Assembly: GCA_020091685.1 (NCBI GenBank)
Contig: CM034613.1
Span: forward strand, 1,826,345 to 1,890,344
Reading direction: 5' to 3'
Source: Lutjanus erythropterus
Lineage: Eukaryota; Chordata; Actinopteri; Lutjaniformes; Lutjanidae
Length of the DNA stretch: 64,000 nucleotides
The notes under the pieces are model-generated. The model saw only the letters and a list, made by a program, of their open reading frames with translations. It had not been told where the DNA came from and did not search any database. The position numbers were made by a program, and so were the translations under genes. Below, piece by piece: positions 1 through 64,000 of this stretch (positions within the stretch are counted from its first letter, which is position 1; each line of letters begins with the position of its first letter).

Positions 1-6
1 ACACCA

Positions 7-68
<62 letters not shown>
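1..68. repeat. (AC)n microsatellite
   Basis: An almost pure AC dinucleotide tract begins the window. It lies just downstream of Rab1 exon 3, inside the following intron. Long dinucleotide runs often slip in sequencing, which matters for judging the small indels in the neighbouring exon. Confidence 0.97.
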
Positions 69-71
<3 letters not shown>

Positions 72-159
72 CCTCTCATGTGTTTTGATAACAATGGCTG
101 GATGTGGCCGAGCTCAGGTGAGTGTTACAGAGAGTGTTCAATGTGTGTGTGTGTTCTCT

Positions 160-254
160 AATCTGCAGTTTGATGGTCTTGCCATCCAGCTCGATGGTGC
201 GAGATCTTGTCACTCCGATGGTGCTGATGTAGCTCTCTGTGTAGGTGTGTCGTC
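160..254 (-). CDS. rab1: rab1 exon 3 (switch I segment), disturbed
   Basis: The acceptor TTTATCTGCAG precedes GACGAC. The exon is 95 bases where Rab1 has 96. After GACGAC an extra AC shifts the frame before [12 protein letters not shown]. The codons for DFKI are replaced by a string read as TRS, and [14 protein letters not shown] follows. No GT donor follows the ATT isoleucine codon where the family splices; the next bases are AGAGAACAC. Several small changes in one short exon suggest error or decay. Confidence 0.85.
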
Positions 255-3200
255 CTGCAGATAAAGTGAAGGAGAACAGGATAGGGTCAGGCCAGCGGCT
301 CAATGAGGACAGAGCAGAGGTTGCCGTAGGAACAGACACATTTCAAGGCTCACAGTAATGAAAAACATGTTTTAGAGGCTGGCACACAGAATTACTTACA
401 GCAAAGCGGCAGAGACAGGACTTTCCTACTCCAGAGTCTCCGATGAGCAGGAGCTTGAACAGGTAGTCACTGAAAGACAAAAAGTCCAGGTCAGAAGACA
501 TGCTGCTGTGTGATGACTGTGTGAAGTTAACTGAAAACACTCTCATAAACTGAAGCTGAGATTATTTAATAGTAACAATAATTATATCTCACTGTTGGTA
601 CAGATACATGAAAAATATTTCATGTCTTTCTTTGCTGGCTACAGTACAACTCAACAAATCCCACTGAAAGACCAATAGGAATGCACAGATTTGATTGACT
701 TGTGAGATGATTTACAATGAATGCAAGTAGTTTGTGAGTTTCCTGGCCTCTAAACCAGTGTCATCGAGGCCAGAAAAGCTGTACTGGATAAAACAGAAAC
801 ACTCAGATCAAAATGTTTCTTCCAGGTAGGTTAATGGCACAAATGCGACTGTAAAACAATTAAAGGGCTACCCCTAATACTTGACTAGACTGTTAGTCAG
901 TGAAAGCGTCTTATGGTGCTATCCATTTGTACTGGGAAGTCAGAATTTCCTAGCTCCCAGTTGGAAATTTCAATTGTAATGCCCTTGAAGTCAGATTTTA
1001 GGCTGGACAGTCAGTGAACCTCATCACCACAGAATCCAAGATGGCTGCCCAGCACATCAACAGTAGTCAAAGCTGTAGTTTATAATGTCTATTAGCACTT
1101 TTGTCTTAATTTGTGGCTCATTAAATCAGTTGTACACAGAGTACAGTCCAAGTTCCATCTGTGGACATGTTACAGAGACATGTTGACATGCTAACAATGG
1201 TCAACCTGGCTAGCATACACCTGACTTGATAACTTTTTTTGACTTTCCAACTTGTTTACTGGAACACGGCAACTAGGGTATGACATTATTCCAAGCTCCG
1301 ACTTCAGCTTCGAGGTTAATGGATCGCAGCATTAGTCAGCCACATTCATTGATTTGTTAATCGCAGAAAGTAAAAACAATACCTAAAGCGTTATTCGAGC
1401 TGTGCCACGCCATTGGGCCTGGGGCAGAAGGTGTAAAGAGATTGTTGCAACACAGACCTTTCCTCTTGTAACATGGAATTCACTATCAATATGAGGCACT
1501 TGCTTAACTGAAATAGGGATGTTCCTGGTGACTAATTTCCTGTCGATTAAATGCAAAATTTAATTCAAAGATCGACTAGTCTGATGGTAGAAACACTCCA
1601 AAACAGTTCAAATTAAGCACAACTATAAGTAGTTCGTTAAACAGTCCGAAAAATACATTATAATAAGACCATTTGAAAGCTGTTAATCACAGTCTACAAT
1701 CACAAATCATATTTTAAATGTTGCTGTCTTTGGCACATCTTTGCTAAGCAATGAACCATTACACATTAAAACATGACATCTCACTAAATGCTTCACCTTT
1801 TCAGACCGAACAGGGTCACATTGTTGGCAGGTAAATGACCTGGAGCTGACATTAGCTGCCAGGTTTTTACACAGTGTGGCTACATGTTAGCAGTGCTAGC
1901 TGTAATAGCTTACTCTGCTTGCAGGTTAATGTCCGTGTCTGTGCTTAATGTGGTCACATGTTGCTCCAGTCGAGAGATTATATACCACTTTATTCAGTCA
2001 CAGTCTACATTCAACATTATTTCCATTTTCTAGATTAAAACAGTGCTGGTTTTATGAGCTGTCATCTGTCTGACTAGAAGCAGGCTCAGCAGCCACTGTA
2101 GTCACCGCACACTGTTGGCAGCTGTGCTGTAGCTTGCATTAGCTAGTTAGTTCAGTAAGTGGCCCAATTACAATGGGACACAGCCTCCAAGACTGTTGGA
2201 TGCCAGTTTGAGGACTGGGAATACGTTACAAGGTGATTTATGGTGGAATCTGACCAGGGTCTGCCTTCTAGGATGGTAAGACATGATGGGTTCAGGTGGG
2301 GAGGAGGTGTGAAGCAGTTGAGAAGCGGTTTGTCGACAATTATTTTGTGACAATAATCATCCATCGTGTTCTTAAGTTTGTGAGTTTTAGTTTTTGTGAG
2401 TTATTTATTCCCATGTATTTTTCACTACTATTTTTCCATAGCATTGAGCAGGTGGCACTTTGTGCAAAAATAAATAATCAAAATTTTAATATCATTAACA
2501 TGCAATTAGTCATCTAATGGCTTGAAGTAACAGCTACTATTTGACTAGTTGGGGCAGCCCTAGTAATTAAATTACCATACAGCAGTTCTAGGTTCAGGTA
2601 GTATTCAAGCACAGACAAACTCTACAGAATCCACAGAGAGTGGGACTAACAGGAGGAGTAACAGGGGCCAATCAGCACATTTGTGCCCGGACCCTCCGGC
2701 AGGCTAATCTGGCCCTGGAGTTAAGACTGGGTAACATTTGAACATTTTTTATTTCAGTGTCCATACCTGACCTCCAGCACCGATACCTACATAATACACT
2801 TTTATACCATATCTTGTGGAATATTAACATCTTTTCTGTTTAAGTTTGTGAAATGAGAACAACATCCCCCACCCCAACCCACCCAATCACTGCGAGGAAA
2901 ACAACATCACATGAATGTGACACACAGCACAGACAGCTGTAGAGAATTGCCCAATGCCACTGCTATTCTTGTGTCATAGGAAACTGAGACCTGCCATGGA
3001 TCGCAGCCTGACACTTGATCAACTGACAATATCGCACAAACACTGAGTGCAACAGCCCTGTTGCAATCAGCCCCGCTCACATTTCTACACGACTACAGCT
3101 GCTGTTGATGTGGGCTGATGCTGAGGGCCTCCATGACAGGTCCATCAGTTATCGTTCATCTCAACAAGCAATCCATAGACCTCCTTAAGTGCATGGCCTG

Positions 3201-6200
3201 ATATTTATTTAAACTGGCTGATATGAAGAGGCAGTTAAACTGCAAACTAAAAATACTCATAGTGGCAACATTAATAGTTTTTACTGCCAGATAAGTGGGG
3301 CTGTTTATCTTTTCAAACTTTTCAAGATTGGTGCCAAAACAGTGCCAAAGATTCTGTTTTGATTTTTAAAAAAGTTGACTTTTTCTGATATATCACTTCT
3401 TCTACAGAAATATGTTTTGATTTAACAAAGCAAGTTAACATTTTCAGATGTTAAATGTTGTTGTCTAAAAGAATAAAATAACAAAACTGGCAATATTTTA
3501 AATAATTTGAGACTTAAACTATGTAATGAAAGTATGTATGCATGTTGTGACTCTGACAAGAGCCTTGAAGCCAAGTAAATAAGCAGGGACATACTAACGT
3601 AAAACACACTGTTGTACACTGATGTAAAAGCCTCATCATGTATAGAGCAGGTACTGAACACCAAAACTTGCGTACACGCTGAATTGGCTGTAGTAGAGAT
3701 GAAACGGTATGAAAATGTCATATCATGATTAGAGTTACCAAAATTATCACAATTATCAGTATTAGCACTGTTTTGTTAAAATCGACTGAAATTTTCAAAA
3801 AGTACTGACACTCACTACGTTGCTGCTGCACTGGACAGTATTTATTATGAGTTTTTCAAAGCACTATAATCAAACAGTTATTAGGCTAATTAGAATTTGA
3901 CAGGGTAATACTAATCATCTGGAATTTTATCATGGCTTATCAAATGAAACAGCAAAAAGTACTAAAAATGGTAGGGCTGCAACTAATGATTATTTTCTTC
4001 ATCAATTAATCTGTGAGTTATTTTCTCGATTAATCAATTATTAATGGAATAGTGGTTAGGTCCACAAAAAGGCAATAAATAGTGAAAAATGTCAATCACT
4101 GTTGTCCAAAGCCCAAGGTGACGACCTAAAATGTTCTGTTCAAAATACAAAGATATGGGATGCTCCCATAGCTCAGTTGGTAGAGCATTCGCCCCATGTA
4201 CTGAGGCTATTGGTCCTCTGCAGCGGTCGCTGGTTCAATTCACGCCTGTGACCCATTTGCTGCATGTCATTGCCCCTCTCTCTCTCTCTTTCTCTCTCCC
4301 TCTCTCTCTACCCCCTTTCCTGTCATAGCTTCAGCTGTCCCTATCAAAATAAAGCCAAAAGCCCAAAAAATAATCTTAAAAAACAAACAAAAAAAAGCCA
4401 AATATATTCAGTTTACTGTCAGAGAGGAGTAAAGAAACTAGGAAATATTGACATTTAAGAAGCTGAAATCAAAGAATGTGGGCATCTCCTTATTAAAAAT
4501 TAATCAAAACGATAAAATAGTTGACAATTCACTCAATAATCAATTAATAATTGATTTATCATTGCAGCTCTAAAAAACTGGCAACATACTGTCATATTTC
4601 CCCCATGAATCAGATACTGCTTGCCTGAATCACCTTAGTTTTAGGGTGTGTTTAATTTGGACAAAACTCTGTGTCTCATTGTGTCAAGACAGCATTAAAC
4701 ATTCATGCTGAAAAAATGTGACTGTTTATACTGAGTAATGCAAGCTATGTTGGTACCAGACATCTAATTGGCATCAGTATCTAAAAACATGTTGTACCAC
4801 TGTTTAATTAGGAACTCTTCATAAGTATAGATCAAAATTGTTAATACATCCTTTATAAATCAGTTAAAATCCATCAATAACAACATCTACTGGACTGCCA
4901 CATCCCTTTGACTGGTTATCAAATCTGCAGTTTTACATGTAAATTTAGTAATTACTCATTATTTTAAAAAAATCATAACCTATCAAACCTGCATTTGTAA
5001 ATGTTAATAAAGCTGTTAACCGATGCATTGCAGTCAAGATGCTCTGCAACCTTTTGCTCAAGATCAGGGTTTTCTCTTTCCTATTTAACTCCATGGCTGT
5101 CTTTTTTTAACGCCAAAACTATTGTGCCTTTTATCAGCAGCTGCTTTGGTGCACTTATAACAAGTGCAATGCATTCACAGTTTCTGTGAGATCAAATGAA
5201 TGTGTGCTTGTAATGAAAGCTAACATTGGGTTAGCTTAGGATACAGAAGTAAATGGGACTGGATATCAAACTTCAGTCAACACTTTTTGAAATCTGGGCC
5301 AGATCATTTGGAAAAGGCGTATGCACGTCAGTGTAGATATTTGCTCTGATTATCAGGTCAAAAGCTGTTCAAATTGCTGTGTTTGTATCCTGCTGTGGGT
5401 TATTTGTTAGTTCTTTCAGTCCATTAAAAAGTGTGACAGTGATCCCACAGTAATAAACCCAGAATAATTACTGTACCAGACGCCTCCTTTTCGTCTGGTC
5501 TCTACTTGTTAGTGATTACAGTTTTCATAACATGCACACCATCTGCAGTCTAATTATACTATTAATGCTTATAATCAGTTATTTGTTTGTGACACCACAG
5601 AATATAAATCTGCACATCAGAAGCATTAAAGTGTTGCATAAACTTTTGTTAGTCACCAGAATTTAATTTCCCCACATGGGTCCTGATGATGCAAGCTGCT
5701 CTGGACCAAATGAACCAAACTACTGATGTAGAGCTGCAGCGACTAATTGAGTAACCGATTATCAATCAAGTATTAAATTAGTTGCAAACTATTTTGCTAA
5801 TTAATCGGTTTGAGTATTTTTTTAAGAAAAAAAAAAGTCAAACTTTTCTGATTTGAGCTTCTTAAACGTGAATATTTTCTGGTTTCTTTACTCCTCTCTG
5901 ACAAAACATCTTTGAGTTGTGGACAAAACAAGCCAATTGAGGACATCCTCGTCCCGATTAATCGAGGAAATAATCAACAGATTAATTGATGATGAAAACA
6001 ATTGTTAGTTGCAGCCCTATTCAGGTGTGAAAGACAACGATGGCAAGCTGACCTCAGCACCCTGGCTCTTCACCACAGGGGTCTCACTTAGGGGCCGTCA
6101 GTAAATTACCATTTGAATGGCACAATGGTATTTTCAAAACCTTTGTGTTGGCTTTGGTTGGAAATTGGTGGAAATTATGATTAAAAAAAAAAAGCGGTCT

Positions 6201-9142
6201 CAAAACACCTGTTTTGATTGCTAATGTGTAAAAAATTTATTTCACATAAGTATCTGAATTTAAAATATTTTCCAATTTTTCAAATGCTTCATTGTCATGT
6301 GACATAATGACTCCAAATCAATACTGAAATGTATTACTACACTGAACAAACAGGACACGCCTCTTTTTATTTCATTTTAGTGCTTCTTCTGTTTCATGTG
6401 AATATTTTTATGGAAAATTCTATTTCAATATCAGGCTCTGTTCCCTTTTGTCACCTTTTTCTCTCGTTTCTTTGTCTGCCCTCAAGTTGCTCCACATAAA
6501 GCATTTGATGACCACCTTTAACACCAAAAAAAAAAAAAAAAAATAAATCAAGAGAAAACCCTGAAGATGTCTGGTCAAACAATACCGATCCCCTAACAAA
6601 GCGAGCGAGTTAAGGAAGATAAACACAAGTCAATTTGATTTTTTTATAGCCTGGTAACTAAAAGGTGGTGATCTGTGGCGGTGTTCTGTGGTTTTGACAG
6701 ATGCACTATAAAGCATTAGGAAATGATCTGCCAATCTTTAATAAACCCATTAGTTACACATTTTACAAGAAGTGCCTTATGAAAAAGTGGCCCCAAATGC
6801 TTGAGGATGGATAACCCGCCCAATCAAGCATTCTTACCACGTCAACTAAGATGCAGAGTGTGATCATAAGCAATATTAAGACCTATTTAACTAGAGACAG
6901 GCTTAGACAGTGTGTGTAAACATACAAGGGAATAAAGACCGTCTACTAAGGGTGTGGAGGTGTTAGCTAAGCTAGTTAGACAGGGTTCCTTCAGGATTCA
7001 AACGGCTAGCAGAGGCTGACAGTGTGACATTTCGGCACCAACAGAGGGATTCAGTGACAGAAGGGTGTCCTCTCATTTCAGGGCTGCAGGTCAAACATCT
7101 GCTACCTGTCGGATCATCTGACGTTAGCTCAGACGAGCTCCACAATGGACTTAGTAGATACACCAGTATGGCAACCACATTTTAATTCAGCACAAACCAA
7201 ATACAGTCGTAGCTCAATAAATGTACAAATAATTGATATGCAAACAGTCCACTTTGCTGGTAAGCCTGTAGTGTAAGGTAAACTTTTTCTAAAAGCTAAA
7301 ATTTTTCAGAAATAAAAACCAATATGTTGCATTTATGGAAAATTTTGAGTACTGAACACTTGAAACATGTCTGTATTACTGAAGACAAATATCTTCATGG
7401 TGAGTCATAATTATAAGATAAAAGGATGAATTTATGAGATAAAAAGTCATAATGATTAAAGGCTGACTAATACAGGGTTTTAGTGGCCTATACCAACACT
7501 GATATTAAGGAGGAAATAAATTTGGATATCAATAATGAAATCCAAAATTACAACAGTGCACTGAAACAGACAATCCGCTTTATGTTGTACAAAAAAAATA
7601 TATCGGACAACATTTGAGCCGATACAGATATAGACCAAGATACATATGCTAGACCAGTATCAGGCCAATAATATCAGTCAACCTAAAAATCTCTGTCTGT
7701 CTCTAATAATTATGAGATAAAAAGTTCAAATTATGAAGTAAAAATAGGGATGGGCAATATATTGGTATCACAATATGAGACTAGATATCATCATATATTT
7801 CAAGCATATGGTGGTGTGTTATTTATGCCAGTGTTTCCCAAACTTTTTTTCTAGGGTATCACTTGATAATCGTGACCCAATTCACAACAGGCCTTAGAAA
7901 TAACACTTGGGAAGAGTTCATTTGTGCATAAATGAACATTCCTTACCATTGCTACTACCATTTCTGCATCACCTTATATTATCTAGATAACTAAAAACAT
8001 ACAGACATGTTAAACACTTTATAAATGAGAAATAAATGCATTTAGACTGAGTTAACAGGCCATCTCATCTCATTAGGCAGAATTATGTTTATTTCCTCAC
8101 ATCAGTAAAACAAACACATTTTAAATGGTTTCTAAAAGGTGTACCACAGGTATAAATCTTACATTTGTGGAATTTCTTTTTATAGTCTTTTATTTAATTG
8201 GTGACCAAAACATATAAAATCTCCTGTGACCCACCTGTGGGTCATGACCGAGTCTCTGTGAATGACCGCTTTATATATGACGGTTTTTGTAAAATAAACT
8301 GAAAATTAATTGACTATGACTTATCATGGAGATATTTTGGGTTTCACGGGCAGCAATGGAAATGACAGTTTTCCCAAATTAGATTAGAAAAATAACAATA
8401 TATCACCTTGCTTACAGTATCTCAATATATTGAATCGTATCATGATACATAATGTTTCGCCACATTCTTGCCGATTCACGGCTCTATTTTTTTTTTTATC
8501 AAAAACCTCACTGTGTGAATATTCTGTGAAAGCTCAAAAAAAATGTATCACATAATTCTGACTTGCTATGGTGAAATGTTTTTGGTTTACTTTCGGTAGT
8601 GGTGGTCCATTATGAATAACACGCACCTGTGCCTGTAAAGACGTCAACTTAACCGTATGCGTCCACATGAGAAACACCACCAGGCTGGTGTGCATCCAGG
8701 CTACAGGTCAGACACCCACATCTGTTACTTCACTACTTGATGTAACGTTACTGCCGAGGTAACGTTACACATATTCTACTCAATACAGTGTGCTGGGGCA
8801 GCGTTTTGCACTTTAACGTTAGCGTGGATTTATTATGAGTTTTACACGCTGAATTGTTCGTTTATTTGTCCCGTGAAAGGTCGCGTGCCACAGCCGACAC
8901 GGTGAGGCACGAGCTGCTGTCAGCTGACGTTCGGAGAAAACACGCTCGCGAGCCTGTCACATTAAAGGAGCAGTCCGCGCCCTGTTCACCACAGCCAGCC
9001 GGATCATGTTCGCCTGTATGTTCTAACGACAGAACAATTAGCCGAGCGTTATTAACACGAAGTGACGCCATAAACCGCACAATGTTAATGGTTAGTAACT
9101 GAACACAACAGTGACGCCTTTAACTCACTATTCAGGATTCAT
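160..9142 (-). CDS. rab1: Rab1-type small GTPase gene, 5' part (exons 1-3)
   Basis: The first three coding exons of a Rab1 GTPase, the switch that recruits tethers for ER-to-Golgi vesicle traffic. Exon 1 gives the start MNPEY. Exon 2 gives [18 protein letters not shown], containing the P-loop GDSGVGKS. Exon 3 gives [12 protein letters not shown] and [14 protein letters not shown], the effector (switch I) region. The boundaries fall where vertebrate Rab1 genes have them. The start at MNPEY, with no upstream in-frame MSS, is closer to Rab1b than Rab1a, but these exons cannot separate the paralogues. Exon 2 lacks one of three leucines after KSC and has a substitution; exon 3 has a 2-base insertion and a scrambled VDFKI segment. 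The copy is therefore either decaying or contains sequence errors. Exons from WDTAGQ onward lie beyond the left edge. Confidence 0.88.
400..469 (-). CDS. rab1: rab1 exon 2 (P-loop exon)
   Basis: A clean acceptor (TTTTTGTCTTTCAG) and donor (GTAAGT) bound a 70-base exon encoding [18 protein letters not shown] and then LCRFA. Vertebrate Rab1 has 73 bases here (LLLRFA), so one codon is missing and a leucine is read as cysteine. The nucleotide-binding P-loop GDSGVGKS is intact. Confidence 0.9.
864..2562. mobile_element. hAT-like non-autonomous DNA transposon (composite)
   Basis: The ends are inverted copies: AGGGCTACCCCTAATACTTG on the left and, read backwards from 2562, AGGGCTGCCCCAACTAGTCA. Flanking 8-mers (aacaatta and agtaatta) match at six of eight bases, fitting a decayed hAT-type target duplication. 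The inside has GATTAAATGC and GATCGACTAGTC-type motifs seen in dispersed fish repeats. It lies in rab1 intron 1, contains another repeat at about 905-1340, and encodes no protein. Confidence 0.6.
905..1340. mobile_element. MITE-like repeat nested in the hAT-like element
   Basis: The left part reads TGGTGCTATCCATTTGTACT. The right part, reverse-complemented, reads TGCTGCGATCCATTAACCTC, giving imperfect inverted ends. The interior includes CCAAGATGGCTGCC. The pattern resembles a common percomorph dispersed repeat. Boundaries are approximate. Confidence 0.45.
2563..3690. other. rab1 intron 1, no gene recognised
   Basis: Non-coding intron sequence with stops in all frames, no exon-like block and no clear repeat ends. 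Confidence 0.6.
3690..3965. repeat. Diverged dispersed repeat fragment
   Basis: The stretch GATGAAACGGTATGAAAATG followed by TTATCACAATTATCAGTATT resembles a fish interspersed repeat. No target duplication or intact terminal repeats can be seen. Confidence 0.35.
3972..4575. mobile_element. TAGGGCTGCAAC-type fish MITE, split by a SINE
   Basis: The left end is TAGGGCTGCAACTAATGATT. The right end, reverse-complemented, is TAGAGCTGCAATGATAAATC. Inside, GATTAATCAATTATTAATGG and TTCAGTTTACTGTCAGAGAG are hallmarks of an abundant teleost non-autonomous element. A second copy in the opposite orientation is at 5729-6022. The interior is interrupted by the SINE at about 4160-4380, so the SINE landed later. 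Confidence 0.75.
4160..4380 (+). mobile_element. tRNA-derived SINE
   Basis: A Pol III A box (TAGCTCAGTTGGTAGAGCA) starts at 4169 and a B box (GGTTCAATTC) lies at 4232-4241. A non-tRNA body follows: GCTGCATGTCATTGCCCCTC, a CT-rich run, then CTATCAAAATAAAGCC. This head and body pattern is that of a teleost tRNA-type SINE. It sits inside the MITE at 3972-4575. It is not a tRNA gene, because a CT-rich SINE body follows and no clean cloverleaf closes. Confidence 0.82.
4576..5728. other. rab1 intron 1, no gene recognised
   Basis: AT-rich intron sequence between two MITE copies, with no coding signal, splice-bounded block or clear repeat recognised. Confidence 0.55.
5729..6022. mobile_element. Second TAGGGCTGCAAC-type MITE, unsplit
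   Basis: About 290 bases from AGAGCTGCAGCGACTAATTG to GTTAGTTGCAGCCCTAT. The interior carries TGAATATTTTCTGGTTTCTT and CTCCTCTCTGACA, the reverse complement of the interior of the copy at 3972-4575. This unsplit copy shows what that element looks like without the SINE. Confidence 0.78.
6023..7454. other. rab1 intron 1, no gene recognised
   Basis: Intron sequence with an A-run near 6525-6545 and no recognisable exon or repeat boundary. Confidence 0.55.
7455..8490. repeat. Patchwork of fish dispersed repeats
   Basis: Three repeat-like pieces abut: GGCTGACTAATACAGGG to GATACAGATATAGACC near 7457-7690; GGGATGGGCAATATATTGG from about 7747; and a segment ending CTTGCCGATTCACGGCTCTA near 8487. Between them GTGACCCACCTGTGGGTCAT marks a further dispersed repeat. 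The pieces are diverged and their limits uncertain. Confidence 0.45.
9129..9142 (-). CDS. rab1: rab1 exon 1 coding part (MNPEY)
   Basis: On the minus strand ATGAATCCTGAATA is followed at once by the donor GTGAGT. Vertebrate Rab1 genes also end coding exon 1 two bases into the tyrosine codon, and exon 2 at 400-469 supplies the next base and D-Y-L-F. An upstream ACGTCCAG sits where Rab1a has its ATGTCC start, so the inner methionine is the only start seen. Confidence 0.88.
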
Positions 9143-9460
9143 GGTTTCACTCTGGACGTGTTTTTCTGTCGCCGACTCGACTCTTCCTTCCTCCTCCGGT
9201 CAGAGAAGATGACTTGTAGGTCCGGGTATCCGAGGCACTCAGCTGGCTGATAGACCGTCTCCGTCACCGTCCTATGCTCGTTCCTCTTTGTTCCACCGTT
9301 AATGTCTCATGTAGACTTGGTTCTAGCGGACATATCCCTGTTCCTTCAGCTCAGGCTGATCTGTTTTACTCCTTTTTTCTGCCTTTCTCTGTCCGTTGCT
9401 TGCTAGAAGCTCAAGATGGCTGCGCAGGTGCGGTAGTGACGTGTGGTGACGTGTCACTAC
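9143..9460 (-). promoter_or_regulatory. rab1: CpG-rich rab1 promoter and 5' UTR
   Basis: CpG becomes frequent from about 8860 to 9460, unlike the AT-rich flanks, and straddles rab1 exon 1. Near the upstream edge is a YY1-like AAGATGGCTGC (about 9413), then two TGACGTG half-sites of CRE/ATF type (about 9437-9455). No TATA box is seen. Together this looks like a housekeeping CpG promoter, as expected for Rab1. The transcription start cannot be placed. Confidence 0.65.
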
Positions 9461-10285
9461 TCAGAAAACTGGACAAATCCAGAACTAGACCAGTGCTGGG
9501 ATTTGTAGTTTATTACAAAATGAATTTGAAAAACAACTACATACTGTACAGCATTCAGTGGGGAGAGCAGGATAAACCGTTTCACAGAAAAATATATTAT
9601 CTTTTTTCAAGCAGCTGCTAGGACTGGATGATGGGGACAAAATTAATGTTAATGATCAAATATTAATATAGTAGGCCTATTAATGAGATAAAATAGTCAC
9701 TAAATTATTTAAAATCAGAAGTAAAAAGTTACACTTATGCCAAAGTCAAGCTTTTGTTGTGTTTTGCTAGAGCAAAATACTATTATTTTTTTAAATTACA
9801 TGTACATTTGTAGTCCAAATCTCTCTTTGTATTGGTGTTATAGTGAAGATTGTGTTTAACTTTTTCATTCATTTCATAAAAATACTTTTTATCATCCTTA
9901 ATACAGAGAAACTGTAAGTCACAATATTTTAAAGGACCAGTGCATAAGATTTATGGAGATTTATTGGCAGAATATAGTAGAAAAGGAATATAATACTGAT
10001 AAGTATGTTTTCATTAGTGTATAATCACCTGAAAATAACAACTGTGTTTTTGTTACCTTAGAATGTGCCCTTTATAGGGTGCGGGTCCTCTTCTGCGGAG
10101 GCCGCTGCGCTTTTTCAGTAACCCATGACAGACAACTGCCTCTAGACTGGGTCTAGATATGGCCATCTGTGTTTTTCTCAAGTTTCATTGCCACCATAGG
10201 CCCTACTACAGGCTTGGGAGAGGATGGTGAGTCTGTAAGCTCACTGCTATGCAATAAAAATCCTACCCACTTGTCCTTCAACATT
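9461..10285. other. Intergenic, no gene recognised
   Basis: AT-rich sequence upstream of rab1 with no exon-like block and no recognisable element ends. Confidence 0.5.
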
Positions 10286-11575
10286 CAGAGTTCTGGACTC
10301 AAGTTTGGGCTTGAGTCAGACTTCAGTTACAAATTTAATGAACCGATTTGACAAAATCAAAAAAAGATTTTCAACTCGGCTTGGACTATAACACCAATAG
10401 TTCATGACTTCACTTGGACTTGAGCCTTTTGTCTTGAAAAATACTTGATAGCTTCCCCGAAACCCAAATATTAAAAGGTCTGTTTCTTAAAAAGGGTGAA
10501 TTCACAAATCAATTAATCTCCCTTAATTTCCTGAATCAACTAATGTTAACACCATCCATTCTCACCAAGTCTGCACTTAATTCCCCAGATCCACTTTGCT
10601 TGAATCAATCCAACAGCATCCAATCAAGTTCCAGGAGAGAACCAAGAAGACCTAATGTTACATTACTGATCTCCAGTTGGAAAAACTGATACCAGAGATC
10701 ATTTCATTTGTGTACAAAACTACAAAGTGGTCATTAGAAAGCAAAAAATTGCATTATGCTTAATGTGTGGGTCGAAAATTATAGTAGGAGATGCAAAAAC
10801 GTCCAAGTTCATTCGACATTTGAAGTTGTAAAAAAGAACAGTAAGTTGAGACTCTTGTTAAGGTGTTAAAGAGCACATTTTGATGTGTTTAGGGCTTGAT
10901 ACTTGTCAGTCTTGACTTGGGACTTTCAGTTGGGACTTGGGTGCAAAAACTTAAGAATGACTTTTGACTTGCAAAACAGTGACTTGGTCCCACCTCTCTT
11001 GTTATGTTACTGCACTCCAGTTGGGAGAAAATGATGCCAAAGATAATTTTGTTCACTTACAAAAAACTAGGAGGTGGTCAACGACTTCAGTGCAAAGACT
11101 TGAGACTTACTTGTGACTTACAAAACAATGACCCGGTCCCACCTCTGGAACATTACATTACGGAGCTCCAGCTGGAAAAATGATACCAAAGATGATTTCA
11201 TTTGCTACAAAAACTTGTTGGTGAACTAAAGTCATTATAAAAACACATGGGTCAAAAATTACAGACAGAGATGCAACAACTTCCAATGTCATATGAGAAT
11301 TGAAGCTGCACAAAGAACAGTAAGTTAAGGCTAATATTAACACAGTTAGCAAGCTAATGCTTAGCTAATGTTAGCTTAACAGTGAAGCAACTTTGTAAAT
11401 CAATGAGGCTGGAAACTCACTGTTACATTATGACTTGTTTAGGACTCAGAACTCAAAGTTTAAGGACTTGTGACTAGTCAGTCTTGACTTGGGACATGCC
11501 TATTTAACTGGAACTTGAGTTCAAAGACTTGAAACGTACTTAAGACTTCAAAAAAGTGGCTTGGTCCCAGCTCTG
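10286..11575. mobile_element. GACTTGG-rich fish DNA repeat
   Basis: The left end CAGAGTTCTGGACTCAAGT and the reverse-complemented right end CAGAGCTGGGACCAAGCCAC form weak inverted ends. The inside repeats motifs such as GACTTGGGACTT and ACTTGGTCCCACCTCT at least three times, so it also has internal tandem structure. No clear target duplication was found. Motif content links it to the element at 45919-46917. Confidence 0.5.
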
Positions 11576-11718
11576 TTAATCATAGAATATAGTCACTTTC
11601 TCATTATAACTGGACAATAAATGCCCATAAATCATCCAGCCCTAGCAGGAGTTGTGCCTCGTTGACTTTACCACTTTTGGACACAAACTACATGTTCGAT
11701 GATGCAGTATAAGAGTGC

Positions 11719-12025
11719 GGTAACGCTTTAGATTACAGCCCACAAAATACTGCGGAATTACTCCGGAGTCACGGTGGAATTTTTGCTAATAACACCATAC
11801 CAGCACAGTACCTACCAATACATACAGGTAGATATGTACTGGTACTTACCCTGTAATAACAGAATAGATACCCAGTAGTTAAAAAATAACTACAGTATAA
11901 TTTCTTTGTAAAATCAAGAATCGTTACCCCCTTATTCCATCTTGTTACACAGTACCTACATATATTTATACATACTTTATAGGTAATCACGCAGTACGTT
12001 ATGGACTGTAATATAAAGCGTTACC
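11719..12025. mobile_element. MITE with 8-bp target-site duplication
   Basis: The ends are GGTAACGCTTTAGATTACAG and, reverse-complemented from the right, GGTAACGCTTTATATTACAG. The 8-mer AAGAGTGC occurs directly outside both ends (11711-11718 and 12026-12033). Length is 307 bases with no coding capacity. The 8-bp duplication points to a hAT-type transposase, and the sequence resembles a common teleost MITE. Confidence 0.85.
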
Positions 12026-12114
12026 AAGAGTGCAATTAAAGTTCCTTACACAGCTATGGAAGCCCATGTCTGCCAAAAACAAGAAATACAGAATCAATGT
12101 TGGGAATGACACAA

Positions 12115-12595
12115 AATATTGGCAGGTCGGAATTATGCCATACTGTGTCAAAATTCACATTTCACTTATGAGATACTATGTCTGAATTCAGAGATAGTAA
12201 ATCAAAATGTTGACTTTTTGAATGAAAACTTTGAGATAGTGACCTTGTTGAATTATCACAGAAGTTTGATTTACCTCATAATCATAATACTTTTGACATC
12301 TAAAGTCAAAATTATATATCTCCTAGTTTTGACCTCAAAATAAAATGATTCATTAGCTTATATTTTTGTCTTTGTATCACATATTTTTTTTTACTAATCT
12401 CATAGTTTTGGCATAGAAAGTCAAAATTTTGACTTATTTTTCCTATGTTTTGGGGGCAGGGTTTCCCCTTTTTCTGACAGAAATGGACTTCCATACACGT
12501 ACATAACACGTACATAACAGATATTTTCTAGTAATATATACATATATATATATATATGAAAAAAGTGCAAAATACAGTTCCAATTTAACACAAAA
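12115..12595. repeat. Degenerate AT-rich repeats below the receptor gene
   Basis: Loose repeats of GTCAAAATT and TTTTGACTT motifs run to about 12440, and a TA dinucleotide run lies near 12533-12557. This is the 3' flank of the receptor. A canonical AATAAA in minus orientation was not found here, so the poly(A) site is unresolved. Confidence 0.5.
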
Positions 12596-12938
12596 TTACA
12601 TTTTGCAATTATCGTCTTCCGTCACTGCTGAGCCAGTAATATACTTCAGGTAGCCGTCCTCTGCATTCTCATCTTGAACTGCAGCAGCAGCAGCACCCAC
12701 AGGAGCAGGCAGGTAGACATTTTCCCATCTCCCCCCTGAGTCTGTCTGTGGATGGTGAGAGGCAGAGGCAGCAGCAGCAGCAGCAGCCACCTCCAGGCCC
12801 TGGTTGATGTAGTTGGCCTCCTGGCTGGCCTCCAGCACCGGAAGCTCTGACAGAAGGCCTTTCAGTGTCTCGCCCAGTTCCCTGAAGCCGGGCCTGCGGC
12901 TCGGCTCCTTCTCCCAGCAGCTCTGCATCACTTCATAG
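12596..12938 (-). CDS. Receptor exon 15: kinase C-lobe end and tail
   Basis: The acceptor CTGAACACAG completes the leucine of LYEVMQSCW, the TAM-type kinase C-terminus. Residues 818-830 read [13 protein letters not shown], matching human TYRO3's SVLSASQDPLYIN. Y828 lies in YINQ, a GRB2-type YxN site. Two alanine runs (seven and five residues) follow, then ENVYLPAP and GYLKY, and the protein stops at TAA after NCKM. There is no SAM domain and no PDZ-binding end. Confidence 0.95.
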
Positions 12939-15900
12939 CTGTGTTCAGGGTGAGATGGAGGGGGCAGGGTGAGGTATGTATAAATATATATACTGTGTAG
13001 ATATACAAGAATATTCCCTATAGTGATGGCTTCAAACAAAGCAATGTCTAAGTGTGAGCAATTGCTATAGGTTTTGGATATTTTCCAAAATATTTTTTGA
13101 GGTCTGAAAAAAACATCTAGTATTTCAAGAGAAACCAAGATTTGGAGAGGAGTCTATTTGCAGAGCATTAGTATAATAATTAGAACTAGAGATAAATTTT
13201 CTTCCAATAGCCCAACACCAATAACACCAATTAGTAACTAGTTAATTTTTAAGTATAAGCACAAAATTATGTGATATAAAAGAGGCATCTATTGTCCCCA
13301 TGTCTCCATTATGTCATTAGTCAGCACTAATGACATAATAAGCAGTTGTAATGCAGCTTTCGTTTGAGAGAGTTGTCCAGCAGTCCGTGGCCACTTGTCT
13401 GCACTGCCTTGCTTGACTTTTAGTTCCTCCTCCTTTGGTGCGTTTGAGATGAGCCGGGCCTGCGCAGAATTGATCATTGATCGCCGCACAATGCATCACC
13501 ACCTGCTCTGACATCATGCATACGTGCATGTGCACACGACTAAGGCGTGGACTAATTTTTTTATTATTTTTTTTTTTATTTTTTTTTTTTTTACACTCGC
13601 TTTCACTTGGCGCCCCTGGTAGTCTGGCAGACTTCCAGGTCAGTGAGCTGACATGATGAGCTCATCTGTTAATAAGCATATATTCTGTGGCTGATAAGAA
13701 TAATAAAGGTTATATGTATGACTCATCAAACCAACAGTTACAAAGTGCTTTACAAGGCAGATTAAACAACAGACAATCTATTTCAACTTCAATCAGTGAT
13801 CATGAATGCACTTAACTAGTTATGTACAAAATAAATGTAATTATAATCAATAACATTTACTGACAAAAGATATGTACCAACCCCAATTCACAGAAAGTTA
13901 GTCTGTGTAAAATGTAAATAAAAACATAATGCAGTGATCTGCAAATACTTTTCAACCAACTGAACACAGCATAAGGGCAAGATATCGACTGTTCAAGCTG
14001 ATAAACTTTGTTGTTTATTGTCGATATACACTCATTATGAATTTGATGTCAGCTACACATTCCAAAAAAGTTGGGACAGGAGCAAGTTTACCACTGTGAG
14101 ACATTATTTTTTCAGTCAGTGTTTGTGAACTGAAGTTTTGAAAGTGAAATTCTTTCTCATTCTTGCTTGATATGAGACTTCAGGTGGCCAACAGTGTGGG
14201 GTCTCTGTTGGGAGACAGGTCAATGAAGACACGCTGTTGGAACACGTGCATAATGTGTCTTACTGAAATAAGCAGGGACGTCTCTGAAACAGACATTGTC
14301 TGGATGGCAGCATATGTTGCTCCAAAACCTGTATGTACCTTTCAGCATTAATGAGTTTTCCAAAGTGTTCCTGAGCCCATGTAGTATCCTTTATACAATG
14401 ATGTTAGTTTTTAATGCAGTGCTGCCTGAGGGGTCAAAGGTCACAGACATTCACTGTTGGTTTTCAGTCTTGCTCCTTACGTGCAGAGATTTCTTTGGAC
14501 TCTCTAAATTTTTTAATGATATTATGGATTGTAGATGGTGAAATCTCTAAATTCATGCAGTTTTGTCAATCAGTCTGAATATTCATTAGCTTGTCTTTGC
14601 ACTGTATTTAATCGAATATAAGTCGAAAAGTATTTGCAAATCATTGCATTACATTTTTATTCACATTTCACACAGCACCCCTACTTTTTTGGAATTGGGG
14701 TTTGTAATTCAATTACAGTTACTAATCACCAGAACATGTTTGTTGTTTTGTAATCTGAGTTAACTGAACCTTTAAATTGTCCAGGTAAAATACTACATGA
14801 CCATTTCTAACAAATTAAAAGGACACTTATGACTTAAAGCCTTTCATTACACTGTTAACAGTTGACTGTATACTAGGGCTTACTGTATGTTATGTATGTT
14901 TTTAGGGATATGCACCTGATGCCCTCTATTATATTAAAATATTTCACTTACATGACACCAAATAAAACAACACAAATATAGATTTTAGGTAGCTTTACAA
15001 GACTCTCCCTGATTTTGTTGCTCTGCCCACTGAAACCCCCCACTGCTCTATTAATATTTCAAAATCTGTCTCATCAAATGTCCCTGAATGAGCAGAAGAA
15101 CTCACAGTTTGCGGTCGCAGTCCTCAGGTGGTTTGAGCCTGTGTCCAGACAGCAGCAGCTCCAGAAGCTCGTGGTTGTGAACTCCAGGATAGGGGGTCCG
15201 TCCCCGGGACACAATCTCCCACATGGTCACCCCGAACGACCACTGAGAGGACAGGGACAAAAAATATTATACACTTCTGAAATAGTGCCACAATAATCAG
15301 AAATCAGCTGTTTATGACTGAACTCACCACATCACTTTTAGTGGTGTAGACGGACTCAGACAGGCTCTCCATGGCCATCCACTTGATCGGCACACGGATA
15401 GCGACTTTCTGACGATAATAATTGCTGCTGTAGATTTTCTTGGACAGACCAAAGTCAGCCACACACACCCTGAGGTCATCACCCAGCCTGCAGATAACAA
15501 AAAGTTTTTAAAAAGTGAATAATGAGACCAGGTGAGGCGACATTTTCAGTCAGATTAAATAACAAAACCAGAGTTCTGTCTCCTCTGAGGCCTTCAGTCA
15601 GCTTTATTGAAATTTTCAGCAGCTTCCTTCCCAGTTACAAGCCATGTTTGAATACCAATAGCTGAGGACAGAGACACAGTCTTATAAGAACAAGGACTCC
15701 TTGATTTCAGGTTCCCTGTCTGTCTCAGTGTCTCCCTCTGATGGACTCACATGCAGTTGCGTGCTGCCAGGTCCCTGTGCAGGAAGCCCTGTGAGCTCAG
15801 ATAGTCCATCCCTGCTGCAATGTCCACCATGAAGCGCAGGAGACTCTGATGGGGAACAAACTGAAAGAGGGTAGAAAAGGGTGTAATAATTTAATTTTTT

Positions 15901-18900
15901 AACATGCAAATGTGGAGCTATAACCATGTTTGAGTTGTGTTTGTGCTGTGGGTGATGACATGAAGTAGAAAAAAAGCATCAAACTGTATTATTCAGAGGT
16001 GGCAAAAGTCCACACAGTCTGTATTCATGTATAAGTACAGATACTTGTGTAAAACAAGACTGGTAAAAGTAGAAGTACTGATTCAATTTCTTTACTGCAG
16101 TAAAGGTTAGTGAGTGGATGGATGGGTGAAAAGTAAAGAGTCAACAGTGACTTCTTTTCAAGATGTAAAGTATGTAACTTATATTTGTATATGTTACATA
16201 TTTATATAAACTATGCAACTTATATTATGTAAAATATTTAACGTACATAATACAAACTACATGTCTGTGTATATTCTCAGTCATCCCGGTCATGGCATTC
16301 GTAGAAAGGGTTGTCATAGGCAGCTGGACTTGGTAGAGTTCTTGAAGACATTTCGCTTCTCATCCAAGAGGCTTCTTCAGTTCAGAAGTGAAGAAGCCTC
16401 TTTTTCAGTCCCTTCCTATGAAGTCAAGTTGCCTACGACAACCCTTTCTACAAATACATAATATTACATTGCATTGCGTTGTGTTGTGTTGCGTTGTGGT
16501 ACAGTTTGTTGCGTTACACTGTGTTGCGTTATGTTGCATTGTGGTGCACTGCATTGCAGTAAATTGCGTTGCAATACATTGCAATGTGTTCCATTTTGTT
16601 GCATTGTGGTAGGTTTTGTTGTGATGGTTGCATTGCATTGTGATACCTTAAATTGTGATAACTAACTGTTGTGTTACATTATGTTGCATTACATTACAGT
16701 CCGCTACATTGTGTTACATTACATTGTGTTACTTTTTTGTGTTATGGTATGTTTTGCGATGTGTAGCATTGCATTTCCTTGTGTTGCAATAACTTGAGCT
16801 GCATTACAGTGTGTTACATTGCATTATGTTGTGTTCTGTGACATTGTGTTACGTTGTGTTACATTACATTATGTTACATTATGTTGCATTGTGTTGCACA
16901 GTGTCACGTTGTGTTGCGATGTGTTGCACTGCATTGCAATATCTTGCGTTGCGATACCTTGCATTGCATTGCATTAGGTTAAGTTACATTACATTAGTTG
17001 CTTCCCGTTCCAGTATGTACTTAATATATGTAGGTTACATTGCATACATGGACCTACATAAGTAACTTATTGTTACCCAAACATGAACTTATCCTAAACC
17101 TACCCAAGTAGTTTTTGTGCCTTTATTTTGAAAGTCTAAAGTGTATTTTGAAAGTCATTGTACATTTATTATTGCTACCTCGACCACGGAGCCCTGCATG
17201 TGCAAAACTGACATTAGTGGGTTACCTACAGCGTTAGTTTGAAACATATGACCACTGACCAAGCTGCTGTATTTGACTTGCTGTTAGTGAGAACATGTTG
17301 ATATTTAATGTGGTCCTCTATGGACCTTTAATATTGAAACAAAATTCCACAGCATCTGGCCAGTGGCTGAGCAGGTTTACAAGTTGTCTGAACATTTGTA
17401 TTTCCTTACCTGTTGCACTTTATTTTAGCAGTTGTACCTCAGTGGCTCTACATTGTTATAACAATGGGTAGGATGGCCAAAGCTATTAAGAATGATTCTC
17501 TATGCAGTTTATCATGAGAGAAGCTGCTCTCAGCTCCTCTATGCGTGTCAAAGTGTCCTTGTGTATATCTGTGTAAGCATGTGCTGACACTGCAATACGT
17601 CCCATTTATACATGTGCTGACCACATCTTACCATCGGAATGTCTCCATAGCGTGTAGCAATGAGGAAGCGTCGCAGGTCTCCATGTTTCATGTAGGGCAG
17701 GATGACCAGAGGGACAGGCAGAGGAGAGTCCTGCTCTCTCTGTAAAGTGACCCCTGCAGGACAAACACACACACAGCTTTCACAAGACTGCTGCTGCAGG
17801 AGAGGAGAGGAGGCTGAATTGAGTCTGTAGAGGTGGAAACAACGCCAGATCAAAAAAAAAGTTTCCTACACATTTCTTAAGGAAAATATTATTATAGTCA
17901 CACTATTGCATCCGAGTAGTGAGTTCGGTGGTGTATCTTACCAAGTAGTCTGACCACATTTTCATGATCAAAGCTCTGCATGATCTCTGCCTCTCTCAGA
18001 AACTCATGTAAGTCTTCCTGGCTGTGGATTCCAACTGGATGAGCAGAGCGTAGAGAAACGACAGAAATTAGAAGTAGCAGAGCAGAGTTCTGATAAAGGC
18101 TTTGAGTTTCAGTACACACCTCTCATGGTCTTCACCGCCACCTTCATGTCCACACCGTCGTTTGGGGTAAAGATCCCTTCATAGACTGAGCCAAACTCTC
18201 CTGCAGAACAACAAAGAAGGGCTGAGTGTTATCACCCAATTTACTGCCAGGTTTAATGTTTCTAAATCATGGATATCCGAATTTTTTTAAACAAAGTTCT
18301 TTGGTTATGTATATTTGGATGGATTGCCAAGATAATTTGTGTTCATTCGTGGTTCCCAGAGGATAAATCCTCTAGACTTTTAATTCTGAATTTTCCTCTA
18401 GTGCAGCGAGCGGGTCTGGAAGCCCAATATGGTTAGTCATAATTCTAAGATTTTTAAAAAGTCAAAATTATGAGATAAAAAGTAAAAGAAAAAATATGTG
18501 ATTAAAAAAATGATTTTTTATCGCATATTCATAACTATCTCATAATTTAGACTTTTTATCTCATAATTTAGATATTTTATCATAATTTATACTTTTTATT
18601 TCATTATTTAGACTTTCTTATCTCAAAATTTAGACTTTTTAATCTCATAAAATATGACTTCTTATCTCATAGTTACGACTTATTTCGACTCTTGTGATTT
18701 TGACATTTATCTCATAATTTTGACTTTTCATTTCATAATTATGACTTTCTCTCATAATTTCTATTTTTTCCCCTGATAATTAGGACTTTTTATCTTGTGA
18801 TGTCGACATTTATTTCATAATTATGATTTTTTTCTCAAAATTTTGACTTTTAAGCACATAATTTTGGCTTTTTATTTCAGGATTTTGATATTTATCTCAT

Positions 18901-21900
18901 GATTATGACTTTATCTCATAATTTCAACTTTTTATCTCATAATTTCAACTTTCTTATCCGATAATTTTCACTTTGACTTACCATGGGGATTTCTTTTTTC
19001 TTTTTTCTTGTTTCTTTTGGATGAATTGTGATAATTTTGGGGATCCTCCTTTCAGTTTCATTTAACGCCATCGTCTGGTCAAAACATCTACCTGTGATTT
19101 GTCCCGAGGACAAATGACAGTTCCATCAGCCTCAGCTGTCTGCATCTAGTGCTAATTAGCAAATGTTAGCATGCTAACATTCTTAACTAAGATGGTGAAC
19201 ATGGCAAACATTAACTAGCCAACCATCAGCATATTAACTTTGTCAGCATGTTAGCATGTTGATGTTAGTATTTAGCTCAAAGCACTGCTGTGCCTTAATA
19301 CAGATTCAAGAGAGCTATTAGCATGGTTATAGCTTATGAGTTTCTTAATGTGAGCATGTTAGCATGCTGACGTTAGCATTTATTCAAAGCATTAATGTGC
19401 ATAAATACAAACTCACAGAGCCACTAGCATGGCTGCAGCTGTAGTTTTGTTTCCATAATATTTAATTCAGGATAAACATCTACCAAGAAACATTTGAGCC
19501 AGACTGGGACCACTGACATATTAAGATGGACAACATGACAGTTGATGCCCCCTGGTGGCTGACTGCAGTGTATGTCAGTAGCCATGCTGCTGCATGTCCA
19601 AGTGTTCATTTTTCTCATGAGTTGATGCTGATGATGGTGTTAATAATAGACTGCAGAATCCTACAATATAAATGTAATTCCTGGGGACACTGGGTTACTT
19701 TATCCCGTGCAGTGGGAAGGTTTCAGGTTAAGACATTATTATTGTTGATGAGGAATCATGACCTGACCTTTGCCAAGCTCCTTTCCCAAGGTGAGCTTGT
19801 TTCTCTCCACCAGGACATCCTTAAGACTGGCCAGCAGCCTGCCGCTGATCCCCTCCAACAGCTGGGCCACACCTTCCACCACTGAAACAAAGGGGAAATC
19901 ATGTGAGCATCCTGTACTGTTTAAGTCAGCTTCTGGTTTGTAAGACAAATCAGTCAGAATGTGTGAGTATACAAATGGTCTGTACAAGTTTAGGATATTC
20001 ACATACTACTGTACATGCTGTGTGCAAAAACATCTAGAGATTCATGATAGGCTGAATATTTTTTGAGCTCTTGTTTTAAGGTGATTTCACTACATCATAA
20101 CCTCATTTTCATATTTTCACATGATGCTTTTAGTTTAAATCACAAATGATAGGAATGGTACAGAGGCTTGATGCTGTCATGCCACAGTAAGAAAAGCAGA
20201 TCATTATCATATTATAACATGGTAACTTATTGTTATCACACAAAAACATTCACATTTTAACAAGATAAATAGAAGAAAAGTTTCTTGGTATAATGTGCCA
20301 AATCTGTATGTAAAAATATCTCGTTATAAGAATAAATTCTTCACATGGCGTGATACTGATTCGTTTTTCTATTTCTGGCAGAGCAATGGTGACCTTTTCT
20401 GGGTGGAGGGCAAGGGCATAGAATTGGGTAGGGATGGTTGGGATATGTCCAAACCAATATCCTGAATTGTCTCTAGAAATAAAACCAATCTCAATCCCAA
20501 TTCCAGTCACACAAATCTATTATTTTATCATTTAGACCTGCGTAATCTTAGTCAGCGCTCCTCTGGCAGCAGCACAGCATCATGCACCTCAGGCAGGAGA
20601 GTGACAATTTTTACTATGGTTATGGGGACAATGTGTGTCTCTGTCACTCTAAAACTTTGCGTGACAGGCCACAGAAGAACAGGCAGACAACACATCATCG
20701 TAGCTCCAGCTGGGATGTGTTTATTGTCCCCACTATCCGTGGTATTTTTGGTGGTACTGCCCTTACTTTGATGTTGAAATTTCCAGAATGTCCTGACAGT
20801 GCCAGCACAACCACAGAAGAATATACCAAAATATTGTCGAGGAGTGTGACACTTACTGTTGGCCTGCTGTGGTGCAGCCTCCACCTGCTGTGGACGTCGG
20901 TAAGAAACTCCAGCATCCATTGGCAGAAGCTCTAGTTCCTGGTCAGACCTGTAGAGAAATTATGATTTTTTAAATATCATTCTAAGTAATTTGTCTTTAC
21001 AGTTATTTGTGAAATTGAACATTTCCACCCATTGCTTTTATGATGTGGCACTAAAGGAGCTCCTCATATTATCCTCATATCTCCTCATAAGCTCCAGTTT
21101 GTATTTTTCACATGTGCACACATCTCTCAGTGACATCATTCAGAAACTATATAATGCACATTACTAATGTTACCTATATTATAAAAAGTTGTAATTTTAT
21201 TGACACACAGTATGTGATGTATTTTGGATTTTGATTATTGACCTATTATTGTAACAATGGAAGAGGATTAAGTCCACATGTGAAAAATTTGAATTTAAAT
21301 TGAGTTTAAAATTATAATTCCAAGAATAAAGTCAATACTCAGAGCAGGGCTGGCTAAAGCCATGCACCATATAAGCAGTTGCCAAGGGCACTAACTTCAG
21401 ATGAGTGCTGATCAGCCTCGAAGGAAAAAAAAATTTGCTGGTGGGTGCCCTTCCTCCCTCTGTCATCCTTTCCTCATTTTCAGCCTTGTGATTGACAGTG
21501 CTGTGATTGGCTGTTGTAAAATCACTATGTGTTGTGACTGGCTGGAGTAAAACCCTCCTGTGCTGTGATTGGGTGATATAAAATCCTTGTGTGATGTGAT
21601 TGGCTGTTGTAAAATCCTCCTGTGCTCTGAATGGCTGTTGCAAAATCCCCCTATGTTGTGATTGGCTGTTGTAAGACCCTCCTGTGCTGTGATTGGCTGT
21701 GGAAAAATACCCTGTGTTGTGATTGGTTGTTGTAAAAACCACCTGTGCTGTGATTGGCTGTTGAAAAATATCTTTTTTGTTGTGACTGGCTGTTGTAAAA
21801 CTCTCCTGTTTTTTGATTGGCTGTTGAAAAAAACACCTGTTCTGTGATTAGCTTTTGTAAAATCCCCCTGTGTTGTGAGTGGCTATTGTTAATCCCCCGT

Positions 21901-24900
21901 GTTGTTATTGGCTGTTGTAAAACCCTCCTATTTTGTGATTGGCTATTCTAAACTCCCCTGTGCTGCGATTGGCTGTTGTAAAACCGTCCTTGCAAAACTC
22001 CTCTGTTTTTTGATGATAGTGTGGTGGTGTTGGGGAGCCACCAAAACATAATCCTGTCTCTGGCATCACAACGCCTAGAGCCGACTGACTTTAAACTTAG
22101 AACTCAAATACATTTTCCACTTCACCTGAGTTTAGTGTAGTTGCGGCGCAGGGCACACACAACAATCGGGACAACAGCCATGAGCAGCAGGCAGCCGAAT
22201 AAAAGACCAACTGTCAGCCACATGGACAATCGACTCTGTTTCTGAGGAGCTGGAGTTATGACTTCAGGCTCTGAGATGTTAGACGCCGGCATCACAGTGA
22301 TCACCACAGGAGGAACTTTCCCTGCAAGAAAACACAAGCATTTTATGTGCCTCAGAAATTAGACCTCTTGACATCCTGTCCTGCTAACTGTAGCTGCTGT
22401 TAGCTAGTTAGCTCAGTTAGATGTGCAGCTCAGGAGTACTAGTATAGTGTTAGTGTTTTAGTGTGAAAGGAGGTGGTTTTAAGGCCTGGGGAGATTTTTT
22501 CTGTTGGTGTTGTAATACTCATTTCTGCCACAAGAGGCTGAAGAACACCATTACCCCATGATCTATTTGTTTGTTCTATGTAGAGCATTGAGTAGTGGTA
22601 CACTTTAGACTCTTGTGGCTAAAATGAGCATCACAAGAAACACTGAAACAAAAATAATCCTGACAAGAAAAAAAAACCTTGCCTTTCATGGCTTTCATCG
22701 CCTGAACTGAACCCTCAGAAATCCCCCAGGTGAGATGTATTTCTCCCACTTTTTCTGGACTATCTAATGTGTGTGTCACTTCACATACATCTATGAATAG
22801 TAACGGTGGCAGTGGATGAAGGTGGCACCCCCAGCTGGGTGGACACATTGTTCCAGGCTTGCACTGTCAGTCTGTAGTCATGCTGTGGATTCAGTCCTGT
22901 GAGGCTGACAGTTGTGCTGGTCACCCCCTCTGAGTCTGGCAGGAAAACCACACCATCACCACACGGCCCCCACTGACTCCCAGTCTCTGCTGCCGTCTCA
23001 CACTTGAGGCGATACATCACTTCCTGCCTGCCTCCCTGGTCATGAGGAGGATCCCACATCATTATCAGCACTGAGTCATTATGATGATGGGCTGTGAGAT
23101 TCACAGGGGCTGAGGGAGGCTCTGTGGGGACAAGACAGGAAGGAAAAATATGTCAAGACTTAAAAATCCTCTAAATGTATGTTATTAGTGTCAAATTCAT
23201 CTACAGTATAAGTGTATGTATGGAGTCATAGTAGTGCCATAAAGACTACATTTTAATGTGTCATTAGGATAAAAAATAGATAGAGGTATATGTATGGAGT
23301 CATAGTAGTGCCATAAAAAGAATAACATTTAATATGTGTCATCAGGATCAAATTCATACACTGTATAGGTGTATATATTATAGTATTATATATATATATA
23401 TATATACACATATATAAGGTGGAAAAGTCAGATTTTTCTCTTAACATTTGTCAGATACCTATATTTATTATTTTTATATATAATTAATTAATTTTTATGC
23501 TTTATTTTTCTTTGTATTTTCCCTATTCTCTTTGTTGGAATAACATGAGTCCTGCCAGGATTCATGTAGGCAGAATAAGTCCCGCCAAAGCGAGGTGATT
23601 GACAGCTTGGACCTTCAAGAAATAGCAAAAGCAATAGAGAAAAGAATTAAGAAAAATAAAGAGCTAAAAATTAATATATGACACTATATAAAAAATGAAT
23701 AAATACATTCTAAAAATAAATAATATGCAAAAAACAAACAAATATGTCCATTATTTAAACAGAAATATACACTGAAATAAATGAACAAATACATGTGATA
23801 ATAAATGACAATTCTTTTAGTTTTTATGTCTTAAAATTTCCACATTTATTTCTCTCATTTATTTTTGTTTTAAATGCCAACATTTTCTATTTACATTGTA
23901 ATTATTTTATTAATTTCCACATAGTTTATCTACTTATGTATTCTTTTATCTATTCCTGTTTTGTTTTGTGTATTTTAATATTCTTTTTCAGTTTTCTTCT
24001 TTTTCATGACACTCTTATGACTCCATATGTACAACTTGAAGGCAGACAACCAGTGTCTTCAACTAGTTTCTATTTAAAATGCATCATATGCATGATAGCA
24101 GAAATGGATGGAGTCATAAATCTAAAACCAATGTATATAAGAGTCTTTGTTGAACATGTATGTGATTATAGCATCTTTCATCTTAGCCTGATAATGTAAC
24201 TTTTTGTCTAAAGGAAAATGAGAAAAAAAATAACACAAGTGTTGTACATTTGTGTCTGCTACAGTTAGCACCATTGGGGGGAGCCAAAGTTGACCATTTT
24301 AAAATTCACCTGTAGGAGCTTTAATCTAACACCATATATTAGATGTTAAGAAGATAACACCTGTTGATTTCCAATAAATCCCACTCAGTGTTTCTTACTG
24401 GAGCAGCCGAGGTCGTCAGGTTCAGTTGGGAGGCGGATGAAACCCTGCAGACAGTCGCACCTCTCTGATCCCTCCCCATACGTCCTGGTATTCAGTGGGC
24501 AAGGCCGGCATCCTCCACTGTCATTGGCTGGTTTGTAGTAGTACATCCTGCATGCTGGGGAAACAGAGAGCGTGACTGTAAAAACTGAGTGTAAAAATTT
24601 AATTTCTTTGTAGCATTTTCTTCCACTATTTGTCCGAGTGCGCGTGAGCTTCAGATGCACACATCCACGCTGCCGTGTATCAGCCTACACCTGTGACTTT
24701 TTGACAAAAACATGGTATTGTGTGACAAAACTAACTAGAAATCTACATTGAAATAGCCCATAGCTCTTCCTGAACACTAACAACCAGAGGTGGCAAAAGT
24801 ACACACATTCTTCACTCAAGTAGAAGTACAGATACTTGGGGGAAAAAAGACGCTGCTTAAAGTACAAGTACTGAACAACTTCCGTCTCTCAAGTAACAGT

Positions 24901-27900
24901 GAAACTGTACAGGCTCTGAACTGTACTCAAAGTATGGAAGTAAAAAGTACTTATCTGACCGGCACCATTTCTCTGCAGTCAAGTCTCCCTCTCTGTCTGT
25001 TTTGTCTTGTTATGTCATTTTCATCTTTTTATATAGTTTTTGTTCTGTTCCATCTTTTTCAGGGTTTTTTTTTTATGTTATTGTCTTGTGTTATGTCACT
25101 TTTTATTGTGTTGTCTTTGTGTTGTTGTCTTACCCTGGTTTTGTGCTGTCAGATCTTTTATGTCGTTTTTGTTTTGTTACGTCTTCTTCATTTTGTTACG
25201 TTGTTTTTGTCTTGTTGTGTCTTTTACATTGTATTGTCCTGTTATGTCTTATCTTCTTTTTGTCCTGTTAGATCTTTTATGTTGTTTTTGTCTTGTTACA
25301 ACTTTCATTTTATTACATGTTTTTTGTATTGTGACATCTTTTTCATATTGTTATGTTGTTTTTGGTTTTTTACGTCTTTTTTAATTTTGTTACATTGTTT
25401 TTGTCTTGTTATGTCTTTTTAATTTTGTTATATTGTTTCTCTCTTGTTACATCTTTTTCATTTTGTTACATTGTTTTTTTTCTTGTTATGTCTTTAAAGT
25501 TGGTTTTGTCTTCTGACATCCCTTTTCTCTTGTTATGTAGTTTTGGTCTCATTACTTCATTTTTGTCTCGTCATATGTTTTTTGTTACGTCTTTTACATT
25601 GTTTTTGTCTCATTACATTTTACCTTGCTTTTGTCTTGTTACATCTTTTACGTTGCTTTAATCTTTTTATGTCAAATGCAGTAAAACTAAAGTAACAAAC
25701 CTGTTTTGAAAATATAAGAAGTAGAAAGTGCAGATATTTGTGTTAAAATTGAGGGATGAAAAGTAAAAAGTTAAAAATAAATTGTTAAGTAAAGTACAGA
25801 TCCCTGAAAAATCTATTAAGAAGGTTACCAAAGTTTTTCTGCCATGCCCCCCTTTTTGGAAGCCAACAAAAGTTCGAGCGACCCCCCCTCCCCCAAAATT
25901 TTTGTCATTAACAATAATTGAAGACTAGAAGATTAAAAAGAAATTAAAGTCATCAGGATAGAATCAGAAAACTGTTTGGTTATTTCCCTTACATAAATCA
26001 AATTTATTCAACTTTGTTTCACTCTTTATTTCTCCCCTGGTCATTCGTGCCCCGCCTGCAGTGGCCCTGTGTACCCTGACAGAGGCTCGCCCCCCTCTAA
26101 AGAGATTTGAATAACCTCCATGTTGAGTTCAACTTCACATTCAGCCCTAAAGTACCATCAAAGTCAGAGTGTTGTCATGTCCATAAATTCTTTGGTGTTA
26201 TAAAGCGGAGTGAACAATGTGGCTGCTTGGCAACACAAACCAGGCTTGGTTTTGAAATACAGAAAACATGAAGCAGTGAATGATATCTGTTGAGCAATGC
26301 TCAGGGAATATGTCAAATCCAAAATTGAAAATAACAGAAAGATGTAAATGAGTTGGAAGAGGATGATGGGAAAGAGGAAGTGAAAGTCACTGGTTGGTAA
26401 ACAGGAAAAGACACGCAATCTGTAGGTCCAAGAATTCAGGATCATTTTAGTGAAATGTTTGCATGAGCACATGAAACAAAACTATGGTTGGTGCAGCACC
26501 TCCTCCCTCCACAAGCTGCTAATTTTAGCACCCAGCAAAACTAAAATGTTACTGTGGTGTCATCTGTGGCAGCTCACATTGAAACCAGACTGTAAATGTT
26601 CCAGGACCACTCATTCTTTCTGTCATGTTGTTAATTCTCCATGTTGTTGAACATATAATGTAACATCATGAGTGTGTGATCTACTGCTGACTCTGACCCT
26701 GATTAAGACCTGTGTTAGTTGTAACACGTCGGTCATTTTAAATACACATTTCCATGTAAAATAAAAGTTTTTAACTTTGTGCAAACCCCGCAGTGACCCC
26801 AGCGGTGGTTCAAAACTTTTTTGGCATAACTAACATTACTAACTAACATTACATTATCTTACAGTTTCTTTTTCCTGTGCTCATTTTTTTTCTTTTATTT
26901 GAAAGCTAAATAGTTTTACTAATCACAGCACAAATATAATACAAAGCTTCCATACTTTATTTTTTAATTCCTCAAAAGGAAATTGTACCTCCACTGTACC
27001 TCTCTTCTCAGTCTGTGAGGCTCCTGAATTCATCCTCCTTTGAGTTTGATTTGACTTGTGAGTAGTGCTTATGTAAAATAATATGTTATTCTAAATTGGA
27101 GTGAAGTAAACATTCTAATTTGGATCAACTCAAAGCCAAAGCAAAATTCTGGTATAGATTTTTCTGCCAGGACTTAGACCGTTTTGTATGTTAAGAGTAT
27201 TAGGGCCAGGCAAAAGGGGGAAAAAATTAGACAAAGCGCACACTGAGAGGTATAATCACGTAGCTGGATAGTGTACAGGAACATTTGTGCTGAGTATGAA
27301 TAAGAAATCCCCAGGTCCAGATGGGACACACCGCTGAAAGTAGAAAAGACAAACTTACAAGCGAGTAATACAGTAATAAGTAAAGCCATTCTGCCCATAT
27401 TTACAAGTTTGCATCAGTTGTTGGGGGGTCAGGACACACAAAAGATACTGGAGGGAGATAGCAGTGGCAGGATAGCAGACATACAGGACAGCTAAAAGTA
27501 CTGGGAAAGAGGTGAGGATGCAAGGATGTCAGCTACAGCCAAGTGTCTGTAGAGGTCAAGTCAGCTGCTTGGAAGCTAGCTCAATAGTAGGAATGAGACT
27601 CCATTATCTTCCAGTCATCAGATACCCAGCTGGAAGAGTAAGCTGAGAAAAACTCCCCACATTGCCCTTGGGAGTGATTAGAAGAAAGAGGAAATACCCT
27701 GGAAGACCAAGCCCTTGATGTGTTATTAGATAGAGAAAGTGGCTGAGAAGTCCTGCCAATGCCAAGAAAAGGCCGGCCTAAAGGACAGCACAGAGACAGC
27801 CATCATCACCACAGCCAAATACGTCCAGAGGGTAAAACAGTCAGCTCAATGGATACATGGAACGTCAAGCTGTTCACCAGGAACGAAAGAGGCATTTCTC

Positions 27901-30900
27901 ACTGATCCACCTCACCAGGATCTACAGTGAGGACATTGTCCAAATGTCCAGAATAAAGTCGAAATCTCAACTTTATTCTCAAAATGTCAAATTTAAAGAA
28001 ATCTTTAATGTGGTTCTAATAAACTGGTTATGACAAAAACATATGAACAATATGAAATAACAGAAAAATCTCCATACCTTGACAGGTGTCACCCATGACT
28101 TGATGCCCGGATTCACAGGTACATCCCCCTGTCAGTGGACCCCACACTCCATCCACATCACACTCTCTAACAGGTGGAGAAACCTCCACAGCTCCCCTCA
28201 CACAGGAACCTGTCAGGGGCCCCGACCCGGCCCCCGTCCCCTTAAACGATGCCAGGTGAGCCACGACGTCAGGGCACTTCCTGTAGTACAGTCTGATGGA
28301 CGATACCAGCGCACATGTTCCTGAGTAGGAGAAGGCGAGCTGGAAGCCTCTGCGGTTGATGGAGCCCAGGCTCAGAGCCAGGCTGCGCTTCAGGTGGCTG
28401 GGCATTTCCTGCGGATTGACTGTGCGAGGAAACGGCTCGGTCTGGAGGTCCAGGCCATTCCCACCATTTTGGAATCTTCTCATTGGTGTGTCTGTGTCGA
28501 AAAGGTCAACTTGTAGTGGGCTGAGCTGACCAGAGTCCTCCTCCTCCTGGGCTAATGAAATATCCATCAGTAGATGGTGGGCGTCTTTGCGCTCCATCCA
28601 GTGGCTTAGAACAGTTCTCTTGGTGCGATGTCCACACGCCTGGAGCACAGGCACCTGACCCTGTGCGCCCACTGTCAGACGAACTTCACCCCACTGGCAT
28701 GATGGGAAAGAGAACATCAGTGAAAAGTTGCAGGGTAAAGACTCAACAAACTCTGTCCAAGACTGAACTCATGGAAGATACCAGTGGAACATTTAAAACT
28801 GTCAAGTCATAAGGTCGACATAACATTACACAACTGAACTTCAGCCACTCGTGTTATTTAAACTGAGACTGATCACTGATTTAATGTTAGTTGTGACATA
28901 ACATTGTTAAATAAAGAAATGTATCGCTGCCACGCCAGGAAAAGAAAAAAAGGGTCAGTATTGCGTTATAACATGAAAACGTTGTTATAACAAGATGTTT
29001 CATGTTAAAACAAAATATTTTCACATTATTACAATATACAAACCTATCACATTATAACAAGAAACATATTCATGTATAACAGTATATTTTTTATCTTGTC
29101 ATAACCTGAATTGTTTGTCATCATAACATTATAGTGTTGTATAACAATATAGGGGTAACACTTTATATCAAGGTGCTTCTAATAAGCATTAGTTAATAGG
29201 TAATAAGGCCCTTATAACATGCTTATTAGCAGTATCATGTGTTCATGTTTAATATGAGATTATAATTTAACAGTTAACAAAGCATTTTGGGGGCACTGGA
29301 TCCAAAGTGTGAACAATGCTCATTAGGGTTAATTAATGTTCATACAGTTAGTCAGATCAAACAGTTGTCATTATTCAGCAACTAATGAAAATGTATTTTT
29401 ACTGTAAAATGAAATGCAAACTTGACTTTAACTCATCACTTAGCAATCCAACTTACTTGTGAGGTGGGCTCAGAAGTCCATCCCAGTCTGGTCTGTTTGT
29501 TAGAATTAAAGATCTCAACTAAACACAGAAGAGGAGAGAAAATCAAGAGTCACTGTGTTGAATCATACTGACAGAAACACAACAGCAGCACAGAGGAATC
29601 ATACACCTTTATATCAGGAGTCAGACATCCATTTACTTTACATCACACTCTGTCAGTCAGTATGAGGCACATCTTGATTCAGCACACATATTTGTCTTTT
29701 TCCTAAGTGTTTTCAGTTACCATCTCTTCATCAGGGTAGTGTCTGAGGCCACTTCCACTTTCAGGAAATGAAACTGTTTTTATAGAGTTCAGCACATTAC
29801 ATTTGTTCTCACTAAATGGAAATCTTGAGAGAATATTTCTGTCAAAAGAGAACTGAAATAAATCATGGCAAATCAGTTTTGCAACTTGATTTTGACGGAC
29901 TTGAAGTTTGACTTTTTTTTTGTCGTTTACAGTTTTTAACAAGTCTGACAGGAAGGTCATGACAGTCTGTCTGTTAGTGAGTCTCTTGGTCTGTGGGTCC
30001 ACCACTTTGGTCCACACTGAAATATCTCAACACTTGATCTCAACTGAATGGACCGCTGTCACATTTTGTACCGGCAGTCATGGTCTCCAGAGGATGAATC
30101 CCTCTGATTCGATCCTCTGACTTTTCATCGTCCAGAATCATCAGGTCAACATTTGAAGCTGGCCAGTACTTTGATTTATGTGAAAGTGCAGAGGTTGAAG
30201 CTAACACAGCTAACATTAGCCATGCTACAACTGCTGCTGACTTGTCGGTGAAGCGCAAACGAGAGAAGACCCGAAAATATTCAGTGCAGTATGTGGTGCG
30301 GGGCGTCCCTGCTCTGTCTGTCCATCAGCTAAGGCCTAGATTTTCAAACTACACTGGTGGTACTCAAGCTCCCTCTAGTGGTGAACTGAGGAATCTCCTA
30401 AAATTAAAAAAATATAAAAAAAAATATATCAGCAATGTTGTTGTTTCAATATCAGCCTGCTGTATAGTCACATGTATACACATAACGTGAACATACTTCA
30501 TCTATGATTAGTTACAAGCTGAACTGGAAGTGTGTCTGTAGCTGACAACAGTCAACAATAAATAATCTTCTTATCAGGAAAAAAAAACCCTGCCTCGTGT
30601 GTGAACTCTCCGTAGCGTACCTACTGTATTTTAACATCAGACATAATGGTGGCACTGGAGAACGTCATAAATTCTGAGGTGGTAGGTGGTGTAAAAAGTT
30701 TGAGCAAACACTGAGCTGAGGGAGCCATGATCTGAAAAACACGGAAGACTGCTTATCTAAACATCGTGTTAACTGAGGTTGAAACACAAAGGGTAGATTA
30801 GGTCTGGGCACAGGAAGTCTTATATCATTTCCTTTATAAACAATTACTTTCCCCAAAAATTTTTTGGAAACCAGAGTCATGATCATGTTGGTTCCACAGC

Positions 30901-33900
30901 CTTCTTTATTTATTATTCTTTATTTACTATGGATAAATTCAATTGGCCTCACAATTTACAAATTTATGTGGAATTCTATGGATTTTTCTATGCAATGATG
31001 TTTTTTTTGTGTGTATATCCTACTTTTCTCAAATATACTGCAAGTATACTTGTACGTTAAGTGAACTTATCATAATTACAGTTTATAGTTACAGTTTATA
31101 TACAGTTTATATATTATTTTTCCATTCCCAAGTCTACTATTTATGTCTATTTGCAGGCACGTGCAGAGGGGGGGGCGGAGGGTGCTGGAGCACCTGCCCC
31201 TTTGACCCTTGATGCCCAAAGTGCCCTTTTGTCAAAGTGTTTTTTTGTTTGTTTGTTTGTGTGTTTTTTGTAAGTGTATGTGTAAAAGTCTGTCTGTGTG
31301 GCCCAAAATAATAAATAAAACAAAATAATAATAATTCAGATCTACCCTCGGTTGGTCACATGATCCACGTAGATGTGCCCTCACTGCCCAGATGTGCCCT
31401 GTAGCTAAGCGCTGCTAAGCAACGGATCGCCCTCTACGGTTCGGCACGCATGTGATCCACGGACCACATGTGAGCATCATAGTTTAACTGTCACTGTTAC
31501 TTTTGTATAAGTTATAATACCAGAAATCTCAATGCAGAGTTGCAGTGAACAGACAGGACAGATGCTGCTGTGTGCAGCTCATCTCTGTGAAGAGCGACTG
31601 ATTTAAAAGCCATCACATCACCTTGAGTGAAATCCAGACCATAACTTTTTTCACTGATGTAACTCTGCTATCACCAAAGAAACAGATCATAAAACTGTGA
31701 TGTTCATTGAAACTTTGGTGATATCAGCTGTCTTAACTTCTACACAGCTCCTCTCTGCTCACCGGTGCAGCTCTGTCTCATCCCGTCTGTGACACAGTGT
31801 GTCTGCTGATTGATTGATCAGGACTTCTAACCAATCAGATGTGCTGCTGTAGGCGGGACATTGAGCCAGACTACAGAGCATAGTTGTGTATTATACTGTA
31901 CAGTGTATAATGATCTAATATATGTATAGTATATACATAGTACAGCACTGTATAAGTTTGAAGTTTTTAATATTATTACCATTATCATTACTATTATCAT
32001 TATTATTACATTACATAACTATGGTGATAATTACAGACAGACAAAGATTAGAGACAAGTGCATTTTTAAAATAATTTAACCCTAATCCCACCACTTTTTT
32101 CTTTTTTGCTGATCCGAAAAATGATCTGATCCGTGACTCAAAACCGTGATAACGATCCGTGAGCATCCTGTGTGTGTGTCTGACTCTGCACACACCTCTC
32201 ATAAGTTATAGCTGCTAGTTAACCACACACAGCGTGCTGAGAGGAAAAAGTGTGTCAGGCTTCTTTTTGTTTATACGTTTCTTTTGTCATGGGCAAAGTG
32301 CATTAGAGATCTGTATCATTTTAATGTCAAGTGAGTTACAGTGTTTTTCCTTTGTTTCTAGAGGCAATGAGGCTTTGGCTGTTATTTCACTAAAACTATG
32401 CAATGTACATGCATATTCACATAATTATGGACTATTACAGTATAAATACAACAACAATAACAATAATAATTAGAAGAATTTGAATTGTGATTTTCTCAAC
32501 CTCTCATTTAAACATATCAGTACTTGTTTCTAACATTTGTATATATACACACAAATTCAATATAATATGCATAAATATAAAATATATAACTTTTATAACT
32601 TTGCTGTCTTGCGCAAAGCGGATAGTCAAACTGAATAAAAGCACAAATACATTTAAATACATGATTTCTATATCATTTAATTCTTTTTTTTACTTTATTC
32701 TTAGCACTACAAATAATAAAGGGCAGATTATGAACCAGCACCATGGAGCAAATTCGTGGCCCCCTTTTAACTTTGAGCACCTGCCCCTCCAAAGGTCTCT
32801 GCACGGCCCTGTCTATTTGTTATACTTGAAAAATACCTTTAACTATACATTAAGTAGATTTTTTTTACATTACCACATAACATTTCTTTATAAATCAAAT
32901 CAAATCAAACCAAAAGGTTTTGTACATATAAGATGTAATATAAGAACATAACATGACTACCTTAAAGATGCCAATGTGTGAGAATTTAAATAGACTAATC
33001 TATCAAACAAGTACTTAAACTTTCTATATAAGGCATGAATACTTCATTTTACTTTTATTAAAGAGATCTTGGTAAAAAAAAAAAAAAAAAAAAAAGAACA
33101 AGTGTAAATAAAATACATTTAGACTTTTCTATATGTTTTTGTATAAGTTAAGTATATTTTACTATAATTTTGTCAAGTATATGTCAAATAAGTACATGAA
33201 AAGGTAGTCAACCCCAGTACTTGAGTCAAAGTATAGATACTCTTGGTTAAATATTAATCAACTACAAGTGAAAGTTGATCAGTCAAATTTTTACTCAAGT
33301 TAAAGTACTAGAGTATTTGCCTTTATATAATGTATATAGTATATATATTAATTATAACACCGGCCCTACCCAATGTGGCGCCCTAGGCGAGATGTTATAT
33401 GGCGCCCCCCTCCATCGGCAATTTACATACGCCTACAAAATAAATCGAATAGCATTGTTTTTACCATTGTCTTTAAGACTCCTCCAGCTACAGAAATATA
33501 AAACTATTTTTTAAGTTATTTGCTGATTAACATACCATGTTGAGGCTAATCGCTCAGAAGCGAGTAGTCTTAGTCTTTCTCCTGCCGTCACCATTACAGA
33601 GTTTAGTTTGAATGAAAGAGGGAGAGCTTGCTTGTTCTTGTTACAGAGCACATCTGGATGATGTATTTCTGCTTTTTCTGCTTTTTCTGCATTTTGTATA
33701 ATTTTGTCAAGTATACCTCAGATACTTGTACACAGAAGTACATAAAAAGTAAAGTGAAAGGACACTCTCTTATTTTTAGTTTAAAAGAAGTATACTAATA
33801 ACACACTCAGTGTGGTTGTGTTTAGACACCTGAACTACTTGGTTGGGTCTGGGAAAAGATCATGGTTTGAGTTAGAATAAGTATGTTAATTATTTAGTTT

Positions 33901-36731
33901 AAGTTAGGTACCATTATGTATGTGATATAAGATGAGTACATTATGTAAGTTAAGTATAGTATGTAAGTTAAATGTCAATTTTGGTCTCACACAGACAGAC
34001 TGTGTCCTCCCTCCTCCTTGTTTGGCCTTTTATACTTCATCATGTGACTTCTCTCTCTGCCCTTTTCATAATTTTCCCTTAAATATGGATTGTAATGACC
34101 TGATTTCACGACGACCTGTTTGTCTTTCTGCTGACGGCGTCGTGGATCAGTTTTATGATGCATAATAAAGACTGTACTCAAGCCACTCAACAGTATATAG
34201 GTCAGATTAGCTCCACCTCAACCAGCTACAACATTAATGCAGCTCATGCAGTGATACATCAGTCAAAACTTTCAACAAAGCTTTTACTTAAGGTCTTATT
34301 TATTTTGTAATTTTACTCGTATTATTACTGACTTACATGCTACTACTCTGTCAGTGCATGTTGCAAAAATAAAATAACACTCTTAATATAATATTCAAAA
34401 CAATATATATTAAAAAAAAAAACTGTAGAAATGTGGACATCAAACCAACATTATTAAAATTAGCTAAAGCTTAACTAAAATTGGTTGGGATAAACATTTT
34501 AGTTAACTGAAAGAAAAATAATTAGTTTTGTATATTAGAAAAAACAATAATGAAACAAACAAAAAGTAGTCTAGAGCATTCAAATAAAAAGAAAAGTAAA
34601 ATTATAATAAGATTAAAAATAAAAATACGCAAACATCATCAGACCATCAAAGAACACAAACAGCTGAGAGAGAAACAAAGCAGACAAAACATTGGCTATT
34701 GTGGCCCTTGAAGGACTCCGTACTTTTACATATTTAAACCTTCTTTTTTATTGTTTCCACAATCTCAAATTTTTGTTTCACAAATATTTTACTAAAACTA
34801 ATATTCATTCATTTCTGTAACCGCTTAGTCCATAAGGGTCGCGGGCTGCTGGAGTCTATCCCAGCTGACATTGGGCGAGAGGCGGGGTTCACCCTGGACA
34901 AGTCGCCAGTTCATCACAGGACTGACACATAGAGACAGACAACCACTCACACTCACATTCACACCTAAACTAAAACTAATAAAAAAAATAAAATATATCC
35001 GTAAGCAGAAGTTGACACATCATTGGGAAGTGGGACTTGGTCACATGTGGATTTGACCCTGTGACCTTCAGATCCTCAGAGAAGGTGACTCACAGACTGA
35101 ACCACTGGAGAGACGTGGCTTTAACACACTTTCGTAAAACTTAATACAATGACATCGGCTGTGCAAAACTGGAACTTTTCTGTTTCAACACAAAACGCTT
35201 GCAAAAATCAAAATTGTGGTGATCAAATACTAAAGAAATCACACATCATTCTGCTGGTTTCAGGTGTTTTGTTAAATATTTTGGTGACATTTCATCAAAC
35301 ACTGAGTGAAGAAGAAAATGTTGTGCAGACAGTAGAAATTACAGCAAGATGACCATGTCCATGTTTGGTTATTGAGTTTTCGTATTTTGAAAAATACAAA
35401 GTGATGGACTTTTGAATTGGTTGCAGTGAGACAAACTTTTGTCTCAATTCAGCAGATGTGTTGAAGAAATTTCAGGTCTGTGGGACATACAGATGATCGT
35501 AAAATGTCTATAAATTTAAATTTCTTGTAATAAGTCACGTCCAGTTATTACCAAAATTCATGCATTGACTGAGTCATGACCCAAGATCATTTGAAACAAC
35601 TTCCGTACAAATTCTTACAGCCAATTATGAGATATGAACGTCTTGGCGCCCCCTATATGTTAGCTTAGTGAAGACTCCTGAGCACGTCTTAATTTTCACG
35701 TTGATATCTTATTGCATTCATGAGTTATTACAGATTTAAGAAAATAAGCTGTCAATAAAAAATTGATTGGCTGATAAAAACCAACCAAATAGACAAATTT
35801 TTTATTATTATTATTTTTTTGATAACTCTAGATCAGTAAAGTCTGTAGATGGTCCCGACCCATTTCTAGGACGATTGACCCAACGGTCTAAAATAAGTGC
35901 GTGAAAACAGAATTCTGATAAAACTGCGAAAAAGTCATTAAGCAGAAGACTAATTACAAAAAGATGCAGATGAATTGAGCGATTAAAATGGTGAAAGAAT
36001 TCTGAGTCTACACCAAGCTGTTTTCAAGATAGCTGCAAAAACGTAACATTGTTTGGTACAGCGCCACCTTGTGGTTAATGACCGCCATCTTCGTTGCCTC
36101 AGTACTGGGTGGAATTTGCAAACCAGCTGATAATTTTGGTGAGTTTTGTCTCACAGTTTTTGGTGCACAAATACTTTGAGCAGAGAAAAAACTATCAAGA
36201 AAGAATAATCAGAATAAAAACAGCAGTGGTCCACAGCAAGCGGAGCTGCTTGGACCTCTAATAATGAAACCATGAGTGTTTTAAAATGAATTACTATTTA
36301 TATCATTTACCTCAAAGTAATTCAGAATTCAGTTTTTTATTAAGATAATTTTGTCTGAGGGGATTTTTATTCTTTTGCTCATGTAGGATACAGTAACTGT
36401 CTATATTATATCATGTACGCAGAGAAACAACAGTTAGAAGATAAACAAAACATTATAAAGTAATGTATATAGTATTTTTATCACTTACAGTGAGTTTAAA
36501 CAGCAGTGACTCTTCCTATCTTTTCCTGAAATACTTCCTCTCACAGTTCACTGGAATTTTCCCCACAGTTTAACACCATCACATCAGCATATTAAAGTCG
36601 GATATATGAATGATGTCCCGACATGAACATAAACCACCTGTTCACTCACCCTCCTCTCCTGTATGTTGTGTGTCACAGGCAGCCTCCCACATCCACATCC
36701 ACAGCAGGAGTAAAGTAGGCCACAGTGTCAT
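12596..36731 (-). CDS. Hybrid receptor tyrosine kinase: Eph-type ectodomain, TAM-type kinase (15 exons, 898 aa)
   Basis: Exons run from 36731 down to 12596 with lengths 82, 62, 616, 156, 333, 196, 92, 114, 81, 93, 122, 110, 160, 137 and 343 bases. They sum to 2697 bases, all junctions are GT-AG and all phases match. Predicted order: signal peptide 1-19; Eph-like ligand-binding domain about 28-205; cysteine-rich/EGF-like part about 206-305; one FN3 about 307-416; stalk; membrane helix about 450-474; TAM-like kinase about 541-817; tail with YINQ at 828. Catalytic residues are K574, E592, D679 and D697. Relative to Eph receptors it lacks the second FN3, the juxtamembrane tyrosine pair and SAM; relative to TAM receptors it lacks the Ig pair. 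It should sit in the plasma membrane and signal by tyrosine phosphorylation, with ligand unknown. I do not know a named gene with this layout; databases may label it Eph-like or TYRO3-like. Confidence 0.9.
12753..12788 (+). repeat. GCA-type triplet run coding polyalanine
   Basis: The plus strand reads GCAGAGGCAGCAGCAGCAGC and so on inside exon 15, giving seven alanines on the minus strand. A shorter run near 12680-12695 codes five alanines. Triplet runs are length-variable, so the tail probably differs in alanine number between individuals. Confidence 0.8.
12939..13874. other. Receptor intron 14, right part
   Basis: Intron sequence with a poly-T stretch (about 13557-13592) and no recognisable element or exon. 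Confidence 0.6.
13875..14706. mobile_element. DNA transposon remnant with CAACCCCAATTC ends
   Basis: The left end TACCAACCCCAATTC mirrors the right end GAATTGGGGTTTGTA. Inside are CATTCCAAAAAAGTTGGGAC and GGTCTCTGTTGGGAGACAGG, motifs of a very common teleost non-autonomous DNA transposon. It lies in receptor intron 14 and has no intact protein frame. I am not certain of its superfamily. Confidence 0.75.
15106..15242 (-). CDS. Receptor exon 14: kinase C-lobe
   Basis: Encodes [20 protein letters not shown] and on to [13 protein letters not shown]. This matches TAM kinases ([25 protein letters not shown]) much better than Eph kinases (WSYGIVMWEV). Acceptor CTGTCCTCTCAG, donor GTGAGT, 137 bases, ending in phase 2. 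Confidence 0.96.
15328..15487 (-). CDS. Receptor exon 13: DFG and activation loop
   Basis: Encodes [20 protein letters not shown], then SSNYYRQ and [11 protein letters not shown]697 is the DFG aspartate. The tyrosines at 705, 709 and 710 match the TAM activation-loop triplet. KWMAMES corresponds to the TAM signature KW(I/L)A(I/L)ES, which replaces the usual APE motif. 160 bases, phase 2 to 0. Confidence 0.97.
15751..15860 (-). CDS. Receptor exon 12: catalytic loop
   Basis: Encodes [20 protein letters not shown], then [17 protein letters not shown]. The catalytic aspartate is D679 in [17 protein letters not shown] and [11 protein letters not shown] are close to TAM kinases. 110 bases, clean splice sites. 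Confidence 0.97.
16001..16140. repeat. AGGTGGCAAAAGT-type dispersed repeat
   Basis: CAGAGGTGGCAAAAGTCCAC followed by ATAAGTACAGATACTTGTG matches the start of the repeat at 24786, where GAGGTGGCAAAAGTACACAC is followed by GAAGTACAGATACTTGG. This is a truncated copy in receptor intron 11. Confidence 0.6.
16301..16451. mobile_element. Foldback MITE with long inverted repeats
   Basis: GTAGAAAGGGTTGTCATAGG at the left is mirrored by a right end whose reverse complement is GTAGAAAGGGTTGTCGTAGG, with similarity reaching about 31 bases. The centre contains CATTTCGCTTCTCATCCAAG and TCTTCAGTTCAGAAGTGAAG. Total length is 151 bases. It would form a hairpin in the receptor pre-mRNA. Confidence 0.85.
16461..17005. 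repeat. Degenerate 5-base satellite (TTGYR-type)
   Basis: About 540 bases of loosely repeated five-mers such as TTGCA, TTGCG, TTGTG and TTACA. Apparent open frames on both strands here are by-products of the five-base period. It lies in receptor intron 11, next to the foldback MITE. Confidence 0.88.
17632..17753 (-). CDS. Receptor exon 11: hinge region
   Basis: Encodes [20 protein letters not shown], then [33 protein letters not shown] is the TAM hinge (human TYRO3 MVILPFMKHGDL). Acceptor TTTGTCCTGCAG, donor GTAAGA, 122 bases. Confidence 0.96.
17942..18034 (-). CDS. Receptor exon 10: alpha-C helix
   Basis: Encodes [20 protein letters not shown], then [13 protein letters not shown]592 is the alpha-C glutamate expected to pair with K574. 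EFLREA and [10 protein letters not shown] follow the TAM pattern. 93 bases. Confidence 0.96.
18120..18200 (-). CDS. Receptor exon 9: glycine loop and catalytic lysine
   Basis: Completes the nucleotide loop as [11 protein letters not shown] across the exon 8 junction and supplies the catalytic lysine K574 in MKVAVKTMR. 81 bases, donor GTGTGT, acceptor TTGTTCTGCAG. Confidence 0.96.
18240..19520. repeat. Dispersed fish repeat with AT-rich satellite core
   Basis: The outer part has GGTTCCCAGAGGATAAATCC on one side and TTAGCATGCTAACATTC and GTTAGCATGTTGATGTTAGT on the other, motifs of a widespread percomorph repeat. The inner 18430-18970 is a degenerate satellite of about 22 bases built on TTTTTATCTCATAATTTAGA. 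It fills most of receptor intron 8. Confidence 0.7.
19768..19881 (-). CDS. Receptor exon 8: juxtamembrane to kinase start
   Basis: Encodes [20 protein letters not shown], then [19 protein letters not shown]. The [14 protein letters not shown] segment aligns with the TAM juxtamembrane (TYRO3 ISDELKEKLEDVLI), so TAM similarity begins before the kinase itself. 114 bases. Confidence 0.93.
19882..20856. other. Receptor intron 7
   Basis: Contains loose ATTATAACA and GTTATAAG repeats near 20200-20330, like those at 28950-29140. Open frames opposite and beside exon 7 (about 20582-20935) show no family resemblance. Nothing else is recognised. Confidence 0.5.
20857..20948 (-). CDS. Receptor exon 7: cytoplasmic juxtamembrane
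   Basis: Encodes [20 protein letters not shown], then [11 protein letters not shown]. It has neither the YIDPFTYEDP tyrosine pair of Eph receptors nor an obvious TAM match, and only one tyrosine. 92 bases, acceptor TTTCTCTACAG, donor GTAAGT. The frame carries through from the membrane exon to the TAM-like exon 8. Confidence 0.9.
21483..22005. repeat. Minisatellite with CCAAT-type ATTGGCT in each unit
   Basis: About 14 units of roughly 35-40 bases. Each is close to CTGTGATTGGCTGTTGTAAA followed by ATCCTCCTGTG. Most carry ATTGGCT, the reverse of the CCAAT box. Open frames here on both strands (NHSTGG- and SQSQHR-like) are periodic artefacts. It lies in receptor intron 6. Confidence 0.9.
22126..22321 (-). 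CDS. Receptor exon 6: stalk and transmembrane helix
   Basis: A short stalk ([20 protein letters not shown]) with one NIS glycosylation site leads to the membrane helix [20 protein letters not shown], stopped by the basic RRNYTKLR. In Eph genes a second FN3 would precede the helix; here exon 5 joins the stalk directly. 196 bases, phase 1 to 2. Confidence 0.95.
22322..22788. other. Receptor intron 5, proposed fusion joint
   Basis: A 467-base phase-1 intron between the last Eph-like exon and the membrane exon. No remnant of a second FN3 exon was found in any minus-strand frame. Confidence 0.6.
22789..23121 (-). CDS. Receptor exon 5: the only FN3 domain
   Basis: Begins [20 protein letters not shown], matching the Eph start RPPSAPLNLI, and continues through [34 protein letters not shown] and ATVTIHR. 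GGRQ followed by xxYxxxC is the first Eph FN3 signature. Several N-glycosylation sites are present (NLT, NDS, NVS). Its 333 bases, phase 1 to 1, match the usual Eph exon 5 of about 336. Confidence 0.96.
23185..23410. repeat. Two-copy tandem repeat of about 100 bases, then TA run
   Basis: GTATGGAGTCATAGTAGTGC occurs at about 23217 and 23292, each followed by CCATAAA and a related tail. A TA run follows at about 23388-23406. It lies in receptor intron 4. Confidence 0.75.
23411..24398. other. Receptor intron 4, left part
   Basis: Very AT-rich, with a long low-complexity plus-strand open frame (23795-24199) that resembles no family and has T-rich codon content. No element ends are visible. Confidence 0.5.
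24399..24554 (-). CDS. Receptor exon 4: Eph EGF-like cysteine-rich segment
   Basis: Encodes [20 protein letters not shown], then [19 protein letters not shown] and so on to GCS. It aligns with Eph exon 4 (ACKIGYYKA, CPPHSYS, CxCxxGFFR, CT). The length of exactly 156 bases, phase 1 to 1, is the standard Eph exon 4 length. Confidence 0.97.
24786..25830. mobile_element. AGGTGGCAAAAGT-type repeat carrying a T-rich minisatellite
   Basis: The left side is GAGGTGGCAAAAGTACACAC and then GTAGAAGTACAGATACTTGG. The right side has GTAGAAAGTGCAGATATTTG and TTAAGTAAAGTACAGATCCC. Between them (25000-25670) is a degenerate minisatellite of about 37 bases built on TTTTGTCTTGTTACATCTTT. The 210-codon open frame across it is a by-product. 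It lies in receptor intron 3. Confidence 0.65.
25831..28077. other. Receptor intron 3, no gene recognised
   Basis: A repeat-like piece with GCCATGCCCCCCTTTTTG (about 25840) and GTGACCCCAGCGGTGGTTC (about 26795) may be two ends of a dispersed element. The GC-richer block 27420-27950 reads unlike its surroundings and could be an old element, but no protein family is recognisable. Confidence 0.4.
28078..28693 (-). CDS. Receptor exon 3: Eph-like ligand-binding domain
   Basis: Encodes residues 49-253. [13 protein letters not shown] aligns with Eph xx[16 protein letters not shown] with GAHRIYVEM, and [20 protein letters not shown] then YYRKCP with FYLAFQDxGACxALxSVRVYYKKCP. C68 and C175 match the main Eph disulfide. 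The second Eph pair (RDC and SCK) is missing. A cysteine-rich tail (C212, C226, C239, C241, C252) follows. 616 bases, phase 0 to 1, as in Eph exon 3. Confidence 0.95.
28900..29155. repeat. Degenerate TTATAACA repeats
   Basis: Loosely repeated ATTATAACAAGAAAC and GTTGTTATAACAAGATG motifs in receptor intron 2, similar to 20200-20330 in intron 7. Confidence 0.55.
29150..29400. mobile_element. GGTAACACTTTAT-type MITE fragment
   Basis: GGGGTAACACTTTATATCAA followed by CTTCTAATAAGCATTAGTTA resembles the start of a fish MITE. The right end and a target duplication were not found. Confidence 0.4.
29457..29518 (-). CDS. Receptor exon 2: start of Eph-like domain
   Basis: Encodes [20 protein letters not shown] plus Q, matching the first strand of Eph receptors (EVxLxDT...ELGW). 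62 bases, phase 1 to 0; small second exons of this kind are typical of Eph genes. Acceptor CTTCTGTGTTTAG, donor GTAAGT. Confidence 0.93.
29900..30260. repeat. Dispersed fish repeat with GGTCTCCAGAGGATGAATCC
   Basis: GGTCCACACTGAAATATCTC, GTCTCCAGAGGATGAATCCC and a GCTAACATTAGCC tail follow the order of a widespread percomorph repeat also present near 18340. A short open frame here that looks signal-peptide-like is part of the repeat. Confidence 0.6.
31154..32811. mobile_element. hAT-like non-autonomous element with perfect 8-bp duplication
   Basis: The left end CAGGCACGTGCAGAG and the right end CTCTGCACGGCCCTG are inverted copies with few mismatches. Just inside lie GAGCACCTGCCCC (left) and GAGCACCTGCCCCTCC (right). 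The 8-mer TCTATTTG flanks both sides (31146-31153 and 32812-32819). CAG...CTG ends plus an 8-bp duplication fit hAT. It is 1658 bases with no transposase frame, in receptor intron 1. Confidence 0.85.
33207..33650. mobile_element. ACTTGAGTC-type fish repeat, minus copy, with insert
   Basis: GTAGTCAACCCCAGTACTTG and GTCTTTCTCCTGCCGTCACC are reverse complements of parts of the element at 42361-43090. The copy is interrupted at about 33361-33440 by GTGGCGCCCTAGGCGAGATG, another dispersed fish motif. Confidence 0.65.
33651..34800. other. Receptor intron 1, no gene recognised
   Basis: AT-rich intron sequence with scattered GTAAGTTAAGTA-like motifs near 33900-33970 and no coding signal. Confidence 0.5.
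34805..35100. repeat. Dispersed vertebrate-type repeat (CTATCCCAGCTGACATTGGG)
   Basis: GAGTCTATCCCAGCTGACAT, GGGCGAGAGGCGGGGTTCAC and CAAGTCGCCAGTTCATCACA are in the order of a very common teleost interspersed repeat. It ends in a degraded GAACCACTGGAG tail. The exact family is uncertain to me. Confidence 0.65.
35100..36643. other. Receptor intron 1, 5' part
   Basis: Non-coding, with a probable diverged repeat between about 35640 and 36110 (GGCGCCCCCTATATG on one side, CAGCGCCACCTTGTGG on the other). No exon is seen. Confidence 0.45.
36650..36731 (-). CDS. Receptor exon 1: signal peptide
   Basis: ATG at 36731 begins [20 protein letters not shown], a strong secretory signal with an LLLLW core, followed by TQHTGEE. 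The donor GGTGAGT leaves one base (G) that exon 2 completes as valine. No in-frame ATG lies between this one and the TATA-like box. Confidence 0.93.
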
Positions 36732-36950
36732 GTTACACACAAACATGTTTTCAGCTCAGATCATAATCCACTGTCACATCCAGCCTGTCAGTCAGTCAGT
36801 CAGTCGGTTCCTCAGAGGGTCACTCTAGTGTGTTCACATCTACTTGTGATTTGGCTCAGAGGAATGCTGTAATTAAAGTGCTGAGATGAGCCTTCCTTCT
36901 CTGGAAAACACGCCCACGCTTACGGAGTTCCTGTATTTATACTGCTGTTC
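36732..36950 (-). promoter_or_regulatory. Receptor promoter with TATA-like box
   Basis: On the minus strand TATAAATA (36934-36941) lies about 200 bases upstream of the ATG, putting a likely start near 36905-36910. The GGGCGTG (KLF/GC-type) motif follows at about 36909. A four-base GTCA run near 36787-36806 lies in the predicted 5' UTR. This is inferred from motifs only. Confidence 0.5.
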
Positions 36951-37087
36951 TACAACAAAACACTGCACTACACACACACACTACACAGGATCAGTACACA
37001 ATCGGAAATAATACACTGAAGAAATTAAAAATCTAGCCTAAGCATAGCCACCATGATTATAAGTAACTTAATGTAGGCCTATTTTCT

Positions 37088-37190
37088 GTGCATTAAAGGA
37101 GCAGTTCACCCCAAAATTATTAATTCATATTTTTCCTCTTAGCTGTGGTGCTATTTATCATCTATATCAGTGTTTCTCAACTTTTTACAC
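37088..37190. mobile_element. GGAGCAGTTCACCCCAAAAT-type MITE fragment
   Basis: TTAAAGGAGCAGTTCACCCC then TTTTTCCTCTTAGCTGTGGT is the end of an abundant teleost MITE. The opposite end of the same family appears near 45790 (GGGGTGAACTGTCCC). Confidence 0.65.
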
Positions 37191-37489
37191 CATGAACCTC
37201 CATGTTTAAAGGTCATTTTCTTTTGATTTATAAATTATCAGTTTTGATGATGGTTGCGTTGGCACCAGGCTGTATTTTTGTATTTCTGAATTTCCTTAAT
37301 ACAAATGACAACCTGTGCTCGTGCATGCTGGGCCCCTCTGGGGCCGCATACAGCTCTTTGTCGCTAACCTAACCCTTACCAACACGGCTGCTCGAGATCT
37401 CTTCATAATACTTGCCATCTAGAGTCACCATTGCATTGTTCTTGAAGCATTCATTTTCAGCATTGACCATCACAGGTTGGCTTGTAACT

Positions 37490-37780
37490 ACGGGCACACT
37501 GTAAACAAAAAAAAAAAGTTGAGACAACTTAAAATTTGAAGGTAATGCACTGAGTTTTGAACCTAACTCAAACTTTTAAGTTTTGAAATAAACTTTAAAA
37601 AGTTTTGTTGACATCTTTAGATGAGATCATTTACTTTTCTTCTTCAGATAAACTTGAATCTTTAAGTTTTAGAAACTAAAAAAATAAAACAAAAAATGGT
37701 CACACTGAGCTGAACCTGTTTTGTCTTTTTTTGTTTTTAGTGCCTAAAAAATGAAAGAATTTTAATTGAAAAAATATTTT
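37490..37780. repeat. AACTTAAAAGTTGAG-type dispersed repeat
   Basis: AAAAAAGTTGAGACAACTTA and CAAACTTTTAAGTTTTGAAA belong to a fish repeat whose typical other end (CCAACTTATTAGATTTTACA) occurs near 41285. It could be one element broken up by later insertions. Confidence 0.4.
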
Positions 37781-37789
37781 AAAAAATTT

Positions 37790-38275
37790 AACATTTACTT
37801 TCACTTCATTGTATCATTGTGGCTTGTATTATACCTTTCACGTCCACATGTGCACCAGCGTCCGTGAGGCATAAATTTCATCAGTAGAGGATCTACACGT
37901 AGGCTCTGCACAGACGTCTGTGCTGAGACGTTCATTTGCTGAGACCACCGAGGATTTTATTTATTATATATTTAATGCAGCCACCAGTTTGTGACAGTCT
38001 GCTATGGTCCACTTGGCATAAATGTCATCATCAAAAGATGTGTACAAAGCGTCTACTCCAAGGCTCTGTGCAGATCCCCAATTTGTTGTGACTATGCAGA
38101 CTCATCTATATATTTTAGTATTTATTACCTGTATTATAATTTATGCATCCGCGAGTGGGTGAGGGTCCAACAGGGTCCACATGTTGTACATTTTGTCATC
38201 AGAGAGATTTGCAAAAGGCTCTGTACAGATATTTGTGAGCCTCTAATTTGTTGTGGACACAGTCTACACAGTTCA
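37790..38275. repeat. Three diverged tandem copies of about 150-170 bases
   Basis: Each copy has a TATTAT-rich lead, a GTCCAC- or GTCCACT-type core, TCATCA and then an AGGCTCTGTGCAGA-like motif: GTAGGCTCTGCACAGACGTC near 37910, CAAGGCTCTGTGCAGATCCC near 38060 and AAGGCTCTGTACAGATATTT near 38215. Similarity is low, so the duplications are old. Confidence 0.7.
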
Positions 38276-41200
38276 CTACAACAAGCTACACAATACCATG
38301 TCCATATGTGTGGAAGGTGTCCTCAAAGGTGTGTCCATTTGGCAGTGCTGAGAGTAGAAAGTATGGTTCTGAAAAACTTCTCTGATTACTAGTTACTTTT
38401 GAACCATTGATGTTATATACAAAACAATATTAGCATTCAGTCAAATGTGATCTGTTTCTCCAAATCTTCAGTCTAAATGACTCCCAGTTCCTGCACTGTT
38501 CTCTTTTATTTTTGAGATTTACAGGTTTATTATCATTTTTAAAGACACTAAACACAGAATCCTCAGTGTATACACCAGTACAGTACAACAAGACAAAACG
38601 ATACAGAAACTGTGCAGAACAACCCAATTAAAAGGAGAACACATTCAACAAAGTAAACTTGTATCTAATGAGAAAATATTATCAGTGCAAACAGAACCTA
38701 AAAATAACAAAAAAGTGAGAAAAAAAATAAAAAAAACTAGATAAAATATGTAAAAAAAATAATGATAATAAAAATAAATAAATGTTTTTATACTGGTACA
38801 GAATAAAATCACGGACAAGAGGGTTTATATATGAGATGAACTACTGTCCTGTGCTGTTCTTTTCAGTGGTCACTCTCACCTCTACAAACCAGCTCAATCG
38901 CTGTCATTAAAAGTCTTAAGATGCATCATGTTATGTGCATCATGTGACTTTTGTGTCATGAGTCAGCTTAACGTGTCCCATGAGTCGTTTTGTGAGTCAC
39001 TTCAGTTACATACGTAATGTAGCGTAGTAACTGTAACCTCAAACATGGATGTATCCTGAACCTGCCCACACTACAACTCTTTCACAGTGTTGATTACAGG
39101 TTAAAAAGGCTTTCTGACAGTTTCAGATACACCTGCTAAAGGTGTCACTATCAGACGCCGAGGGGCGGTGACAAAATGTCAGTGTGCTGATTGGATAACG
39201 CCTCTGACTCTTTTCAAACAAAAGAAAACGCACCTGAGGGGTTTTCCATCAACACGGATAAAAGAAAAGTCTTACAACTTTTACGGTCTTCAAAGGCCAA
39301 CAGGTTATTTGACGCGGAGTGAACCTGTTTATTTAAGAGCTTAAAATTTATCATTTAAGAAAAAATAAATAATAAAAATAATAAAACGTTTTAAAGAGCA
39401 GCTGATGATGTAGTTGGTAATATCAGTATCAATACTGAACAGTTACTGACTCATGTCCCGCAGCAGGTAAGACATTTATTAACAAATACAAATAAAAGAG
39501 TAAATATAACAATAACAATACCTCTTTCATTTTCTTAATTGTGGTAATATTGACCTTTTCCATGATGAACACTTAAGATTTTTTGTATAGTTTGATCAGC
39601 TGAAAAGAAAACCACTCTCATTGTCTCTTCTTTTTGTGATATCATATTTTCAGTAATCAGCTGTTCTGTTCTGCTTCTGTTCTCCATGCTCGCTCACAAT
39701 GTGAGCTTGTTTTAGCCTGGCTTGAGTTAGCGTTGAAATGTCTGGCTTAAGCCTTGAGTGGAAGTTGAAGTTAATGCAGGCCAGGATTTTTCACTGAAGC
39801 GCAGACTTATTTATCAGCCTGCCCCCGGAAGACTGTTGCACACTGTTATGCACCATTTTCAGGAAGCATGTCTTTCAATCCAAAAAACTGCAGAAAACGG
39901 TGCAGACTGTTTTCACACTGAACGTGCGTCTGTGCCTGCTGCAGCATTTTGGGATGTTTTCTGTCCGTATGTCTTTGTTTTCACTGGCCTGTTTGCAATC
40001 AGGCAGCCTTCTTGACTACAAAAATGCAGATGGAAGCTTTGGATATTAATTCAATTTGTGCACTGCATGATTTCAAAAGTAAATAATAGATTACAGTGTC
40101 ATGAAAAGTATAGACTTCAAAATATACTGTAAAAGTACCCCAAAAAGCTACTTTATTACAGAGTATTTATAATTAATCACTTCCAAAGCTGCTGTTTGGG
40201 AGTATAATCCTGTCAGTGTTGATCAGCCTGGTTTAACTGTCCAGCACCAAACACACAGACACAGTCAGAGACCAGCTGGTGGAACATTTTCCTCCAAACG
40301 CTGCTATTTTTGAATGTTAATCCCCTTTATCCATCTTTTTTTTTTTTTAATGCAAAAAGTTTACAAGTTTGCAAACTCAAAGATGAGTTCAGACTGAATC
40401 TGGTTCAGTGAAATGTTGTGATAAACTGAGATGTAAATACTAACATCAAGTTCAATTACAAATGCTAACTCAGTTTTTATCAACTTGTTATTAACACTCA
40501 TTTTAAATGAGTTACTTGTACTTTGAGGCCGAAGAAGCTGCTAATCTCAGTGTGCTTGAGTTGGGTTCACTTAAACTAACCAAGTACTTTGAAGTTATGC
40601 AGAGATGACATGATCAGTTCATGAATTAATCAGAAAGATTTGGCGTCTACTTTTGCCCTTTTATTTCACAGCCTAATGATAAAAAATGATTGTGAATATC
40701 ATGCCACTTTTCTTAGGCATTATAACATCAACGTTTTACACATGAACGGTCTTGTTTATTAGTTTTCTTTTGATTTTTCTTTGATGAGTAAATAATTTCT
40801 TGCTGTCTTGCTTTATGTTTTCACTGGTTAGGGATAACTTATATGTCGTTATATGGCCGACAACATGTGGTCATACTGCTGCAACGTGACTAACAAAGAT
40901 TAAAATGTACAACCCAGGACTTTGAACACTTCATGTAAGTTCATCACCTTTCAGCAAAACTCACCATTCTAAGTTCAAAACAAAAGAAAAAAGGTCAGCA
41001 ACTACATCGGTGTGGACCTGATGAGAAACTGGGATGAAGGGTGTTCAGTTCACAGTATTACCTCATGTAGGTAGTTATATCTGACCAGCACCGTCAACAA
41101 AGAGTACAGTGTCTTTACAGATACATGAAGTGTTTGTACACTCAAGTAAACAAATTATTCTAACTATTGTGCACTCACAATTAAAAAATGATTTGATGTA

Positions 41201-41670
41201 TTGTGGACTCAAAATAAACAAGTTATTTTTACTATAAAATATAAAGTTTACTTAACTTTTTTAAGGCAATTTTTTTGTGTGCACCCAACTTATTAGATTT
41301 TACAGTGTTGTAGTTCCTGTGACCAGTTCACTGCAGGACTGCAGTTCTCGACGTTCTCACTGTTTTGTTTTCCCAGGACGCCCAGAGATCCTTCCAGCTC
41401 GGTGTTTGGCAACACTTTCTCACTTCCTCCTACTTTCTTTAGAACAGTTGACGCCTGGAAATTTTGGCTTTTGAGCAATTTATGACCCACAGTAACAAGA
41501 GAAAAAAAAACAGTAACACATAATAACAAGGGTACTGATCATATACTTCAGTAATGGTTAACTGAAATATGATTTAATGCAGCAGGTTTGATGAATTGCT
41601 GATCAGGTCACTCTGACTTTATGTAGTTAGTTCACACTTAAATCATATATTCATATTTCTGTTACCTAAA
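38276..41670. other. Intergenic, no gene recognised
   Basis: AT-rich sequence with A-runs near 38715-38770. Short open frames (for example 39758-40015) show no splice-bounded or family-like signal. Confidence 0.5.
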
Positions 41671-41671
41671 A

Positions 41672-42245
41672 GCAGGGCTGGAAGTAACTAATTACAAATA
41701 CTCAAATTACTGTAATTAAGTAGTTTTTGGGGTACTTGTACTTTTATGAATAGATTAGTAGTAGTACAATTTGAATTAATATCCAACCATTTGATCTGCA
41801 TTTTAGCAGCCAATCAGGTGACCTGATCAGAAACCAGCCAATGAAAACAAAGACATACAACTGAAAAAAAAATGTTGTGGCAGCAAACATTTGGAGTAAG
41901 GATGTTAATGATGAATCATTAATCGATTAATTGCCATTAAGAATTTAACCTATTAGAAATGTGTTCATTGATTAATCAATAGTCATGGCAGTAACCTCAT
42001 TTGATATTAAAATGAGGAAAAAATGACAAAAAAAAACCAGAAAAAATTTAAATTAGTTCTTTTTTATCTTATAAATTACTCATGATTAATCAGTTGTTTG
42101 TGTTTACAACTACTGATTCAAGAAAATGCACAAAATTAGCAACCCTAGTTTGACATCAACTGTTAAAAGTAATTCATACTCTGAGTAGTTTTTGAGATGA
42201 GTACTTTGTACTTTAACTTAAGTATATTTCTAACACCAGTACTTG
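41672..42245. mobile_element. GGGCTGGAAGTAACTAATTAC-type repeat with nested MITE
   Basis: GCTGGAAGTAACTAATTACA and TTTTGGGGTACTTGTACTTT mark the left part. TTAACTTAAGTATATTTCTA and CACCAGTACTTG mark the right. GATGAATCATTAATCGATTA at about 41910 begins an inner MITE that ends with AAATTAGCAACCCTAG near 42145. The inner and right-hand parts recur at 43620-43815. Confidence 0.6.
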
Positions 42246-42360
42246 TGTTTTAGCAATGTGACCTTGGGGTCAAATAAAATCTATGAATTAATTACACATT
42301 TTCCCAAACTCTTTTCCAACTAATCGACTCCTGCCACGTCTTTAAGTCAACAGTCCAGAC

Positions 42361-43090
42361 CTTGGTATATTAGTATATTTACTTGAGTACTGTACTTAAG
42401 TACATTTTTTGAATATCTGTACTGTACTTGAGTATTTGTTTTTCTTTTGGAAACTTCTGACTTTCACTCCACTACATTTCAAAGACAAATATTGTACTTT
42501 TGACTCCACTACATTTCTAGGAAGATTGTTGTTCCTCGTTACTTTCATCATTCAAACTAAACTCTGTAATGGTGACGGCAGGAGAAAGACTAAATTAAAT
42601 CTCAAGATGTTGTTATAATTAGAAAAAGAGAAATTATTCCAGGTAGCTTTTAATGTTGGATTTTTTTTATCATGGTGAAAAATACCACATAATTAATGAA
42701 AATACTGCTCCTGAAGACAGAAAGAAATCTCAGTTATTTAACAGACTTGGAGAACAACTTACAGTCGGCTTCAATCTAATTTCATGCTGTGATTTTAATA
42801 CAGTTACATCAGAAATTGACAATAACTGTCCTTTTTGTTTTTGATTGTATTTCTATGCTGAAGTTTTTATAGGTGTTTCTATAGACTTTGTGTAGCAGAG
42901 TGGTTCTACAAGCAGGTCAGTGCATCATCAGGTGGTTTCAGAGAGTTACAAGCTTCTGTAAATGCATCGTGAAAACAATACAGCAATGTACTGATATTAG
43001 AAAATGTACTTTGTAATTTGTACTTTTGAATACTTAAGTATTAAGTATCTATACTTTGACTCAAGTACTGGGGTTGACTACTTTGTCTAC
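42361..43090. mobile_element. ACTTGAGTACTGTACTTAAG-type fish repeat, plus copy
   Basis: Begins TTACTTGAGTACTGTACTTA and ends GACTCAAGTACTGGGGTTGA then CTACTTTGTCTACCACTTT. Inner CTGTAATGGTGACGGCAGGA matches the reverse of 33575-33600. It is an abundant teleost non-autonomous repeat; no protein is encoded. Confidence 0.7.
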
Positions 43091-43585
43091 CACTTTACAA
43101 GACACAAAGCCTTCACCTTTAGGTTTAGTAATTCTGTAATTGAGAGGTGGATGTATTGGAAGTTTGTTCTCCCATGGAACTCCATTGTCTGGAATAACTG
43201 ATCTCAGATGTCAATAGAAGAAGGAGGTTAATGATAAATTATATATATATGAGGCCTTCAAGTGATCTTAAACCTTTTGTTGGGAAAGAGCATTACACAC
43301 TGAGACCAGGAGGGAAAAAATCTGAGGTTTATTCTTTTAAGAGAGCAGCTTGTTTTGTAAAACTGGTGTATGTGTGTGTGTGTCATTTCACAGCTTGTCC
43401 ACTGCCATGTTGAAACAGAGTTAAATATAATAGGATAAAGTTTTTCCTGACATTGATCATGAGACAAACCACAGAACAGAACTTGACCCAGTTTATGAGG
43501 GCTGGCTGTGTTCCTTTCAATCAGGAGCCATGGTGTATTGTGATCCTGGTAGAACCACTTTTCAAGGGGGTGAATCACATTTGTA

Positions 43586-43815
43586 AATAAGAAAAATACA
43601 AAAAAAAAAAAAAAAAAAATCAGGAAAAAACATGTTTTGTATCTTCCAAATGATTAATCAATTTTTAGCATTTTCAACTATTGGTTTAGGAAAATGCACA
43701 AAATTTGCAACCCTAGCTTGGAGACGTGAAACATTTAAAATATTTTGTACTTAAGTATTTTTCTAACACCAGTACTTTCAGTTGTAACTGAGTATTATTG
43801 CAGTAATATACCAGT
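43586..43815. repeat. Partial second copy of the 42060-42240 segment
   Basis: GGAAAATGCACAAAATTTGC then AACCCTAG and TTGTACTTAAGTATTTTTCT repeat the order seen at 42120-42235. An A-run (about 43600-43618) precedes it. Confidence 0.6.
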
Positions 43816-44428
43816 GTTTGTATTGCATAAAAGTTTATTAATGTAACTGTATTTGTGGATTTATGTTTACCATGTAAATGTTTGCATTTTGCAAGTAGTT
43901 TGATTTGCTTCATATGTCTCTGTTCTGCATTCAGAGGCTGATCAGATACATGGAAATAAGTTCTGTGAGAATGGAATTTAGCTAAATTTGGTTTTTCATG
44001 TTTGTTGTCAGTGTGAGGGGAAGTTTAAACTGCTGACCTCTGCAGAGGATAAATTTGTTGCAGAGACGTTGTTCCTTTTTCTCTCATGCTGACTCTGTTG
44101 CAGCTGAAGAAATCAATTAATTAACTGATCATTTCAGCTATATTCACGTTTGTTATATTATTTGTGTTAAAAAAAATCTTGATCTGTAAATTAACTAGTA
44201 ACTAAAGCTGTCAAATAACTGTAATGAAGTAAAAAAGTGCAATAAATCCCACTGAACTGTGGTGAAGTAAAAGTATAAAGTGGTGTAAAAAGAATTAAAG
44301 AAAGTTCCTTCATGTTGTACTTTAGTAAATGTACTTAGTTACTCTTCATGCCCTGATTACTTCCTCATTTTGATTAAATGAGATTTCAAAACATGTGGCA
44401 GAAAGTTGAGGCCGTCAGAGACTCAGTG

Positions 44429-44516
44429 TCACGGGGCAAAACCACAGCATGGACACAGAGGAATGAGGACACTGTTGGACAGCGTCCACACCTTCACCAG
44501 ACCTGATTCATCAGTC
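44429..44516 (-). CDS. Possible terminal exon with WD-like motif (weak)
   Basis: On the minus strand an acceptor CTTGTCTATTTCAG is followed, in phase 2, by TDESGLVKVWTLSNSVLIPL, then CPCCGFAP and a TGA stop. SGLVKVW resembles the last strand of a WD repeat. No upstream exon was found to the right, and the stretch is only 28 codons, so chance is quite possible. Confidence 0.22.
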
Positions 44517-44739
44517 CTGAAATAGACAAGAACGCCACAATTTAAAGGTAAATGAAACAATGAATCACCATTTTAAAAAAGGCTAAATGTTCGTATAGTG
44601 GTTGGATTTTATTGTTTGAGGTCGTAGACGTGGGCGAGACTCGCTCAGAGAATCACACTGTGGAGGACAGTTCAACGCTTACCTCTTTATTGTCCTGTCT
44701 GCTGGACAGGATATTTGACTGTGGTCAGAAAAACAAAAA

Positions 44740-44820
44740 ACGAGGACACACAAAGTAACCGCCCAAAGAGACAGAACAACTACAATGGGACAGAAATCAC
44801 CACAAAGAGATAGAACAGTG
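44740..44820. repeat. ACAAAGAGACAGAACAAC-type simple repeat
   Basis: Loose repeats of AAAGAGACAGAACAACTACA and CACAAAGAGATAGAACAG, related to the block at 45165-45260 and its copies in the array. Confidence 0.6.
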
Positions 44821-45095
44821 GGAAAGTGATGTGCTGAACTGGTCACTTTTGTTCCTCATATTTGCTTCTCATGTTCTGTCAGACACTAACTGGTTCCTCG
44901 TCCTTGAACACACAGCTATCGTCCCTTCAGAAGAACAACTTCTGATAACACAATCACATCCTGACTCTCCTGATGAACACCTCAGGTCCATCCTGACCCA
45001 ACCTCCTTTGTCTCTTTACCCTGTAAGACAGATTTACATTCTTAACTCACCATCAGTTCCCTTTACACTTTCTGAGTGACTGTGTACTGATCCTT

Positions 45096-47060
45096 TGCAA
45101 AGCTCTATTAAAACACCATAAAGACAATCTTGGTCATGGTGTCCATCTTCATTTTCAGATTTTGCACCACAACAGCTACAAAGGGACAGAAAATCACAAT
45201 AAAGAGACAAAACAGCTACAATGGGATGCAAAATCACCACAGAGAGACAACTACAAAGGACACAAAACTATCACAAAAGGACACAGTGTCTCTTTCAGTC
45301 TGGGGGTAAAGCAGGACAGGAGGACCTTTTACATGTCTGTGCCAGCGACTGTTGTCTCGTTATCTGTCTATTATCTTTTACTGTTACTACTAATACGAAA
45401 AATACTGCTGTGCTATCAAACACTGGATGATAACAGTTGAGTTCATGAATATGAAATGAGGATCAGAAATAATCAGTGATGTTACTGTACACCAGCCACA
45501 GAAACATCAACTAAAGAGATGAAGAACTGCACACCATTCAGTCAAAGATCAAAGAAACCACAAGAGGCGCAACAGGCTCTCTGAGAAGAACATGACCAGA
45601 GGTCTGTGTCAAGCTGTGTCAAAGTCATTTTTATCAGGACTACAGTGAAAAAAACTGTGGTCAAACTTTTTATCATTTATTCAAATCTGTCTCTATCTGT
45701 CATTACATTTTACATTTCACACATTAATATTTCTGACAGTAAAAACTAGATAAATAACACTACAGACCAGGGGCAAGATGTGAACTTTTGATTTTTGTGG
45801 GGTGAACTGTCCCTTTAGAGGCAGTGGATTTTATTCTTTGTTTACTGTGAGTTTAACAGCTATGGAAGTGTATTTTGATTTCATAGTAGTTAATATTTGA
45901 CAGAGTAGTGCTCATATACAGACAATTGGACTCGAGTCATAGGGACTCGGACTCGGGTGATTCAGTCGCAAATTTGTGACTTGCAACTCGGCTCGGACTT
46001 GGAGGTCAGAGACTGCGCTCGTTGACTTTGCTCATCTCAGCCATAGACTGTAAAGGTCTCAGCTTTATGGTCATCACCTTTTAAAAATATTTAATAAATC
46101 TCTAAAGCCTCTATTTTCTTCTTCTCTTCTACTCTTTTTTTCTTCTCTGTGCATGCACTTACCGACACTTTTTAGAGCATACTGAACAAAAAAAGACAAC
46201 GTCAAAGTTTGATGGCCAAACCATTTGTGTGTGTTTTTTTTTTTTGAGGTTTCTTCACTATATTAAGGACAACTTGGGAAAGCTATTATGATAACTCAAA
46301 TATTAGATTTTTTCCACAAATAGGCCTGTTTGAAATATTTTAAATAATTACTCCATAATTTAATGTTTATAGTTTCTTTATCTATGGTCCTGGCACCCCC
46401 TGCACCCTCCAACCTGGGCCCAGGACAACAGACCTGACACTGTTAGTCTCCCCTTCAGCGGGAATCATGGCAATGGTGGTGTCCCAAAAGTGGTCAACTT
46501 TGGATACAAAACTACTAAGTTTGTTTGAAACATGTCACATCTTTATTGGAATGTAGCCTTTCCCCATCTGCCTTGGTCTAAATGATTAAACATGTAATGT
46601 AAGAATAGATCAAATTAACAGCTTTATGCTTTAATCCATGCAGACTAGACTGCATGCTCTTTTGGATGAGAACAATAGTGAGAGACTTGACTTGACATAA
46701 TCTGCGACTTGACTTGACTTCGACAACGCCCGGCGACGGCAGAAGCTTTCGACAACCTTGTGACTTGACGGCACGACTCGTGGCAACGAGGCTCGACGGC
46801 TCGACGCAACAGCAGCGGCTTGACTTGCCCGCGACAAAACTTGGGACTTGCGAGACTTGGACGAATTACTTGATACTTGCTTGGGACTCGGATTGGAGGA
46901 ACTTGTACAATTGTCTGCTCAAATAGCGTGTATACACACAAAGACTAATGAAGAAAGTAAAGCTTAGTTTACTGCTTTTGATTTACTTTGGAACAGGTCT
47001 GTTTTGGAAAGTTAATATTAAACCCTTTTCAGGTGTTTATGTTACTCTCACTTCCCTGTC
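45096..47060. repeat. Block A, single-copy parent of the array insert
   Basis: Sequence from TCTATTAAAACACCATAAAG to GTTACTCTCACTTCC that recurs in each long array unit (54687-55706 and 59616-60646). Here it is split by a hAT-like element at 45919-46917. It also lacks about 50 bases present in the array copies near 55405-55455. It joins unit 1 directly. Confidence 0.85.
45919..46917. mobile_element. hAT-like element with empty site in the array copies
   Basis: Perfect ten-base inverted ends, CAGACAATTG and CAATTGTCTG, flanked by CTCATATA (45911-45918) and CTCAAATA (46918-46925), an 8-bp duplication with one mismatch. In the array copies (55548-55560, 60487-60500) GCTCATATACAACG runs straight through, the unoccupied site. 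The element is 999 bases, with GACTCGGACTCGG and GACTTGACTTG motifs and no transposase frame. Its right third (46690-46850) is unusually CpG-rich. Confidence 0.9.
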
Positions 47061-49731
47061 TCAATTCTCCGTGTCTTGTGTGGACACAATATGAAACACA
47101 GTCATGGTGATCTTTTTCAAGTCAGATGAAACTCATTATTTGACCTTTATGTCGCCTCATGCCGTATTATCATGTCATCAACTCAAAATGACAGCATTTA
47201 CAACACAATTATCAAGATTTGTGCCGATTTTATACACTTATGTAACCATTACCCAGCATGCCACCACACCACCACGTGTGAGACTCCACCCTCTTCTCTT
47301 CCACATCGCTGGGAACTATTTTCAGCCTCAGTCCTCATCGATGTTCAACTCTGCTGTTGCTCAAATGTTCATTACAGCCTTTACTCTTTCATCATCAGCC
47401 GTCTGTCGCCTCATCTTCATCTTCACCTCAAGCCATGGAAGCCAACGATTGGCTGCTTTTTGTGTCACCTGATCAAACCTGACTGGTGACTTTCTCTTCC
47501 TCTCTATCTGAGTGACATCATCAACATTCAGTCAGGACGACAGAGAAACACTGAAAGCACTAACTTTTAATCAAAACACTCTCCTGTCTGTTAGCACATT
47601 TTACAAATCCATAAAATGTTTTTACAGTAGAAATTATATTTCAAGATATCTACAATTTTGACCATACCAGTCAGAACTACATTTAAGAAATCTGAAAATC
47701 TGAAAAAGTATAAGTGGCTGTTTTAACACTTAATAGCCAGACTGGCTGTTTATATTGCAGATATGTGTAATTCAATTCTTCATAGTCAAACAGGAACATT
47801 TCACATGTCCACAGTGACATTCCTCCTGGGAAAAACTTTTGTACATTCATGCGAATGAGCTTTTAATTTCAGATATACTCATTTTTGTCTGATATCTGCA
47901 TTTTTGATTCTGGATTCTGGGAAACTCCCATTTCAAATATCTACAGTCCAGTTGTTACTGGTCGTAATTTTAATTAGAGATCCAAAGTGAAAAATCCTTC
48001 CAGATATGCTTAACAGAATTTTAAAGACCCAGCATGCATTGTGATTTTAGTGAAAATGTCATTACTGATAACCACAATCCTAATTCTGGGATGTTTTTTC
48101 ATTTTGGATATCTGAAATTGGAATTTTGACTCATCAAGCAGTTCAACGTTAAAGCAGCTGCATATACTTTCAAGACACCTTCAACTGAATTTTGACCAGA
48201 AGAAATAAAGTTATGGATATCTATCATTTTGACTTGGAGAAATACTATTGTTCATATCTTTACGTTTGCTGATTTCTACTATTTTAATTGTTTCTAGTCA
48301 TAATTTTAACTACAGATGTCTGAAACTCCATCTTTATAAGTCATAATGTTGATTGAATATCTGATATGACATTTTCGCTCGTCACATGTCACAACTCCAA
48401 GTAGTTCCTCTAAACTCACATCATTTTTAAGAGATCTGAAAACTCTGTAAAGTTTTCTGTTGATGTTTTATTTATGAAACTCCTGATTCACGTCAAATCA
48501 ACTCTGATCAGAAAAGTATTCATGTGTTGTTTTCATTCATTAATGTGGTTCCTTATTTCTCTCTGCAGAATAATTGCCATATTTGGGAACAGTGAAACTG
48601 AAAAAATAATCATTCTAAATGACCATTATAAATCCAGTTTTAATGGTCTCTGTATTTCAGATATTTGTGCAGCAGACGAGACCTCTGTGTCCATTTCATT
48701 ATGGAGCTTTCTTTGTGCTCAGGGACATTGTCCTGTGGACAAACACAACTGTTCAACAAACAACACTGTCTAAAATACAGTTTTATGCTGTAGAATTGAT
48801 TGACTGATTTCATTCTTCTCAGGGATGAGAAGTTCAGGTGCTACGTAAACCCAGTAATTTTGTGTTTGCATGTGTGGATCGCCACAGCAGGAATGGACAA
48901 AGAATTGTGTTCATTTGTGAGGACAGATTTGGGAAAATGGAATATAATGAGCAAATAAACACACACTATTGACATGTTTATTCATTTTACTTTGGCAAAT
49001 TATATTTTATTTTTGTAAATTTAGATTCCTGAAACTATTTGTTGAGCTCCCCATAAACGTCTCAGATGATGCCTTCAGAGAAGCTTGTGCCCTTTCAGGT
49101 GAACCGAGTTCCCCTTCGCTTTCCTGTAATTCGAACTATGGTCTCCATTGTTTCTGTGCCTCCGCACACGGTCTGGAAAAATGATTCGCTGATCCAAACA
49201 TCACTTATCCTTAGTCGTGATAGTTAAAAACTTCACGATCAAAGTTTGTGAAGTTCTGGCGGTGTTATCGACCAGGCAACGATGGGCACGAACAATAGCA
49301 ACGAGGCTAGAGAATGTGTCTGGTCCGACAATTTCAAGGAGCCAGATGTGAAGCAAGGCGATCACCTTTTCTTGCTGCATTTCCAGGTATCAGCCAATCT
49401 TAGGCTCAGAACGCCGTCGACAGTCTTCAAGGAGCATTTAGCAATCCCTGACTGCATATCATGAATTCTCCATGTCTTGTGTGGACACGTCAAACACACT
49501 TCACAATCAGAGTGCGCAAAGTTCTGTCCGGTGTTACCGACCAGGCAGCCAGTGGGCACAATCAACACCGATGAGACTAGGAAACATGTCTGGGCTGCCC
49601 GCTTCTGGGAACGAGGTGTGTGAGAATGTGATCATGTCTCCACTAGCAGCATTTCCGGACTATTGGCCAATCATGCTAGAACATCATTGAGCGTCTTCGA
49701 GGGAGCATTTAGCAATCCTGACTAGACGCTC
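47061..49731. repeat. Array unit 1 (short type, about 2.67 kb)
   Basis: Starts at AATTCTCCGTGTCTTGTGTG and ends before the same motif at 49732. In order it holds a CACCACACCACCACGTGTGA segment, the empty LINE site CCTGACTGGTGACT at 47478-47491, a GATATCT-rich minisatellite-like part (47630-48380), an AATAATTGCCATATTTGGGA segment, and two related GAGCATTTAGCAATCC blocks. It has no convincing gene: the longest open frame (48474-48773) is not conserved in frame in the later units. Confidence 0.93.
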
Positions 49732-49760
49732 TGAATTCTCCGTGTCTTGTGTGGACACAA
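49216..49760. repeat. Internal duplication within the array unit
   Basis: Two diverged blocks of about 270 bases follow each other. Both run from a GTGTTA(T/C)CGACCAGGCA core through ATGGGCACGAACAA or GTGGGCACAATCAA to GAGCATTTAGCAATCC and AATTCTCC(A/G)TGTCTTGTG. The same pair occurs in units 2, 3 and 4. Confidence 0.8.
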
Positions 49761-52400
49761 TATGAAACACAGTCATGGTGATCTTTTTCATGTCAGATGA
49801 AACTCATTATTTGACCTTTATGTCGCCTCACATGCCGTATTATCATGTCATCAACTCAAAATGACAACATATACAACACAATTATCAAGATTTGTGCCGA
49901 TTTTATACACTTATGTAACCATTACCCAGCATGCCACCACACCACCGTGTGAGACTCCACCTCTTCTCTTTCACATCGCTGGGAACTATTTTCAGCCTCA
50001 GTCCTCACATCGATGTTCAACTCTGCTGTTGCTCAAATGTTCATACAGCCTTTACTCTTTCATCATCAGCCGTCTGTGCGCACTCATCTTCATCTTCACC
50101 TCAAGCCATGGAAGCCAACGATTGGCTGCTTTTTGTGTCACCTGATCAAACCTGACTGGTGACTTTCTCACTTCCTCTCCTATCTGAGTGACATCATCAA
50201 CATTCAGTCAGGACGACAGAGAAACACTGAGAGAAACACTAACTTTTAATCAAAACACTCTCTGTCTGTTAGCACATTTTACAAATCCATAAAATGTTTT
50301 TACCAGTAGAAATTATATTTCAAGATATCTACAATTTTGACCATACCAGTCAGAACTACATTTAAGAAATCTGAAAATCTGAAAAAGTATAAGTGGCTGT
50401 TTTAACACTTAATAGCCAGACTGGCTGTTTATATTGCAGATATGTGTAATTCAATTCTTCATAGTCAAACAGGAACATTTCACATGTCCACAGTGACATT
50501 CCTCCTGGGAAAAACTTTTGTACATTCATGCGAATGAGCTTTTAATTTCAGATATACTCATTTTTGTCTGATATCTGCATTTTTGATTCTGGATTCCTGG
50601 GAAAACTCCCATTTCAAATATCTACAGTCCAGTTGTTACTGGTCGTAATTTTAATTAGAGATCCAAAGTGAAAAATCCTTCCAGATATGCTTAACAGAAT
50701 TTTAAAGACCCAGCATGCATTGTGATTTTAGTGAAAATGTCATTACTGATAACCACAATCCTAATTCTGGGATGTTTTTTCATTTTGGATATCTGAAATT
50801 GGAATTTTGACTCATCAAGCAGTTCAACGTTAAAGCAGCTGCATATACTTTCAAGACACCTTCAACTGAATTTTGACCAGAAGAAATAAAGTTATGGATA
50901 TCTATCATTTTGACTTGGAGAAATACTATTGTTCATATCTTTACATTTGCTGATTTATACTATTTTAATTGTTTCTAGTCATAATTTTAACTACAGATGT
51001 CTGAAACTCCATCTTTATAAGTCATAATGTTGATTGAATATCTGATATGACATTTTCGCCGTCACATGTCACAACTCCAAGTAGTTCCTCTAAACTCACA
51101 TCATTTTTAAGAGATCTGAAAACTCTGTAAAGTTTTCTGTTGATGTTTTATTTATGAAACTCCTGATTCACGTCACAAATCAACTCTGATCAGAAAAGTA
51201 TTCATGTGTTGTTTTCATTCATTAATGTGGTTCCTTATTTCTCTCTGCAGAATAATTGCCATATTTGGGAACAGTGAAACTGAAAAAATAATAATTCTAA
51301 ATGACCATTATAAATCCAGTTTTAATGGTCTCTGTATTTCAGATATTTGTGCAGCAGACGAGACCTCTGTGTCCATTTCATTATGGAGCTTTCTTTGTGC
51401 TCAGGGACATTGTCCTGTGGACAAACACAACTGTTCAACAAACAACACTGTCTAAAATACAGTTTTATGCTGTAGAATTGATTGACTGATTTCATTCTTC
51501 TCAGGGATGAGAGTTCAGGTGGCTACGTAAACCCAGTAATTTTGTGTAGCACCGCCATGTGTGGATCGCCACAGCAGGAATGGACAAAGAATTGTGTTCA
51601 TTTGTGAGGACAGATTTGGGAAAATGGAATATAATGAGCAAATAAACACACACTATTGACATGTTTATTCATTTTACTTTGGCAAATTATATTTTATTTT
51701 TGTAAATTTAGATTCCTGAAACTATTTTTTGAGCTCCCATAAACGTCTCAGATGATGCCTTTAGAGAAGCTTGTGCCCTTTTCAGATGAACCAGTTCCCC
51801 TTCGCTTCGTAATTCGAACTATGGTCTCCATTGTTTCTGTGCCTCCACACACCGGTCTGGAAAAAATGATTTGCTGATCCCAAACATCACTTATACAGCG
51901 TGATAGTTAAGAAACTTCACGATCAAAGTTCGTGAAAGTTTCTGGCGGTGTTATCGACCAGGCAACCGATGGGCACGAACAATAACGAGACTAGAGAATG
52001 TGTCTAGTCCGACAATTTCAAGGAGCCAGATGTGAAGCAGGTGATCACCTTTACACTTGCTGCATTTCCAGGTATCAGCCAATCTTAGGCTCGGACATCG
52101 TCGACAGTCTTGAGGAGCATTTGCAATCCTGACTGCACCTCTCCATGTCTTGTGTGACCCGTCAAACACACTTCACGATCAGAGTGCGCAAAGTTTTGTC
52201 CGGTGTCACCGACCGGGCAGCCAGTGGGCACAATCAACACTGACGAGACTAAGAAACATGTCTGGGCTGCCCGCTTCTGGGAACAGGTGTGTGAGAATGT
52301 GATCATGTCCTCTAGCAGCATTTCCAGGCCTTGGGCCAATCATGCTAGAACATCATTGAGCGTCTTCGAGGGAGCATTGAGCAATCCTGACTTTGCGCTC
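49732..52400. repeat. Array unit 2 (short type, about 2.67 kb)
   Basis: Collinear with unit 1 throughout, with the empty LINE site at 50151-50164. It differs from unit 1 by few substitutions but many 1-4 base indels, for example CCTCATGCCG against CCTCACATGCCG. Confidence 0.93.
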
Positions 52401-52784
52401 TGAATTCTCCGTGTCTTGTGTGGACACAATATGAAACACAGTCATGGTGATCTTTTCAAGTCAGATGAAACTCATTATTTGGCCTTTATGTCGCCTCACA
52501 TGCCGTATTATCATGTCATCAACTCAAAATGACAGCATTTACAACTCATTTATAAAGATTTGAGCCGATTTTACACTTCTGTAACCATTACCCAGCATGC
52601 CACCACACCACCACGTGTGAGACTCCACCCTCTTCTCTTCCACATCGCTGGGAACTATTTTCAGCCTCAGTCCTCACATCAATGTTCAACTCTGCTGTTG
52701 CTCAAATGTTCGTACAGCCTTTACTCTTTCATCATCAGCCGTCTGCTGCTTTTTGTGTCACCTGATCGAACCTGACTGGTGACT

Positions 52785-54116
52785 TTTTTTCAATAAAACT
52801 TTATTTGCCATTTGCAAGATTTACAAAATGACATTCTTTCACAAAGGTGAGTATTATATATTGCAAAGTCAATGCAATTTCAGATATTTGACAAAGAAAA
52901 ACAAAGAAATAATAATAACATAACAATATAACTTGCCAGGGGAGATATAAGTTTACAGAAAAGTGCCAAAATGTTCACAGATATGCAAGTTTTGATTGCC
53001 TTTTGATTAAGAGCTTTAAAGAATCAACGTATAAGCTTGACCTCACTGTGAAAAGCAATGAAACAGGGCTTTCTATGAGAGAACTTACATTTGTGAATGT
53101 GGAATTTAGTAAAAGAATGATAAGATTGATAATAAATGTTTCATTTGGCTTAGCCTTGGTTCTGTTAAGTTATAGATACCAAGCAGCACATCCTTCAGAA
53201 CAGCTCACAGTTTTTATCAATAGTGTTAGCCACAAAGTTACAAATGTCGATCCAAAAGCTTTGGACAATGGGGCAGAGCCAAAATAAGTGAGTCACTGTT
53301 TACGACCTCCATAGAACAGAAAGAGCATTTCACATCAATGACTTTTTGAACCTTTTATGAATATGATCATTAGAGGATAAAACCTATGGATAAGTTTAAA
53401 TGAGATTTCTCTAATTTTGTTGGTCAATAGGTATCGGTTAGGTAAGAGCCAGACTTTTTCCAGTCAGTGTCTTCCACATATCTGTTCCAGTATGAGACCA
53501 CATCACGGAACTGTAGTTACATCCCTTTTAAACAAGGACCTGATAAGGTTGTTATTGCCATGGTTGCAGGACAAGCCAATTTTACCAACTGTAGTGTCAG
53601 ATAAAGATAACAGGGATAATTGTTGGTTTTCTACCCTTGGTTGGGATCTAAATAACATGCAAATACCAGATGAGATCGCTCCAAAGACTTTTGCATAGTC
53701 TCCAGGTGGCACGGGGATATTGTATTCTTCTAGAAACTCATTATAGGAGTAGGCGACCATCCTGTTAAATAATTGAGCAACAAGTATAATGTTATTATTA
53801 AACCAGTATTCAATAAAGGGATTTATGTTTGAACAATATGTCCTTGTTGTTCCATATATAGTATTTATGAGGTGAAGTTATGTTTGAAGATAAGAGACCA
53901 TGAAAGGAAGGCCTGGCGGTGAAAAGATGACATTTTATCGAGTTTTATCAATATCGTAGTTACAGGCCAAGAAAAGTTCAGCCCACCCAGTTTAGACAGA
54001 ATATGAAAGGGTATGATGTTCCATATAAAGTAGGGTTAATAAAAAGTGTTTTAACAATTTATCTTCAGGGTGTTATTTAAAGTACCGAAATCTAGAAAAT
54101 TTAGGCCACCATTGTA
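52785..54116 (-). mobile_element. 5'-truncated L1-like LINE, copy in unit 3
   Basis: About 1.33 kb on the minus strand, ending 3' with GTTTTATTG and a short A tail. The 14-base CCTGACTGGTGACT flanks it (52771-52784 and 54117-54130). Minus-strand frames give NIPVPPGDYAKVFGAISSGI, RYLLTNKIREISFKLIHRF and CSFCSMEV, the downstream reverse-transcriptase and C-terminal zinc-knuckle region of L1-type fish LINEs. Only this 3' part is present. Confidence 0.85.
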
Positions 54117-54686
54117 CCTGACTGGTGACTTTCTCACTTCCTCTCCTATCTGAGTGACATCATCAACATTCAGTCAGGACGACAGAGAAACACTGAGAGA
54201 AACACTAACTTTAATCAAAACACTCTCCTGTCTGTTAGCACATTTTAAAAATCCATAAAATGTTTTAACCAGTAGAAATTATATTTCAAGATATCTACAA
54301 TTTTGACCATACCAGTCAGAACTACATTTAAGAAATATGAAAATCTGAAAAAGTATAAGTGGCTGTTTTAACACTTAATAGTCAGACTGGCTGTTTATAT
54401 TGCAGATATGTGTAAGTCAATTCTTCATAGTCAAACAGGAACATTTCACATGTCCACAGTGACATTCTTCCTGGGAAAAACTTTTGTACATTCATGAGAA
54501 TGAGCTTTTAATTTCAGATATACTCATTTTTGTCTGATATCTGCATTTTTGATTCTGGATTCCTGGGAAAACTCCCATTTCAAATATCTACAGTCCAGTT
54601 GTTACTGGTCGTAATTTTAATTAGAGATCCAAAGTGAAAAATCCTTCCAGATATGCTTAACAGAATTTTAAAGACCAGCATGCATT

Positions 54687-55706
54687 CTGTAAATCTCTAT
54701 CTCTATTAAAACACCACAAAGACAATCTTGGTCATGGTGTCCATCTTCATTTCAGATTTTGCACCACAACAGCTACAAAGGTGAAAATCACAATAAAGAG
54801 ACAAAACAGCTACAATGGGATGCAAAATCACCACAGAGAGACAACTACAAAGGACACAAAACTATCACAAAAGGACAGTGTCTCTTTCAGTCTGGGGTAA
54901 AGCAGGACAGGAGGACCTTTTACATGTCTGTGCCAGCTGCTGTTGTCTCGTTATCTGTCTATTATCTTTTACTGTTACTACTAATCTGAAAAATACTGCT
55001 GTGCTATCAAACACTGGATGATAACAGTTGAGTTCATGAATATGAAATGAGGATCAGAAATAATCAGTGATGTTACTGTACACATACCAGCCATAGAAAC
55101 ATCAACTAAAGAGAGAAGAACTGCACACCATTCAGTCAAATATCAAAGAAACCACAAGGGGCGCAACAGGCTCTCTGAGAAGAACATGACCAGAGGTCTG
55201 TGTCAAGCTGTCAAAGTCATTTTTATCAGGACTACAGTGAAAAACACTGTGGTCAAACTTTTATCATTTAATCAAATCTGTCTGCTATCTGTCATTACAT
55301 TTTACATTTCACACATTAATATTTCTGACAGTAAAAACTAGATAAATAACACTACAGAGCCAGGAAGATATGAACTTTTGATTTTGTGGGATGAACTGTC
55401 CCTTTAAGAGACACACTAAATAATAGTTTTTTTATTCCAGTCACAGGAATCTCCAAAGCAGTGGATTTTATTATTTGTTTACTGTGGTTTAACACTTATG
55501 GAAGTGTATTTTGATTTCATAGTAGTTAATATTTGACAGAGTAGGTGCTCATATACAACGTGTATACTAATGAAGAAAGCAAAGCTTAGTTTACTGCTTT
55601 TGATGTACTTTGGAACAGGTCTGTTTTTGAAAAGTTAATATTAACCCTTTCCAGTGGTTTATGTTACTCTCACTTCTTGACTGAATTCTCCGTGTCTTGT
55701 GTGGAC
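54687..55706. repeat. Block A copy inside unit 3
   Basis: Runs from CTGTAAATCTCTATCTCTAT to CCGTGTCTTGTGTGGAC, then joins GTTAAAGCAGCTGC. It matches 45096-47086 without the hAT-like element and keeps the roughly 50-base CACTAAATAATAG segment missing there. Confidence 0.88.
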
Positions 55707-57704
55707 GTTAAAGCAGCTGCATATACTTTCAAGAGACCTTCAACTGAATTTTGATGAGAAGAAATAAAGTTATGGATATCTATCATTTTGACTTGGAGAA
55801 ATACTATTGTTCATATCTTTACATTTGCTGATTTATACTATTTTAATTGTTTCTAGTCAGAATTTTAACTGCAGATGTCTGAAACTCCATCTTTATAAGT
55901 CATAATGTTGATTGAATATCTGATATGACGTTTTAGCTCGTCACATGTCACAACTCAAGTAGTTCCTCTAAACTCACATCATTTTTAAGAGATCTGAAAA
56001 CTCTGTAAAGTTTTCTGTTGATGTTTTATTTATGAAACTCCTGATTCACCTCACAGAGTAACCTGCTGCTTTACAAGCTGTTTTTCAAGAGCATTCTGAA
56101 CTCTGCCAGAAATCAACTCTGATGAGAAAATATTCATGTGTTGTTTTCATTCATTAATGTGGTTCCTTATTTCTCTCTGCAGAATAATTGCCATATTTGG
56201 GAACAGTGAAACTGAAAAAATAATCATTCTAAATGACCATTATAAATCCAGTTTTAATGGTCTCTGTATTTTCCAGATATTGTGCAGCAGACAGAGACCT
56301 CTGTGTCCATTTCATTATGGAGCTTTCTTTGTGCTCAGGACATTGTCCTGTGGACAAACACAACTGTTCAACAAACAACACTGTCTCAAATACAGTTTTT
56401 GCTGTAGAATTGATTGACTGATTTCATTCTTCTCAGGGATGAGAAGTTCAGGTGTACGTAAACCCAGTAATTTGTGTAGCTACCATGTGTGTGAATCGCC
56501 ACAGCAGGAATGGACAAAGAATTGTGTTAATTTGTGAGGACAGATTTGGGAAAATGGAATATAATGAGCAAATAAACACACACTATTGACATGTTTATTC
56601 ATTTTACTTTGCAAATTATATTTTATTTTTGTAAATTTAGATTCCTGAAACTATTTTTGAGCTCCCCATAACGTCTCAGATGATGCCTTTAGAGCTTGTG
56701 CCCTTTTCAGATGAACCGAGTTCCCCTTCGCTTCTGTAATTCGAACTATGGTCTCCATTGTTTCTGTGCCTCCACACGGTCTGGAAAAAATGATTTGCTG
56801 ATCCCAAAACATCACTTATACTTAGCCGTGATAGTTAGAAACACGATCAAAGTTCGTGAAGTTTCTGAGCGGTGTTATCGACCAGGCAACCGATGGGCAC
56901 GAACAATAGCAGAGACTAGAGAATGTGTCTAGTCCGACAATTTCAAGGAGCCAGATGTGAAGCAAGGTGATCACCTTTACACTTGCTGCATTTCCAGGTA
57001 TCAGCCAATCTTAGGCTCGGACATCGTCGACAGTCTTCGAGGAGCATTTAGCAATCCCTGACATACCTCTCCATGTCTTGTGTGGACCCGTCAAACACAC
57101 TTCACGATCAGAGTCGCAAAGTTTTGTCCGGTGTCACCGACGGGCAGCCGGTGGGCACAATCAACACCGACGAGACTAAGAAACATGTCTGGGATGCCCT
57201 TTCTGGGAACGAGGTGTGTGAGAATGTGATCATGTCTCCTCTAGCAGCATTTCCGGGCCTTGGGCCATCATGCAGAACATCATTGAGCGTCTTCGAGGAG
57301 CATTGAGCAATCCCTGACTTTACGCTCTGAATTCTCCGTGTCTTGTGTGGACACAATAAAACACAGTCATGGTGATCTTTTTCAAGTCAGATGAAACTCA
57401 TTATTTGGCCTTTATGTCGCCTCACATGCCGTATTATCATGTCATCAACTCAAAATGACAGCATTTACAACTCATTTATAAAGATTTGAGCCGATTTTAC
57501 ACACCTGTAACCATTACCCAGCATGCCACCACACCACGTGTGAGACTCCACCCTCTTCTCTTCCACATCGCTGGGAACTATTTTCAGCCTCAGTCCTCAC
57601 ATCAATGTTCAACTCTGCTGTTGCTCAAATGTTCATACAGCCTTTACTCTTTCATCATCAGCCGTCTGCTTTTTGTGTCACCTGATCGAACCTGACTGGT
57701 GACT

Positions 57705-59047
57705 TTTTTTTTTCAATAAAACTTTATTTGCCATTTGCAAGATTTACAAAATGACATTCTTTCACAAAGGTGAGTATTATATATTGCAAAGTCAATGCAA
57801 TTTCAGATATTTGACAAAGAAAAACAAAGAAATAAGCCATAATAACATAACAATATAACTTGCCAGGAGATATAAGTTTACAGAAAAGTGCCAAAATGTT
57901 CACAGATATGCAAAGTTTTGATTGCCTTTTGATTAAGAGAAAACTTTAAAGAATCAACGTATAGCTTGACCTCACTGTGAAAAGCAATGAAACAGGGCTT
58001 TCTATGAGAGAACTTACATTTGTGAATGTGGAATTTAGCCAAAAGAATGATAAGATTGATAATAAATGTTTCATTTGGCTTAGCCTTGGTTCTGTTAAAG
58101 TTATAGATACCAAGCAGCACATCCTTCCAGAACAGCTCACAGTTTTTATCAATAGTGTTCGCCACAAAGTTACAAATGTCGATCCAAAAGCTTTGGACAA
58201 TGGGGCAGAGCCAAAATAAGTGAGTCACTGTTTCGACCTCCATAGAACAGAAAGAGCATTTCACATCAATGACTTTTTGAACCTTTTATGAATATGATCA
58301 TTAGAGGATAAAACCTATGGATAAGTTTAAATGAGATTTCTCTAATTTTGTTGGTCAATAGGTATCGGTTAGTAAGAGCCAGACTTTTTCCAGTCAATGT
58401 CTTCCACATATCTGTTCCAGTATGAGACCACATACGAACTGTAGTGACATCCCTTTTAAACAAGGACCTGATAAGGTTGTTATTGCCATGGTTGCAGGAC
58501 AAGCAAATTTTACCAACTGTAGTGTCAGATAAAGATAACAGGGATAATTGTTGGTTTCTACCCTTGGTTGGGATCTAAATAACATGCAAGTACCAGATGA
58601 GATCGCTCAAAGACTTTTGCATAGTCTCCAGGTGGCACGGGGATATTGTATTCTTCTAGAAACTCATTATAGGAGTAGAGGCGACCATCCCTGTTAAATA
58701 ATTGAGCAACAAGTATAATGTTATTATTAACCAGTATTCAATAAAGGGATTTATGTTTGAACAATATGTCCTTGTTGTTCCATATATAGTATTTATGAGG
58801 TGAGAGTTATGTTTGAAGATAAGAGACCATGAAAGGAAGGCCTGCGGTGAAAAGATGACATTTTTATCGGGATTTTATCAATATCGTAGTTACAGGCCAA
58901 GAAAAGTTCAGCCCACCCAGTTTAGACAGAATATGAAGGGTATGATGTTCCATATAGAAGTAGGGTTAATAAAAAGTGTTTTAACCAATTTATCTTCAGG
59001 GTGTTATTTAAAGTACCGAAATCTAGAAAATTTAGGCCACCATTGTA
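57705..59047 (-). mobile_element. L1-like LINE, copy in unit 4
   Basis: Same element, orientation and flanking CCTGACTGGTGACT (57691-57704 and 59048-59061) as in unit 3, so it spread by array duplication and not by a new insertion. The longest frame (57878-58264, minus) has CSFCSMEVETVTHLFWLCPI, the Cys-Cys-His-Cys knuckle typical of L1-type C-termini. Confidence 0.88.
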
Positions 59048-59615
59048 CCTGACTGGTGACTTTCTCACTTCCTCTCCTATCTGAGTGACATCATCAACAT
59101 TCAGTCAGGACGACAGAGAAACACTGAGAGAAACACTAACTTTTAATCAAAACACTCTCTGTCTGTAAGCACATTTTACAAATCCATAAAATGTTTTTAC
59201 CAGTAGAAATTATATTTCAAGATATCTACAATTTTGACCATACCAGTCAGAACTACATTTAAGAAATATGAAAATCTGAAAAAGTATAAGTGGCTGTTTT
59301 AACACTTAATAGTCAGACTGGCTGTTTATATTGCAGATATGTGTAATTCAATTCTTCATAGTCAAACAGGAACATTTCACATGTCCACAGTGACATTCTT
59401 CCTGGGAAAACTTTTGTACATTCATGAGAATGAGCTTTTAATTTCAGATATACTCATTTTTGTCTGATATCTGCATTTTTGATTCTGGATTCCTGGGAAA
59501 ACTCCCATTTCAAATATCTACAGTCCAGTTGTTACTGGTCGTAATTTTAATTAGAGATCCAAAGTGAAAAATCCTTCCAGATATGCTAACAGAATTTTAA
59601 AGACCAGCATGCATT

Positions 59616-60646
59616 CTGTAAATCTCTATCTCTATTAAAACACCACAAAGACAATCTTGGTCATGGTGTCCATCTTCATTTTCAGATTTTGCACCACAAC
59701 AGCTACAAAGGGACAGAAAATCACAATAAAGAGACAAAACAGCTACAATGGGATGCAAAATCACCACAGAGAGACAACTACAAAAGGACACAAACTATCA
59801 CAAAAGGACACAGTGTCTCTTTCAGTCTGGGGTAAAGCAGGACAGGAGGACCTTTTACATGTCTGTGCCAGCGGCTGTTGTCTCGTTATCTGTCTATTAT
59901 CTTTTACTGTTACTACTAATACGAAAAATACTGCTGTGCTATCAAACACTGGATGATAACAGTTGAGTTCATGAATATGAAATGAGGATCAGAAATAATC
60001 AGTGATGTTACTGTACACTACCAGCCATAGAAACATCAACTAAAGAGATGAAGAACTGCACACCATTCAGTCAAATATCAAAGAAACCACAGGGGGCCAG
60101 GCTCTCTGATAAGAACATGACCAGAGGTCTGTGTCAAGCTGTGTCAAAGTCATTTTTATCAGGACTACAGTGAAAAACACTGTGGTCAAACTTTTTATCA
60201 TTTAATCAAATCTGTCTGCTATCTGTCATTACATTTTACATTTCACACATTAATATTTCTGACAGTAAAACTAGATAAATAACACTACAGACCAGGGAAG
60301 ATATGAACTTTTGATTTTTGTGGGATGAACTGTCCCTTTAAGAGGCACACACTAAATAATAGGTTTTTTTATTCCAGTCACAGGAATCTCCAAAGCAGTG
60401 GATTTTATTATTTGTTTACTGTGAGTTTAACACTTATGGAAGTGTATTTTGATTTCATAGTAGTTAATATTTGACAGAGTAGGTGCTCATATACAACGGT
60501 GTATACTAATGAAGAAAGCAAAGCTTAGTTTACTGCTTTTGATGTACTTTGGAACAGGTCTGTTTTGAAAAGTTAATATTAACCCCTTTCCAGTGGTTTA
60601 TGTTACTCTCACTTCCTTGACTGAATTCTCCGTGTCTTGTGTGGAC
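59616..60646. repeat. Block A copy inside unit 4
   Basis: Matches 54687-55706 with the same two junctions, showing that the long unit was amplified as a whole. Confidence 0.88.
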
Positions 60647-62253
60647 GTTAAAGCAGCTGCATATACTTTCAAGACACCTTCAACTGAATTTTGATGAGAA
60701 GAAATAAAGTTATGGATATCTATCATTTTGACTTGGAGAAATACTATTGTTCATATCTTTACATTTGCTGATTTATACTATTTTAATTGTTTCTAGTCAA
60801 ATTTTAACTGCAGATGTCTGAAACTCCATCTTTATAAGTCATAATGTTGATTGAATATCTGACATGACGTTTTTGCACGTCACATGTCACAACTCAAGTA
60901 GTTCCTCTAAACTCACATCATTTTTAAGAGATCTGAAAACTCTGTAAGTTTTCTGTTGATGTTTTATTTATGAAACTCCTGATTCACCTCACAGAGTAAC
61001 CTGCTGCTTTACAGCTGTTTTCAAGAGCATTCTGAACTCTGCCAGAAATCAACTCTGATGAGAAAATATTCATGTGTTGTTTTCATTCATTAATGTGGTT
61101 CCTTATTTCTCTCTGCAGAATAATTGCCATATTTGGAACAGTGAAACTGAAAAAATAATCATTCTAAATGACCATTATAAATCCAGTTTTAATGGTCTCT
61201 GTATTTCCAGATATTTGTGCAGCAGCGAGACCTCTGTGTCCATTTCATTATGGAGCTTTCTTTGTGCTCAGGACATTGTCCTGTGGACAAACACAACTGT
61301 TCAACAAAAACACTGTCTCAAATACAGTTTTGCTGTAGAATTGATTGACTGATTTCATTCTTCTCAGGGATGAGAAGTTCAGGTGGCTCGCTAAGTAATT
61401 TTGTGTACACGCATGTGTGGAATCACAGCAGGAATGGACAAAGAATTGTGTTAATTTGTGAGGACAGATTTGGGAAAAATGGAATATAATGAGCAAATAA
61501 ACACACACTATTGACATGTTTATTCATTTTACTTTGGCAAATTATATTTTATTTTTTGTAAATTTAGATTCCTGAAACTATTTTTAGGCTCCCCATACGT
61601 CTCAGATGATGCCTTTAGAGAAGCTTGTGCCCTTTTCAGATGAACCGAGTTCCCCTTCCTTCCCGTAATTGAACTATGGTCTCCATTGTTTCTGTGCCTC
61701 CCACACGGTCTGGAAAAAATGATTTGCTGATCCCAAAACATCACTTATACTTAGCCGTGATAGTTAAAAACTTCACGATCAAAGTTCGTGAAGTTTCTGG
61801 CGGTGTTATCGACCAGGCAACCGATGGGCACGAACAATAGCAACGAGACTAGAGAATGTCTAGTCCGACAATTTCAAGAGCCAGATGTGAAGCAAGGTGA
61901 TCACCTTTACACTTGCTGCATTTCCAGGTATCAGCCAATCTTAGGCTCGGACATCGTCGACAGTCTTCGAGGAGCATTTAGCAATCTGACTGCATACCTC
62001 TCCATGTCTTGTGTGGACCCGTCAAACACACTTCACGATCAGAGTGCGCAAAGTTTTGTCCGGGTGTCACCGACAGGCAGCCGTGGGCACAATCAACACC
62101 GACGAGACTAAGAAACATGTCTGGGCTGCCCTTCTGGGAAGGAGGTGTGAGAATGTGATCATGTCTCCTCTAGCAGCATTTCGGCCTTGGGCCAATCATG
62201 CTAGAACATCATTGAGCGTCTTCGGGAGCATTAGCAATCCCTGACTTTCGCTC

Positions 62254-64000
62254 TGAATTCTCCGTGTCTTGTGTGGACACAATGAAACACAGTCATGGTG
62301 ATCTTTTTCAAGTCAGATGAAACTCATTATTTGGCCTTTATGTCGCCTCACATGCCGTATTATCATGTCATCAACTCAAAATGACAGCATTTACAACTCA
62401 TTTATAAAGATTTGAGCGATTTACACACTTCTGTAACCATTACCCAGCATGCCACCACACCACCACGTGTGAGACTCCACCCTCTTCTCTTCCACATCGC
62501 TGGGAACTATTTTCAGCCTCAGTCCTCATCAATGTTCAACTCTGCTGTTGCTCAAATGTTCGTACAGCTTTACTCTTTCATCATCAGCCGTCTGCTGCTT
62601 TTTGTCACCTGATGAACCTGACTGGTGACTTTTTTTTTCAATAAAACTTTATTTGCCATTTGCAAGATTTACAAAATGACATTCTTTCACAAAGTGAGTA
62701 TTATATATTGCAAAGTCAATGCAATTTCAGATATTTGACAAAGAAAAACAAAGAATAAGCCATAATAACATAACAATATAACTTGCCAGGAGATATAAGT
62801 TTACAGAAAAGTGCCAGAATGTTCACAGATATGCAAAGTTTTGATTGCCTTTTTAATTGAAAACTTTAAAGAATCAACGTATAGCTTGACCTCACTGTGA
62901 AAAAGCAATGAAACAGGGCTTTCTGAGAGAACTTACATTTGTGAATGGAATTTAGCCAAAAGAATGATAAGATTGATAATAAATGTTTCATTTGGCTTAG
63001 CCTTGGTTCTGTTAAGTTATAGATACCAGCACATCCTTCAGAACAGCTCACAGTTTTTATCAATAGTGTTCATACAAAGTTACAAATGTCGATCCAAAAG
63101 CTTTGGACAATGGGCAGAGCAAAATAAGTGAGTCACTGTTTCGACCCTCCATAGAACAGAAAGAGCATTTCACATCATGACTGAACCTATGGATAAGTTT
63201 AAATGAGATTTCTCTAATTTTGTTGGTCAATAGGTATCGGTTAGGTAAGAGCCAGACTTTCCAGTCAGTGTCTTCCACATATCTGTTCCAGTATGAGACC
63301 ACATACGGAACTGTAGTTACATCCTTTAAACAAGGACCTGATAATTGTTATTGCCATGGTTGCAGGACAAGCCAATTTTACCAACTGTAGTGTCAGATAA
63401 AGATAACAGGGATAATTGTTGGTTTCTACCCTTGGTTGGGATCTAAATAACATGCAAATACCAGATGAGATCGCTCAAAAGACTTTTGCATAGTCTCCAG
63501 GTGTACGGGGATATTGTATTCTTCTAGAAACTCATTATAGAGTAGGCGACCATCCCTGTTAAATAATTGAGCAACAAGTATAATGTTATTATTAAACCAG
63601 TATTCAATAAAAGGGATTTATGTTTGAACAATATGTCCTTGTTGTTCCATATATAGTATTATGAGGTGAGAAGTTATGTTTGAAGATAAGAGACCATGAA
63701 AGGAAGGCCTGGCGGTGAAAAGATGACATTTTTATCGGGTTTATCAATACTCGTAGTTACAGGCCAAGAAAAAGTTCAGCCCACCCAGTTTAGACAGAAT
63801 AATGAAAGGGTATGATGTTCCATATAAAGTAGGGTTAATAAAAAAGTGTTTTAACCAATTTATCTTCAGGGTGTTATTTAAAGTACGAAATCTAGAAAAT
63901 TTAGGCCACCATTGTACCTGACTGGTGACTCTCACTTCCTCTCCTATCTGAGTGACATCATCAACATTCAGTCAGGACGACAGAGAAACACTGAAGAAAC
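62254..64000. repeat. Array unit 5, cut by the window edge
   Basis: Contains the unit start and a LINE copy with its flanks, so it is of the long type at least in its first part. The array continues beyond the window. Confidence 0.9.
62631..63916 (-). mobile_element. L1-like LINE, copy in unit 5
   Basis: Flanked by CCTGACTGGTGACT (62617-62630 and 63917-63930). About 1.29 kb, some 50 bases shorter than the other two copies because of many small deletions, the largest near 63180. Confidence 0.85.

Follow-up and report, generated by a model that had tools for sequence, protein, structure and literature searches.

Eph receptors (EphA4, EphA2, EphA7, EphA10, EphB2 and EphB6) carry a ligand-binding domain, a cysteine-rich domain and two FN3 domains outside the cell, and a juxtamembrane tyrosine motif (YxDPxTYEDP) and a SAM domain inside it. 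TAM receptors (TYRO3, AXL and MERTK) carry two Ig and two FN3 domains, and their Ig domains bind Gas6 and protein S. In vertebrates, the Eph ligand-binding and Eph transmembrane domains are described as seemingly Eph-specific (PMC6993872). Hybrid kinases, in which the catalytic domain of one subfamily is joined to accessory domains of another, have been reported (PMC4177888, PMC2939887). The fish receptor described here follows the same mixed-subfamily principle, but we found no case of an Eph ectodomain joined to a TAM kinase in our search of these two reports, whose main texts name neither AXL nor TYRO3; the supplement of PMC4177888 holds hybrid-case trees that include Eph and Met. The fugu kinome paper names two unusual domain combinations in its main text, neither of them Eph plus TAM (PMC3359783). 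Searches of open papers, including work on kinomes, on hybrid kinases and on how Ephs evolved, turned up no account of an Eph/TAM receptor (most subscription journals lay outside this scope).

The window analyzed here is a 64,000-nucleotide stretch of the Lutjanus erythropterus genome (GCA_020091685.1, contig CM034613.1, positions 1,826,345 to 1,890,344). The original prediction placed in it a single gene of fifteen minus-strand exons and 898 codons, with an Eph-type ectodomain and a TAM-type kinase. Splicing of the window DNA agrees with this model: the fifteen exons between positions 36746 and 12596 form one unbroken frame of 903 codons from ATG 36746, or 898 from ATG 36731. All 14 introns have an AG acceptor and a GT donor with compatible phases, the spliced CDS (2712 nt) has its sole stop at its end, and every motif quoted in the prediction is found in the spliced protein. 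A tblastn search with a related fish protein, P0001, matched 14 of the 15 exons in order at 64–95% identity; the signal-peptide exon 1 had no match from P0001 and is the least certain exon. The exons, with the evidence for each, are:

36650..36746, minus strand: exon 1, signal peptide with a hydrophobic stretch of 15 residues, and start codon at 36746 or 36731; unmatched by P0001
29457..29518, minus strand: exon 2, opening strand of the Eph-type ligand-binding domain (a 17-residue stretch); P0001 tblastn, 66.7% identity, E 4e-4
28078..28693, minus strand: exon 3, remainder of the ligand-binding domain plus the first part of the cysteine-rich one; 70% identity to P0001, Pfam and PDB matches
24399..24554, minus strand: exon 4, cysteine-rich domain (ACRMYYYKP), Ephrin_rec_like; frame, Pfam, P0001 tblastn
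22789..23121, minus strand: exon 5, sole FN3 domain (PPSAPVNL); frame, Pfam, P0001 tblastn
22126..22321, minus strand: exon 6, stalk and transmembrane helix, entered in phase 1, putative Eph-type/TAM-type join; frame, P0001 tblastn, Kyte-Doolittle
20857..20948, minus strand: exon 7, juxtamembrane; frame, P0001 tblastn
19768..19881, minus strand: exon 8, TAM-like juxtamembrane helix and kinase start; P0001 tblastn, profile matching MERTK and not EphA7
18120..18200, minus strand: exon 9, kinase (glycine loop, VAVK); frame, P0001 tblastn
17942..18034, minus strand: exon 10, kinase; frame, P0001 tblastn
17632..17753, minus strand: exon 11, kinase (an 11-residue motif); frame, P0001 tblastn
15751..15860, minus strand: exon 12, kinase (an 11-residue motif); frame, P0001 tblastn
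15328..15487, minus strand: exon 13, kinase (DFG and a 16-residue activation-loop stretch); frame, P0001 tblastn
15106..15242, minus strand: exon 14, kinase; frame, P0001 tblastn
12596..12938, minus strand: exon 15, kinase end and tail (YINQ, NVYLP, DGYLK) and stop codon; P0001 tblastn, present in most rows of a 30-row alignment

Judged from its sequence, the gene appears to be a real, intact and conserved single-pass receptor tyrosine kinase with an Eph-type ectodomain and a TAM-type juxtamembrane region, kinase and tail (probability about 0.9). Two intron stretches (~16440–17000 and 25010–25700) are repeat-like, with monotonous cysteine-rich or phenylalanine/leucine-rich frames.

Searched against 5.8 billion proteins, the spliced product yielded 141 matches; among the 120 listed, P0001 to P0114 form one family. 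A lengthened salmonid query added members from hake, two catfish, conger and alligator gar, and the family comprises at least 119 clusters of proteins, with gar, conger, catfish, salmonids and spiny-rayed fish represented. As both gar and teleosts have members, the family is at least as old as their split. No zebrafish, shark or tetrapod member is among the matches listed, which decides nothing, since the lengthened-query searches passed over proteins under 912 residues and the first search missed catfish. Outside the family, MERTK was the best named receptor in the lengthened-query search; the three highest rows there, along with P0136, belong to other proteins with several kinase matches or repeat-driven scores (32–36% identity). 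The model of one conger member (P0135, Conger conger) has three tandem copies of the cysteine-rich and FN3 part, from exon duplication or an assembly artefact. Database names given to family members include TYRO3, Mer, UFO, ephrin type-A receptors 1, 2, 3, 4-B, 5 and 7 and, for a conger member, ephrin type-B receptor 3. The earlier statement that no named receptor of this layout was known holds for the open papers searched, but the databases contain these clusters under conflicting names, and the layout is not peculiar to this window.

Gene models in the databases do fuse neighbors: four fish models (P0110, P0111, P0113, P0123) fuse the receptor with a Rab gene, and a catfish and a gar model (P0122, P0124) fuse it with an EHBP1-type gene, which bears a bMERB domain in both models and also CH and NT-C2 domains in the gar one. 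The receptor could likewise be two adjoining genes, one Eph and one TAM, merged by gene-prediction error or read-through, a reading that we regard as highly improbable. One frame runs through all 15 exons and encodes a single strong hydrophobic helix (Kyte-Doolittle peak 2.92, residues 461–479), and the same Eph/TAM join recurs in most of the 119 proteins. Seven of the 114 (P0001, P0052, P0053, P0073, P0080, P0081 and P0086) come solely from the source ‘lgn’, in contigs of 2841–3910 nt with 887–903 codons; we infer that these contigs are RNA, because they are too short to include the introns of a gene spanning 24 kb. The short-contig proteins join both halves, contrary to a model in which exon 5 is never joined to exons 6–8. 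A tblastn search (E up to 0.01) with two Ephs, two MERTKs and one RON gave no match in the window outside the receptor gene: it detected no Eph kinase, SAM, extra FN3 or TAM Ig stretch there. The two-gene or read-through model is rejected by this failure to find a separate Eph or TAM remainder in the window.

Pfam places Eph-type domains on the outside of the receptor, as predicted, but with one FN3 domain and not the two of Ephs. The Ephrin_lbd match (8.7e-10) is confined to the C-terminal fifth of its profile (34 of 176 positions); Ephrin_CRD matches at 1.4e-8 and fn3 once at 2.1e-9, and Ephrin_rec_like (1.9e-4) falls under the Pfam cut-off (21.6 vs 23.1 bits). The scan of the spliced receptor gave no Ig model, no SAM and no second fn3. 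The ligand-binding, cysteine-rich and first FN3 domains follow one another in the Eph order, and the FN3 domain carries the PSAP and GGR motifs of Ephs; the exon after it encodes stalk and transmembrane helix. Compared with TAM receptors, the fish receptor has no Ig domain and a single FN3 that is of Eph type. In a PDB sequence search with the ectodomain, EphA4 is the best match (188 bits, residues 29–419), followed by EphA2, EphB2 and EphB6, and identity to EphA4, EphA7, EphA10 and EphB2 is 27–29%. When 14 family ectodomains are placed in a tree with those of 6 Ephs (three of six EphA10 rows, EphA7, EphA4 and EphB2, with EphA2 and EphB6 left out), the two groups separate at 100/100; the tree contains no invertebrate Eph and is thus unrooted, and its Aplochiton row is missing most of that domain which binds the ligand. 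Eph chains also rank first among the matches for the ligand-binding domain in a fold search with the predicted structure, an AlphaFold model that is weak overall (pLDDT 60, pTM 0.32), in which neither the kinase nor the first part of the cysteine-rich domain is well modelled.

The cytoplasmic half resembles TAM receptors in its juxtamembrane helix, kinase, YY activation loop and YxN tail after the kinase. Pfam matches a tyrosine kinase at 6.5e-89, and the best PDB sequence matches of the kinase are MERTK (380 bits), TYRO3 (379) and AXL (378), then MET (243), with the exception of an EGFR-labelled entry above MET (9p9u, two stretches totalling 323 bits); the best 60 include no Eph. Identity to seven MERTKs is 55–58%. 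NCBIfam gave generic kinase matches only, all below their own cut-offs, and VIA-align does not separate the families, with Z of 14–15 for Eph, TAM, MET, BTK and FAK kinases alike. In a profile comparison from stalk to kinase (104 of 119 family, 86 of 108 MERTK-range and 1 of 7 Eph rows kept), the family matches MERTK (97%) and not the single Eph row, EphA7 (0.6%), and MERTK against Eph gives 33%.

Kinase trees built on 14 of the 119 family proteins unite TAM and the family at 97/94, and at 96/95 when MET is added and three rows are dropped (Merluccius P0121, leaving 13 family proteins, and two EphA10 rows, with HRD and DFG missing). The same two trees recover the family at 90/96 and 99/99 and MERTK at 95/88 and 95/87. 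Placing the kinase inside Eph, in a clade shared by the family and EphA7, is worse by 197 log units and is rejected (p 4.65e-17). A clade of the family with RON (cost 5.5 log units, p 0.072) and a branch with the family and all three Ephs on one side (p 0.071) are not rejected, because the outgroup is small. Placement beside a single TAM is rejected for none of the three (AXL, p 0.127; TYRO3, p 0.102; MERTK, p 0.379). The three TAMs stand without the family on one side of a branch at only 79/69, and in the MET-containing tree the TAM trio is set against the family plus outgroups at 57/56. On these alignments the family kinase groups with TAM and is its own lineage, beside or among the three TAMs.

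The kinase motifs are kept in most of the 119 family proteins (HRDLAARN, 115; DFG-type, 114; VAVK, 116; glycine loop, 112), as is the YxN tail (112), at the place of which the TYRO3 structure 3qup has LYIN. In the window protein, the activation loop holds Y710, Y714 and Y715, and Y833 lies in YINQ. The Eph juxtamembrane motif is visible in the EphA7 row of the profile alignment and is missing in the window protein, whose only juxtamembrane tyrosines are Y483 and Y503. SAM models are present in all seven Eph proteins listed by the database search, which likewise differ from the fish receptor in having a latch arginine, a loop cysteine pair and an Eph kinase.

The latch is Arg103 of EphA2 and EphB2, which forms a salt bridge to a conserved acidic ephrin residue (PMC10647059). 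Going by residue spacing, we take it to be the R of RDC..CKET, a loop present in 7/7 Ephs and 0/119 family members (fragments included). The site is readable in 99 of the 119, 60 of which read AQEEE; at the position aligned to the latch, 90 have Glu and 5 have Gln, while Asp, His, Gly and Asn occur once each and Arg never. The neighboring Eph loop NNWLRT (NNWLQT in EphA10) is missing in the 13 family rows of the ectodomain alignment that reach it. On an alignment at the low identity given above, the ephrin site looks lost and classical ephrin binding is unlikely, although a shifted loop could still bind. Of the ephrin-like recognition fold first proposed, the evidence supports a fold like that of ephrin receptors but not the recognition of ephrins.

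The Eph-type fold of the ligand-binding domain, together with its cysteines C74 and C182 (P0001 numbering), which are invariant in the 30-row alignment, would suit a true ephrin receptor with a changed kinase, in which ephrins are bound and the TAM kinase signals. The missing loop, the Glu at the latch position and the low ectodomain identity to Ephs speak against such a receptor, which we consider unlikely. Loss of the ephrin site would also fit a ligand-independent or decoy receptor, or a partner of other Eph or TAM receptors with no ligand of its own, as would the faster divergence of the ectodomain (56–65% identity among five family members) than of the kinase (77–91%). However, fish MERTK (n = 5, with three of the five species common to both sets) has a similar but smaller gap (ectodomain 63–85%, kinase 89–95%), so fast ectodomain divergence alone says little, and the conserved kinase motifs and YxN tail argue for regulated signalling; we find this reading somewhat more doubtful than the previous one.

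Because the latch arginine and loop cysteines are gone, a classical ephrin bound in the usual channel is an improbable ligand of the Eph/TAM receptor. The sequence would be compatible with ligand-driven clustering and TAM-style output, to which we give roughly even odds. A cell-surface ligand would bind the jelly-roll domain and cluster the receptor; the kinase would phosphorylate the activation-loop tyrosines (Y710, Y714, Y715) and those of the tail; and Y833, in its YxN setting, would recruit GRB2-type adaptors. Such output would be TAM-style rather than Eph-style because the receptor lacks both SAM and the tyrosine motif of the Eph juxtamembrane region.

As for its origin, we infer that the Eph/TAM join lay in phase-1 introns directly after the first FN3 exon. 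The bMERB, CH and NT-C2 layout of the gar neighbor is that of EHBP1/EHBP1L1; the gar EHBP1-type stretch (P0124, residues 1–1930) has no match in the window, and this neighbor is seen only in the gar and catfish models. In the window, two Rab1-like exons lie downstream of the receptor on the same strand (154–471, minus), and small indels relative to Rab1 break their frame, reflecting a decayed copy or local sequence errors; the receptor frame beside them is unbroken. The neighboring Rab1 scores almost alike against RAB1A and RAB1B (356 and 352 bits), which does not tell the two apart. Upstream of the receptor, a 7.2-kb segment is duplicated at 96% identity (51174–58274 and 56107–63182), with further copies of 0.7–3 kb between 45 and 64 kb.

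MERTK, TYRO3 and AXL lie on human chromosomes 2, 15 and 19. EHBP1L1 is at human 11:65.34 Mb (PMC8459317). The MERTK and LTBP families belong to a paralogon represented on human chromosomes 11 and 19 (gar LG28 and LG2); LTBP3 is named on LG28 (PMC6298421). The neighbors and this published paralogon suggest, as a natural guess, that early vertebrate genome duplication may have left a fourth TAM gene at the position corresponding to chromosome 11. It is no more than a guess: EHBP1 and RAB1A have their own places elsewhere, and the Rab1 scores do not separate RAB1A from RAB1B. Tentatively, and with the odds somewhat against it, the kinase half may be the missing fourth TAM (the 11q13 counterpart), its Ig/FN3 part swapped for an Eph ectodomain via phase-1 introns before the gar/teleost split. 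The product would have been kept in ray-finned fish, lost or never fixed elsewhere, and would form its own receptor class with a non-ephrin ligand.

Vertebrate receptor kinases are sorted by ectodomain, and the fish receptor crosses the classes; for ray-finned fish, the family contradicts the restriction of the Eph ligand-binding domain to Ephs among vertebrates. Its mixed make-up accounts for the database names, under which a single gene appears both as TYRO3 and as an ephrin receptor, and name-based counts of TAM or Eph genes in fish studies may be off. Nature has here swapped one ectodomain for another and retained the result in fish from gar to the spiny-rayed groups, which offers a ready case for asking how a receptor survives a change of its sensor.
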